A stretch of DNA of 64,000 bases, from positions 34,688,172 through 34,752,171 of the forward strand of contig CM037861.1 in NCBI GenBank assembly GCA_021292105.1, in the 5' to 3' direction. Positions 1 through 64,000 of this stretch are shown here, one piece after another; position 1 is the stretch's first letter, and the number at the start of each line of letters is the position of its first letter. Position numbers and translations under genes: made by a program. Below the pieces are notes generated by a model, which worked only from the letters and a program-made list of their open reading frames with translations, was not told the origin of the DNA and searched no databases. Source of the stretch: Anadara kagoshimensis (taxonomy: Eukaryota > Mollusca > Bivalvia > Arcoida > Arcidae).

Positions 1-1996
1 ATCATGATACTGTGTCTAACAATACCTGACATCATGATGCTGTGTCTAACAATACCCCACATCTTGATACTGTGTCTAACAATACCTGATATCATGATAC
101 TGTGTCTAACAATACCTGACATCATGATGCTGTGTCTAACAATACCTGACATCATGATGCTGTGTCTAACAATACCTGATATCATGATACAGTGTCTAAC
201 AACACCTGACATCATGATGCTGTGTCTAACAATACCTCAAATCATGATGCTGTGTCTAACAATACCTGACATCATGATGCTGTGTGTAACAATACCTCAA
301 ATCATGATGCTGTGTCTAATAATACCTGACATCATGATGCTGTGTGTAACAATACCTGACATCATGATACTGTGTCTAATAATACCTGACATCATGATGC
401 TGTGTGTAACAATACCTGACATCATGATGCTGTGTCTAATAATACCTGACATCATGATGCTGTGTCTAACAATACCTCAAATCATGATGCTGTGTCTAAC
501 AACACCTGACATCATGATGCTGTGTGTAACAATACCTCAAATCATGATGCTGTGTCTAACAACACATGACATCATGATGCTGTGTCTAACAATACCTCAA
601 ATCATGATGCTGTGTCTAATAATACCTGACATCATGATGCTGTGTGTAACAATACCTCACATCATGATGCTGTGTCTAACAATACCTGACATCATGATAC
701 TGTGTCTAACAATACCTGACATCATGATGCTGTTTGGACCAATACCTCACATTAGATCCTGTGTCTAACAATACCTGACATCATGATGCTGTGTGTAACA
801 ATACCTGACATCATGATGCTTTGTCTAACAACACCTGACATCATGATACTGTGTCTAACAATACCTGACATCATGATGCTGTGTCTAACAATACCTGACA
901 TCATGATGCTGTGTCTAACAATACCTGACATCATGATACTGTGTCTAACAATACCTGACATCATGATGCTGTGTCTAACAATACCCCACATCATAATGCT
1001 GTGTTTAACAATACCTGACATCATGATACTGTGTCTAACAATACCCGACATCATGATGCTGTGTGTAACAATACCTCACATCATGATGCTGTGTCTAACA
1101 ATACCTGACATCATAATGCTGTGTCTAACAATACCTGACATCATGATACTGTGTCTAACAATACCTGACATCATGATGCTGTGTGTAACAATACCTCACA
1201 TCATGATGCTGTGTCTAACAATACCTGACATCATAATGCTGTGTCTAACAATACCTGACATCATGATACTGTGTCTAACAATATCTGACATCATGATGCT
1301 GAATGTAACAATACCTCACATCATGATGCTGTGTCTAACAATACCTGACATCATAATGCTGTGTCTAACAATACCTCACATCATGATGCTGTGTCTAACA
1401 ACACCTGACATCATGATACTGTGTCTAACAATACCTCACATCATGATACAGTGTCTAACAATACCTGATATCATGATACTGTGTCTAACAATACCTCACA
1501 TCATGATACTGTGTCTAACAATACCTCACATCATGATGCTGTTTGGACCAATACCTCACATCATGATGCTGTGTCTAACAATACCTCACATCATGATACT
1601 GTGTCTAACAATACCTTACATCATGATACTTTGTCTAACAATACCTCACATCATGATACTGAATCTAACAATACCTCACATCATGATGCTGTTTCGACCA
1701 ATACCTCACATCATGATGCTGTGTCTAACAATACCTCACATCATGATACTGTGTCTAACAATACCTGACATCATGATGCTGTGTCTAACAATACCCCACA
1801 TCATGATGCTGTGTCTAACAATACCTGACATCATGATACTTTGTCTAACAATACCTGACATCATGATACTTTGTCTAACAATACCTGACATCATGATGCT
1901 GTGTCTAACAATACCTGACATCATGATGCTGTGTCTAACAATACCTGACATCATGATGCTGTGTCTAACAATACCTGACATCATGATGCTGTTTCG
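1..1996. repeat. 30-bp tandem satellite in UCP4 intron 8
   Basis: About 66 copies of a 30-base unit with core TGTGTCTAACAATACCTGAC followed by ATCATGATRC. One short unit near 750-760 shifts the register. Because 30 is a multiple of 3, open frames of up to 419 codons with ten-residue periodicity exist on both strands; they are artefacts. The array is cut by the window start. Confidence 0.97.
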
Positions 1997-2026
1997 ACCT
2001 GTCCTGTATGTAGAAAAAAGCTATAC

Positions 2027-2116
2027 CTTCCATTTTCTGTAGGTTGATTCATCATTCTTGTTTTTACTACATCAGCTGGTGTACTAACTGTGGCAGCTAC
2101 TAACCCTGAACAAAAA
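2027..2116 (-). CDS. UCP4: UCP4 exon 8 (residues 225-254, third carrier signature)
   Basis: The exon encodes [19 protein letters not shown] and [12 protein letters not shown]; signature PADVVK. The correct acceptor is acttttag at 2117-2118. An inner AG at 2106-2107 (ttcag) looks better in isolation but would remove FCS and break the frame. The donor is GGAAG|gtatag. The 30-bp satellite begins only about 30 bases beyond this donor. Later exons are outside the window. Confidence 0.93.
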
Positions 2117-5100
2117 CTAAAAGTAAATAAAGAATATCAATATCCACCATTAACTGTGATGTATAACCAATGGTCATGTATTTGTCTAGATATCTAAAGA
2201 AGCATGGGTTTAATCTGTCTATACAACATTCTCACATGATCTTATTAATACAAAAGGACACGACACTATCATTCAAATGTTATGCCAAAAACAGTATGTA
2301 AAAGAGAGTATGCTCAGATGTGACCATGTCTGAATTTACAAGGTGTCCCCTATATTGTCCTAAAATATTTCAAAATGTACATTTGGCAAATGTGGTGTGA
2401 TTAATGTGACATATTGATGACTAAAGAACAGGTAGCTCAAAGGTCTGGTTGAGGTCAGTAGTGAACATATAGCTCAAAAGTCCAGTTGAGGTTAGCAGGG
2501 AACAGGTAATGCAAAGATCTGGTTGAGGTTAGTAGTGAACAGATAGCTCAAAGGTCTGGTTAAGGTTAGCAGGGAACAGGTAATGCAAAGGTCTGGTTGA
2601 GTTAAGAAGTGAACAGATAGCTCAAAGGTCCAGTTGAGGTTAGTATTGAACAGGCAGCTCAAAGGTCTGGTTAAGGTTAGTAGTGGGTGGGTAGCTCAAA
2701 GGTCCAGTTGAGGTTAGAATTGAACAGATAGCTCAAAGATCTGGTTGAAGTTAGTAGTGAATGATGGGTAGCTCAAAGGTCCAGTTGAGGTTAGTAGTGA
2801 ACAGATAGCTCAAAGGTCTAGTTGATATTAGTAGTGAACAAGTAGCTTAAATGTCCAGTTGAGGTTAGAAATGAACAGATAGCTCAAAGGTTTGGTTGAG
2901 GTTAATAGTGAATGGGTAGCCCAAAGGTCCGGTTGAGGTTAGCGTTAAACAAATAGCTCAAAGGTCCAGTTGAGGTTAGTAGTGAATAGGTAGCTCAGAG
3001 GTCCAGTATAGGTTAGCATTGAACAGATAGTTCATAAGTCCAGTTGAAGTTAGCATTGAACAAATACATGTAGCTCAACAGTCCAGTTGAGGTAAGCAGT
3101 GAATATGTAGCTCAAAGGTCCAGTTGAGGTTAGAAGTGAACAGATAGCTCAAAGGTCCAGTTGAGGTTAGTAGTGAACAGATAGCTCAAAGGTCTAGTTG
3201 ATATTAGTAGTGAACAGGTAGCTTAAATGTCCAGTTGAGGTTAGTAGTGAACAGATAGCTCAAAGGTCCAGTTGAGGTTAGTAGTGAACAGATAGCTCAA
3301 AGGTCCAGTTGAGGTTAGTAGTGAACAGATAGCTCAAAGGTCTAGTTGATATTAGTAGTGAACAGGTAGCTTAAATGTCCAGTTGAGGTTAGAAATGAAC
3401 AGATAGCTCAAAGGTTTGGTTGAGGTTAATAGTGAATGGGTAGCCCAAAGGTCCGGTTGAGGTTAGTAGTGAACAGATAGCTCAAAGGTCTGGTTGAGAT
3501 AAGTAGTGAATGGGTAGCTCAAAGGTCTGGTTGAAGTAAGTATTGAACAGGTAGCTCAAAGGTCCAGTTGAGGTTAGTAATGGATAGGTCAAAGGTCCAG
3601 TTGAGGTTAGTAGTAAATGGGTAGCTTAAAGGTCTGGTTGAGGTTAGTAGTGAACAGATAGCTCAAAGGTCTGGTTGAAGTTAGTAGTGAACAGGTAGCT
3701 CAAAGGTCCTATTGAGGTTAGTATTGAACAGATAGCTCAAAGGTCCAGTTGAGGTTAGAATTGAACAGATAGCTCAAAGGTCCAGTTGAGGTTAAAATTG
3801 AACAGATAGCTCAAAGGTCCAGTTGAAATTATTAGTGAACAGGTAGCTCAAAGATCTGGTTGAGGTTAGTAGTGAATGAGTAGCTCAAAGGTCCAGTTGA
3901 GGTTAGAATTGAACAGATAGCTCAAAGGTCCAGTTGAGGTTAGTATTGAACAGATAGATCAAAGGTCTGGTTGAAGTTAGTAGTGAACAGGTAGCTCAAA
4001 GGTCTGGTTGAGATTAGAAGTGAACAGGAAGCTTAAAGGTCAAGTTGAGGTTAGTAGTGAATGGGTAGCTCAAAGGTCTGATTGAGGTTAGTAATGAATA
4101 GGTAGTATGTCTAAAATAATTATATCCCTTACCTAGATAAATATCTACCTTACCTAGATACGGTATGTGTATAAAAATTATCTCCCTTAGATACAGTATG
4201 TGTATAATAATTATATACCTAGATAAGTATGTGTATAACAATTATCTCCCTTAGATATGGTATGTGTATAATAATTATCCCCCTTACCTAGATATGGTAT
4301 GTGTATAATAATTATCTCCTATATTTGTATGCTTTAATATTTGATGTTTAACTGTATCATATGTACATAAATCTGAAATAAAAAAGTTTACCTTTATTAA
4401 ACAAGCTTACAGTGATGTAATATGTAATACATGTCTCCTATCTGATAGTGTACAAACTGTCAGCCAGAGCTTAAAATATTCCTATTCAGTTTCTTCATGG
4501 AAAGGAGTAAACAGATAAAAAAATTTAATGTTCAATTTTCAAATCCTAAGACGGCTGCCATCAACCATCTCAAAAATCAAGTTGCAGCAATTTCTTATGA
4601 AATCAACGCTTAATGAAGTCCAGCATTAAAATGCAATATCTGAAAGTGCAGAAAACATTGTGGACAAAAAACTTTAGTCTCTTCCAATGGAACTAGGAGG
4701 GGACTCAAAACATGTTATTATTATTATTTACCTCCCATATTAACTAAAGCTGCCCTTTGTACATTAGGTACCCAGCCTCTGTATAATCCACGTAATCCAC
4801 TTTCTTTGACTATCATTTTGAAAGCTGCTGCTGTATTTTTTACCCTTCATAAATAAAGAAAAGAAACATCAATGGCAGTTTTAGCATATACTGGTGCATA
4901 ATATGATCCGACTCAAGACACCATCAATTTAAGATAGTTCCTTTGCACCTGAGGCAAAAAATATTCCCAAACAGATTTTTCTGAAAATTTGCGCATGTAC
5001 CCCTGAGTATACGCTTTGATGAACACAAACAAAAGAGACATATGCTTGGTTGTTTAGTGTTTTTTTCAGTAGAGTGCATTAAACCTTACCCTCCTTTTAA

Positions 5101-8100
5101 AAATTTTAATGCTCATTTCAAAATATCTCTTGGAAATAATTTGATGTTTGTAATTGATAAAATATAACTTTTTAAACATTTTATTTTCATCGTTTCAATA
5201 TATTTCAACAACAAGAGGCCCAATAGGGTCTGTACCGCTCACCTGGGCCAAAAACAGCATAAAAACACAAGAAATACTATATTTCAGGAGCAATAACTCT
5301 GATGTTGATATTTAGATATTTATGAAACTTGCTACTGAGTTAAATCTTGTCATGTCAATCATTTCTGCAATTTTTACTACAGTTGACTCTCGTTATCTCG
5401 AAATCGACGGGGAAATGCAAAAAGTTCGACTTTTATCCGGAGTTCGAGATAACCGATGTTAAAAACGGCAACAAAGGGGAAGTAACTCGTACACGCCTAC
5501 CGGAAGTCGCTACCGGAAGTCGCTTCCGGTTTTATCTTGTCAAACTGTATATTGCCGTTTTCTCCTATATCGTATGTATTCAAACATGAAATATATAAAA
5601 CTGCATTATTTATTATTTGTATTTATAATTGAGAATGTAGTATATAAACAAGAGGCCCATGGGCCTGATACGCTCACCTGATAACTAATGGCTAGCTGAT
5701 AGATTTAAAGAAAACATAAATACTAAACCCCAATGACTTTTTTCTTTACATCATGATAACCATTGTATCAATACCTACAACATTCTAATATACATGCCTA
5801 TACAAAAAGTTTATAGTTTTCGAGATAATTAACCATTTCGGTATTGTTTTACATCTGTGACCTTGACCTTTAAACCAATAACCTTTTTCTATACATCAAA
5901 ATGATCGTTGTATAAATACCTACAACATTCTAATATACATGCCTATACAAAAAGTTTATAGTTTTCGAGATAATTAACCATTTCGGTATTGGTTCCCATA
6001 TGTGACCTTGACCTTTACACCAATAACCTTTTTCTATACATCAAAATGATCGTTGTATAAATACCTACAACATTCTAATATACATGCCTATACAAAAAGT
6101 TTATAGTTTTCGAGATAATTAACCATTTCAGTATTGTTTCACATCTGTGACCTTGACCTTTGAACCCATGACCTTTTTCTATACATCAAAATGATCGTTG
6201 TATCAAAACCTACAACATTCTAATATACAAGCCTATACAAAAAGTTTATAGTTTTCGAGATAATTAACCATTTCGGTATTGTTTCACATCTGTGACCTTG
6301 ACCTTTAAACCAATAACCTTTTTCTATACATCAAAATGATCGTTGTATAAATACCTACAACATTCTAATATACATGCCTATACAAAAAGTTTATAGTTTT
6401 CGAGATAATTAACCATTTCGGTATTGGTTCGCATATGTGACCTTGACCTTTAAACCAATAACCTTTTTCTATACATCAAAATGATCGTTGTATCAATACC
6501 TACAACATTCTAATATACAAGCCTATACAAAAAGTTTATAGTTTTCGAGATAATTAACCATTTCAGTATTGTTTCACATCTGTGACCTTGACCTTTGAAC
6601 CCATGACCTTTTTCTATACATCAACATGACCGTTGTATCAATACCTACAACATTCTAATATACAAGCCTATACAAAAAGTTTATAGTTTTCGAGATAATT
6701 AACCATTTCGGTATTGTTTCACATCTGTGACCTTGACCTTTGAACCCATGACCTTTCTCTATACATCAAAATGATCGTTGTATCAATACCTACAACATTC
6801 TAATATACATGCCTATACAAAAAGTTTATAGTTTTCGAGATAATTAACCATTTCAGTAATGTTTCACATCTGTGACCTTGACCTTTGAACCCATGACCTT
6901 TTTCTATACATCAAAATGATTGTTGTATCAATACCTACAACATTCTAATATACATGCCTATACAAAATGTTTATAGTTTTCGAGATAATTAACCATTTCG
7001 GTATTGTTTCGCACCTGTGACCTTGACCTTTGAACCCATGACCTTTTTCTATACATCAAAATGATCATTGTATCGATACCTACAACATTCTAATATACAT
7101 GCTTATACAAAAAGTTTATAGTTTTCGAGATAATAATTATAATCAGAGGTAAAAAAAATTAGGTCACGACCTTCACAATTGACCTTGACCACATTTTGAA
7201 GATACTAACAAGAAGATGTCAAAACTGAAAACCCCATGTCATTATCTGGTCAAATAGTCAAGTTATAACAATTTGAAGTTATTTTACGATTTTTTCAAAA
7301 TTAAACGCAAAAACGCGTTACCTATTTTTCATCCGAATTTCACAAAATGAACAAACTATAGGCTTAAGACCCTAGAGAAGCCAAATATCACATCAGATTT
7401 TTTCTCCAATCAGTACTTTCGGAGAAGAAGATTTTTTAAGATTTTTGCACCCCTAGGTCACCTTGACCTAGTTATGGTAGCCATAGCAACACCATGAACA
7501 AATCTGAATTGCACCGGCCCATATATACTTCTGACAAAGTTTCATTAAAAACTGTCCAGTAGTTTCAGAGGAGAAGTCGAAAACAGGTGTTAACGACGCA
7601 CGCACACACGCACGCACGCACGCACATACACACGCAGCGCTATGCCATAAGCTCACATGACCTTTGGTCAGGTGAGCTAAAAATCAGGAGATTATCTGTT
7701 ACATAGTTCGACATAAATATACGATACTATGAAATAGTCATATAGATCTAGTAGCCTTATGAAATGCCAATGTCGACAAAATTCTCAGTATTTACCGATG
7801 CCGCTACATCTGTTTTAAATGTGAGAAGCAAGTTGGTTACAAAAAAGTGTCGACAGTGTTCATTTTTAAGTACTGTGAGATTGTATTCAAGTACAATTTT
7901 ATTCATACCAAGTGAATCAGTATACAGCTGTCTCTAAGTTTACAAGTGCATTATATTTGTGCTACTTTCCAGCTACTATTATCGTTTACTTAAAAATTAA
8001 ACGTGAAATATAAAGTACATCTTTTCAGCTACAATGTTGTCAATCAAATCCAATTTGGATATGAAAAATCTTATTCTGTCATTCTGCGTGATTCAATTCA

Positions 8101-11100
8101 GTTTTAAGAATAAAACTTGAAACAAAATAAAGTAAATATTATTTATTACAAAAGTTAGCAATTAATCAATAAAACAATACAATTTAGTCATAAAATCATC
8201 ATGATAATGCATAAATAATAAAGAAAAGAATAACAGAATGTCAATGTTCATTTCATAAATGTCTACTATACTTTTCATACATAAGCACTAAACTCTCAAC
8301 ATTACAAGAGCACTAGTTCCAAATTGCTTAAAATAAAGACATTTTCACTCATTATCATTGTAAAACATGACAAGAAATATGACACATAAGCATTACATCT
8401 AAAAAATATGAAATATAAAATCCATAATAATTTGTTTTAATAATCCAGAATTGAAAATATGAATAGTCACTGAATGTTTTAATGTAAATCCATATAACAA
8501 TTTATAATCTAATAAACTGAATGTCTTTAATCTTGTTAAGACGTTTTCTGGAAAAAGTCTGTAATGCCACTCTATGTTCGTAAAAAAACGATGTAAATGT
8601 TGACTAGTGATAAAGCTAGCGACGGCACTAAAATGATTGGACACATGCTCGGAATGTTCACTACAGTCTAAACAAGAGGCCCATGGGCCTTAACGCTCAC
8701 CTGTGACTTTGACCTTTGAACCCATAACCCTCATTCATATATCAAAATGATCATTAGGCCAATGTCTACAATATTCTAGCATACATGCCTATACAAAATA
8801 TTTATAGTTTTCAAGATAATAAACCAATTCAGTATTAATTTGCATCTGTGACCTTGACCTTTGAACTCATGACCTTTATTCATATATCAAAATTATTATT
8901 AGACCAATACCTACAATGTTCCAATATATATGTCTATACAAGGAGTTTATAGTTTTTGAGATAATCAACCATTTTAGTACTTGCTTGCATTTGTGACCTT
9001 AACCTTTGAACCCATGACCTTCATTCATATATCAAAATGACTGTTAGGCCCCAATACCTACATTATTCTAATATGTACAGTTTATATTTTTTTTGATAAT
9101 TTTCCATTTCAGTACTTGTTTGCATCATTTCTGTGACCTTGACCTTTGCACCCATGACCTTTATTAATATATCAAAATGACCATTGTGCCATTACCTACA
9201 ATATTCTAATATGTGTGCCTATAAAAAAAGTTAACAGTTTTGCAGATAATCAACTATAACAGTAATAGTTGTGCATCTTTGACCTTGACCTTTAAACCCA
9301 TGACCTTGATCTATGTATCAAAATGATCATCATGTCAATACCTACAATAAACTGAAAATCCCATGCCATTATAACCTGAAATGTTTAAAAAATAGCATTT
9401 TTTATCAAAGGTCAAAAACAGGGACATGACCTTGACCTTTGACATCTTTTGGAAGAAAATAGCAAGACAAGATCAACAGTGAAAACTCCATACAATTATC
9501 TTCAGCAGTTATTAAATTATAATTATTATTATTATTTTCAAAATTACATAATTTTCAGCAAAAAACGCGTAACCTATTTTTTGTTCAATTTTCATGAAAA
9601 ACACAATTTTAATGTTCCCAGGTATGCTGAATCCAAATATCCAATCAAAATTTGCCTGCACCTTTTGGTTTCAGAGAAGAAGATTTTTTTGTCTTCTTGC
9701 AATTTTTAGTAATGGCGGCCATCTTGTTGGGCGTGGCCAAACACCGAACACAATTTTTAGAGGCTGTTACCCAGGCATGATGATCACCAAGTTTCATCAA
9801 ATTTGGCCCAGTAGTTTTGGAGGAGAAGATTAAAATGTAAAGTTTACACACGACGGACGGTGATAGATTGCAATAGCTCATCTGAGCCTTTGGGTCAGGT
9901 GAGCTAAAAATCCCTGATAATGTCACATGCGTCTAAAACTTGGGATAATGGTCTCTTTACTGGGCACGGAAGTCACATCATCGTCCTCATTGTCACTAAT
10001 ATAATCTAAAATCCAATTTCGGGCACTTATGATATCACTAACAATACTGTCCTCGGTTATATCTTCCGATGTCTCTATATCATTGTCAATAACAGTATAG
10101 TCCTCTATAGATACAGCGGCACCAAAACCAAGTCGCATAATTCTGGCTAGTGGTATATCATCACAGGTCGTCATTGTCACTACACTCATCAGACAAATCT
10201 GCACTATTGGTAATACAGTAAAACCTCTCTAAACCGGACAAGCTCGGGACCATACATTTTGTCCGGTTTAGGGAGGTGTCCGGTTTAAGGAGGTTTTGAA
10301 ATTTTAACCTAGCTTATCTCCCCTTAACTAAAGATGATAAATGTCAGAGAAGCCACAATCAACAACACTGTACATGTTAATGCATTATAGAATATGCTAT
10401 ATGTAAAAGCTCTGTTTGAATTGGTTTTAAATCACCTTAATTCACTTTCTTAATAGGATTCTAATTAGGATACTAAAGGTAAACGACACTACCTTTATTA
10501 ATCCCTGACAGGACAACAATAGTGTTTACACCTTTCCAGTTTCCTTGATCCATAAGGTGTTACTGGATAATAATTAACAAAACAACTGTATCAACTATAG
10601 ATAATATGATAAGGTTATATAGAAGTGCTTATCTTAAGTTATTGTGTCAATTAACAAATAAATTAATGAACAAATTTAGATTAGAAAGAAAAACCACAAA
10701 AAGAAATAGAAAAATATATAGATGGAAAATATTTAAAATACAAATACATGAGTAATTAAATTAAATACCAAATATTTTAAATAAGAATAGAAAATAATAA
10801 AAAAAAACTTATGATTTTTTAGTGTCCATAATTGAATATTATTATAAATATGTTTAAAACTAATATATTTAAAAAAAAAAAAAACAATTTTTAAAAAAAA
10901 ATGTTGTCCGGTTTAGAGAGGTTCAATTTTAAGGATATAAGCAACTTGGGACTAAAAAGTTTGTCCGGTGTCCGGAATAGAGAGTGTCCGGTTTAGAGAG
11001 GTTCTTGTTAGTTGAAATAAAGAAGGATGAATTCGGGACCAAATATTTTGTCCGGAATAGAGAGTTGTCCGGTTTAGAGAGTGTCCCGTTTAGGGAGGTT

Positions 11101-14100
11101 TCACTGTAAATCCAGCATGGCGGAAACAGTTCTCAATTGTCTTAGAATTTACACAGTTCCATGCTTCACGTAACATGCGTAACGCATCCAGAACACTGAT
11201 GCACAATTCAGACTTGGTGTCTTTAGCACATATTTTCTTTTTAATTATTAATTTCCTATAATAACACTTGAGATTCCTTATTACACCTTGGTCCATCGGT
11301 TGTGTTACACTAGTCGTATTAGGTGGTAAAAAAACTTAAGTCCAGTGATGTTAGGATGTGCTGGACAGTTGTCAACGATCACAACAATTTTTCTCTTCTT
11401 TTTTGTCATGCTCTTATTAACGGATAGCAACCAGTTTGTAAACAGTTCTGATGTCATCCATGCTTTCTTATTTGAACAGTATTCAGTTGGTAATGTTTTT
11501 ACATTCTTAAAACAACAGGGTTTTCTTGACTTCCCGATCACTAATAATGGCAATTTATCAGTCACAATCATATTAGCACAGACCATAACGGTTAGCCGAT
11601 CTTTACTCGTTTTTCTTTACTCGTTTTTCCACCGTGGCAACCAACACTTTTAAACTCTAATGTCTTGTCTGGTAGTAGTTTAAAAAATAATCCAGTTTCA
11701 TAGGCGCTGTATATGTCATCTGGATGGTATTCTCCGACAATTGAAGTTAATTTTGTTTGCCATTCAGTCATGGCACTGCTACTTTTTTCTACCGATTTAG
11801 ACTCGCCACACACTTTTTTAAACGTAATATTATGTCAACCTTTAAACCTTTCAACCCATCCATTTGAACATTCAAAATCTTGCTGTGATACACCAAGTTT
11901 TTTTGCAAATGATTTTGCTTTCTCTCTCAAAATGTCGCCAGAAATGGGCACATTTTGATCTCTCGCATTTTTAAACCATTTAAGATATATACGTCTTCTA
12001 CCTCAGGGAATTTTGCACCTCGGTCTTTTTTTCTTTGTGTGCCCATTTCACCAGACTGATATTTAGACTTTATTTCATCTTTGTTTTTTAGCCATGTCGA
12101 CAAAGTCGATTTTGCAATGCCAAAATTAATTGCTACTTGATTTTTCTTCTTTTCTTTCTCTACAGCTATAACCGTCTCATATTTCACATCATACGACTTA
12201 GTGTCTAATTTTCGTTTACACCTCCTTTACCCACTACAGTAGCTGATCCATGTGATTATGCATTTTGTTTTATAAGATTTTCTTTAATTACTCAAATCTG
12301 TCAATAACTGATTGCGCTATTGTTATTAGCCGACAAATAGTGGAGTCCGCTTTGGTCTCCATACCAGTTTCGCTTTGTGTACTTTAATCACCCCAAGCTT
12401 CCGGTTGTATTGAGTAATGTTCACATCACACGCTTTCGGCAGCCATGTTCAGTTTGGCAGTAATTATAACACCTGCTAATCTCCTTGATGGTTTAATTGC
12501 TTATGCCACGGATAATAATTAAGGGCTTAAGGAAATTGGGAGGTCAGTTCAATGTTGTAATTTTAAAATCAACAAGAGGCGGACAGTCAAATATTTTATT
12601 AATGTTGGAATGTGTTTTTTCTACCAAAAAATCTGTAGACGTTTACAAATTTGATTTTCCAAAATGTTTTGTTTGAGTTAACAAATTTAATTTTTCCTAA
12701 ATTTTTTGTTCAGAGTTAACAAATGTAATTTTCCTAGGATTTCATTCAAGGGGACGAAAATATTATTTGACATATCTGATAATTTGAGATATCCGAGTTC
12801 AAGATAACTGGAGTGATTTTGGTTTAATAAAGAACAACTCTGTTCGGACTTTTTAAAAAAGTTTGAGATATCTGGTAGTTTGAGATATCCGAGTTCGAGA
12901 TAACGAGATTCAACTGTATTTATCTTGGGGAAAAATAATCAAAAACTATAAAAAAAGAGGCCCAAAAGAGCAGTGTAATGCTCAACAAGCAAAGTTTTAC
13001 CTAATTTGCATATTTTGCTTAAATTAGGTAAATGAAAAACCCTTTACATTTGTTATATGGCTAGGAATCTACTTTCTATATTTCAATTTGAAATAAAATG
13101 GTGGCAAATTGAATGCACAATGCCCATTTTAGTAATTTTGCTATTTATAGTAATGGTGGTCATCATCTTACGTTTTTACAAGGTTGTCTTGTACAAACTT
13201 TGAGCTACTTCACCTAGGGACCTTCTACAACAACTTTGGTTTCATTTGGCCACATGGTTTCAGAGGAGAAGATCAAACTTAAAGCAAGGACACATGCACA
13301 CTTAACCATGCCATAAGCTCAACTGGCTATATAGTTTTCGAGATAATTTACCATTTCGTTATTGTTTTGCATCTTTGACCTTAACTTTTGAACCAATGGC
13401 CTTTTTCTACACATCAAAATAAATCTTTGTATTAATACCTACAACATTCTAATATACTTCCCTATAGAAAAGGTTAATAGTTTTCAAGATAATCAACCAT
13501 TTCAGCATTCTTTCCCATTTTGACCTACCTTTGAACCCATGACCTTTTTCTATTCATCAAAATGATCATTGGATCAATACCTATATTGTTCTGATATATA
13601 TGCCTATACAAAAAGTTTATAGTTTTCAAGATAATCGACCATTTCAGTATTCTTTCGCATCTATGACCTTGACCTTTAAACCTATGACTTTAATCTATAT
13701 ATTAAAATGATCATAGCATCAATATCAATGAGATCTTTGAACCCATGTCTTTGATCTATGTATTAAAATGATGTCATGTCAATACCTACATTTAACTGAA
13801 AATCCCATGCTATAAACACCTCAAATGTTTAAAAAATAGCATTTTTTATAAAAGGTCAAAAACTGGGACATGACTTGACCTTTGACATCTATTGGAAGAG
13901 TAAATCAAAGTACTGAAAGTACTAAAATTCGCGAAAGATTAGAAAGACAGGGAGTTCAGTGTCTCCATCAATGTAGTGTCAGGTATATGAAGTTGTCAGG
14001 TAACTGAAAGGAGGTTGTTATGTTCACCTTGCATTGCTCCCAACACAACATAGCGGGTTCATGTAGTGTGCAATGTGCAGACTATGAGCATGGGGCTGTT

Positions 14101-17100
14101 TTAATATTCACACATTGGACCAATATTAAGGATTCATGTAGGAAATAGTTCAATCCGAATAAATGCATGTATGGAACCATCAAGGATGGTCAAAGTTACT
14201 TCCATCGTCATGGAGACCCTAATATTAAACAAGAGGTCCATGAGCCTTAATGCTCACATGCAGCTGAGTACATATCTCATGCAGAGGTTCAATGGTCATT
14301 GACATTAATTAAAGAGAATGTCCAAATAAATTTTCAGCAGTAAGGGCCAATTATATGTAAGGATTTTTTGCAAATTTATTATAACATAACTAGTCATAAG
14401 AGTGCTACATATAATACATCTGAAATCTAGCTACAATATATTGTTTATAAACAACTAAAAAGGTAAAGAAAAATTTGAACCCATGACCTTAATCTAAATA
14501 TCGCAATGAATATTAGGTCAATACCTACAATTTAGAAGCCTATACAAAAAGTTTATTGTTTTTGAGATAATTAACCATGTCAGTATTTGTTTGCATCAGT
14601 GACCTTGACTTTTAAACTCATGTCCTTCATTCATATATCAAAATGATCGTTAGGCCAATACCTACAATATTTTAACATATATGCCTGTACAAAAAGTTTA
14701 TAGTTTTTAAGACAATTAATCATTTCAGTATTCATTTGCATCTATAACCTTGACCATTAGACCTATGACCTACATTCATATATCAAAATGAACATTGTGT
14801 AAATGCCTATAACATTCTGATATACATGCCTATAGAGAAAGTTTATCATTTTTGAGATAATTCACCATTTCAGTATTTGTTTGCATCTATGACCTTGACC
14901 TTTGAACCTATGACCTTCGTTCATATATGGAAATGACCGTAAGGCAAATGCCTACAATATTCTAATATACATGCCTACACAAAGAGTTCAAAGTTTTTGA
15001 GATAATTAACCATTTCAGTATTCTTTTACATCTATGACCTTGACCTTTGAACTTATGACCTCTATTCATATATCAAAATGACCGTTGTGCAAATGCCTAC
15101 AGTATTCCAATACACATGATGATGATGCCCATACAAAAAGCTTATAGTTTTCAAATATATTGACAAATACATTAATTTTGCAATTTCCCCTCAAGTACCT
15201 TGCCATTATCTCATTTTGGCCCCTAAAGCTACAATATGTGCAAATCTAAAACTAGGTGCCCATAGTGTTTTACATGAAATATCTAAGTTATATCTGCAGA
15301 TGATTTTTAAAGATTTTCACAAATTTCCCCTTTATGGGCCCCAAGGGGACATAATCCTTGCATTTGTGCAAATCTGAAAACCCCTTACTTGACCATTACT
15401 GTCAAATATCATCCAATTTGGCTCTGTAGTTTTGGAGGAATTGATAAAAAATGTGAAAAGTGCACATCGGACGAAGATAGATGGCAATTGCACATCTGAG
15501 CCTTTGGCTCAGGTGAGCTAAAAAGTTTATACAAGACGGATGAAGATAGATGACAATTGTTCATCTGAGCCTTTGGCTCAGGTGAGCTAATAAGCTTCTG
15601 ATATCTTTCATGTCATAATTGAGGATATTTTTTAAATAAATTAATAACTTGAAAAAATTAACTATTATTTTATTATTATTTATATCACCAGAGTTGTGTT
15701 TTAAGAATTCGATAATTTTTGGAAGACTTTTTATTCCCGAGACCAGCATAATTTTAGTAAATCTTGTGAACAACAATTTTTTCAATCGGGTGGCCGTTAG
15801 GATCCCCGCTGACTGGGTTTGACAGGTGACCCCTCTACAAAGGTTCTGAACATGATAAAAATGTAGTTGACAGATGACCACTCTACAAAGTGATCGCTAT
15901 CCCAGATTTCACTCTAATCAATTTATAATTTTTTAAGGATGACTTCACGGAATGCTTTGAAAAACGGGAAAAGCAGTATGATAGCACAAAATTCCAAAAT
16001 TTTTGTCTTAATATGGGGAGACTCCTCACATCAGCAGGGATTGAGCTTAACTTTTCGATGAGCCATACAATGAACTGTCTCAAGAGTGATGGTTGATCTG
16101 AATATATCAGGCATATACATTTGGATTATTCTATCCCTTGCTTTACTTTTCGATATTCAACATCTGCAATTACATTGACGAATGGTTTTGCAGAAAATGT
16201 TGATCTATAGGTACTGCCAATGTCAATGACTGTATAATTTTGGCAGATTTTGATTTATTAGCAGGAACTTGTTTTGCATTACTAAAGGCTTGGGCCTGTT
16301 TGTGAGATTCAGAAATGTCATGTTTATTTACACTGTCAAGTTTATAACTAGTGCAACCCTCGGTAAATACAGATTTTTTCCTGTCGAACTCTACACAATC
16401 GGCACACTTCATTCCGTCCTGCGTATCATACAACCAAGGCCTGCCATCTTCCCATGGCTTTTTATATGCTCCAATGCGTTTGGACTTATCATACTCTTGA
16501 TAGTACTTTCGTTTTTCCGCAGGTCCTTGTTTAGCCTTTGGAGTCGATGCTCCTAAAATTTCCACATGGCAGAAAGCCGGAAGTATCATGTTATACATAA
16601 ATATCAGAAAAGGAAACGAAATGGCACCGTATTTGAATTCCGGTCGGAACACCGGTCCATTTACACTTGTTAACTATATGATACCCATTTTTCAATTTTA
16701 CTATTATTGTCGCCAGTCAGAAATATAAACAGGAAATCGGTAAACGGATCGGAATGTCAAATACACCGAACTGAAAATTCTAATCGCCACCTGGCAGCCC
16801 TGGGCGACCTATGTATGATACATTTATCGCCCAGAGCGAAAACTGGGCGCCCGTTAATCTCAATCCCTGATCGGGAGGGTTGGCAGGTATGATAAAACCA
16901 TTAAAAGTTAATTACTGCTAAAAATAGCTAACATCTGGGTCAAGAAGACGATCTCAACCAATCAGATTTCAGATTATAATAAATACAAGGAAAAAAATCT
17001 GTTGACCGGGAGGGGGGATCCGCGTGACGTCATCAACATAATCTATCCTCAAATACAACAAAATGCAGCGTTCTCTTTTCAATCACGTATCAATTTCTTA

Positions 17101-20100
17101 CTAAATCAATATTACTCAATAAATAAACCCCATTTACATGACAATTTACCCATCAAATCCATAGAATACACAATTTATTGAAATTTGAATTATCTCCCTT
17201 TATTCAAACTTCGACCTACATACGAGAGAGAGTTGATTTTCTGTAACGGAAGAATATTCGGGTTGAGAAATCTGCATGTAACAGCTACATTCGAGAATGA
17301 TCAAGATCATTCGCGAATAAAAACTACATAATTTAACGCAAAAAAAAACCAACCATGTAACCTATTTTTCGCCCAATTTTCATGAAAAACATAATTTTAA
17401 TGTTCCCAGGTATCCTGAATCCAAATATCAATCAAAATTTGCCTGCACCTTTTGGTTTCAGAGAAGAAGATTTTTTTGTCTTTTGGCTATTTTTAGTTAC
17501 GGCAGCCATATTGTTGGGCCTGGCTAAACCCCGAACATAATTTTGAAAGCCTGTTACCCAGGCATGATATTCATCAAGTTTCATCAAATTTGGCTCAGTA
17601 GTTTGGGAGGACAAAATTTTTGAAAAATTGTCAACGGACGATGACGGCGGTGTACACCAAGTGATGGACCTTCGGTATAGGTGAGCTAAAAAATTAGGTC
17701 ATGCAATTGACCCTTGACCCCCTATTGAAGATCATTACAAGATTATCTCAAAACTGAAAACCCTACGTTAAATCTGTTCAATAATCAAGTTATAACAATT
17801 TGAGCTATTTTATGGATTTTTCAAAATTAAACATAAAAACGCCTATTCCATTTTTTGCCTGAATTTAACTAAATGAATAAATTACAGAATTGAGACCCTA
17901 GAGAAGCCTAATTTCAAATCAGATTTTTTCTCCAATTGTAGCTTTCAGAGAAGATTTTTGAACATTTTTGCGCCCCTGGGTCACCTTTACCTAATTTTGG
18001 TAGCCAAGGCAATGCCACGAACAAATCTGAATTGCACCAGCCCATGGATATATTTGACCATGTTTCATTGAAATCTGTCCATTAGTAAAAGAGGAGAAGT
18101 CGAAAATAGTTTTTTTTTCAGAAGCAGTGAAATTTTGTTTACATTTTAATTGATCTTGAAGTCCTTTTAACCAGGTCTTGGATAAGCAAGTGCCATGTGT
18201 ATGATCAAGAACACAATATAAAAACATAACGTTATGGGATGCATTCACCAAAATTAAGTCACATTGAAACAATCAGAATATGGAGTCAATTCATTCACCG
18301 TGTAAATCAAAAACCTTCAGGGTACAAAGACCTAAAAGGTCTAAGCAATTCTTGGTCTGTAAAAACAATAATCTCAACCCTCAGATATCTATGTCTAAAC
18401 TACACAACAGGGGAAGATTCTATCATTGCATATTGTATATATGTTATATCTGTAGCACAATAACACAAATTTACTTGCTTCAACAAAGACATCATTGTTC
18501 TAAATCAATCTACTTTACTATCAAAACCCATGATGAATGTGACATCAAACTAGGCATTCTGTTGGTATATAGTCTAGAAATACTTTACCTTGGTGGTTTC
18601 CCTTCTAATCGCCTTCGACCTTCCATCTGCATTTGAACTTTGACCAAATCTGTTGGACTAGCAAAAAACTGGCCTGCAGCACCTGCTACAAGTCCTCCTA
18701 TTGACGCCTTCCTATAGGATAATAAAAATATTCTTGATCTTTAATACTGTTACTAAAAATGAATTATAATAAATTGATGAATGCAATGTTAATCAAACAG
18801 GTTATTTTAAAGTATGTATTATAAATCCATTTATCTTTCAATGATAAAAGCAAAAGTAATATATAAGATTAAATAAAATATATGTCAGTCATCAAGGATA
18901 TATTGTACAGGGTGATCTTATAAATATATTGTACAAGGTGATCTTATAAATATGTCAGTCATCAAGGATATATTGTACAGGGTGATCTTATAAATATATT
19001 GTACAAGGTGATCTTATAAATATGTCAGTCATCAAGGATATATTGTACAGGGTGATCTTATAAATATATTGTACAAGGTGATCTTATAAATATGTCAGTC
19101 ATCAAGGATATATTGTACAGGGTGATCTTATACATATGTCAGTCATGGAGGATATATTGTACAGGGTGATCTTATAAACATGTCAGTCATTGAGGATACA
19201 TGTATATTGTACAGGGTGATCTTATAAATATGTCAGTCATCGAGGATATATTGTACAGGGTGATCTTATAAATATGTCAGTCATTGAGGATATATTGTAC
19301 AGGGTGATCTTATAAATATGTCAGTCATCGAGGATATATTGTACAGGGTGATCTTATAAATATGTCATTAAGGATATATTGTACAGGGTGATCTTATAAA
19401 TATTTCAGTCATCGAGGATATATTGTACAGGGTGATCTTATAAATATATTGTACAAGGTGATTTTATAAATATGTCAGTCATCAAGCATATTTTGTACAG
19501 GGTGATCTTATAAATATGTCAGTCATTTATGCATTAGTTACTTATGCAGAGGGCATTGCATATACTTAACATCGAGGGACATACAAACATTGATAGACCC
19601 CACTTCTATATCCCTTCCAAGTTGCCAACTTCGTAAGAGTGGGGAATAAAAGCACAGTTTCTTTTTAAATGCAACAACACAAATCTATATAAATATTAAA
19701 TACAATATCCAATGTATAGTTATAACTGTCATTTCACAATTCGTAACATTCAATACCGAATATGGACCGCTCGGTTGTGTATGGACCGGTCCATACACCG
19801 TGTATGGACCGTTCAGTCTTGTACACTGTATTATTTTCATCATTTTTTCAGCTTTCGACCAATCAAATAAATTAATACAGATGTGATATGCAATAACAAG
19901 AATATATATTGTACAGGGTGATCTTATAAATATGTCAGTCATCGAGGATATATTGTACAGGGTGATCTTATAAATATGTCAGTCATTGAGGATATATTGT
20001 ACAGGGTGATCTTATAAATATTTTAGTCATCGAGGATATATTGTACAGGGTGATCTTATAAATATATTGTACAAGGTGATTTTATAAATATGTCAGTCAT

Positions 20101-23100
20101 CAAGGATTTATTGTACAGGGTGATCTTATAAATATGTCAGTTATTGAAGATATATTGTACAGGGTGATCTTATAAATATGTCAGTCATCGAGGATATATT
20201 GTACAGGGTGATCTTATAAATATGTCAGTCATTGTGGATATATTGTACAGGGTGATCTTATAAATATGTCAGTCATTGTGGATATATTGTACAGGGTGAT
20301 CTTATAAATATGTCAGTCATTGAAGATATATTGTACAGGGTGATCTTATAAATATGTCAGTCATTGAAGATATATTGTACAGGGTGATCTTATAAATATG
20401 TCAGTCATTGAAGATATATTGTACAGGGTGATCTTATAAATATGTCAGTCATTGAAGATATATTGTACAGGGTGATCTTATAAATATGTCAGTCATTGTG
20501 GATATATTGTACAGGGTGATCTTATAAACATGTCAGTCGTCAAGGATATATTGTAAGGGGTGATCTTATAAACATATCAGTCATCAAGGATATATTGCAC
20601 AGGGTGATCTTATAAATATATTGTACAAGGTGATTTTATAAATATGTCAGTCATTGAGGATATATTGTACAGGGTGATCTTATAAACATGTCAGTCGTCA
20701 AGGATATATTGTAAGGGGTGATCTTATAAACATATCGTTCATCAAGGATATATTGTACAGGGTGATCTTATAAACATGTCAGTCATCGACGATATATGGA
20801 AAGGGTGATCTTATAACCTTTACTTTTACACTTTATGGGACTATTGAACAGAACATTTCTTCATCCGTGCAAATATGTGAACTCTTTTTCCAAGTATAAT
20901 AATAATCACCGGTAATACCTAGTGCTATCAAAGCGAGTATACATGACAGGTGATACAAAGTAGTTTATTGTTCTAAGTAAGGTAATAATTACTAACCACA
21001 TAGGAAAGGTACCATCTGGATTTTTGCCTAATATCTTATCTCTTATCACTTCATAAAAAGACATTCTACAACCAGTATATACTGAAAAACAATAATAATA
21101 AAAACAAGAAGTAAGATTCCTCCTATCATGCTCATATCAGACAAGAAATCCCCACGTTTTAACAGGGTAAGAATTTTGTAAGACAATCTACATGGGCTAT
21201 AATGACGTAATATCATTTTGATTATGACGTCAAAAATTTAATTGTGAAGTCATTGGTGGCTAAATGCAAACAATGTACTTTTTTGCATAGTTAAGGCATA
21301 ATTTTTACTATAAAATCTTTACAAAACAGGCATATATTGGATATGGGATAAAACAAGAGGCACATGGGCCTTAACGTTCACCTGGGGGTGTGTACATATC
21401 TCATGCTCTGGTTCAATGGTCCATAAATAAATAAATAAATCAATAAGAATGTATAAATTCTCGACAGTTAGGGCCAATATGTTAAATTTTGCTAATTAAT
21501 TGTAACTTGTTCTGAGAATACTACATCTAAAATATCTAAAGTCTAGCTGCAGTATTTTATTCATAAACAGCTAAAATATATTAAAACCAGAGGCTCAGTG
21601 TGGCTGAGCCTGTATCGCTCACCTGACTAAAATGCTTTTAAAGCAAATTTGTATTCCAGTGATGAACAAATGCACTGTTTATATCACAGAATGGCTAAGG
21701 AAATCACTGTAGAACTATATGTACCATTCAGTTTTTTCAATCTGATTAAAATCACATCTCTAACTTGCTCTTCCCATAAGGTCCAATGTGAAACAATGTT
21801 CTCCGCTGGCAGCCATGTTTTATGGCAGATCAGAAACATTTTGGCAATCTATGTAAAGGACCTTCTATACATTATTCCTGTAAAGTTTGGTTCAATTTGC
21901 TTCAGTCATTTCTGAGGACATAGTCAAAAATGTGTTTTTCCCATAGGGTCCAATGTTAAACTATCTTCTGCCCTGGCGGCCATGTTTTTTAGCGGATCAG
22001 AAAAATTTTTGGCAATCTAAGTAAAAGACCTTCTATACATCATTCCTGTAAAGTTTGGTTCAATTTGCTTCACTAGCTTCAGAGGAGATAGCATATATAT
22101 GCTTTACCCATAGGGTCCAATGTTAAACTATCTTCTGCGCTGGCGGCCATGTTTGTTTGTGGATCAGAAAAATTTTGGCAATATAAGTAAGGGACCTTCT
22201 ATACATCATTTCTGTAAAGTTTGGTTTAATTCCCTTCAGTCATTTCTGAGGAGATAGCATATATATGCTTTTCCCATAGGGTCCAATGTTAAACTATCTT
22301 CTGCGCTGGCGGCCATGTTTTTTGGCGGATCAGAAAAATTTTGGCAATCTAAGTAAAGGACCTTCTATACATCATTCCTGTAAAGTTTGGTTCAATTTGC
22401 TTCACTAGCTTCAGAGGAGATAGCATATATATGCTTTTCCCATAGGGTCCAATGTTAAACTATCTTCTGCGCTGGCGGCCATGTTTTTTTGTGGATCAAA
22501 AATTTTGGCAATATAAGTAAAGGACCTTCTAAACATCATTTCTGTAAAGTTTGGTTAAATTCCCTTCAGTCATTTCTGAGGAGATAGCCATAAATTCGTT
22601 TTTCCCATAGGGTCCAATGTTAAACTATCTTCTGCCCTGGCGGCCATGTTTTTTGGCGGATCAGAAAAATTTTGGCAATCTAAGTAAAGGACCTTCTATA
22701 CATCATTCCTGTAAAGTTTGGTTCAATTTGCTTCACTAGCTTCAGAGGAGATAGCATATATATGCTTTTCCCATAGGGTCCAATGTTAAACTATCTTCTG
22801 CGCTGGCGGCCATGTTTTTTGGCGGATCAGAAAAATTTTGGCAATCTAAGTAAAGGACCTTCTATACATCATTCCTGTAAAGTTTGGTTCAATTTGCTTC
22901 ACTAGCTTCAGAGGAGATAGCATATATATGCTTTTCCCATAGGGTCCAATGTTAAACTATCTTCTGCGCTGGCGGCCATGTTTTTTTGTGGATCAGAAAA
23001 ATTTTGGCAATATAAGTAAAGGACCTTCTAAACATCATTTCTGTAAAGTTTGGTTAAATTCCCTTCAGTCATTTCTGAGGAGATAGCCATAAATTCGTTT

Positions 23101-26100
23101 TTACCATAGGGTCCAATGTTAAACTATCTTCTGCCCTGGCGGCCATGTTTTTTGGCGGATCCTAAAAATTTTGGCAATCTAAGTAAAGGACCTTCTATAC
23201 ATCATTCCTGTAAAGTTTGGTTCAATTTGCTTCACTAGCTTCAGAGGAGATAGCATATATATGCTTTTCCCATAGGGTCCAATGTTAAACTAATTTCTGC
23301 GCTGGCGGCATTGTTTTTTGGCGGATCAGAAAAATTTTGGCAATCTAAGTAAAGGACCTTCTATACATCATTTCTGTAAAGTTTGGTTAAATTCCCTTCA
23401 GTCATTTCTGAGGAGATAGCCAAAAATTCGTTTTTCCCATAGGGTTCAATGTTAAACTATCTTCTGCCCTGGCAGCCATGTTTTTTGGCGGATCCTAAAA
23501 ATTTTGGCAATCTAAGTAAAGGACCTTCCATACATCATTCCTGTAAAGTTTGGTTAAAATTGGTTCAGGGGTTTCAGAGGAGATAGCTAAAATGTGAAAA
23601 GTTTACAGACGGACTGACTGACTGACAGACTGACGGACAGACTGACGGACGGACGGACGGACGACGGACGCCGAGTGATGGCAAAAGCTCACATGGCCTT
23701 TAGGCCAGGTGAGCTAAAAAGTACAAACATAAAAAATTAGGTCATTTAGTATTTGTTTGCATCTGTGACCAAGACCTTTATTAATATATGAAAATGATAA
23801 TTGGGATCATATATAATCATTTTAGTATTCAATTGCATCTGTGACTTTTTACCCTTGAACCAATAACCCTTATTCATCTATATCAAAATGATCATTATGT
23901 CAAAACCTACAATATTCTAATTTACATGCCTAAACAAAAGTTAAAAGTTTTCAAGATAATTAACCATTTCAGTATTCATTTGTTTTTGTGACCTTGAACT
24001 TCGAACCCAAGACCTTTATTATTATATCGAAATGATCATTAGGCCAATATCTAGAATATTCTAATATACATGCCTATATAAAATGTTTATAAGTTTTCTA
24101 AAAACAAGAAGTCAGATTTCTCCCATCATGCCCATATCGGACAACCAATGTCCTTCATCAATATTTCAAAATGGTCATTATGCCAATACTTACAATATTC
24201 TAATATACATGCCCATACAAAAAGTTTATAGCTTTCCAGATAATTAACCATTCAAGTATTCATTTGCATCTGTGACCTTGACATCTGAACCTATTACCTT
24301 CATTTATATATCGAAATGATCGTTAGGCCAATACCTACAATATTCTAAAAAGTTTATAGTTTTTGAGATAATTAACCATTTTCGGTATTTGTTTGCATCT
24401 GTGACCTTAACTTTTTAACGAATGACCAATAATATATCAAAATGACCGTTGTGCTATTGCAAGCAATATTCTGATATACATACCTATACAAAAAGTTTAT
24501 AGGTTTCGAAATAAAAAACCATTTCAGTATTCATTTACATCTGTGTGACCTTGACTTTTGAACCCATGACCTTTTTTCATATCAACATGATTGTTGGGCC
24601 CAATACCTACAATATTTAATATAAATTCCTATACAAATAGTTTTCTAGATTATTAATCATTTTCGTATTTGTTTTTATCTGTGACATTGACCTTTGAACC
24701 CATGACCTTCATTCATAAATCAAAATGACCGTCATTCCAATACCTAGAACATTTTAATATTATAAAAACCTATAAAAAAAGATAATAGTTTTGCAGACAA
24801 TTAAACATTTTGGTATAATTGTGCACCTATGACCTTGACCTTTGAAGCCATGACCTTGATCTGTGTATCATGATGATTGCCATGTCAATACCTACAAGAG
24901 GCCCATGGGCCTGATACGCTCACCTGATAACTAATGGCTAGCTGATAGATTTAAAGAAAACATGAATACTAAACCCCAATGACTTTTTTCTTTACATCAT
25001 AATGACCGCTGTATCAATACTACAACATTCTATTATACATGCCTATACAAAAAAGTTTATAGTTTTCGAGATCATTAACCATTTCGGTATTGTTTCGCAT
25101 CTGTGACCTTGACCTTTGAACCCATGAACTTTTCCTATACATCAAAATGATCGTTGTATCGATACCTACAACATTCTAATATACATGCCTATACTAAAAA
25201 TTTTATAGTTTTCGAGATAATTAACCATTTCAGTATTGTTTTGCATCTGTGACCTTGACCTTTGAACCCATAACCTTTTTCTATACATCAAAATGATCGT
25301 TGTATCAATACCTACAATATTCTAATATACATGTCTATACAAAAAGTTTATAGTTTTTGAGATAATTAACCATTTCAGTATTCTTTCGCATTTGTGACCT
25401 TGACCTTTGAACCCATGACATTAATCTATATATCAAAATGATAGTTAAATCAAAACCTACAATATTCGAATATACATGTCTATACAAAAAGTTTATAGTT
25501 TTTGAGATAATTAACCATTTGATTTCAGTATTCTTTCGCATCTGTGACCTTGACCTTTGAACCCATGACCTTTATCTATATATCAATTCCTTCAATATTG
25601 TTATATACATGTCTATACAAAAAGTTTATAGTTTTCGAGATAATTAACCATTTCGGTATTGTTTTGCATGTGACCTTGACTTTTGAACCCATGACCTTTA
25701 TTAATATATCAAAATGACCATTGTGCCATTACCTACAATATTCTAATATGTATGCCTATACCAAAAGTTTAGTTTTGCAGATAATCAACTAAAACGGTAA
25801 TAGTTGTGCATCTTTGACCTTGACCTTTGAACCCATGACCTTGATCTATGTATCAAAATGATTGTCATGTCAATACCTACAATTAACTGAAACTCCCATG
25901 CCATTATCACCTGAAATGTTTAAAAAATAGCATTTTTTATCAAAGGTCAAAAACAGGGACATGACCTTGAGATTTGACCTTGAAATCTTTTGGAAGAAAA
26001 TAGCAAGACAAGATCAACAGTGAAAACTCCATACAATTATCTTCAGCCGTTATTGAGTTATAACAATAAATGTCTCATTTTCAAAATTACATAATTTTAC

Positions 26101-29100
26101 ACAAAAACGCTTAACCTATTTTTCGTTCAATTTTCATGAAAAACACTATTTTAATGTTCCCAGGTATGCTGAATCCAAATATCCAATCAAAATTTGCCTG
26201 CACCTTTTGGTTTCAGAGAAGAAGATTTTTTTGTCTTTTTGCTATTTTTAGTAACGGCGGCCATCTTGTTGGGCGTGGCCAAACCCCGAACAAAATTTTG
26301 AAAGGCTGTTACCCAGGCATGATAATCACCAAGTTTCATCAAATTTGGCCCAGTAGTTTTGGAGGAGAAGATTAAAATGTAAAGTTTACACACGACGACG
26401 CACGGTGATAGATAGCTCATCTGAGCCTTTGGCTCAGGTGAGCTAAAAATTGATAGTTTTCTAGATATATTGACAAATATAGTTATTTTAATAATTCCCT
26501 ATTAGGTGCCTCGCTATATCTAGACAAATATAGTTATTTTAATAATTCCCATATTAGGTGCCTCGCTATCTCCCCATTTTAAACCCTACAGCTATGATTT
26601 GTGGAAATTTGAAACTAGATGTTCTAAGTATGTTATCAAAGATATATATTAGCTATATCTCCTGCATCTTCAGAAAAGAAGATTTTTTAAGATTTTCATT
26701 ATTTCTCCCCTTATGGGGACACAAGGGATCATAACTCTTTCATTTGTGCAAATCTTAAAGGTTTTTACCTAGACATGATGATTGCCAAACATGCATTAAT
26801 TTCCAGCAAAATTACTATTTTTTACATTTTTGCACTGTTTGCTTATAATTCAATTTCGTGGTCTGACTTAGGGTTGATGATGGTTTTTTAATACACAAGT
26901 CTTTCCTCAGCCAAATACACTTTAGTTTCCACTACTTTTGATGTCATACACAATATCAATAAGGGATGTTCCTACCTAGATCAGTTGTAGATCTAGGAAG
27001 CCAGATAGCCACAATTACTTTCATTTACATGTGATCTGTCAAACAGACCTCATTAAGCTTTAACAATTATCATATTGTATTATACATATGCATTGTACTT
27101 ACTAACATGTCTGTACAAAGCTGGTGACAGTCCTTGAAATATTTTCAAAACCCCTTCATTACGAACTAAAATTATATATCAATAAAATACATAAAAACAA
27201 CAAGAAGCTTTTGACAGAAGTATTTTATACAAAAGTGTAATCCCAGACCAAAAATCCTCTATTCAGAGGTCCAACATGTTTTCATAAAAACCAGTTTGGC
27301 TACTAGGCCCAATTGATGGGCTAAAATTATTATGTATGTGCTGTGTATCCTAAAGTTTTAATTGCCAAATTTTGACATCTTTTAAAATCAAAATCTGCGA
27401 AATAATCTCAAGTGAACCATTTGAAACAATGTAAAACAAGAGGCCCATTGGCCTGATACACTCACCTGGTGAATAAAGCTAGTTGATACATTACAAGAAA
27501 ACATAAATTTTGAAACCCCAATGTCAAAATCTAGACATTTGATACCATGACTTTTTTCTTTACATCAAAATGATCGTTGTATCAATACCTACAACATTCT
27601 TATATACATCCCTATACAAAAAGTTAATAGTTTTTCAGATAATTGCCCATTTCAGTATTCTTTCACACCTGTGACATTGACCTTTTAATCACTGACTTTA
27701 ATCCTATTCATCAATACCAACTATCTTCTAATGCCTATACAAAAAGTTTATAGTTTACAAGATAATTAACCATTTTGGTATGATTTGCATCTTTGACCTT
27801 CATCTTTGAAATGTAACTTATAGGTTAAGACCATGTAGAAGCCAAATATCACATCAGATTTTGCCCCCAATGAAAGGTTCTGGAGAAGTTTTTTTTTAAG
27901 TTTTTCTTTTCTTTTTTTAGTAACAGCAGCCATCTTGGATATCCGATTGCCATTATTTGAACAAACTATATTTAGACTCTTACAAGGACCTTCCAAAGCA
28001 AATTTTGGTTTCAATTGGCACTGTAGTTTCAGAGTTTTTGCTGTTGACATACACATACACATGCATCATGTCAATAGCTCAAATGGCTGCAGCTAGTTGA
28101 GCTAAAAACAGAAAACAAATACCTGAACTAAATTTTAAAGAGATGTATACGGAAGCAATTAAGTCACTTAAGAGTTATATCTTACCTATTCCAGCAGCAG
28201 TACCAATCATACCCATTCTTTTACCAAATGTGGCACCGCCCTCACCTTGTATCTGTAATCTAGTCTTTGTCAGGTCTAAAGGATAAGTCACTAAAATACA
28301 AAACAAGAGCTCCAATTAGGCCTGTATTGCTAACATGGAACATCTTTATACCTGTAATACATATTAAACCTCATAAGTTTTAGTTTCTACTAAAAACCAT
28401 AATTGTAACTACTCTGTGCCATATAATCATATATAAGCCCAGAGCTCGATGCTAAATGTTATATAAATTTTCTACCCGAAACAAGAATAATTTCTCTATT
28501 TTTGTTGCCATTGATACTTTACATGACAAGTATAAGGAATGACTTCACCCATTACTATTCTGAAAAATCTTTAAACAAAGCGCCACTTAGCCGGGCAAAT
28601 AAACGCCATCAATGTTTATAATGTAAGCAAGAAAAATTAAAGAGGAATTGAGGGATGGGATGCATCTCCGGGTTGTATTTCCATGTGCCCTTCATAGACC
28701 ATCTGTTTTCCCCCATGCTTTCTTCCCTATTCCCACAATTTTAACAATTTTCTGTCTGGTGACAGCAGCACCCATGCCATTACTCCCCGAGATGTCTCTG
28801 TTTGTAATAAAAACAAATTGTTGCGTTGTCTACATTAAGTTTATTTTGATACTCAAAGGGCAATAACTCCTGTAAAATTTTATGCAACATCTTCATTTTG
28901 TGATATGCACATCTTCATATGATCCCAATTACACATGCCAAATTTGAAAACAATCGGTGAAAACTGTGGGACTAGTTAAACCCACAAGCCGTATGGACGG
29001 ATGGACAGACAACACATACCATAATACATCCTGTATTTGGTTTTTTTATTATGCAAATTTGCTATACTGCAAAGACTTTACTAGGATTTTCATTAGATGG

Positions 29101-32100
29101 CAAACCATTAACATGAGGTCATATGTAGCCGATTCAAGATGTATCTGTGTATCAATGTCATTGCACTATGGTGGCACCCACAGCTCACCTTGGTTTTCAA
29201 ATACAGAGAAAACTTATTGGGAATATAATTATAAATACATTTGTCCTAACTTTATTCATCAACACTTTTATTACCTCAAAGAACAAAATGGACAAAACGG
29301 AAAAGAATATCTCAGACGTGAACATCAATGTTTTGTTTTCAGAATTTGGTGCACCAGCCACCATTACAAACATTTTAAATTGAAGCAAAACAACAGGAAA
29401 ATTTTTCACTTTTTCACTTATAACCTTAACACTGCTATAAAATGTTTTTTTATCAATTTTTAAAACTTTACATTAATCAAAGTACTGAAGGTACTGAAGC
29501 ATCAGCTAAACTGAGCAATTTGATAAAAAAAAATGTGCACTTGAAACTGAGATTTGTCTAATTAATCAGTAACAAATGAAAATCATGCAAATAATAGATA
29601 CTGTGATCGGGAAGCCTCTAACAACAAGTCTGCTTTTTATGCAAGTTGTTAGGTTCTAACACATCAATATGTTACAATGGTCAAAATGGACACGCCACAC
29701 AATGTTTATTGATTGAGTAAACTAAGTAATTCTTATAAATATAAATTTTCAATCTTTCAAAAATCAAGAGAGGCTACAATTGACCCAACCCCAAATCTGA
29801 GTGAAATATCTCAAGCGTAACGGAAAAAAGTCCAGAGAAACCATCATTTTGATAAAATTCACAAAGTGAAAGGGGCATAACTCCACTAAAACGCATTAGT
29901 AGAACCCATGTCATGACTATCACCACCACCATTATCTAATCATTATCAGAAATCCTCATGTCACATCATTAATGTGGTTACATCATCATCATCATAGCTC
30001 TTTGTGTCACATAATCATCATGGTGACATCATTATCATTATTGGCAGCAGTACTGATTGTCATCACCATCATCATCATCATGTCACATCATCGTCAACAT
30101 GAAAACATTGGCTTTATCATCATCATCATCATCATTTATCATCATCATCATTGTGAATTATTATCATCATTATCGACAGCAGCAGAACTGAATGTCATCA
30201 TCATCATCATCATCATCATCACCATGTCTTCATCATCATCATCATCATCATACTATCGACAGCAGTACTGAATGTCATCATTATCACGATCATCATCATC
30301 GGCAAAAATAAAACTCATGTCACCACAATAATAATCATCATAGTCCCTCATGTCACACTGTCATCATCACCATCAGCATTCATCATCATCATTGGCAGCA
30401 GCAGAGCTTATTTTCATCACCATCATCACTATCATCTTCAACACGATAATCATTATCATCATCAGCATCAACAGAACTCATGTCATCACCATCATCATCA
30501 TCATCATATCTTCTCATGTCACATTATCATCATCATCATGTCTCTTAATGTCACATCATTATCATCATCATGTCACATCATCATCAACATGAAAACATTG
30601 GCTTTATTATCATCAACTTCATATCTCCTCATGGTGACACCATCATCGTCATCATCAACATCATATCTCCTCATGTCACATCATCATCATCATATTTCCT
30701 CATGTCACATCATCATCGTCATATCTCTTCATGTCACATCATCATCATCATCATCATATCTCCTCATGTTACATTATCATCATCATCATCATATCTCCTA
30801 ATGTCACATCATCATCATGTCACATCATCATCAACATGAAGACATTGGCTTTATCATCATCATCTTCATATCTCCTCATGGTGACATCATCATCATCATA
30901 TCTCCTCATGTCACATCATCATCATGGTGACATCATCATCCTCATATCTCCTCATGTCACATCATCATCATCATCATCATCATCATATTTCCTCATGTCA
31001 CATCTCTTCATGTTACATCATCATCATCATATCACCTCATGTTACATTATCATCATGGCGACATCATCATCGGCAGCAGCAGAACTAAACGTCACCATCA
31101 TCATCATTATTGTCATCATCTTCATCAGATCATCATGCCATATCATCATCGACATAGTTTCATCATCACATAAAAACATAGCACTGCCGTGCTGTTGAAC
31201 GGCGTAGTTGGGAAAATGGTGTTGTGGCAAGACAGAATATAACCGATCTATGCATAGTGCGACGAATGTTTTTTGGAAAAAGAAACAATGTACCAAACCA
31301 TGTATTGCTAAATTAAATGGTAGAAAATAATAATTTCATAAATATATGAAAGAGACAACCAGGGGTTTGATCTATGCATAGTGTGACGGATGTTTTTTGG
31401 AAAAAGAAACAATGTACCAAACCATGTATTGCTAAATTAAATGGTAGAAAATAATAATTTCATAAATATATGAAAGAGACAATCAGTAATTAAAATTTAA
31501 TAAAGTCGTACCCGATCGTTTTGTCATTTCAGATAGAAAGACAGTAGAGTTTTGCAGACCCTACTGTCGCTATGAGGGGGGTACATTCTAGCGGTTGTAT
31601 GTAACTGGATCATTTGCTGTTAAATCTGGGTTTTAATAAACTGCTGATTATCACTAACAATATTCCTGTTTCATGTTAATGGTGAAGTATTTAAAATCCA
31701 CATGTGGTCATTTGCACACAACACTGTACGAATTATCTCCCTTTCACGAAAGTGAAATCTAATCGATAAACAGTTTTAAAATATGACACAATTGCCTCAA
31801 CATCAAAATATGTTATCATACCCTTCAAAATAAATTTAAATTACCGTAGATTTCATGAAGAATTAATTAAATCAACCTGCCATTGCTGTTTATTTCATAA
31901 AAAGTTATGAATTTACATCATAGGACGCTAACCTCTTGGACTACTTTTTATTGTAAACACGAGATCAGTTCGCCAAATTGCAGAAATTATTGGATGCATC
32001 CCGTCGCAATATTTTACTAGATTCCGAAATGTATTCCGAAAATTTATTCCGAATGTGCATATGTAACCAAATGCATTACCCGTCTCAGAATACATATCTC

Positions 32101-35100
32101 ACAATAAAACAGATATATTTGTTTCACGCTCATTTACCAGGCGCACTATTTCCATGTGTACTCATATCTTATAATTTCATCGCAAAGAAGCCCGATATCT
32201 TGGAAGAAAGCGATAGCAAAGTAAGCGTTCACTATCGTGAAACGCTGTACAAAAACCTTTCACCATGACCAGCTATTTTCCTTGATTTGCAATTGACACA
32301 TTAACTTGTTTTCCTCTCCATTGTTGAAGTCATTAATTTTATTCATTGAATTCACAATTAATTTGAAAAAAAAAATGAAAATAAAAATAAAACCTTTGTT
32401 TTAGAGATAATTTAAATGAATTTAAAATTATTGTTGAATATATATAAATTGTCCAAGTGAGCTTCAAAAGCCTGGTTTAAACCATCCTGACGAAATCCTC
32501 ACAGTCTGAATTAAAGCACTGTAAAGGGGTGCAAGTCAAAACGTAACCTTTCCAAAATGTAACTTTTAAATTGTTTAATAAAAAAGGTTACGTTTTGGTG
32601 GTTACGTTTTGGAAAGGTTACGATTTGACTTGCCCCCCTTTACAGTGCTTTAATTCAGACTGTGAGGATTTCATTATAACCATCTTCTTATTAATGGATT
32701 AATTATCAAGTGACCACCAGGATTTAATGAATTAAATGTAAGGTAAGAATAACACAATCTCAGACTTTGCATTTTCTCTGTGCACTAATTTAAAATAAGG
32801 TAACGTGTATGTTTTAAAACTGAAATCCCCATAATAATTAACGCTCAACTCGGTCGTAATTTTCAATTGATGTGAAAGAAAACAAAAAATTATATATTTA
32901 GATCGCAGATGTAAAAATATTTGTTTACATACGGGCCAGTTTAACAAATTATGTCAGACGGACATGTGAGTAGCTGATCCTAATATTTTCTAGATCTAGT
33001 CAATATTTTATAAACAGATGATGTGAAAATAAAGTATTTATTGCTGAAAATGAAATTATAGCCGTTTTCTGTTGTTTCATTGGTATATTTTCTATAATTT
33101 ATTTTCAATTAACACGGGGTCAAAATATTTTTCGTTCTGGTGCAGTTTCACCTCATATGTTTTTCAACAACACCGCTAAACCCATATGTGTTTGACAATC
33201 AATTTTTAAAAATATATATAATTTATCACCAAATGTGATCCATGTTTATAGTTTTTCTTCCGTAAAACGATCATGTATTTATTTTTAAATCTATCCATTT
33301 TATGTTGATTCTTTATAATAAATATTTTGGAACAGGGTTTTTCCCATATTCCAAATTTTCATTTTCAAGACAATATCGACTGTGAAAATTAAAATTGGTT
33401 TCGACACTGATAGCTGTGAATATATTTGTGTTGATTATAATCTTTATTCAACTTAAAATACTGTTTATAGAGCATATTTTGTGTTTATTTATCGATGTCA
33501 CTTAGCGTAAATTTAAAAATCCAAAATGGCGGCGACTGTTAACAACCACATGTAGGTCAAAAAGAAGAATGTCGGTGTGAACTGACAAGATCGTCATTTT
33601 TGTTGGCTTTTCCGAGGGGCTTATACTTCATGGGTTTTTATGATTTTCGTAAAATAATCATACAAAAGTGAAGAATTAAAATGTATATACAGCAAAAAAA
33701 TTATGGACTATACACGTATGAATACATTTCAGATCGGCATTCTGTTCAACTTTGTGTACATGATGAAAACATTGCCTTCGTAACTTTCCGGGAGACCCAA
33801 TCACTCAGATTAGAGTTTATACATACCTGGGATACCGTATATGGAATTTCCCGTAATTTCAGTCGAAACGAAGAATTTGATTGGCTGTCAAGGTGAAATG
33901 AGAGCAGCGCAAAATACAAAACAATCCAACGATCGCTATAAAGCATTCAGCATGGCTGATGCTTTAAAAACTTGGTTCAAAGTAAACTTCATGTGCTTTC
34001 AGTTCCGACGTTTTGGTGACGCTGTAATCAGCAGAGTCACTGAACAGGGAATATGCATGGTGTCAATATTATCTTAAACATATTGTGTACATAGTTGGGG
34101 GGGGGGCATCGTTGCATAGTTAGACAGATGGTGTTTTTAAAAAGAAACAAGAGGCCCATGGGCCTGATACGCTCACCTGATAACTAATGGCTAGCTGATA
34201 GATTTAAAGAAAACATAAATACTAAACCCCAATGACTTTTTTTTTCATCATGATAACTGTTGTATCAATACCTACAACATTCTAGTATACATGCCTATAC
34301 AAAAAGTTAATAGTTTTCAAGGTAATTAACCATTTCAGTATTGTTTCACATCTGTGACCTTGACCTTGGAACCCATGACCTTTTTCTATACATCAAAATG
34401 ATCATTGAATCGATACCTACAATTCTAATATACATGCCTATACAAAAAGTTTATAGTTTTCGAGATAATTACCATTTCAGTATTGTTTCACATCTGTGAC
34501 CTTGACCTTTGAACCCATGACCTTTTTCTATACATCAAAATGATTGTTGTATCAATACCTACAACATTCTAATATACATGCCTATACAAAAAGTTTATAG
34601 TTTTCGAGATAATTAACCATTTCGGTATTGTTTCGCATCTGTGACCTTGACCTTTGAACCCATGACCTTTTTCTGTACATCAAAATGATCGTTGTATCAA
34701 TATCTACAACATTCTAATATACATGCCTATACAAAAAGTTTATAGTTTTCGAGATAATTAACCATTTCAGTATTGTTTCACATCTGTGACCTTGACCTTT
34801 GAACCCATGACCTTTTTCTATACATCAAAATGATTGTTGTATCAATACCTACAACATTCTAATATACATGCCTATACAAAATGTTTATAGTTTTCGAGAT
34901 ATTTAACCATTTAGGTATTGTTTCGCATCTGTGACCTTGACCTTTGAACCCATGACCTTTTTCTATACATCAAAATGATTGTTGTATCAATACCTACAAC
35001 ATTCTATTATACATGCCTATACAAAAAGTTTATAGTTTTCGAGATAATTAACCATTTCGGTATTGTTTCACATCTGTGACCTTGACCTTTGAACCCATGA

Positions 35101-38100
35101 CCTTTTTCTATACATCAAAATGATCTTTGTATCAATACCTACAACATTCTAATATACATGCCTATACAAAAAGTTTATAGTTTTCGAGATAATTAACCAT
35201 TTCGGTATTGTTTCGCATCTGTGACCTTGACCTTTGAACCTATGACCTTTTTCTATACATCAAAATGATCGTTGTATCAATACCTACAACATTCTAATAT
35301 ACATGCCTATACAAAAAGTTTATAGTTTTCGAGATAATTAACCATTTCGGTATTGTTTCACATCTGTGACCTTGACCTTTGAACCCATGACCTTTTTCTA
35401 TACATCAAAATGATCGTTGTATCAATACCTACAACATTCTAATATACATGCCTATACAAAATGTTTATAGTTTTCGAGATAATTAACCATTTCTGTATTG
35501 TTTCGCATCTGTGACCTTGACCTTTGAACCCATGACCTTTTTCTATACATCAAAATGATCGTTGTATCAATACCTACAACATTCTAATATACATGCCTAT
35601 ACAAAAAGTTTATAGTTTTCGAGATAATAATTATAATCAGAGGTAAAAAAAATTAGGTCACGACCTTCACAATTGACCTTGACCTCATTTGAAGATACTA
35701 ACAAGAAGATGTCAAAACTGAAAACCCCATGTCATTATCTGGTCAAATAGTCAAGTTATAACAATTTGAAGCTATTTTACGATTTTTTCAAAATTTGACG
35801 CAAAAACGCGTAACCTATTTTTTATCCGAATTTTACAAAATGAACAAACTATAGGCTTAAGACCCTAGAGAAGTCAAATATCACATCAGATTTTTTCTCC
35901 AATCAGTACTTTCGGAGAAGAAGATTTTTTAAGATTTTTGCACCCCTAGGTCACCTTGACCTAGTTATGGTAGCCATGGCAACGCCACGAACAAATCTGA
36001 ATTGCACCGGCCCATATATACTTCTGACAAAGTTTCATTAAAAAACTGTCCGGTAGTTTCAGAGGAGAAGTCGAAAATAGGTGTTAACGACGCACACACG
36101 CACATACACACGCTGCGCTATGCCATAAGCTCACATGACCTTCGGTCAGGTGAGCTAAAAAGTGTACCAAACCATGTATTGCTCAGTAAAAAACAACAGG
36201 AAATAATAATTCCATAAATATATGAAAAAGACGATCATAATTGTTTTATCAATTGTACCATCAGGATCGATTGTTGTTTGTCATTTTGGATAAAGAGAAA
36301 GTAGAGGTTTTGCAAACCCGACCACTGCTTTAGGAGGTTCATTCTAGCAGTTGTATGTAACTGGATAATTTGCTGTATATGTCTGGTTTTTAAAAAACTG
36401 CTGATTATCATTCACAATATTCCCGTTTCATTACTTCCGAAGTTTGCACATTGCACTGTACGATTTATCTCCCTTTCACGGAAGTCAAATGTAATCGATA
36501 AATAAGTTTTAAAATGTAGCAGAGTACCGCAATACCAAAATACTTTATTATACCCTTTAAAATAAATTCAAATTACAGTAGATTTCATAAAGAATTAGTT
36601 AAATCTACCTGTCATTGCTGTTTATTTCATAAAAAGTTATGACTTTACATGGTAGGACGCAAACTTCCTGGACTACTTTTTATTGTATTTACGAGATCAG
36701 TTCGCCAGATTGCACAAATTTTCAAATGCATCCCGTCACAATATATTACTAGATTCTGAAATATATTCCGGAAATTTATTCCAAATGTGCATATGTAACA
36801 AAATGCATTACCCGTTTTAGAATACATATCTCATAATAAAACAGATACATTTCCTTCACTTTTATTTACCAGGCGCACTATTTCCATGCGTACTAATCTC
36901 ATAGAACAGAAGCCCGATCTTGGCAGAAAGTGATTGCAAAGTACGCGTTCACTATCGTGAAATGACGTACAAAAACCATTTAAGGCTTTTTCAGATAATT
37001 AACTATTTGTATTTCAGTATTCTTTTGCATCTGTGACCTTGACCTTTGAATCCATGGCCTTCATATATACGTCAAAATGATTGTTGCACCAATTCCTACA
37101 ATAATCTAATATACATACCTATACAGTGTTTTTCCTCAAGAGCTGGTAACAGGCAGATTTGACACCTAAAACTCTAATTGGCTGGTTAGAATTTATAAAA
37201 TTTCCTTCAGAACACATGAAAATTGTTTTCAGCCTAGGCGTCCTCCTTTGACGCCTTGCCTGTTGGATAAGTCAATCTACCTCCTGCTAAAAATTTAGGG
37301 AAATAACTGCCTATACAAACATTTGATAGTTTTCAAGATAATTTATCATTTCGGTATTGCTTTTGCATCTTTGATCTTGACCTTTGTCTTTGAATCCATG
37401 ACCTTCATCTATACATTAAAATGATTTTTGTTTCAATACCTACAACATTCTAAAATACATACCTATACAACTATACAATATGTTATTAGTTTTGAAGATA
37501 ATTTACCATTTCCTTATTCGTTCCATTTGTGACCTTGACTTAAACCCGATTTTAATCTATATATCAAAATGATTGTTACATCTATACAAATAATATTCTA
37601 GTAAACATTCCTATACAAAAAGTTTATACTTTTCCAGATAATTTACAAAATGAAACCCAAATAACAATTATAATAAACCATTTCAGTTTCTTATCACATC
37701 TGTGACCTTGACCTTTGAAATGCCAATGACCTTCATCTACATATCAAAAATTGTATAGATACCAAAAATATTCCAATAAACATGCACATACAGAAAGTTT
37801 ATAGGTTTCCAGATAATTAACAATTTCAGAACTGATTTGCATATGTTACCTTGACCTTGTAACCCATGATCTTTTTACTATACAGCAAAATGATTGCATC
37901 AGCCCATATAAACTTCAGACCAAGTTTCATTGCAATCTGTCAGGCAGTTTTGGAGCAGTCGAAAATAGGTATAAATGACACAAACACACACACACACTTT
38001 GTGCTATGCCATTACCACACAATCTGTTACACATGTTAATATAGTTAACTTCCCAGAGTTCTATTTTTAAGAATTTGAACAAAAGTGGTAATTAATAAAG

Positions 38101-39576
38101 CTGAAATTGTCCGAGGCAGCCGACATGATAAAATCAATATTTAATCTAATAACCCAGGGACCTTTCATAAAATTTAGTTTCAATTTATGTAGATCTTCAA
38201 AGATAAGAGGTGAAGATTCACCTTATTAGTATATTGCATAAATAATGGGACAAGCACATTATGTGAAGTAAGACCCCTCCCCACCCTACTGTTGATACTG
38301 TCTGCTGAAATGCCCAAGGTTTAGCGACAGTATATTTATAAATAGTTAAAATAGAATCAAAAGTTCAAAGTAAAACTAGAGGCTCAATTAATGCATGGGT
38401 CTGATAGGCTCACCTGAAAAATACTGGCTAGCTGAATTGTTTAAAGAAAACAGAAACTGAAACCCAAATAATAACAATAATTAACCATTTTCTTTTTCTT
38501 TCACATTTGTGACCTTGACCTTTGAACTGCCAATGACCTTCATCTGCATATCAAAATTTTAATTGTAATTCTAATAAACATGCATATTCAAAGTTTATAG
38601 GTTTCCAATTAACCATTTCACTATAGATAGTTCCCATGTGACGTCACACTGTCCACTTCACAGGTAAAGTAGCGGCCATTTTGTAGGTATTTAGAAAATT
38701 GACTCTTATTAATTCTTTCTAAAATAGGGTGTATAAAATTTATTGTCACATCGTTGTTATGGGAACAAAAATCTTATAAAATATACCAAATCAAAGTAAA
38801 AACATTGGCCATTTCATAAATTTAAAAACTTTATTGATATCCCGATTACTTTTTGAAAAACAATAATTTGAAAATTAACAAATTTGGTTAAAATAGATAG
38901 ATAAATGATATAGATTGCCCAATAAAATGGCGACCACTCTACTGAAAAATTCGTCTGCTAGAGGTCCATGGGAACTTCTATTCTTTTGCAGCTGTGACAT
39001 TGACATATATATCAAAATGATTGTTGTATCAATACCTATAATTTTTTAATATACGTTTATAATTTTTCAGATAATTAACCATTTCACTATTTTTCCACTT
39101 CTGCGACCTTGACCTTTGAAACCATGGCAAAAAATATGAATTGCACTGGTATATTCATGGTTCTGATCAAGTACTATTGAAATTTGTCTAGTAAATAAGT
39201 TAACCACGCACACAAGCCGCACATAATATAGCAACATAAGCTCACTTGACCTTTGGTTATGTGGGTTAATAACGTCAACCTTTTACATCTATAATTTTGG
39301 GAAAGTTTTTTAAATGAAATAGCCAAAAGTATGCTTTAATTGGTCACATGATTCCCTTTTCTTTCTTTCCTTTTTAACAACGTTGTGTTGTTAAAACCTA
39401 ACGTGCTCAATCAGCTGATTAAACTGAAAATGAGAGGTACTCCGAGTAAACCGTGTCAACACAAATGGTAATATACCTGTCTCAGCAACTGTTGCAGCTA
39501 TCACAGATAGGAAATACTTTACTATAAAAGAATCTGCAGTACTGGAAACTGCTGACTGTCTACTGCCACCTGTCAT
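2027..39576 (-). CDS. UCP4: UCP4 / SLC25A27 mitochondrial carrier gene, 8 exons, 3' end outside window
   Basis: Eight short exons on the minus strand splice with consistent phases (100, 105, 63, 85, 123, 113, 85 and 90 bases) into about 254 residues. The product is a mitochondrial inner-membrane SLC25 carrier. All three family signatures of the form PxDxxK are present: PLDLTK (residue 37), PTDLVK (137) and PADVVK (238). The stretch [17 protein letters not shown] is diagnostic of UCP4 rather than SLC25A30 or UCP1-3. UCP4 is linked to neuronal and mitochondrial uncoupling or anion transport in other animals; its substrate is not shown here. The vertebrate protein is about 323 residues, so about 65-70 C-terminal residues lie left of position 1. 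Introns (lowest to highest coordinate: over 2, 2.2, 0.36, 13.7, 2.3, 6.0, 1.0 and 11.2 kb) are filled with satellites and mobile elements. No frameshift or stop was found in the assembled exons. Exon boundaries follow GT-AG and protein similarity, not transcript data. Confidence 0.93.
2117..2430. other. UCP4 intron 7, unique part
   Basis: Unique AT-rich intron sequence between exon 8 and the minisatellite. I tested it for a missing UCP4 exon and found none; the exon 7-8 join is already complete. Confidence 0.6.
2430..4108. repeat. ~37-bp minisatellite in UCP4 intron 7
   Basis: About 45 diverged units with consensus parts AACAGATAGCTCAAAGGTC and CAGTTGAGGTTAGTAGTG. Blocks near 2790-2900, 3170-3260 and 3310-3430 repeat each other as multi-unit duplications. 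It fills most of the intron between exons 7 and 8. Confidence 0.95.
4115..4325 (-). repeat. Tandem repeat of UCP4 exon 7 end plus 5' splice site
   Basis: Read on the minus strand, the exon 7 end and its donor (GATAATTATTATACACATAC then CATATCTAGgtaaggg) recur about six times at 20-42-base spacing into intron 7. At least two downstream copies keep a perfect TCTAG|GTAAGG donor; others read TCTAAGGGA or TCTAGGTATA. The first copy is coding; the rest are intronic. Confidence 0.9.
4288..4372 (-). CDS. UCP4: UCP4 exon 7 (residues 197-224), donor region amplified
   Basis: The exon encodes [20 protein letters not shown] and YYTHTIS, matching LTTYDTVKHYLVL and ITHGLSS of UCP4. The acceptor is tatttcag. 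The donor TCTAG|gtaaggg gives phase 2, which fits exon 8 exactly (AG plus T makes Ser). The last ~27 coding bases plus the donor are repeated several times in the following intron (separate entry). A stop codon (TAA) follows immediately in frame if this donor is skipped. Confidence 0.92.
4732..4844 (-). CDS. UCP4: UCP4 exon 6 (residues 159-196)
   Basis: The exon encodes [20 protein letters not shown] and [11 protein letters not shown], matching [21 protein letters not shown] of UCP4. The acceptor is ttatgaag and the donor GGGAG|gtaaat. The intron before it is 13.7 kb, the longest complete intron in the window. Confidence 0.94.
4845..5211. other. UCP4 intron 5, no feature seen
   Basis: AT-rich intron sequence with no coding or repeat signal that I could support. 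Confidence 0.5.
5212..5379 (+). mobile_element. 5' end fragment of the ACAAGAGGCCC element family
   Basis: It starts ACAAGAGGCCCAATAGGGTC and keeps the subterminal CCGCTCACCTG. After about 165 bases it is interrupted at a TA by the Tigger-type terminus at 5380. No clear continuation was recognised beyond 12918. Confidence 0.6.
5746..7135 (+). repeat. 145-bp tandem array inside element
   Basis: The landmark ATACATCAAAATGATCGTTG recurs at 5891, 6036, 6181, 6326, 6471, 6616, 6761, 6906 and 7051, exactly 145 bases each time, with a diverged first unit at 5746. Each unit contains TGACCTTGACCTTTRAACC and a second TGACCTTT or AACCTTTT. Confidence 0.95.
7455..7469. promoter_or_regulatory. Perfect AGGTCA-CCT-TGACCT palindrome (ERE type)
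   Basis: Two AGGTCA half-sites inverted with a 3-base spacer, within the longer palindrome CTAGGTCACCTTGACCTAG. It matches the oestrogen-receptor consensus exactly. Function is untested. Confidence 0.6.
7650..7678 (+). other. 3' terminal hairpin of subfamily A element
   Basis: Arm AGCTCACATGACC, loop TTT, arm GGTCAGGTGAGCT: 13 base steps with one A-G mismatch at a fixed position. CTAAAAA follows directly. Confidence 0.9.
7684..8671. other. Probable internal part of the Tigger element, no gene seen
   Basis: About 1 kb of AT-rich sequence between two nested elements. By position it should be the 3' internal sequence of the composite Tigger transposon. I see no coding signal. Confidence 0.4.
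8676..9910 (+). mobile_element. Full-length ACAAGAGGCCC family element, subfamily B
   Basis: It starts after ACAA with GAGGCCCATGGGCCTTAACG, then subterminal CGCTCACCTGTGAC. It has about five diverged ~145-base units, a 3' domain unlike subfamily A (with TAATGGCGGCCATCTTGTTG) and a hairpin at 9875-9905 (arm AGCTCATCTGAGCC, loop TTT, arm GGGTCAGGTGAGCT, one base changed from the paired state), then CTAAAAA. It is inserted directly beside the transposase C-terminal remnant. Antisense to UCP4. Confidence 0.85.
9914..12226 (-). pseudogene. Tigger/pogo (TIGD-like) transposase, broken
   Basis: Fragments in order on the minus strand give a CENP-B/pogo transposase. They are an N-terminal helix-turn-helix ([20 protein letters not shown], near 12130), the DDE core, and a C-terminal acidic tail with [14 protein letters not shown] (10100-10170). 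Core motifs seen are [29 protein letters not shown] and [12 protein letters not shown]. In the family the first motif is NADETGLF, so the first catalytic Asp is replaced by Tyr; the second (DNCPAH) and third (MDQG) are kept. There are frameshifts near 11335, 11590 and 10190, and an 891-base insertion at a TA just after FRHAGF. It cannot encode an active enzyme. Confidence 0.85.
10216..11106. mobile_element. 891-bp TA-flanked non-autonomous pogo/mariner-like element
   Basis: Ends are CAGTAAAACCTCTCTAAACC and, inverted, CAGTGAAACCTCCCTAAACG, each flanked by TA (10214-10215 and 11107-11108). Near both ends, further TCCGG, TTTAG and AGAGAG motifs give sub-terminal repeats. No open frame. Removing it and one TA makes the transposase read continuously from FRHAGF into [10 protein letters not shown], which proves the insertion point. 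Confidence 0.88.
12227..12916. other. 5' region and terminus of the Tigger element
   Basis: Non-coding sequence upstream of the transposase remnant. It ends in repeated motifs GAGATATCYGAGTTCRAGATAAC (two near 12785-12810 and two at 12865-12905) and the terminal CAACTG next to TA. Repeated subterminal motifs are typical transposase-binding sites. Confidence 0.55.
12957..13330 (+). mobile_element. Short diverged ACAAGAGGCCC family copy
   Basis: It starts GAGGCCCAAAAGAGC with a subterminal AATGCTCAAC, keeps a 3'-domain remnant (CAGAGGAGAAGATCAAA) and ends at GCCATAAGCTCAACTGGC without an intact hairpin. Most internal repeats are missing. Antisense to UCP4. Confidence 0.55.
13330..13905 (+). 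mobile_element. Internal-array fragment of the same family
   Basis: Three to four diverged ~145-base units (TGACCTTTGAACCCATGACC, TTTATAGTTTTCAAGATAAT) that end in the pre-3' domain (GGACATGACTTGACCTTTGA). Neither terminus is present. Confidence 0.7.
13906..14228. other. Intron sequence, no feature seen
   Basis: No coding, RNA or repeat signal that I could support. Confidence 0.4.
14233..15524 (+). mobile_element. Full-length diverged ACAAGAGGCCC family element, subfamily B/C
   Basis: It follows ACAA, starts GAGGTCCATGAGCCTTAATG, holds about five diverged internal units and a distinct 3' domain (TTTCCCCTTTATGGGCCCC). It ends with a paired hairpin: arm CTGAGCC, loop TTT, arm GGCTCAG at 15496-15512, then GTGAGCTAAAA. 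Antisense to UCP4. Confidence 0.8.
15525..15591 (+). repeat. Tandem duplicate of the element 3' end
   Basis: The last ~65 bases (GACGGATGAAGATAGATG to the hairpin and GGTGAGCTAATAA) repeat directly after the end at 15524. The second hairpin (15564-15580) has identical arms. Confidence 0.85.
15592..16169. other. Intron sequence downstream of hAT-like remnant
   Basis: Minus-strand frames here (for example 15883-16083) may be decayed downstream parts of the hAT-like frame at 16170-16652, but no family motif is visible. A short direct repeat of TGACAGRTGACCMCTCTACAAAG lies near 15818 and 15867. Confidence 0.35.
16170..16652 (-). pseudogene. TTF-type zinc-finger fragment, hAT-transposase-like
   Basis: A 160-codon frame contains [20 protein letters not shown] then [20 protein letters not shown] followed by SESHKQA. 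The order W-L-Y, CxxC, F-EGC, the K-LDS segment, and two His near the end matches the TTF-type zinc finger at the N-terminus of hAT transposases and their domesticated relatives (ZNF862-like). The frame ends shortly after. The next residues ([14 protein letters not shown]) continue in another frame near 16205, so it is broken. The first 35 residues look non-native. It lies inside UCP4 intron 5 in the same orientation as the host gene. Family identification is by motif only. Confidence 0.6.
16653..17329. other. Intron sequence, no feature seen
   Basis: No supported gene or repeat. The segment around 16700-17000 is richer in G+C than its neighbours. Confidence 0.4.
17330..17692 (+). mobile_element. 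3' domain fragment, ACAAGAGGCCC family, subfamily B
   Basis: It carries the subfamily B 3' domain (CATGAAAAACATAATTTTAATG, TTTGCCTGCACCTTTTGG) and ends GGTGAGCTAAAAAA. The hairpin is decayed (GGACCTTCGGTATAGG). The 5' end and array are missing. Confidence 0.75.
17693..18110 (+). mobile_element. 3' domain fragment, ACAAGAGGCCC family, subfamily A
   Basis: Starts at TTAGGTCATGCAATTGACCC and runs through the A-type 3' domain to GAGGAGAAGTCGAAAATAG, where homology stops before the microsatellite and hairpin. The ERE-type palindrome is decayed here (GGGTCACCTTTACCT). Confidence 0.7.
18111..18588. other. UCP4 intron 5 flank, no feature seen
   Basis: Intron sequence leading to exon 5. Small overlapping frames have no recognisable content. 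Confidence 0.4.
18589..18711 (-). CDS. UCP4: UCP4 exon 5 (residues 118-158, second carrier signature)
   Basis: The exon encodes [19 protein letters not shown] followed by [20 protein letters not shown], the second carrier repeat with signature PTDLVK. The insert [10 protein letters not shown] is the most UCP4-specific part of the gene. The acceptor is tcctatag and the donor CCAAG|gtaaag. A 43-bp satellite begins about 180 bases upstream in the intron. Confidence 0.95.
18890..20815. repeat. ~43-bp satellite in UCP4 intron 4
   Basis: About 38-40 units with parts ATATGTCAGTCATYGAGG and ATATATTGTACAGGGTGATC plus TTATAA. Near 18900-19110 a shorter unit alternates, giving a ~77-base higher-order repeat. 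It is interrupted at 19525-19900 by non-satellite DNA. Confidence 0.95.
19525..19900. other. Non-satellite block inside the 43-bp array, with palindrome
   Basis: Unique DNA with satellite on both sides. It contains three TATGGACCG motifs and a perfect 22-base palindrome at 19777-19798 (arm GTGTATGGACC and its inverse). No terminal repeats or target duplication were recognised. Confidence 0.6.
20997..21081 (-). CDS. UCP4: UCP4 exon 4 (residues 90-117)
   Basis: The exon encodes [16 protein letters not shown] and the following loop up to FPMW. The acceptor is tttttcag. The donor ATGTG|gttagt is a slightly weak 5' site. Phase 1 in and 2 out agrees with both neighbours. It corresponds to VYSGGRMVTYEHLRE of the vertebrate protein. 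Confidence 0.92.
21082..21352. other. UCP4 intron 3 flank, no feature seen
   Basis: Ordinary AT-rich intron sequence between exon 4 and the next element copy. Confidence 0.4.
21357..21589 (+). mobile_element. 5' fragment, ACAAGAGGCCC family
   Basis: It follows ACAA and starts GAGGCACATGGGCCTTAACG, then TTCACCTGGG. It resembles the 14233 copy for about 200 bases (GTACATATCTCATGC, GGTTCAATGGTC) and then stops where the next element begins. Confidence 0.7.
21590..23720 (+). mobile_element. Full-length element, subfamily D (166-bp array)
   Basis: The same end architecture with unrelated internal repeats. The 5' hairpin (21591-21611) has arms AGGCTCAG and CTGAGCCT with loop TGTGG, followed by CGCTCACCTGAC. 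About eleven ~166-base units follow (CATAGGGTCCAATGTTAAAC, GCTGGCGGCCATGTTTTTTG). An ACTG/ACGG microsatellite (23605-23672) precedes the 3' hairpin (23686-23715: arm AGCTCACATGGCC, loop TTTA, arm GGCCAGGTGAGCT) and CTAAAAA. It is preceded by ACCA rather than ACAA. Antisense to UCP4. Confidence 0.87.
23721..24897 (+). mobile_element. Diverged array fragment, left of nested insertion
   Basis: Seven to eight diverged ~145-base units without a recognisable 5' end. It stops at CAATACCTACAA, where the element at 24898 is inserted. The right-hand remainder resumes at 26450. Confidence 0.7.
24898..26449 (+). mobile_element. Full-length element with A-type 5' half and B-type 3' half
   Basis: The 5' end (GAGGCCCATGGGCCTGATAC through GATAACTAATGGCTAGC) is that of subfamily A, as at 5652 and 34151. 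The 3' domain (CCCAGGTATGCTGAATCC, TAACGGCGGCCATCTTG) and hairpin (26414-26444: arm AGCTCATCTGAGCC, loop TTT, arm GGCTCAGGTGAGCT, one T-G wobble) are those of subfamily B. Six to seven internal units change type near 25680. It is nested in an older copy. Antisense to UCP4. Confidence 0.85.
26450..26830 (+). mobile_element. Diverged element fragment, right of nested insertion
   Basis: Begins TTGATAGTTTTCTAGATATATTG, comparable to the 15140 region of the 14233 copy. It contains a ~60-base tandem duplication (ATAGTTATTTTAATAATTCC). No 3' hairpin; homology fades near 26830. Confidence 0.6.
26831..27102. other. UCP4 intron 3, flank of exon 3
   Basis: No feature seen except an ATCTAGRT-rich palindromic patch (ACCTAGATCAGTTGTAGATC near 26975). 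Confidence 0.35.
27103..27165 (-). CDS. UCP4: UCP4 exon 3 (residues 69-89)
   Basis: This 63-base exon encodes [20 protein letters not shown], the matrix amphipathic helix and start of helix 2; human UCP4 has EEEGFLKLWQG followed by TPAIYRHV. The acceptor is aattttag and the donor GTTA|gtaagt. It is separated from exon 2 by a 1-kb intron containing one complete short mobile element. Confidence 0.92.
27440..28108 (+). mobile_element. Short complete ACAAGAGGCCC family element in UCP4 intron 2
   Basis: It follows ACAA and starts GAGGCCCATTGGCCTGATAC and ACTCACCTGG. It has only about two internal units, a shortened 3' domain, an AC-rich microsatellite remnant (28046-28066) and a diverged hairpin with arms AGCTCAA and TTGAGCT, then CTAAAAA. 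Antisense to UCP4. Confidence 0.8.
28186..28290 (-). CDS. UCP4: UCP4 exon 2 (residues 34-68, first carrier signature)
   Basis: The acceptor is tattttag and the donor ATAG|gtaaga. The exon encodes [18 protein letters not shown], the first SLC25 signature with its conserved TRLQ continuation, then the first matrix loop. The loop is several residues shorter than in human UCP4. Phase is 1 in and 1 out. Confidence 0.92.
28303..29934. other. UCP4 intron 1: decayed repeats, no gene
   Basis: A start resembling the family (ACAAGAGCTCCAATTAGGCC at 28303) is followed by unrelated sequence. A different dispersed repeat with a GGGCAATAACTCCTGTAAAA body (28858) and ATGGACGGATGGACAGAC tail (28991) is present. 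The 168-codon frame at 28957-29463 has no recognisable domain. Confidence 0.4.
29935..31175. repeat. CAT/ATC-rich complex satellite in UCP4 intron 1
   Basis: Runs of (ATC)n mixed with longer units such as ATATCTCCTCATGTCACATC and AACATGAAAACATTGGC. Overlapping Ser- and His-rich frames on the plus strand are artefacts of the trinucleotide. Confidence 0.93.
31245..31490. repeat. Two-copy ~123-bp tandem duplication
   Basis: GATCTATGCATAGTGYGACG to ATATGAAAGAGACAA occurs at 31245-31368 and 31369-31490, almost identical. Each copy contains the junction ACAA-TGTACC that is interrupted by an element in the 34-36 kb paralogue. Confidence 0.92.
31245..32266. repeat. Segmental duplication, copy 1 (no insertion)
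   Basis: Roughly 0.8-1 kb similar to 34105-34150 plus 36162-36982. Shared landmarks are ACCAAACCATGTATTGCT, GTATGTAACTGGATMATTTG, GAGATCAGTTCGCCA and CGTTCACTATCGTGAAA. A 96-codon frame (31978-32268) exists only in this copy; stops break it in the other, so I do not call a gene. Confidence 0.88.
32492..32672. mobile_element. 181-bp fold-back (snapback) element
   Basis: Two ~66-base near-perfect inverted arms (GAAATCCTCACAGTCTGAAT, TAAAGCACTGTAAAGGGG, ACGTAACCTTTCC, and their inverse) leave a ~50-base centre that contains a further GGTTACGTTTTGG copy. It looks like a MITE or fold-back element. ACCATC occurs at 32481 and 32679, outside both arms, a possible imperfect target duplication. Confidence 0.8.
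32680..34104. other. UCP4 intron 1, mostly unique
   Basis: No gene found. CCAAAATGGCGGCGAC at 33523 matches the YY1 consensus, and weak opposing frames overlap at 33681-34077. An alternative promoter is conceivable but unsupported. Confidence 0.35.
34151..36161 (+). mobile_element. Full-length, little-diverged subfamily A element with known empty site
   Basis: It starts GAGGCCCATGGGCCTGATAC after AAAGAAACAA. It has ten units, nine spaced 142-145 bases (34388 to 35545), the A-type 3' domain, a CGCA/ACAC microsatellite (36088-36115), a hairpin (36128-36156: arm AGCTCACATGACC, loop TTC, arm GGTCAGGTGAGCT) and CTAAAAA. The internal units are very similar to each other, suggesting a young copy. 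Antisense to UCP4. Confidence 0.9.
35948..35962. promoter_or_regulatory. Perfect AGGTCA-CCT-TGACCT palindrome (ERE type)
   Basis: Same position in the 3' domain as at 7455, within CTAGGTCACCTTGACCTAG. Confidence 0.6.
36983..38000 (+). mobile_element. Old diverged array fragment of the same family
   Basis: Six to seven strongly diverged units (TGTGACCTTGACCTTTGAAT, TATACAGTGTTTTTCC interrupting) and a remnant of the tail (CACACACACACTTTGTGCTATGCC, 37983). Both ends are lost. Confidence 0.65.
38001..38374. other. Intron sequence, no feature seen
   Basis: Nothing supported. Confidence 0.35.
38379..39270 (+). mobile_element. Old near-complete family element close to UCP4 exon 1
   Basis: It starts GAGGCTCAATTAATGCATGG then GGCTCACCTGAAAA and ends AGCTCACTTGACC, TTT, GGTTATGTGGGTT, a decayed hairpin about 200 bases from the exon 1 donor. 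The internal units are strongly diverged and interrupted near 38625-38970. Antisense to UCP4. Confidence 0.7.
39477..39576 (-). CDS. UCP4: UCP4 exon 1 (start codon, residues 1-33)
   Basis: The exon begins [12 protein letters not shown] and includes the first transmembrane helix, with [14 protein letters not shown] matching the UCP4 pattern KFLLSGCAATVAEL. The donor GACAG|gtatat leaves phase 1 and joins exon 2 to read [13 protein letters not shown] chose this ATG because it is the only one upstream in frame close to the helix and gives an N-terminus of normal UCP4 length. A non-coding 5' exon further upstream is possible. No clear TATA element was seen. Confidence 0.9.
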
Positions 39577-40315
39577 TTCTGTTTCAATACTGTAAAGTCA
39601 CAAATGTATCTACCACGACCATGCAACATGCGTTCACATGATACTACAGGATAAAGTAAAACGTGTTCCGGTGGCTTCAACGGGAGATAAATCGATTTCA
39701 CCTCGTGCCCATTTGCTGATTTGATTGCAATTTCCGATTTAAGCAGCAAGTCATACAGTTTAATACTGATAATATCGCTGAAGTAATGGCGTATTATAAA
39801 CTAAGGAATACTCCCTCATGCAAAGTATTTTCTTAGCCAAATTTGGTAAAATATATTTTGGTCCTTTTGCATCTTTTCAACATCTTGAAAAAAAGCGCAC
39901 TACTGACGAGAAATCATGTATTCCGAAATTACCGTCTAGTGCACAGGCGCTTTGGGTCAGGTATTTTTTTTCCCAATTTATTATTTTATCAACCAAGCAA
40001 TGCTATATTTTGCTATTTTATCATATCTGACAACGTTCTGAACTAAATGCACCAGAAATAAACTGATTTTATTGCACTTTAAAATTCTCTTGATTTTCTC
40101 TATATCTCGTTTTTGCTGAAGCATTAAAGAAGGCAGGAAGTACTGACCAGTCTTTGGTGATAATGTTATTTACCTGATCGCTGAGGCGTGAAAGGAACCA
40201 GGTAGTATCAGTAGATAACGTTAATTAGTAAGACTAATTAAGAGACTTCCATGAAGAGTGATTCCATGAATCATACGTGAATTCATCTAATTTACCTTTT
40301 TAAACCAAGGGACAT

Positions 40316-40374
<59 letters not shown>

Positions 40375-42144
40375 TTTAGCACACAAGATTATCTTTTTTT
40401 GTGTATATTTTTATAGCACGATGTTCTATTTCCATATAAAAGAATGATTCCCAAAACGCCGAGCTAAACGCCTATATAAATATATACGCAAGAAACTAGA
40501 TTACACCCCTTTCTAAAGGCCTACTTCGAGGCCAAGTACAAATAAATCTTTGTGTAAATTAAAATATATACGTTGCATATGAATAACATTTTTCCTTTTT
40601 TAAAATGACGTGTGTAGAAGCTGACTTTACCGGTTATTTATTTTTCTATTTTATTTCAATGTTGTTATTTTGCGCCAAAGTGTAGCGCTACTGTCAGAAA
40701 TTGCCATTACTTTGCTAGCACAAAAACAAAAACTCAGGTGTCACAATGACTTGTTTTGTTTTGCGTCATAATGCGTATACGTTGTGTCTATTTATGGTAT
40801 GCCAGTGTCGGTTTTCAAAGCAGAATACTTCGATTTAGGTCGTCATACTTGTATTTAGATGAAATCAATGATAGAAGGCACTCAAGAAACTCTGTTGTTA
40901 GAGCCACCCATACTTCAAAGAAAATGCTTGACACCTGTGGAGCATTTTCCATACCACATAGTGTTGCTAAGAGTTCATGGTAAAGACCAGTTTGAAGCTT
41001 TGTCAAGAGCAGCCATAACGTAAAGCTTTTAGTGCTGTGGACTTTACTGATATAACCCGTTTGTTACAAGATGCTAAGTCCAGTCAATATATAATAGTCA
41101 TCATCAGAAAGGCAATTTTCATAATCGAAATCAAATTCTCTATTTTTACTATAAAATATTCTTATTTGGAGATTGTTTAAATAATTCGGTGATTTCCATT
41201 GTATGTAGATTTGATGAAACTTTTTTCATCTTTGAAGCGTCAACCACTACTGAAGGTTTTATATTTTGTCTACATACATGATTACAGCATATGCGAACAC
41301 CAGATGTTGCAAGGATAAATGTCAGTTCTTGCCTGAATTGTTGCAAGTTTCAGGGCGGAAACTTTTTCTTTGAAAATGAAGCAAATGGCAATTTATTTGC
41401 CGCAGCTCAAAATGGGTAGGTCTATACATTCAGATTTCAGGTCTACCCGACCAATCGGAGGTTCATGATATTCAGTCTTGTCCAGCTAGTGACATTAATT
41501 ACATATGAAACCTACTCCGACTTTTCGTCTATGACCTTTCTTCGTGTGACAAATGCACTTAGAAAAGTTAATGTTTTGGCATTTAGTTACTAGTATAGGT
41601 AAACAACATTGACCTGTCCGCTTGACCTTTGATTTAAATAGTCATCATGGGCGAGTAGATTCAAGTAAAAGAGATCATGCGTGTATATTTCGTCTACCTG
41701 ATGTGAACACTAATCATGGATAATGTGTATATGTATTAACTGCTAATGCTAATACTACCTACATATTGGATGGACCCTAGCTCCTATATGAATATTCCTA
41801 ATGAAAGGTCAAACGGACAGGTCAATGTTGTTTACCTATACGTGTTCAACATACACAAAACACACAGGAAATGACAAATGGCCTTAAACTGGATTGTAAT
41901 GTCGTTATATATATTGTACACGTATAAAACAAATATGCGTGCATGTTTTTTTTCTTTTATGTTATTTGTGGCAGAAATAAAATAATATTGCATTTGAATT
42001 CTAACACAAAGTAAGATAAAAAGGAAATAAAGCCGTAAAATATATTTTATTAAAATGAACTTATTGTAAAAAAGGTTCCAAAATGGTTGATATGCCTAGG
42101 AGTGGTTTTGGGGATGAGCTCCCAAATGCTATTTAAATGCTCCT
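39577..42144. other. Region upstream of UCP4: probable promoter area, no other gene
   Basis: UCP4 transcription should start here, but I cannot place the start. No CpG-rich block or TATA box is evident. It contains one (AG)n microsatellite. Small frames on both strands (40756-41006, 41149-41346) have no recognisable content. Confidence 0.4.
40319..40372. repeat. (AG)n microsatellite
   Basis: About 26 uninterrupted AG repeats. Confidence 0.98.
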
Positions 42145-42639
42145 TTGGTACGCGCAATTCATAGCCTCTGTCAACCAAATGTCCATCTCCTACCTTCCCG
42201 TGGTTGGAACCGTTGCCGACAGATTGGAGAAGGGGCGAAGGCGAGATACTGGCGCCTTAAAACCAGTGCTTCGGGTAGATGGGATTCGTTAGCCCTGGAG
42301 GGCAGCTCGTCTAGGAGAAGGAAAACTCTGATTTAAAACCTCCGCTGCCTTGCGGCTATACCCTATGGACAGGGAAAGGCTACGGGAGATAACCCAGACA
42401 GAAAACCGGGGAGATGACATCCGAAAGCAGAGAAATGCAATCATCTACGGGAAGGACAACCCAGAGAGAAAACCCGGTCCACCAGTGCGGAGGTTTGGCA
42501 TAGGGCTAACAACCCTATACTGTAAAAACTGATATCGTTACAGAAACTGCAAGTATAGAAATTACCACGGATCCAACAGCGGACTCTTGCCACACTGATG
42601 GCGGTATGACCATGATAAATGCGAATAGAGTTTGCTAGG

Positions 42640-43911
42640 ACCCAAAACCACTATTAAAGTGGGAGCATGGAACGTTCGAACCATGTTGAGCCATCCAAAT
42701 TAGTTCAAGTCACCAGAGAGATGCAACGATACAATCTTGATCTTGTTGGCGTGAGCGAGACCCGTTGGACAGGAACAGGCAAGAGTAAATCTAGCGATGG
42801 TACAGTCATCCTACACTCAGGACATCAGGATAAACACATCCATGGAGTGGCTCTACTTATAGCCAAAGAGAAAGCTAACACCCTCATGGAATGGGAACCA
42901 ATAAATGAAAGATTACATCGTGCACGATTCAATTCAAAGTACAGCAAGCTAACAATCATTCAGTGCTATGCTCCAACAAATGAGGCCGAAGACGAAACAA
43001 AAGATGAGTGGTATGAACAACTGCAATCCACCATTTCGAAAGTACCTCAACACGATGTTCTTCTTGTCATAGGCGACTTCAATGCAAAGATTGGCAGTGA
43101 TAACACCACGTTTGAGAAAGTCATGGGGAGACATGGGTGTGGAACCATCAATGATAACGGAGAAAGACTCGTCGAGACTTGTCAAAACAACAATCTGGTC
43201 ATTGGGAATACCATCTTCCCCCACAAAGACATTCATAAACTTACATGGAAATCACCTGATGGAAGGACAACCAACCAGATAGACCATATTATCATCAATG
43301 GTAAATGGAGGAGATCGCTAAAAGATGTAAGAGTTTATCGAGGCGCTGACGTCAACTCAGACCACTACCTTGTAGTAGCACCAATTAAACTTAAACTAAG
43401 AAAGAATCAACCTAGTCAACAAGCTAAGAAACTTGACATCCAGAAGCTAAAATCTACACATACTGTAAGGCAATTCCAACTTCAACTACGGAACAGATTT
43501 CAAGTGCTGTCTGATGATGCACAAGATGTAGAGACAGACTGGGATAACATCAAGAAAACGTATATAGAAACAGCAGAAAAAGTACTTGGATTCAGGAAGA
43601 GAAAATCTAAAGACTGGATAACACCAGGAACGATAGCAAGAATCGACAAGAGAAAGGACATCAAAAGTAAAATACTTAGTACGAAATCCACCAGACTGAT
43701 TGAAAAGCTACATAAAGAATATAAAGAAGCTGATAAAGAAGTCAAAAAGAGTGCTAGACAAGACAAAAGAAGCTTCCTTGACCAGCAAGCACAGGAGGCC
43801 GAAACAGCAGCTAGTAAAGGAGAGATGGGAAAGGTGTATAAGATCACTAAAAGTCTGAGTAGAAATAACAACACAGCTATCACAAATGTGAAAGATAAAC
43901 ATGTACTGTAA
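42640..43911 (+). pseudogene. Retrotransposon AP-type endonuclease region, frameshifted
   Basis: The frame encodes an exonuclease-endonuclease-phosphatase fold. Motifs in order are GVSETRWTGTGKSKS, VIGDFNAKIGSDN (catalytic GDFN, near 43070), TNQIDHIIINGKWR and SDHYLVVAPIKLKL (catalytic SDH, near 43355). The conserved start GAWNVRTM lies upstream in another frame, so one base is missing near 42685. A stop at 43909 with a further shift near 43938 separates this part from the RT. A Lys/Asp-rich linker (about residues 300-400) joins the two domains in the intact family. Confidence 0.9.
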
Positions 43912-43960
43912 TTACCAGTGAAAAAAACAAGCTGATAGATGGGTTCAATATTTTAAAGAG

Positions 43961-45529
43961 GTGCTAAATCACCCAACACCCGACGAAGCTGCGGAGGTAG
44001 ATCCAGCAGAAACTCTCTTGGATATCGACTTAAATCCTCCCACAGAAATTGAAGTAAAGAAAGCAATTACATCGCTTAAAAGTGGGAAAGCTCCAGGGGT
44101 TGACCAGATCCATACAGAAATGCTGAAAACAGACTTAGAAACATCGACGAAAGTCTTAACAAACCTTTTCAAAAACATCTGGAATAACAACACCATTCCA
44201 AAAGACTGGACGAAAGGGCTCATTGTGAAACTGCCAAAGAAAGGAGACCTGCAAATATGTGACAACTGGCGAGGAATTACTCTGCTGTCAACACCCAGTA
44301 AAGTCTTTCTAAAAGTGCTTCTCTCAAGAATAGAAGCAGATATCGACGATAAACTTAGAGAGGAACAACCTGGATTTAGGAGAGGAAGAGGCTGTATAGA
44401 CCAAATATTTACGCTCAGAAACATCATAGAGCAGTGTATCGAGTGGAACAGTCCCTTGCATATCAACTTTATAGATTTTAAGAAAGCCTTTGACAGCGTG
44501 AATAGAGACACCTTATGGAAAATATTGCAGCATTATGGACTACCAACTAAAGTCATCACAATAATAAAGAAATTCTATGAAAATTATGAATGCAGTATCA
44601 TCCTAAGCAACACAACAACAGATTGGTTCCGGGTTGAGTCTGGAGTAAGACAGGGATGTATCATATCACCTATCCTCTTTCTTGTAACCATTGACTGGGT
44701 AATGAAGAAAACAACATCAGATAGACCAAGAGGGATTCAAGGGGACCTACTCTCACACCTCGAAGACCTTGATTTCGCAGACGATCTAGCCATTCTGTCT
44801 ACCAACACAAACAACATGCAAGAAAAATCAGACAGGACTCAACATCAGCACAAAGAAAACGAAGGCCATGAAGATAAACAGCAATTCATCAACCAATCTT
44901 AAAATCGATGACACAACTAAAGAATATGTGGAAGAATTTACCTATCTAGGGAGTCTAATCAGCACTGACAACGCTGCACAGAAAGATATAAAGGCTCGGT
45001 TAGGGAAAGCCAGGACTGTATTTTCAATCCTACGTCCAATTTGGAGTTCCAACTTGTACTCGTTGAAAACAAAAATTAAGCTGTTTAATAGCAACATCAA
45101 ATCCGTCTTATTATATGGATCAGAGTGCTGGAGAATCATCCAAAGTGACTTGAACAAAATTGAAAGTTTTTACAATGGCTGTTTGCGAAAGATCTGTAAA
45201 ATATTTTGGCCTCAGAAAATATCAAACGTTGAACTCCTAAACAAGACCAATTGCAGGAAGATCAGCACAGAAATAAAAGAAAGGAGATTAAAATGGCTAG
45301 GCCATGTCTTCAGGATGGAGCAACAACGACACCCGAAGGTTGCCTTAAGATGGACTCCGCCTGGCAAGAGAAGACCTGGCAGACCTAAAACAACATGGAG
45401 AAGGACGGTGGCGGCAGAACTACAGGATGGTGGTTGACATGGGGAGAAGCACAGAAACTGGCCAAAGACAGACCCAAATGGAGGCAGAAAGTTGCAGCCT
45501 TATGTCTCATCGGAGACGAAGAGGATTAA
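43961..45529 (+). pseudogene. Retrotransposon reverse transcriptase region, frameshifted
   Basis: Reverse transcriptase motifs in order are LKSGKAPGVDQIHTEML, NWRGITLLSTPSKV, EEQPGFRRGRGCIDQIF, FIDFKKAFDSVNRDTLW (first catalytic Asp, 44483-44500), GVRQGCIISPILF and LDFADDLAILS (FADD active site at 44774-44785). The C-terminal part continues from 44838 in a different frame (FTYLGSLIS, ERRLKWLGHVFRME, GKRRPGRPKTTWRR). The last residues (TWGEAQKLAKDRPKWRQKV) sit in yet another frame after 45430. At least two shifts here plus those upstream make it non-functional. Confidence 0.9.
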
Positions 45530-45540
45530 GTAAGTAAGTA

Positions 45541-46324
45541 TTGTAAAAAATATTGTAAACCAACAACGTAAGACTTACCATTCCTTACATCTACCCACTA
45601 CACCACGCAGGTAATTAATGACTATAAGGGTTTATTAATATCAAGTACGAGTATAGTACGGTATATTAAGAGGTTATATTGGGGTAACTCTCTAAACATT
45701 GATTTTTACAAAATTCAGTATCAGCGCATATCTCTCTCTTAACCATACTTTGCATATCTGACAGTAAAATACTATTATATTCAAAATATCTTTAGTGGAG
45801 AGGCATGCGCTCTATGAACGTGTTGATTATCACTGACTTGTTCCATGTTTGTATAGAGTTATACGGAGACAAACCAAATGGATTGCATGTGTCAAACATA
45901 TAATGCAATATTTTACTGAGAATTTTACCATATAAACTTTTACATAATGATAGTAGCTTTATGTATTCAATATACTTCCTATAGGGGCGTTTTGGGTATC
46001 ATCCTTTCAAATTTTTGTACATTATTATTGGTTTAAATGGGAAAAAATCTGTCTCATTTGACTTTTTATTCTATTCGTCCGTTTATCGGCTTTACGGAAC
46101 AAATCCGTCTAAAATAATCAGTGTTTTTTTTTCTAGTGACAAGATTCTTGTGTTCTGTTGCACCTTTAATACGCATTATACAATGATGAAACTGACTAAC
46201 TAGTCATTTTAAAACTAATAATATAATAAAATTAACTTGAAAGTTCAGATGAATGTCATACAGTTCATTTTAAACAAGTGTGGAAAAGGGGCGGTGGTAG
46301 TAGGAGACCTACCCCTTCGGTATA
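45541..46324. other. Intergenic, no feature seen
   Basis: AT-rich; the 62-codon frame at 46015 has no recognisable content. Confidence 0.4.
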
Positions 46325-46620
46325 TGTAGCAGGCAGGTCAGTTGGTAGAGTGCTTGCTCCGTAGGTCAAGGAGGTCGAGGGTTTGGTCTCTGGTCAGGTC
46401 TGACCCAAGAATTGAAAAAGTGTAGTGACTGTTCGCTCGGCATTAAAAATGAATGCGGGTCTTTCGGACAAACCTTAAAAACCGAGGCCCCTTGTCACGG
46501 TAGCGAAACTTTTCAGACCCCCCTAGCAGGTCGCGCCTTTGGCGCATACTTGTGCCACCCCCCCCCCATTCGCCAAGACTCTGGATCCGTCCCTGAGAGC
46601 TTTGTGGTTGTTATAATATA
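46325..46620 (+). mobile_element. tRNA-derived SINE (copy 1)
   Basis: The head has A-box-like GGTCAGTTGGTAGAG (46336-46350) and B-box-like GGTTTGGTCTC (46380-46390), so it is tRNA-like. The body carries TCTTTCGGACAAACCTTAAA and CCGAGGCCCCTTGTC, also found in copy 2. It ends in an AT-rich tail near 46610. Pol III promoter and SINE class are inferred from these boxes. The shared body would fit a wide-ranging conserved-domain SINE superfamily, which I cannot confirm. Confidence 0.75.
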
Positions 46621-46799
46621 ATACAGATTTTATACATTTTATTAAGTGTCTAAAATGTAGTATATTAGACTTTACTGGTTTTGTCAATGTTTGACATATT
46701 AAGACTAATATAACATCAGTCTTAAGATATCGAACATTACCTACGGAACTTATTCTTTTGCTGCAAAAAGTTCAAGTTCAATTTTAGTTCGATCTTCCT

Positions 46800-46846
46800 G
46801 TCATGTGCTACTTTTGAATTATATTATTTCATAAAAATTCAAAACT
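46800..46846. repeat. 47-bp direct repeat, copy 1
   Basis: TGTCATGTGCTACTTTTGAA through TTCATAAAAATTCAAAA, identical to 50106-50152. It ends four to five bases before the inverted element. Confidence 0.93.
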
Positions 46847-46850
46847 TTTG

Positions 46851-49323
46851 TTTTTAGCTCACCTGACCAAAGGTCATGTGAGCTTATGGTATGGTGCGGC
46901 GTGTGTATGTGCGTGTGTGCGTGCGTGCGTGCGTGTGTGCGTGCGTCGTTAACACACATTTTCGACTTCTCCTCTGAAAGTACTTGGCAGATTTCAACGA
47001 GACTTGGTCAGAAGCATGTCTGTATCGGTGCAATTTAGATTGGTTCATGGCGTTGCCATGGCTACCAAAACTAGGTCACAGTGACCTAGGGGTGCAAAAA
47101 TCTTGAAAAATCTTCTCTCTGAAACCGATGATGGGAGAAAAAATCTGATGTGATATTTGGCTTCTCTAGGGTCTTAAGCCTGTAGTTTGTTCATTTCGTG
47201 AAATTCGGTTGAAAAATGGGTTACGCGTTTTTTTGCGTTTAATTTTGAAAAAATCGTAAAATAGCTTCAAATTGTTATAACTTGACTACTTGACCAGATA
47301 ATGACATGGGGTTTTCAGTTTTGACATCTTCTTGTTAGTATCTTCAAAATGAGGTCAAGGTCAATTGTGAAGGTCGTGACCTAATTTTTTTACCTCTGAT
47401 TATAATTATTATCTCGAAAACTATAAACTTTTTGTATTGTCATGTATATTAGTATGTTGTAGATATTGATACAACGATCATTTTGATGTATAGAAAAAGG
47501 TCATGGGTTCAAAGGTCAAGGTCACAGATGCGAAACAATACCCAAATGGTTAATTATCTCGAAAACTATAAACTTTTTGTATAGGCATGTATATTAGAAT
47601 GTTGTAGGTATTATTACAACAATCATTTTGATGTATAGAAAAAGGTCATGGGTTCAAAGGTCAAGGTCACAGATGCGAAACAATACCCAAATGATTAATT
47701 ATCTCGAAAACTATAAACTTTTTGTATAGGCATGTATATAAGAATGTTGTAGGTATTGATACGACGATCATTTTGATGTATAGAAAAAGGTCATGGATTC
47801 AAAGGTCAAGGTCACAGATGTGAATCAATACTGAAATGGTTAATTATCTCGAAAACTATAAACTTTTTGTATAGGCATGTATATTAGAATGTTGTAGGTA
47901 TTGATACAACGATCATTTTGATGTATAGAAAAAGGTCATGGGTTCAAAGGTCAAGGTCACAGATGCGAAACAATACCCAAATGGTTAATTATCTCGAAAA
48001 CTATAAACTTTTTGTATAGGCATTTATATTAGAATGTTGTAGGTATTGATACAACTATCATTTTGATGTATAGAAAAAGGTCATGGGTTCAAAGGTCAAG
48101 GTCACAGATGCCAAACAATACCCAAATGGTTAATTATCTCGAAAACTATAAACTTTATGTATAGGCATGTATATTAGAATGTTGTAGGTATTGATATGAC
48201 GATCATTTTGATGTATAGAAAAAGGTCATGGGTTCAAAGGTCAAGGTCACAGATGCGAATCGATACTGAAATGGTTAATTATCTCGAAAACTATAAACTT
48301 TTTGTATAGGCATGTATATTAGAATGTTGCAGGCATTGATACAACAATCATTTTGATGTATAGAAAAAGGTCATGGGTTCAAAGGTCAAGGTCACAGATG
48401 CGAAACAATACAGAAATGGTTAATTATCTCGAAAACTATAAACTTTTTGTATAGGCATGTATATTAGAATGTTGTAGGTATTGATACAACGATCATTTTG
48501 ATGTATAGAAAAAGGTCATGGGTTCAAAGGTCAAGGTCACAGATGCGAAACAATACAGAAATGGTTAATTATCTCGAAAACTATAAACTTTTTGTATAGG
48601 CATTTATATTAGAATGTTGTAGGTATTGATACAACTATCATTTTGATGTATAGAAAAAGGTCATGGGTTCAAAGGTCAAGGTCACAGATGCGAAACAATA
48701 CCCAAATGGTTAATTATCTCGAAAACTATAAACTTTATGTATAGGCATGTATATTAGAATGTTGTAGGTATTGATATGACGATCATTTTGATGTATAGAA
48801 AAAGGTCATGGGTTCAAAGGTCAAGGTCACAGATGCGAATCGATACTAAAATGGTTAATTATCTCGAAAACTATAAACTTTTTGTATAGGCATGTATATT
48901 AGAATGTTGCAGGCATTGATACAACAATCATTTTGATGTATAGAAAAAGGTCATGGGTTCAAAGGTAAGGTCACAGATGCGAAACAATACAGAAATGGTT
49001 AATTATCTCGAAAACTATAAACTTTTTGTATAGGCATGTATATTAGAATGTTGTAGGTATTGATACAACGATCATTTTGATGTATAGTAAACGGTCATGG
49101 GTTCAAAGGTCAAGGTCACAGATGTAAAACAATACTGAAATGGTGAATTATCTTGAAAACTGTAACGCTTTGTATAGGCATGTATATTAGAATGTTGTAG
49201 GTATTGATACAATGATCATTTTGATTTAAAGAAAAAAGTCATTGGGGTTTAGTATTTATGTTTACTTTAAATCTATCAGCTAGCCATTAGTTATCAGGTG
49301 AGCGTATAAGGCCCATGGGCCTC
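46851..49323 (-). mobile_element. Full-length subfamily A element, inverted, 13 units
   Basis: Minus-strand reading: TTGT (inverse ACAA) at 49324, GAGGCCCATGGGCCTTATAC, A-type 5' region, about thirteen 145-base units, A-type 3' domain, GCGTGTGTGCGTGC microsatellite (46900-46950), hairpin 46856-46884 and CTAAAAA. A four-unit block is duplicated inside the array. It lies between the two host genes. Confidence 0.9.
47073..47087. promoter_or_regulatory. Perfect AGGTCA-CAG-TGACCT palindrome (ERE type)
   Basis: Contains GGTCACAGTGACC, the classic vitellogenin-type oestrogen response element core. The spacer differs from the other copies (CAG/CTG instead of CCT/AGG) while both half-sites are kept. 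Confidence 0.6.
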
Positions 49324-49327
49324 TTGT

Positions 49328-50105
49328 TACATTTCTATTGAAATAATTGAATTTTTGTATTTATTTTACTCAATGTTATTTTTGTCTTAATCATTTGATT
49401 TACTAAAAGTAATATTTTATTCTTTTATTGCAATATTTTTATAAAGATTAATTTGATAAGCTTTTTATTCAATAAGTCCAAGAGTGACACGTTTCATTTA
49501 AGTCTTATTCTTCACGCCATATGTTCTCTAGGCATTTTCTTTGTTTTTCGGGAAATTGTTATAACACCCGAAGGATAATCTCGGCTCTGGAAAAAGGAAG
49601 TCAATTACAATTCTATCGACTTGATTAGTTAACTTCCTTATTATTTCTCATGACAACCCCCCGGTTAATACCTAGCGACATTGTTTAAGCCGTACAATTT
49701 TATTGGCTATTTAGATTTTCCCTTTAATTGTATTGGTTCAAAAGTTATATTCGAATTTTTGTGTTAACGGAAGTTTAGCACTGCTATAGCAGTCTAGTCG
49801 GATCCCGGCTTAGTGACTTGTATTTTATTTTATAACGGAAAACCGTTTATTTCGAATATCTCTTTAAGATTATTTTACATTTTGGACGTTTACGGAATAA
49901 CCGTAATTTTTGTAATCAGTGTTGTTATAATATTTAATGTTGAAAAAAGATTTACAAGACAAGAAAGTGAACTTTATGCTGGACTTTTAGTTTTACATTA
50001 TTACAACGGCTAGCCTACCAAGCTAATTTCCCCACAGCGACAAAGGCATAGACCACCAATCATCCAACAAAGACTACAAGCCTTTAAATTACTTATTTAC
50101 TAATT
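49328..50105. other. Intergenic, no gene called
   Basis: A 66-codon hydrophobic frame at 49813-50013 and an E-box-poor, moderately G+C-rich patch near 49560-49690 were seen. Neither supports a gene. Confidence 0.35.
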
Positions 50106-50162
50106 GTCATGTGCTACTTTTGAATTATATTATTTCATAAAAATTCAAAAGTAGCACATGAC
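50106..50162. repeat. 47-bp direct repeat copy 2, forming a 20-bp-stem hairpin
   Basis: GTCATGTGCTACTTTTGAAT and its exact inverse ATTCAAAAGTAGCACATGAC are separated by ~16 bases. The left arm and loop equal the repeat at 46800; the right arm is absent there. Confidence 0.92.
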
Positions 50163-50521
50163 ATTCCTGTTCAAGTCGGTACATTCTCTTAGTCTCACCG
50201 GTCTTCATGGATACCTTGATAGCACACAAAACATTACTTTTGTTAATCACATGATAATTCGTCAGATCGTCTAGACCACTTTCCTTTCCATGAATGCCAC
50301 TTCTACTTCGTGTTATCATCTCCCGAACTAACACCTTTAAATTTACCGATGTACCAGCATGACTGAAATACAGCTGTAATATAATCATCCACACGTAAAC
50401 TATACTTCAGAAATAACATTGGCAGCTTGAGGCTTGGGTGAGTTCCTGGTAGTTGCTGTCCTCCAGGTACACCAAGTAAACACTCCGAGCATTAACAACT
50501 CGTTTCACGAACCTGTACTGT

Positions 50522-50848
50522 CAGTGGCGTAGCTAGATAAGAATGGATGTGCAGGCACAAATCATTGACTGGATGAACGACTCTAATTAAAATATGGAGC
50601 TTGAAAAAAAAAAAGATTTTGATAGCGAGAACTTACGAAGGACATCTAGTCACCGGTTCCCGTTATCGATTTCGTGAATGATTCAAATATAAAAAAATAT
50701 ATTACACTGTTTCTTACTTTGCAATACAATTGTTTTTATAAAATATTTGTACACAATGGCAGATTTAATTTATTTTAAAAACTTCAAAAAATTATGTGCA
50801 AGCACAGGATTATTAGCTTAAGCCTTAAATACACACGCTACGCCACTG
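50522..50848. mobile_element. 327-bp TIR element with CAGTGGCGTAGC ends
   Basis: The perfect 12-base terminal inverted repeat CAGTGGCGTAGC resembles hAT-type ends. No coding capacity. No clean 8-base target duplication was found, so class is tentative. Confidence 0.75.
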
Positions 50849-50917
50849 ACTATGGAGCCCATGCCAACTGCAGCATGTAGCTTCATGGTGTCGTAGATAG
50901 GAAGAGAACTAAACAAT

Positions 50918-51095
50918 TTCACTTACCTTACCTGTGATCACGTTTCACTTACCTTACCTGTGATCACGTTTCACTTACCTTACCTGTGATCACGTTTCAC
51001 TTACCTTATCTGTTATCACGTTTCACTTACCTTACCTGTGATCGCGTTTCACTTATCTTACCTGTGATCACGTTTCACTTACCTTACCTGTGACC
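50918..51095. repeat. 26-bp tandem repeat, about six copies
   Basis: Unit TCACTTACCTTACCTGTGAT plus CACGTT with few changes. Confidence 0.93.
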
Positions 51096-51439
51096 ACGAC
51101 CTCGGACACATTACATTTGTAAAAGTATATTTCTCTCTAGCCCACATATAAAGATCTGATGCATCCTTATAAGTACCTTACCCGACTTTATTGCAATGTC
51201 TGACTTCTGAATTGTGTTTCACAGCGCCCCCCCCCCCCACAACATCACATGAGCTCTTCCCATGCCCTGCTTCACTATAGTTCCATACTGCGTTAAATAC
51301 GCACAAAGACCTGTGATTTGCTATAGTGTCAGATATGAGCTTAATTTCTGTACTGACATGTGGGACTGTCCTTCCAGTAATGACAAACTTGTGCGTATAC
51401 ATCAGAAATAATCTGATAATAATAAACGATTGAATCAAA

Positions 51440-53275
51440 GAAAGGTAATAACAGTGTTAGCATTATGTGGCATAGTGTCAGATAAGAAAGGTAATAACAG
51501 TGTTAGCATTATGTGGCATAGTGTCAGATAAGAAAGGTAATAACAGTGTTAGCATAATGTGGCATAGTGTCAGATAAGAAAGGTAATAACAGTGTTAGTA
51601 TTATGTGGCATAGTGTCAGATAAGAAAGGTAATAACAGTGTTAGCATTATGTGGCATAGTGTCAGATAAGAAAGGTAATAACAGTGTTAGTATTATGTGG
51701 CATAGTGTCAGATAAGAAAGGTAATAACAGTGTTAGTATTATGTGGCATAGTGTCAGATAAGAAAGGTAATAACAGTGTTAGTATTATGTGGCATAGTGT
51801 CAGATAAGAAAGGTAATAACAGTGTAGTATTATGTGGCATAGTGTCAGATAAGAAAGGTAATAACAGTGTTAGCATTATGTGGCATAGTGTCAGATAAGA
51901 AAGGTAATAACAGTGTTAGCATTATGTGGCATAGTGTCAGATAAGAAAGGTAATAACAGTGTAGTATTATGTGGCATAGTGTCAGATAAGAAAGGTAATA
52001 ACAGTGTTAGCATTATGTGGCATAGTGTAATAACAGTGTTAGCATTATGTGGCATAGTGTCAGATAAGAAAGGTAATAACAGTGTTAGCATTATGTGGCA
52101 TAGTGTCAGATAAGAAAGGTAATAACAGTGTAGTATTATGTGGCATATTGTCAGATAAGAAAGGTAATAACAGTGTTAGTATTATGTGGCATAGTGTCAG
52201 ATAAGAAAGGTAATAACAGTGTTAGTATTATGTGGCATAGTGCCAGATAAGAACGGTAATCACAGTGTTAGTATTATGTGGCATAGTGCCAGATAAGAAC
52301 GGTAATAACAGTGTTAGCATTATGTCAGTGTTAGTATTATGTGCATAGTGTCAGATAAGAAAGGTAATAGCAGTGTTAGTATTATGTGGCATAGTGCCAG
52401 ATAAGAAAGGTAATAACAGTGTTAACATTATGTCAGTGTTAGTATTATGTGGCATAGTGCCAGATAAGAACGGTAAACAGTGTTAGTATTATGTGCATAG
52501 TGCCAGATAAGAACGGTAATAACAGTGTTAGCATTATGTCAGTGTTAGTATTATGTGCATAGTGCAGATAAGAACGGTAATAGCAGTGTTAGTATTATGT
52601 GGCATAGTGCCAGATAAGAAAGGTAATAACAGTGTTAGCATTATGTCAGTGTTAGTATTATGTGGCATAGTGCCAGATAAGAACGGTAATAACAGTGTTA
52701 GTATTATGTGCATAGTGCCAGATAAGAAAGGTAATAACAGTGTTAGTATTATGTGCATAGTGTCAGATAAGAACAGTAATAACAGTGTTAGTATTATGTG
52801 GCATAGTGCCAGATAAGAAAGGTAATAACAGTGTTAGTATTATGTGACATAGTGTCAGATAAGAACGGTAATAACGTGTAACATACAGTGTTAGTATTAT
52901 GTGGCATAGTGTCAGATAAGAACGGTAATAACAGTGTTAGTATTATGTGGCATAGTGTCAGATAAGAACGGTAATAACAGTGTTAGTATTATGTGGCATA
53001 GTGTCAGATAAGAAGGTAATAACAGTGTAGCATTATGTCAGTGTTAGTATTATGTGGCATAGTGCCAGATAAGAACGGTAATAACAGTGTTAGTATTATG
53101 TGGCATAGTGCCAGATAAGAAAGGTAATAACAGTGTTAGCATTATGTCAGTGTTAGTATTATGTGGCATAGTGCCAGATAAGAACGGTAATAACAGTGTT
53201 AGTATTATGTGGCATAGTGCCAGATAAGAACGGTAATAACAGTGTTAGTATTATGTGGCATTGCCAGATAAGATG
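51440..53275. repeat. 46-bp minisatellite, about 38 units
   Basis: Unit parts are AAGGTAATAACAGTGTTAGC and ATTATGTGGCATAGTGTCAG plus ATAAGA. The left part is uniform (AAGG, GTGTC); the right part (from about 52240) changes to ACGG and GTGCC with inserted ATTATGTCAGTGTTAGT half-units, forming a higher-order repeat. Confidence 0.95.
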
Positions 53276-53484
53276 ACAATACTTTTATGTTTCAACTCGG
53301 GGTATTCCATGTAATGCAAACCACAGGATGTTTGATTGATTTTGCAGATTGAGTTTCTTCTGAGCCACGACATGCATAATTTTCTGCATATTAGTCCATA
53401 GGTACAAGTACATCAGTATCAAATAAATTTTGTTAAGTTCTCATTTGACTATATTGAGTTTTAACCCGATAAAAATGACTAGAA

Positions 53485-53737
53485 AACTTGTTTTTCTGAT
53501 TATCTTATCTAAGTGGTCCATCAACTCTTGTTTCGTCATCTTTGTGTCTACAATTTTCATGGTATGTTTTCTCTTGTCCCTAATTTCAACTTCGACGCGT
53601 TTCCATTGACGAAATTCGATACTTTCTGTTATCCCACTGATTATATCATTGCTATCTAACTCTGCTTTTACAAATACCCTAGGATTTACGGAGACCGGAA
53701 TGCCTTTACTTCTCAGGATTTTAGCCGAAAGTGCCAT
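53485..53737 (-). pseudogene. Unrecognised coding remnant beginning MALSAKILRSKG
   Basis: A 98-codon minus-strand frame starts MALSAKILRSKGIPVSVNP and includes SIEFRQWKRVEVEIRDKRKH then TMKIVDTKMTKQELMDHLDK. The composition looks like real protein (charged, no repeats, plausible ATG). It loses sense after HLDKIIR, so it is probably the 5' part of a larger coding sequence cut by decay or by a splice. I do not recognise a named family with confidence; I suspect a repetitive invertebrate element-encoded protein. No function is assigned. Confidence 0.45.
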
Positions 53738-54169
53738 ATTTTGGTGATGTGTACATAGACGAATGCTGAAAGTTGGATGTACTTTGTTCTAATTCGGCAA
53801 AATGTTGCAAAGAAACTATACATTCAAGGTTTTTTGACATAACCTTTTGGTACAAGTTTTAAAGTTCGTCACTGCTCTACTCGTATACCTGTTTAGCTTC
53901 CCCGTTACATTTCAAATTGTATGATTTCCCTATATTTGTACACGACTATTGTCGTCTCTTTCAAGAAATTTCTAATTTCATAACAAAGTCTATGGAAATG
54001 AGATAGGGTGGTCTTCAATGTTTCAAAGCTTTTTATTGATCGAGCTATCACATAAGCACATAATATAGGCTACTACGTGCGCACGTAATACAAGACATAT
54101 ATTCCATGTCACTTCTGTGCCACCGGAGAAAAGACAACTCGCTGTATGATAGCTTTGTTTGCATTGTAA
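53738..54169. other. Intergenic, no feature seen
   Basis: Nothing supported. Confidence 0.35.
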
Positions 54170-55640
54170 CATGACACTGCGTTCGAACGAGATACTTTTA
54201 CGTGGGAACGAATTACTTTTGCGTGAGAACGAAATATCATTGCGTGCGAACGCAATACTTTTGCGTGGGAACAAAATATCATTGCGTGGGAACGAAATAT
54301 CATTGTGTGCGAACGCAACACTTTTGCGTGGGAAGAAATTATCATTGCGTGCTAACGCAATACTTTTGCGTGGAAAAAATTACTATTGCGTGGGAACGAA
54401 ATATCATCGCATGGGAACGAAATACTTTTGCGTGGGTACACGTGCGAACGAAATATCATTGCTTTGTGGAACGTAATACTTTTGCGTGGAAACGAATAAC
54501 TATTGCGTGAGAACGAAATATCATTGCGTGCGAACGAATTACTATTGCGTGGAAACGCTATACTTTTGCGCGGGAACGAATTACTATTGCGTGGAAACGC
54601 TATACTTTTGCGCGGGAACGAATTACTATTGCGTGCAAACAAAATATCATTGCGTGGGAACGAAATACTATTGCGTGGGAACGAATTATATTGCGTGGAA
54701 CGAAATATCATTGCGTGCGAACGCAATACTTTTGCGTGTGAACGAAGTACGTTTGCGTAGGAACGAAATATCATTGTGTGCGAACGCAACACTTTTGCGT
54801 AGGAAGGAATTGTCATTGCGTGCAAACGCAATACTTTTGCGTGGGAAAAATTACTATTGCGTGGGGACGAGATATCATCGCATGGGAACGAAATACTTTT
54901 GCGTGGGTACGAATTACTATTGCGTGCTAACGAAATATCATTGATGGGAACGTTATACTTTTGCGTGGAAACGAATACTAGTAACTATTGCGTGGGAACG
55001 AAATATCATTGCATGCGAACGAATTACTTTGCGTGGGAACGCTATACTTTTGCGCGGGAACGAATTACTATTGTGTGGAAACGAATTACTATTGCGTGGG
55101 AACGCAATATCATTGCGTGCGAACGCAATACTTTTGCGTGTGAACGAAGTACTTTTGCGTGGGAACGAATTACTATTAAGTGAGAACGAAATACTTTTGC
55201 GTGGGATCGAACTACTATTGCGTAGGAACGAATTACTATTCAGCGGCGTGCGAACGAATTACTATTGTGTGGGAACGCTATACTTTTGCGTGCGAACGCA
55301 ATACTTTTGCGTGTGAACGAAGTACTTTTGCGTGGGAACGAATTACTATTAAGTGGGAACGAAATACTTTTGCGTGGGATCGAACTACTATTGCGTGGGA
55401 ACGAATTACTATTCAGTGGCGTGCGAACGAATTACTATTGTGTGGGAACGCTATACTTTTGCGTGGGAACGGAATACTTTTGCGTGGGAACGAATAACTA
55501 TTGCGTGGGAACGAATTACTTTTGTGTGCGAACGAATTACTAACTAGCAATATTGCGTGGGAACGAAATATCACTGCGTGCGAACGTAATGCTATTGCGT
55601 TGGAACGAAATGTCATTCCGTGCGAACTCAAACATATACT
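54170..55640. repeat. 24-bp minisatellite with TTGCGTG core, about 60 units
   Basis: Units combine TTGCGTGGGAACG or TTGCGTGCGAACG with AAATATCA, AATTACTA, CAATACTT or CTATACTT. Because 24 is divisible by 3, open frames occur in several frames on both strands and are artefacts. Longer blocks are duplicated, for example about 55029-55250 with 55255-55430. Confidence 0.95.
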
Positions 55641-56504
55641 TATTTCAATGTCCCTTTGCGGGCTCCGTACGTATACCACGGGTAAATGTTGATTATTTCA
55701 ATTCTAATATGATTTTATGATTTTAGTTAAAAAGGATTTAAATAAACATTTCGAACTCTTTCTTTAGAAGTGCATTTTACTATCTATTTGCACGACTGTT
55801 AAGATAACCTCCATTGTAATAAATGATTTTATGAATGAAATTTATGTCACATCTTTTGTTTGCGGAACATAGCATGACGTCATAAGATAAGCGATACGCT
55901 AAGTCATTAAACGGAACAGCGATGGGTATATCGTTTGTTATACCACGACTGGCTCTTACTATTTCACATCACGCTCACTGTCTCATCCGTCGTAGACGTT
56001 AGAAACTCTTAGACAATCATCGTCTCATGGTCCGATGCTTCTCCTGTGATGCTAAATCTAAAGCTGGAAAGTTGTATTATACAAAACCCTTTGAAAAGTA
56101 AAATTCCCGTTTTCCACATTCCGTCATTTCTAGGCTTTTTCAGACGAAATTAAAATTTTGGTTAGTCAGTTAAACAATATTTGTTTGAACATTGAAAATC
56201 AAATCAATAACGTTATGAAACAATTTTACAAATCGGGATCCTGGAACAAGAGTAAAACTCTTATATTAACCAGTTTCCTGTGCATCTATAAACAATTTAT
56301 GCAACATGGCATTATATACTTTAAACAATTAAGTAAAATTTTGGTTAGTGCAAATGTAAGTCTTCTTTGTTATATTAGCCGATTAGATTTGAGTTGAGTA
56401 ATAATGTTTAACGTTTCACTTAGTTCACTTATATCGAGACGTCTCCAGCTAAAGGCGAAGGTGCAGAAATTTAGCCTGTGCATTACGATATAATTTGAAT
56501 ACGG
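55641..56504. other. Upstream region of GRB2, no gene
   Basis: Unique sequence. Distal promoter elements of GRB2 could be here but cannot be identified. Confidence 0.35.
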
Positions 56505-56745
56505 TAGGGTTCTTACAAAATACCGTGCCAAGCCGGCTACCTGCCTACGGCGACACGGGACCTCGTTTATTTTAACTGTTTAAGTCCCCATCCGAAAGAG
56601 TCGCGACTTTCATTTCGTAATGCCGGGTGCTTGGCGAAAGAACAGACATTACCCACTTTCAAGTCTTGGGCCAGGACCCAGTCGGGGTTCAAACCATGAC
56701 CTCCCACTTAAATTACTCAGCTGTGAGGCAAGTGAGCTATCGCAG
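56505..56745 (-). mobile_element. tRNA-derived SINE (copy 2), ~200 bp upstream of GRB2 ATG
   Basis: Minus-strand reading: A-box-like TAGCTCACTTGCC (about 56727-56740), good B box GGTTTGAACCCC (56684-56695), then the body TCTTTCGGATGGGGACTTAAA and ACGAGGTCCCGTGTCGCC, similar to copy 1 at 46325. The tRNA-like head differs from copy 1. Confidence 0.8.
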
Positions 56746-56941
56746 TGGTATATAAGAATTAGAAAAACTAAAAAATTTCGACGCAGAGCAGAAAATGTGC
56801 TCTTAGTAATTTTTCCAATTGTGAGGTGCAGGGCTGTGATAAATCGAGATGGACCATGTCTTAACGAACCAGGGGAGAGAACTGCTATTTTACTCTGCGC
56901 ATGAATTTCTGTAGGAACTATTTTCTTAGTGAAAACGCAAA
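56746..56941 (+). promoter_or_regulatory. GRB2 5' flank / 5' untranslated region
   Basis: TATATAAG (56750) adjoins the SINE head. An acceptor-like TTTTCTTAG lies 12 bases before the ATG, so the coding exon may be preceded by a spliced 5' exon, or the whole stretch may be transcribed. The true start site is unknown. Confidence 0.35.
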
Positions 56942-57019
56942 ATGGAGGCTGTGGCAAAGCACGAATTCAAAGCAAGTCAAGCCGACGAATTAAGCTTTTG
57001 CAAAAACGACGTGCTAAAG
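56942..57019 (+). CDS. GRB2: GRB2 (drk) coding exon 1; remaining exons beyond window
   Basis: The exon encodes MEAVAKHEFKASQADELSFC followed by KNDVLK, 26 codons, then donor AAG|gtttga. The human protein begins [20 protein letters not shown] followed by RGDILK, and its first coding exon also ends after this Lys in phase 0. GRB2 is the SH3-SH2-SH3 adaptor that links phosphorylated receptor tyrosine kinases to SOS and Ras at the membrane. The part here is the first half of the N-terminal SH3 domain, including the ALYDF-type and DELSF motifs. Exon 2 was not found up to 64000, so intron 1 exceeds 7 kb and contains several transposons. The His in KHEF replaces the usual Tyr. Confidence 0.93.
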
Positions 57020-57737
57020 GTTTGATAAATTGATAATTTACCCATTATTGGATTTATACAGTGTATTGTGTTGATCCCACCCATCGTTAAATATATATTT
57101 TATATTCTCACGACCTGTTGATCACAACTTCCTGGTAAAAAATCAAACAAACCAAAAACTTTTGTCCAAGTCAACAACAAATATAATCGTATCATCTAGT
57201 AATTTGTTTCAGTAAAATTTATTATATAAAACTATATTATATGTACAGATTATTTGAGCAGTTTAATATGTGCAGTTTGTAACTTATACGACTACCAGTA
57301 CTACTGTAGGTGGAGGGTGGGGTATGTCAATCGTGACAATATGACAATTCAGAAGCCAGTAGCAGTTTATCAGATTAAACTGTCCATCAAGCATTTTTCT
57401 TCTCCCCATAATGGAGTGAACTTGTCTTCCGGGTGTTGAAACTCAATGGTATTCAGGAATTGAAAATGATACAGTTCATAATAAAAAATACGGACTGATT
57501 ATTTACACTTAAGGTCAAATAACACGATTATTAATCAACAAACACGTTTTAAAAATGTTTTTTTATGAAATAAACAACACAAAAGAGTAATTTTTATTAT
57601 ATTTTATTTTGGATTTACAATAATTCTGTGTCCATCTGTGTTTATTTTGTCTCATGAACGAAATCGGGAGGGTAGCTGGGTATATCCTTTTTCAGTGTCG
57701 ACACACTCCAATATTACACATATTAACCAGTCGTTAA
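57020..57737. other. GRB2 intron 1, no feature seen
   Basis: AT-rich; I looked for the second GRB2 exon here and did not find it. Confidence 0.4.
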
Positions 57738-58423
57738 CAGTGCTTCAGATTGTTTTTACAGATAGTGGGCCGCAAGGGCCCACCAGGTCCAATAACAAGG
57801 GATCATTTTTTGTTATAGTGGGTCATGTTTTGACACATAATTAAATGTTATGCCACGACCACGTGACTGAAAGTGAAAGTCGGCATTTGACATCTTCATA
57901 TAATGCACCAAAAGCGATGTTGTCATCTGCTGATTTATATTTTGTTAACCTTTACGATATATTTTAAACTCTTTCACCTCGATGATTCACTATGTGCATC
58001 TACTTCTCTGCGCTTTGTGTTGTTTTAAAAAATGTGAATAGAGTCGTCTGCATCTCGTAGCCATGGTTGCCGCTAGTATACTTAATGAACGACAACATCC
58101 GAGGTCATAACAAGTTTTATTACGAGTTCTCCCCCTTTGAATATTAATGTTAATAACCGACACATAGAGCGAAGAGAAGGGGCTTGTCGGGAGCCCTGTC
58201 TATATGCTGATTATGAGATAAACAAAGATGCTAGAAATTTTTCGATAGAAAACGAAAACAGAAAGTCAAATCGGAAAACCCCATGGAATCGAATATGAAA
58301 TTATTAACGATCAGTTTGGCTAAGAAAAACCATGCGCCATGTGACCCATTAAAAGCAAATGTTATGCGCCATTTTTTAAATAATGCGGGATTGGCGCGGG
58401 CCCACTGACAATCTGAAGCACTG
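57738..58423. mobile_element. 686-bp TIR DNA transposon, target duplication CGTTAA
   Basis: Ends CAGTGCTTCAGATTGT are perfectly inverted, followed by a shared AGTGGGCC motif. CGTTAA occurs directly on both sides (57732-57737 and 58424-58429). No coding sequence. Superfamily not determined. Confidence 0.82.
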
Positions 58424-59124
58424 CGTTAATAAGACGGTCTTACATTCACAACTTCTACAATGATCTCCATCAACTCATAGTAATAAACACCAGTCCTTAA
58501 TTACTTTGTTTATTTAGCGGCACTCTCCCATCCGTCACTGGCTTCAATGCGTTGTCACCTGTTAATTACAGGTGGTGACCAAGATACCGGTGGACTTTGA
58601 AACACTGTCGCCAAAAAATGACCAAGTGCCAGTTTTGTCGCAATTGATGACATTGGTGATGCCCAGCGCGAACCTTGAATTGTAGTAATTAAGTTATATG
58701 TGTTATTTGTTTTTCAGTTATTTGTGTTGAATTGGATTGTTACAAAACATGGCCAGCAAAAAAATAGAAATATATTGCCGTTGCAGAGATATCTACGCTA
58801 TTTTCTATAATTTTAAAGTCTCTTATAACTCTTTAAGAGTGGCATATTTATATATTTTATATGTTGCGACTTTGTATCTGAGATCGACATTCTATGTGTA
58901 ACTTCAGAGACATTAATTGTCCATAAACATAATTTTTCATATATTAGTTATCCATTTTAATCTGTATATTATCGCAAAAAGCTACTAAAATTCTCAATTT
59001 TTCTTTAATTCTAAATCATTGTAATGGATAACTAATCAAATAAATGGATCCTGTGAAAACCACGCCTTTGTCGTTGGACCTGGAAACAATAATAAGTTAT
59101 TATACGTCATATTACATGTATAAT
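58424..59124. other. GRB2 intron 1, no gene
   Basis: Contains the short hairpin CACCTGT-TAATT-ACAGGTG (near 58557), which displays two E-boxes. Otherwise nothing supported. Confidence 0.4.
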
Positions 59125-59422
59125 CAGGGATTTATCAGGGTCTTTTGGGAAAAGGCCCTAAACTAAAAATTGGGAAAAGCTATCAACTTTTTGCTCATTT
59201 TGGAAAAACTCTGATGCATTAATGATTAAATCTAATGCTTTTAGTGTATTGAGTTGATTGAAGATTGAGAAAAGCAGCCACATCTATGGCCATATTTCAG
59301 CTATGTATCTGGTACGATTTTCTAATTGGAAATTTTTCAGCCCATTTTGGGAAAGAATCAATGTTTTTCCATTGGGAATGGGGCCGAATTTCGGCCCTAA
59401 ATAGGCCCTTGATAAATTCCTG
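59125..59422. mobile_element. 298-bp MITE, target duplication ATAAT
   Basis: Ends CAGGGATTTATCAGGG and, inverted, CAGGAATTTATCAAGGG. ATAAT lies directly on both sides (59120-59124 and 59423-59427). An internal copy of TTTTGGGAAAA-type motifs appears on both arms. Confidence 0.85.
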
Positions 59423-61102
59423 ATAATTTAATAATTTATCAACAATACCATGGTTTGTATAATTAAATAATTGTTTTATTATATAACAATGGCATATGTA
59501 ACTATTCATGGCAGAGCTCGATAAATTAGCCGATATACTTCATTGAACAAAACCTTGCCCTTATACACCTGATATTAGTTATCATATTGCGCATGCGTAA
59601 GTGTTAATAACGCCAGCCTACTACATGCGTTATTCGACCTTAAGTGTAATTAAAGCTTGCCTAAAAAATATTGCCTAGTACATAGAGTGATAGATTCATC
59701 CAACATACTAGGTTTCCATAAATTTAAAATAATTAGTAGCCAAATTTCCAAAATTAGTGAAAATATAGTCCTTTTTAAAGTATTTTTCCATAAATTTGCT
59801 CAAATAGGTTACTTTTTGAAAGAATTCCTCAGAAATTAGTAGCCAATGGCGATTTTGGCTACCAGGAATGGAAACAAAGACATATAAATTTTGTGTAATG
59901 GTAAAAAAAACCAGAGTGATAAGATAAAAATCATAAAACTGACTACATTCTTACAGTAATTACTTAATTGACAGACTTAACTACATTTACCTGGTCAAGT
60001 TGAGGGTTCAAACCCCAGCATTGTTTGTGAAATTTTAGAGGTGATGTTTCTTCATCTCTGAAGTTAATACTATGAGAGTCGAGTGTGTTTGTGAGAGTGA
60101 AATATGCTTAATTTCCATAGAAAATCCAATAATTTTTAATAATTGTTGATATTGTTCACTAACTTGGGCCTAGTCGTAACCAAAAACCTTTATGGGCATC
60201 TGCAGTTTGTCATAAACTGATAATAGTATATCTGTAGGAAGGAGAATGTTTCCGCTATGGGGATTTTATATGGTGAAAATGCCAATGTTTACACTGAAAG
60301 TAGTGTCCTTGGTGAAGTTTTACATCATATTCATATGCGCAATAGAATCCGCCATTGCATAGATTTTTAACTTGTAAAATCCCCATAGCACAAACGATTT
60401 ACTCTGTGCATAAATATTCTATGCTAATTACGGATGTGCATACGGATTTCCTGTTACAATTAGACCTCGCAGGTCTTTCACCCCTTTTTTCGGAGTATGG
60501 CAGAGGCCCTTGAAAATGGTGAAAATGAGCAGCATTTTGAATTTTGACGTTTTGGGAAAATTTAACAAGAGGAAAAATATTACTTTTAGACTTGAACTGG
60601 TCATAAAATATAATTAATGCTAATTAGAATTCTATTTGTCTATCTTTCAAGTTTCATGCCCCTGAATTTATTTACTATATTTTCTAGCTGTGTCTGTGAG
60701 ACATGAAGGTTATGAAATTGATTTGGAAAATATACCATTTTTTTTTTTTTGTTCTTTTTTTTGGTAAACACAAGGTACAAATAAATTGGAAATATTACCA
60801 TTGTCCAATAGGAAAAAAAACATACTTTATTGCATTGGGAATGTTTGACCCCAAATTTGCTTCAGTGAGACCCCTGGACCTGTACAAGTAAGTGCAAATA
60901 AATCAATCTTTATTCAAGTTGATTTTCTATGGAATTCACTGTCACAAACACACTGACTGATCAGTGATTTTGTTACATTTTTAAGAACTACCGGTACCTA
61001 CTGCCTTTTAAGTTGGGAAAATTTGAAGTTCTGAAATAATGACATGCTTGCAATAGCTTATGATCCTCATTGCAAATATCTTATATTGTGCCAATATCTT
61101 AA
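59423..61102. other. GRB2 intron 1, no gene
   Basis: Unique AT-rich DNA. TTGCGCATGCGTAA at 59588 resembles an NRF-1 site. No exon was recognised. Confidence 0.4.
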
Positions 61103-62698
61103 AGGTCACCGGTCACCAAATTTATCAATTTTGTATTTTGCATTCCTATGGGTAGAATAGTCAATATTGATGTGTCTGACGTTTTCCCATGCCTTACATT
61201 TACCTGTAATACACTATAACCTTACCTAAACGAACTGCTAATACTCGGTAGTTTCCGACACCGCTCGTAACTTTCCGGCGACCTAATTGATGACGTACAT
61301 GGTGTTAAGCTGCTGAGGAAAGACACATTACCTATATATGTATCCATATATTACAGGTGGGTTTGTGTGGTGTTTTGAAGGCCTTTAAAGTTTGATTTCA
61401 AGTCAAAATGATATATTTTGTGAAGTTTAGATATAATAAAATCATTAATGACCGATGAACACGTTTTTTACACAAAATTCAGAACAAATTAAAGCCAGAT
61501 TTACACAAGTCCTTCATGCAGCTTTTTAATTGTTTTGAATGTATTCAGATTAAACATTACAAGATAAGTCAGGGAAATAAGAGCGGTATAATCATTGAAG
61601 ACAATTAAAATTATTATGAATGAATTCAGTCAAATATATAGATTTTAAACAATTTTAATTTTCAAAATTAATTTAATTCCGTTATTCAATCAGTTCACCA
61701 ATTCACACGTTCAAACAGAGACGTATGTCTTGTTCAAATTAACTAATCTAATTTAACTTTCATTTATTCGATTTTCAGATTCCATCAAAAATGACAAATA
61801 ACATTTACCGGGTATATCATAAAGATATACGCACGTGTCAATTAATGTTGCATATTGTAAGGTAAACTCTGTTAATGACAGGTGGTAGATGTCTACTTCT
61901 AAACAGGATGTTTCCCAATGTAGCATATTGATAATCTCTTAATTACTGGTATGTAGGGGGTGTAAATCACGATATTAATTTATTGTGAATAAATGAAAGA
62001 AAGTCACTCGAGTTTTGAGTCCTTAGTTAGTCGAGCATAATTCCACTGGTATCACATTTTGGTGACGTTCTTTTCATCCCATTAAAATTAAGTGAAATAA
62101 AGTTATTCCATGAATTTTTTTATATTTTATTTTATCATGGAAACAATGATGATGATGATTATTAAACTTACTGCAAATAAGGAATAGGAAGCTATTGCAT
62201 TGAAATCGTTTTCATATTTAAGTAATACCGGGGTGAAATATTTTATTTGAGAGACAATAACAAATTATTTTTTAAACCTTTATTTTGATATTTTCGTTGT
62301 AAAAAAACTACAGGTCTTGGACCCAGATTCTACCAGAAAACGGGTTTTTTATTCATTACATGGGTAAATAATAATAATAATAAATCTTTGATTTTAATCT
62401 AAAAAGGAATTAAAAATGGGACAACTTCTAAAACAAATATGAATCAATTTGAGGTCATAATATAGCTGTACTAGAGAGAAGAAAAGATTTTTTTAAAACA
62501 AAAAACAAAAATTTGGGTTCTTTTTATTATTCCTTATGATAAATAAATAAAAATAAATAAATAAATAAATAAATCAAAGAGATATGTAAAGATAATTAAA
62601 ATGATATTAAATATTAATGAAAATTAATATGAACAATAGTTTATATAAAAAACAGAAATTTGGGTTCTTTTATTATTTGTTGTAATAAATAGATATAA

Positions 62699-62733
<35 letters not shown>

Positions 62734-63206
62734 ATTTCAAAAGAAATGTAAAATTATGTTTTGTAAAAGTATTAGTAAATAGTATATCATACTTAGAGCA
62801 AACACAAATATAGTTTTTTCTTTATTTATTTCTTATTATTATGTTTATTTTTTATTTATTTTTTTCTGCTGAAGGAAACTGAAATACCCAATGCTAAATA
62901 ACAAATAAATATATAAAAACACTAGAAGTTATTTCCGATAAATCTGAGTAATAAATGCAGTTCACTATACAAGCTTCATTTACTAAATAGCTGGGATAAC
63001 ACCTTCTGCGTCACTTCCGGTTTAGTGCCCTTTTACTACCAAAGGGAGATAACACAGTTTTTCAACAGTTTCAGGACTTTAATTTACGCTGTAGAAAAGG
63101 ACAGAAATGATTGAAAAATGTTATTTGTGGCTAAATCGGCTTTTTATGATGTAATCTTTCGGAAAATAGTACTAATAAAAATTCGATTTTTGGTGACCGG
63201 TGACCT
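61103..63206. mobile_element. 2.1-kb TTAA-flanked element with AGGTCACCGGTCACC ends
   Basis: An 18-base perfect terminal inverted repeat AGGTCACCGGTCACCAAA is flanked by TTAA on both sides (61099-61102 and 63207-63210), the target of piggyBac- and Kolobok-type elements. The inside is AT-rich with no transposase, so it is non-autonomous. Confidence 0.85.
62540..62740. repeat. (AAAT)n microsatellite tracts
   Basis: Two runs of AAATAAAT near 62541-62574 and 62697-62733, separated by a ~100-base duplicated segment (AAAAACARAAATTTGGGTTC). Confidence 0.93.
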
Positions 63207-63302
63207 TTAAGATTTTGTGGGTAAGGACAACTAGATTTAATATGCTAGCATATCATTTTTGTTTTTGGGAATTTTAGTGGTCAAATTGGAAAATTTAAGT
63301 CA

Positions 63303-64000
63303 TTTTTAGCTCACCTGACCATAGGTCATGTGAGCTTATGGCATAGCGCAGCGTGTGTATGTGCGTGCGTGCGTGAGTGTGTGCGTGCGTGCGTCGTTAA
63401 CACACATTTTCAACTTCTCCTCTGAAACTACTGGACAGATTTCAATGAAACTTGGTAAGAAGTATGTATGGGCCGGTGCAATTCAGATTTGTTCATGGCG
63501 TTGCCATGGCTACCATAACTAGGTCAAGGTGACCTAGGGGTGCAAAAATCTTAAAAAATCTTCTTCTCCGAAAGTATTGATTGGAGAAAAAATCTGATGT
63601 GATATTTGGCTTCTCTAGGGTCTTAAGCCTATAGTTTGTTCATTTTTTGAAATTCGGAGAAAAAATAGGTTACGCGTTTTTGCGTTTAATTTTGAAAAAA
63701 TCGTAAAATAGCTTCAAATTGTTAAAACTTGACTATTTGACCAGATAATGACATGGGGTTTTCAGTTTTGACATATTCTTGTAATTACCTTCAAAATGGT
63801 GTCAAGGTCAATTATGAAGGTCATGACCTAATTTTTTACCTTTCTAATATTATTTATTATCTGGAAAACTATAAACTTTTTATCTAGGCATGTATTGGAA
63901 TGTTGTTGGTTTTGATGTAACGATCATTTTGATATATAGATTTAGGTCATTGGTTTAAAGGTCAAGGTCACAGATGCGAAAGAATACTGAAATGGTTCAT
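63303..64000 (-). mobile_element. Subfamily A element, inverted, cut by window end
   Basis: Minus-strand 3' end CTAAAAA, hairpin 63308-63336 (loop TAT in element sense), CGCA-type microsatellite (63360-63395), A-type 3' domain and the first array unit. It lies antisense to GRB2, inside its first intron. Confidence 0.88.
63521..63535. promoter_or_regulatory. Perfect AGGTCA-AGG-TGACCT palindrome (ERE type)
   Basis: In element orientation the spacer is CCT, as at 7455 and 35948. Lies in GRB2 intron 1. Confidence 0.6.

Follow-up and report, generated by a model that had tools for sequence, protein, structure and literature searches.

The imperfect hairpin that recurs in the 64,000-nucleotide window of Anadara kagoshimensis DNA analysed here (the whole stretch, on contig CM037861.1) lies at the 5' end of its element relative to the Rep gene, and the element family is a Helentron family, not a canonical Helitron one; the 3' end is marked by a different structure, the palindrome GGCCCA-TGGGCC. 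The hairpin probably represents the 5' terminal module, composed of the 5' subTIR and its complementary IR, of Helentron-type rolling-circle transposons and of short satellite-carrying HINEs, a class of non-autonomous Helentrons known from mites and Drosophila (PMC4067079) and from the Pacific oyster (PMC7492417). From lineage to lineage, its inner stem varies through joint changes in the two arms, and comparison of the copies makes selection on the fold likely, short of proven.

Seven hairpins in the window had been reported in the initial annotation, and all seven are present as described, with distal stems GACC/GGTC, GAGCC/GGCTC or GGCC/GGCC, with the loops given for them, and with the distal stem paired at each of the 7 places. 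The proximal arm AGCTCA or AGCTCAC attributed to these copies held good for six, each of which folds under RNA parameters as a single long hairpin with one internal mismatch, and failed for the copy at 15496, which reads TGCACA, is further interrupted in its outer part and pairs well only in its distal stem. A scan for the conserved arm revealed 4 additional end copies (9875, 15558, about 17659 and 28076), of which 3 have a poorer stem, so that the distal stem is fully paired in 8 of the 11 end copies of the window; the seven reported hairpins are the well-paired part of this set. Near 13312 and 39235, remnants retain the inner repeat alone.

In the orientation of the element, the inner stem TGACC/GGTCA is carried by hairpins at 7650..7678 (minus strand, loop AAA), 36128..36156 (minus, loop GAA), 46856..46884 (plus, loop AAA) and 63308..63336 (plus, loop ATA), the last belonging to an element that extends past the end of the window. 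The hairpin at 23686..23715 (minus) has the inner stem TGGCC/GGCCA and the loop TAAA, and that at 26414..26444 (minus) has TGAGCC/GGCTCA with the junction GA. Two end copies on the minus strand, 15489..15519 with the inner stem TGAGCC/GGCTCA and, 69 bp off, 15558..15588, have a paired inner stem and a broken outer arm. The hairpin at 9875..9905 (minus), absent from the earlier list, has the inner stem TGACCC/GGCTCA with one C.C mismatch; that at 28076..28103 (minus) is diverged, with a changed inner part and A-T instead of C-G at outer pair 7; and the degenerate end copy at 17659..17687 (minus), whose far boundary was placed by eye, has lost the hairpin.

The reality of these hairpins beyond chance was confirmed at the genome level. 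The 14-base anchor TTTTAGCTCACCTG has 14,068 matches in the genome, compared with 6 for the reversed-pattern control, and a 34-base hairpin pattern has 3,054, compared with 0 for its control; in viral contigs, a hairpin pattern gave 0 stretches. Six hairpin types taken from the genome have folding energies of -10.2 to -12.0 kcal/mol under DNA parameters, with z values of -4.4 to -6.7.

Copies with two ends follow a common plan, in which the hairpin is succeeded by a microsatellite, usually by a 145-bp tandem array (166 bp in one copy), and finally by a second end, CAGGTGAGCGTATCAGGCCCATGGGCCTCTTGTT. The order of 5' subTIR, complementary IR and microsatellite by which HINEs are recognised is thus found in these copies. 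Seven such end pairs, spaced 0.7-2.5 kb apart, occur in the window, the partner end being uncertain for the hairpins at 23686 and 26414. The subTIRs near the two ends, GCTCACCTGA and TCAGGTGAGC, share about 10 bp in the GACC lineage, where papers quote 11-15 bp (PMC4067079, PMC7492417), and the 5' arm of the hairpin, AGCTCACCTG, is the subTIR held in common with the 3' end. Of 104 sampled ends, 76 have five T's in front of AGCTCACC and 14 have four, four T's having been part of the search anchor. Despite the presence of a tRNA-like stretch, ARAGORN detected no tRNA in the four tiles tried.

The copy at 5648..7682 (minus), which has both ends and is 93.0% identical over 1.7 kb to the 5' part of the autonomous element described below, contains the 5' hairpin at 7650-7678, a microsatellite at about 7596-7636, the 145-bp array at 5730-7134, the 3' subTIR at 5673-5680 and the 3' palindrome at 5652-5666. 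On the same strand, the copy bearing the 9875 hairpin has ends at 8672 and 9909, that bearing the 28076 hairpin has ends at 27436 and 28107, and the copy at 34147-36160, with the 36128 hairpin, includes a 145-bp array at 34259-35628. On the plus strand, the copy at 46852-49327, with the 46856 hairpin, contains a 145-bp array at 47408-49242 and a 3' palindrome at 49309-49322. The 166-bp array, at 21766-23587, belongs to the 23686 copy (minus), whose nearest 3' end, at about 21586, carries a variant paired palindrome, AGGCTCAG..CTGAGCCT, at 21591-21611; a second 3'-like end at 21357 leaves the partner of this hairpin uncertain. Opposite the 26414 hairpin, the 3' end at 24894 resembles the GACC lineage type, so that the stretch 24894-26448 may comprise two elements or a chimera.

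The polarity of the family is established by a full-length element. The genome, 1.115 Gb in size, contains 104 matches to Helitron_like_N, and one element of class E, on contig C9, is spanned in its entirety by overlapping or adjoining tiles (L118, L069, L028, L119, L166 and L070), with a total length of about 18.0 kb. Its hairpin is on the strand that carries the Rep match, 10.2 kb upstream of it, and is followed by a 145-bp array, and the bases beside it, TTATGGCATAGCGCAGCGTG, are identical to those beside the window copies. A single open frame of 2,611 amino acids, read in pieces, contains Herpes_teg_N, DUF6570, Helitron_like_N, PIF1 and a C-terminal Exo_endo_phos match (27.0 bits, cut-off 24.5), and thereby unites Rep, helicase and, at the C-terminus, endonuclease in a single protein, in the domain order of Helentrons. 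Herpes_teg_N is an OTU-like domain. OTU-like proteases are drawn in a related element in a figure legend (PMC4067079). The palindromic end lies 3.5 kb past the stop codon of this frame.

Of 7 class E copies examined, 4 have this 5' end upstream of Rep and on its strand, bordered externally by differing DNA, and in the remaining 3 it was absent from the 900 bases fetched at the expected place; the 3' end CAGGTGAGCGTATCAGGCCCAATGGGCCTC was found downstream in 5 of 5 copies examined, one of which reads GGGTCTC, and both ends are visible in three. The window copies at 7650, 36128, 46856 and 63308 are 91-95% identical to the 5' part of class E over 0.6-1.7 kb, and three 3' ends of the window match the last 38-39 bases of the class E element at 95%. 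The flanks of one class F Helentron (L071, L072) contain no copy of the subTIR shared by class E and the window.

Assignment to the Helentrons, and of the reported end to the 5' side, follows from the position of the hairpin upstream of Rep on the same strand and from the endonuclease in the frame. The initial annotation had taken the structure for a 3' terminal hairpin before CTRR, and this placement is overturned by the full-length element. That the hairpin could be the replication-stopping 3' hairpin of a CTRR Helitron would agree with its position near an element end and with hairpins being typical of Helitron 3' ends (PMC4778049), yet this reading is exceedingly improbable given the Rep gene downstream on the same strand, the Helentron endonuclease in the open frame, and element ends that read TTTTTAGCTCACC and CTTGTT. 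A canonical Helitron, with 5' TC, 3' CTRR and a 3' hairpin, was rejected as an assignment on these ends and on the endonuclease, a domain that Helitrons are not known to carry.

At the 3' end, the sequence of the palindrome is more fixed than that of the 5' inner stem. Among 41 3' ends examined, those fetched from the genome being 20 hand-picked from 100 listed among 4,153, the palindrome is intact, as AGGCCCATGGGCCT or AGGCCCAATGGGCCT, in 27; another 3 of the 41 either read AGGCCCATTGGGCCT or contain a single G.T pair, and the remaining 11 are broken or different, the window variant at 21591-21611 being one of these. All 5 class E copies examined at this end have the palindrome, one of them with a G.T pair.

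The pairing of the inner stem was analysed, within this one genome, in a sample of 104 5' ends, consisting of 90 of 100 listed places among the 14,068 anchor matches, all within the first 8.2 Mb of contig C1, together with window and other loci. Ten listed places were left out as already known paired GACC hairpins, an omission that does not favour pairing; L001-L008 were excluded as duplicates of later loci, and identical stretches were counted once. A hairpin could be parsed in 83 of the 104 ends, and the 21 ends with no parsable inverted repeat include two window copies with a paired inner stem, as well as L097. In the parsed hairpins, the inner stem is perfect in 71 of 83, has one G.T pair in 5 and has at least one mismatch in 7, two of which (L080 and L094) share one inner mismatch; pairing, with G.T admitted, is therefore retained in 76 of 83. 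The main inner stems are TGACC/GGTCA, TGGCC/GGCCA, TGAGCC/GGCTCA and TGAGCT/AGCTCA, the loops are A-rich, and pairing is kept across inner stems of 5 or 6 bp and loops of differing length.

Three of five covariation measures exceed shuffled expectation and two do not, none of them amounting to a full phylogenetic null. For 29 distinct hairpins, 96.1% of cells are paired, compared with 90.0% after shuffling (reached by 0 of 500 shuffles). The covariation score is 0.171, compared with 0.082 for shuffles and 0.002-0.055 when the partner was slid. Cells changed on both sides number 22, compared with 9.0 (0 of 500), of which 12 may reflect length change, since column pair 12-23 of the MAFFT alignment (A1) merges C-G and G-C pairs from stems of different length. 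No excess was observed in pairs that had changed on both sides (3, compared with 2.7; reached by 325 of 500) or in further pair types (6, compared with 7.3; reached by 500 of 500).

Lineage-level comparison points in the same direction as the three positive measures. Six of seven lineages, defined by hand, have every stem pair intact, which 4 of 5,040 arm swaps equal. A tree built from 65 of 78 copies shows GAGCT as a separate clade next to GAGCC; the GAGCT row of the flank comparison was not used, since a GACC copy from that locus (L049) had been mixed into it. Flank comparison places two GGCC types (79% identical) in different lineages, so this change may have occurred twice. Independent changes are few, at about the seven lineages set by hand, and copy counts are counts of relatives. 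The earlier observation that the distal stem differs between copies and stays paired is thus borne out between lineages; the accompanying statement that this implies selection on the fold was too strong, its support in three measures being set against two that show no excess, about seven lineages and a lack of preference for wobbles.

The lack of wobble preference is apparent at the third inner pair, for which the genome contains 4,196 A-T, 1,660 G-C, 28 A.C and 21 G.T; wobble intermediates are not favoured over mismatches (21 compared with 28, p = 0.39). The arms being reverse complements of each other, G.T and A.C should be equally frequent under neutral decay, and the counts fit this prediction. 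Present copies thus appear to decay neutrally, and selection, if any, would act on the few lineages that spread. A literature search returned no work pairing Helentron with compensatory changes, and none on compensatory or covarying Helitron hairpins was found in the titles and abstract openings of the matches listed.

The mismatch at the junction of the two stem parts, described as a fixed position, is indeed kept opposite the 'CC' of the subTIR in 83 of 83 parsed copies and in 29 of 29 distinct forms, evidence whose strength is limited by the kinship of the copies. The repeat opposite 'CC' reads TG in 42 of the 83 copies, GA in 29, AG in 9, TA in 2, CA in 1 and GG in 0, and multi-copy forms have TG, GA, AG or GT. 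Of the 29 distinct forms, 26 pair a single one of the two junction C's, 3 pair neither and 0 pair both; L097, which was set aside, has GG at the junction and has lost the inner 3' arm. Perfect forms, tallied by eye, amount to 15 loci among 100 listed rows, out of 126, without T (4,196 rows have T), and in a second list to 19 loci among 100 listed rows, out of 166, without A (3,163 rows have A); since a perfect locus is identical on both strands, it takes up two rows. A loop AAAA is common to 7 of these 19 perfect loci, and to 12 of 100 rows listed among those with A, and may mark a small perfect lineage, and T occurs in 60 rows of the second list, which probably correspond to a further lineage.

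A perfect inner repeat would read CAGGTGAGCT, nearly the same as the 3' subTIR CAGGTGAGCG. The mismatch itself could therefore be the kept signal, by which the transposase would distinguish the 5' hairpin from the 3' end and thereby give rolling-circle transposition its direction, the inner stem drifting as long as it is paired. This proposal is considered rather unlikely, as the perfect loci that share the AAAA loop could be a small lineage.

Several other processes could produce paired change in the inner stem. A founder effect, in which a few source elements carried different palindromes and their amplification mimics covariation around a fold with no present function, would accord with the confinement of most stem types to their own clades in the 65-copy tree and with single changes within clades being mostly uncompensated, as the counts of wobbles and mismatches at pair 3 illustrate; six of seven lineages are nevertheless fully paired despite their differing stems, in an arrangement that few arm swaps match, and this account is quite improbable. 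Foldback copying, in which one single-stranded arm templates repair of the other, would generate double changes in one step with no selection, and it fits the abundance of double changes and the lack of a large wobble group at pair 3, where the 21 copies have several loops. Copying of the whole hairpin would, however, erase the junction mismatch that all 83 parsed copies retain, and perfect forms are rare (15 and 19 loci among the rows listed), making this mechanism rather unlikely.

The symmetry might also reflect a protein dimer bound to double-stranded DNA instead of a folded strand, since a two-fold symmetric site would likewise change on both arms together. Variation in the length of the inner stem (5 or 6 bp) and of the loop would shift the spacing of half-sites, and the Helraiser protein cleaved single-stranded ends, not double-stranded DNA (PMC4778049, PMC5876387); a dimer site is judged quite improbable.

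For the preferred reading, a 5' terminal module of Helentrons and HINEs, the following mechanism may be proposed. The Rep/helicase/endonuclease protein would recognise the 5' end in folded, single-stranded form, reading the fixed subTIR arm by sequence and requiring mainly pairing from the inner stem, which could drift while paired. The second subTIR and its own palindrome would serve the 3' end as a stop signal. Once inserted, copies would mutate freely, and only lineages that keep the hairpin would continue to spread. In Helraiser, exchange of the 3' hairpin stem kept about 90% of activity and a change of the loop did not; its left end is essential and its 3' hairpin is a terminator (PMC4778049). 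By analogy, recognition of the 5' end through its fold would resemble this tolerance of stem exchange.

The mechanism of Helentrons has been less studied than that of Helitrons. With a complete Helentron identified, including its two ends and an array of the same 145-bp type, the element behind thousands of related end copies is open to study, and the link from HINE to autonomous element is made here for one family. The hairpin offers a defined candidate single-stranded substrate with natural compensated variants, making recognition of the 5' end by the Helentron Rep directly testable. In the oyster, HINEs spread satellite-like DNA through the genome (PMC7492417).

The 5' design of subTIR and IR is already known from oyster HINEs (PMC7492417). 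In Cg_HINE of Crassostrea gigas, the left flank consists of the 5' subTIR, a complementary IR 1-12 bases off and a microsatellite, the center is a satellite-like array, the right flank comprises the 3' subTIR and a palindrome, and the target is oligo-T (PMC7492417); compared by description, the layout of flanks and array is shared by the present family, with a subTIR identity of about 10 bp here and 11-12 there. Its authors report that subTIR, IR, stems and loops vary from element to element, and the main text contains neither 'compensat-' nor 'covar-' (PMC7492417); here, pairing was tested for covariation and the kept mismatch is described. In that study, the oyster HINEs could not be tied to an autonomous element, whereas the present family has an autonomous partner, with which it has both ends and the array type in common. 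Pearl elements, with central repeats of about 160 bp interspersed in bivalves, have been reclassified as non-autonomous Helentrons (PMC7492417), and they are likened to the present family by description only, in their repeats, bivalve dispersal and Helentron class. The Helentrons, HINEs and DINE-1 of mites and Drosophila, also compared by description, have the Rep/helicase/endonuclease protein and 3' palindrome found here and a T-rich target that the present family may share, and their subTIR lies close to the 5' end and is palindromic in some families (PMC4067079); in the present family, the 145-bp array is present in the autonomous copy too. Helraiser resembles the present family in its Rep and helicase domains and in having a hairpin at one end, and differs in its 5'-TC and CTAG-3' ends and in the location of that hairpin, which is at the 3' end in Helraiser (PMC4778049, PMC5876387) and at the 5' end here.

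A full-length Helentron of approximately 18.0 kb was located on contig C9 of the same genome, extending from position 2022 of the fetched stretch L118 to position 4015 of the stretch L070. A 145-bp satellite array is present inside this element, and both ends of the short copies in the window were also found on it; the C9 Helentron is an autonomous partner of a satellite-bearing HINE, the short non-autonomous derivative. A tRNA-like stretch, GTAGCTCAGTTGGTAGAG, also lies within the full-length element on the minus strand (L118, around position 5988; L117, around position 583), for which no tRNA was called by ARAGORN. The genome additionally contains a second Helitron_like_N class, class F (L071 and L072), in which a 2,529-aa open frame is present in many copies, and the ends of this element were looked for around these two stretches and not found.

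Within the window, the stretch 24894-26448 joins a 5' hairpin of the GAGCC type to a 3' end of the GACC lineage, both named by inner stem sequence, and possibly represents a chimera or two nested elements. Non-LTR retrotransposon pieces occupy 42667-45437, where endonuclease, reverse transcriptase, and DUF6451 are encoded in adjacent frames.

Other repeat arrays also lie in the window. The 30-bp repeat at 1-2042 (about 66 copies) is spanned by two long open frames of 254 and 419 aa, the latter having no Pfam match at E 0.01. The 37-bp repeat at 2426-4105 (about 45 copies) contains AGCTCA in many of its units, and the array of 21-bp units at 54178-55611 has open frames on both strands.

At some sampled loci, element ends are themselves repeated. 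A variant 3' end occurs twice in L063, 52 bp apart (offsets 1047 and 1099), and a similar repeat is present in L054. In L151 and L152, the subTIR end recurs inside a few hundred bases, with copies at offsets 60 and 249 in L151, and this arrangement resembles an incipient satellite derived from the 5' end of the element.
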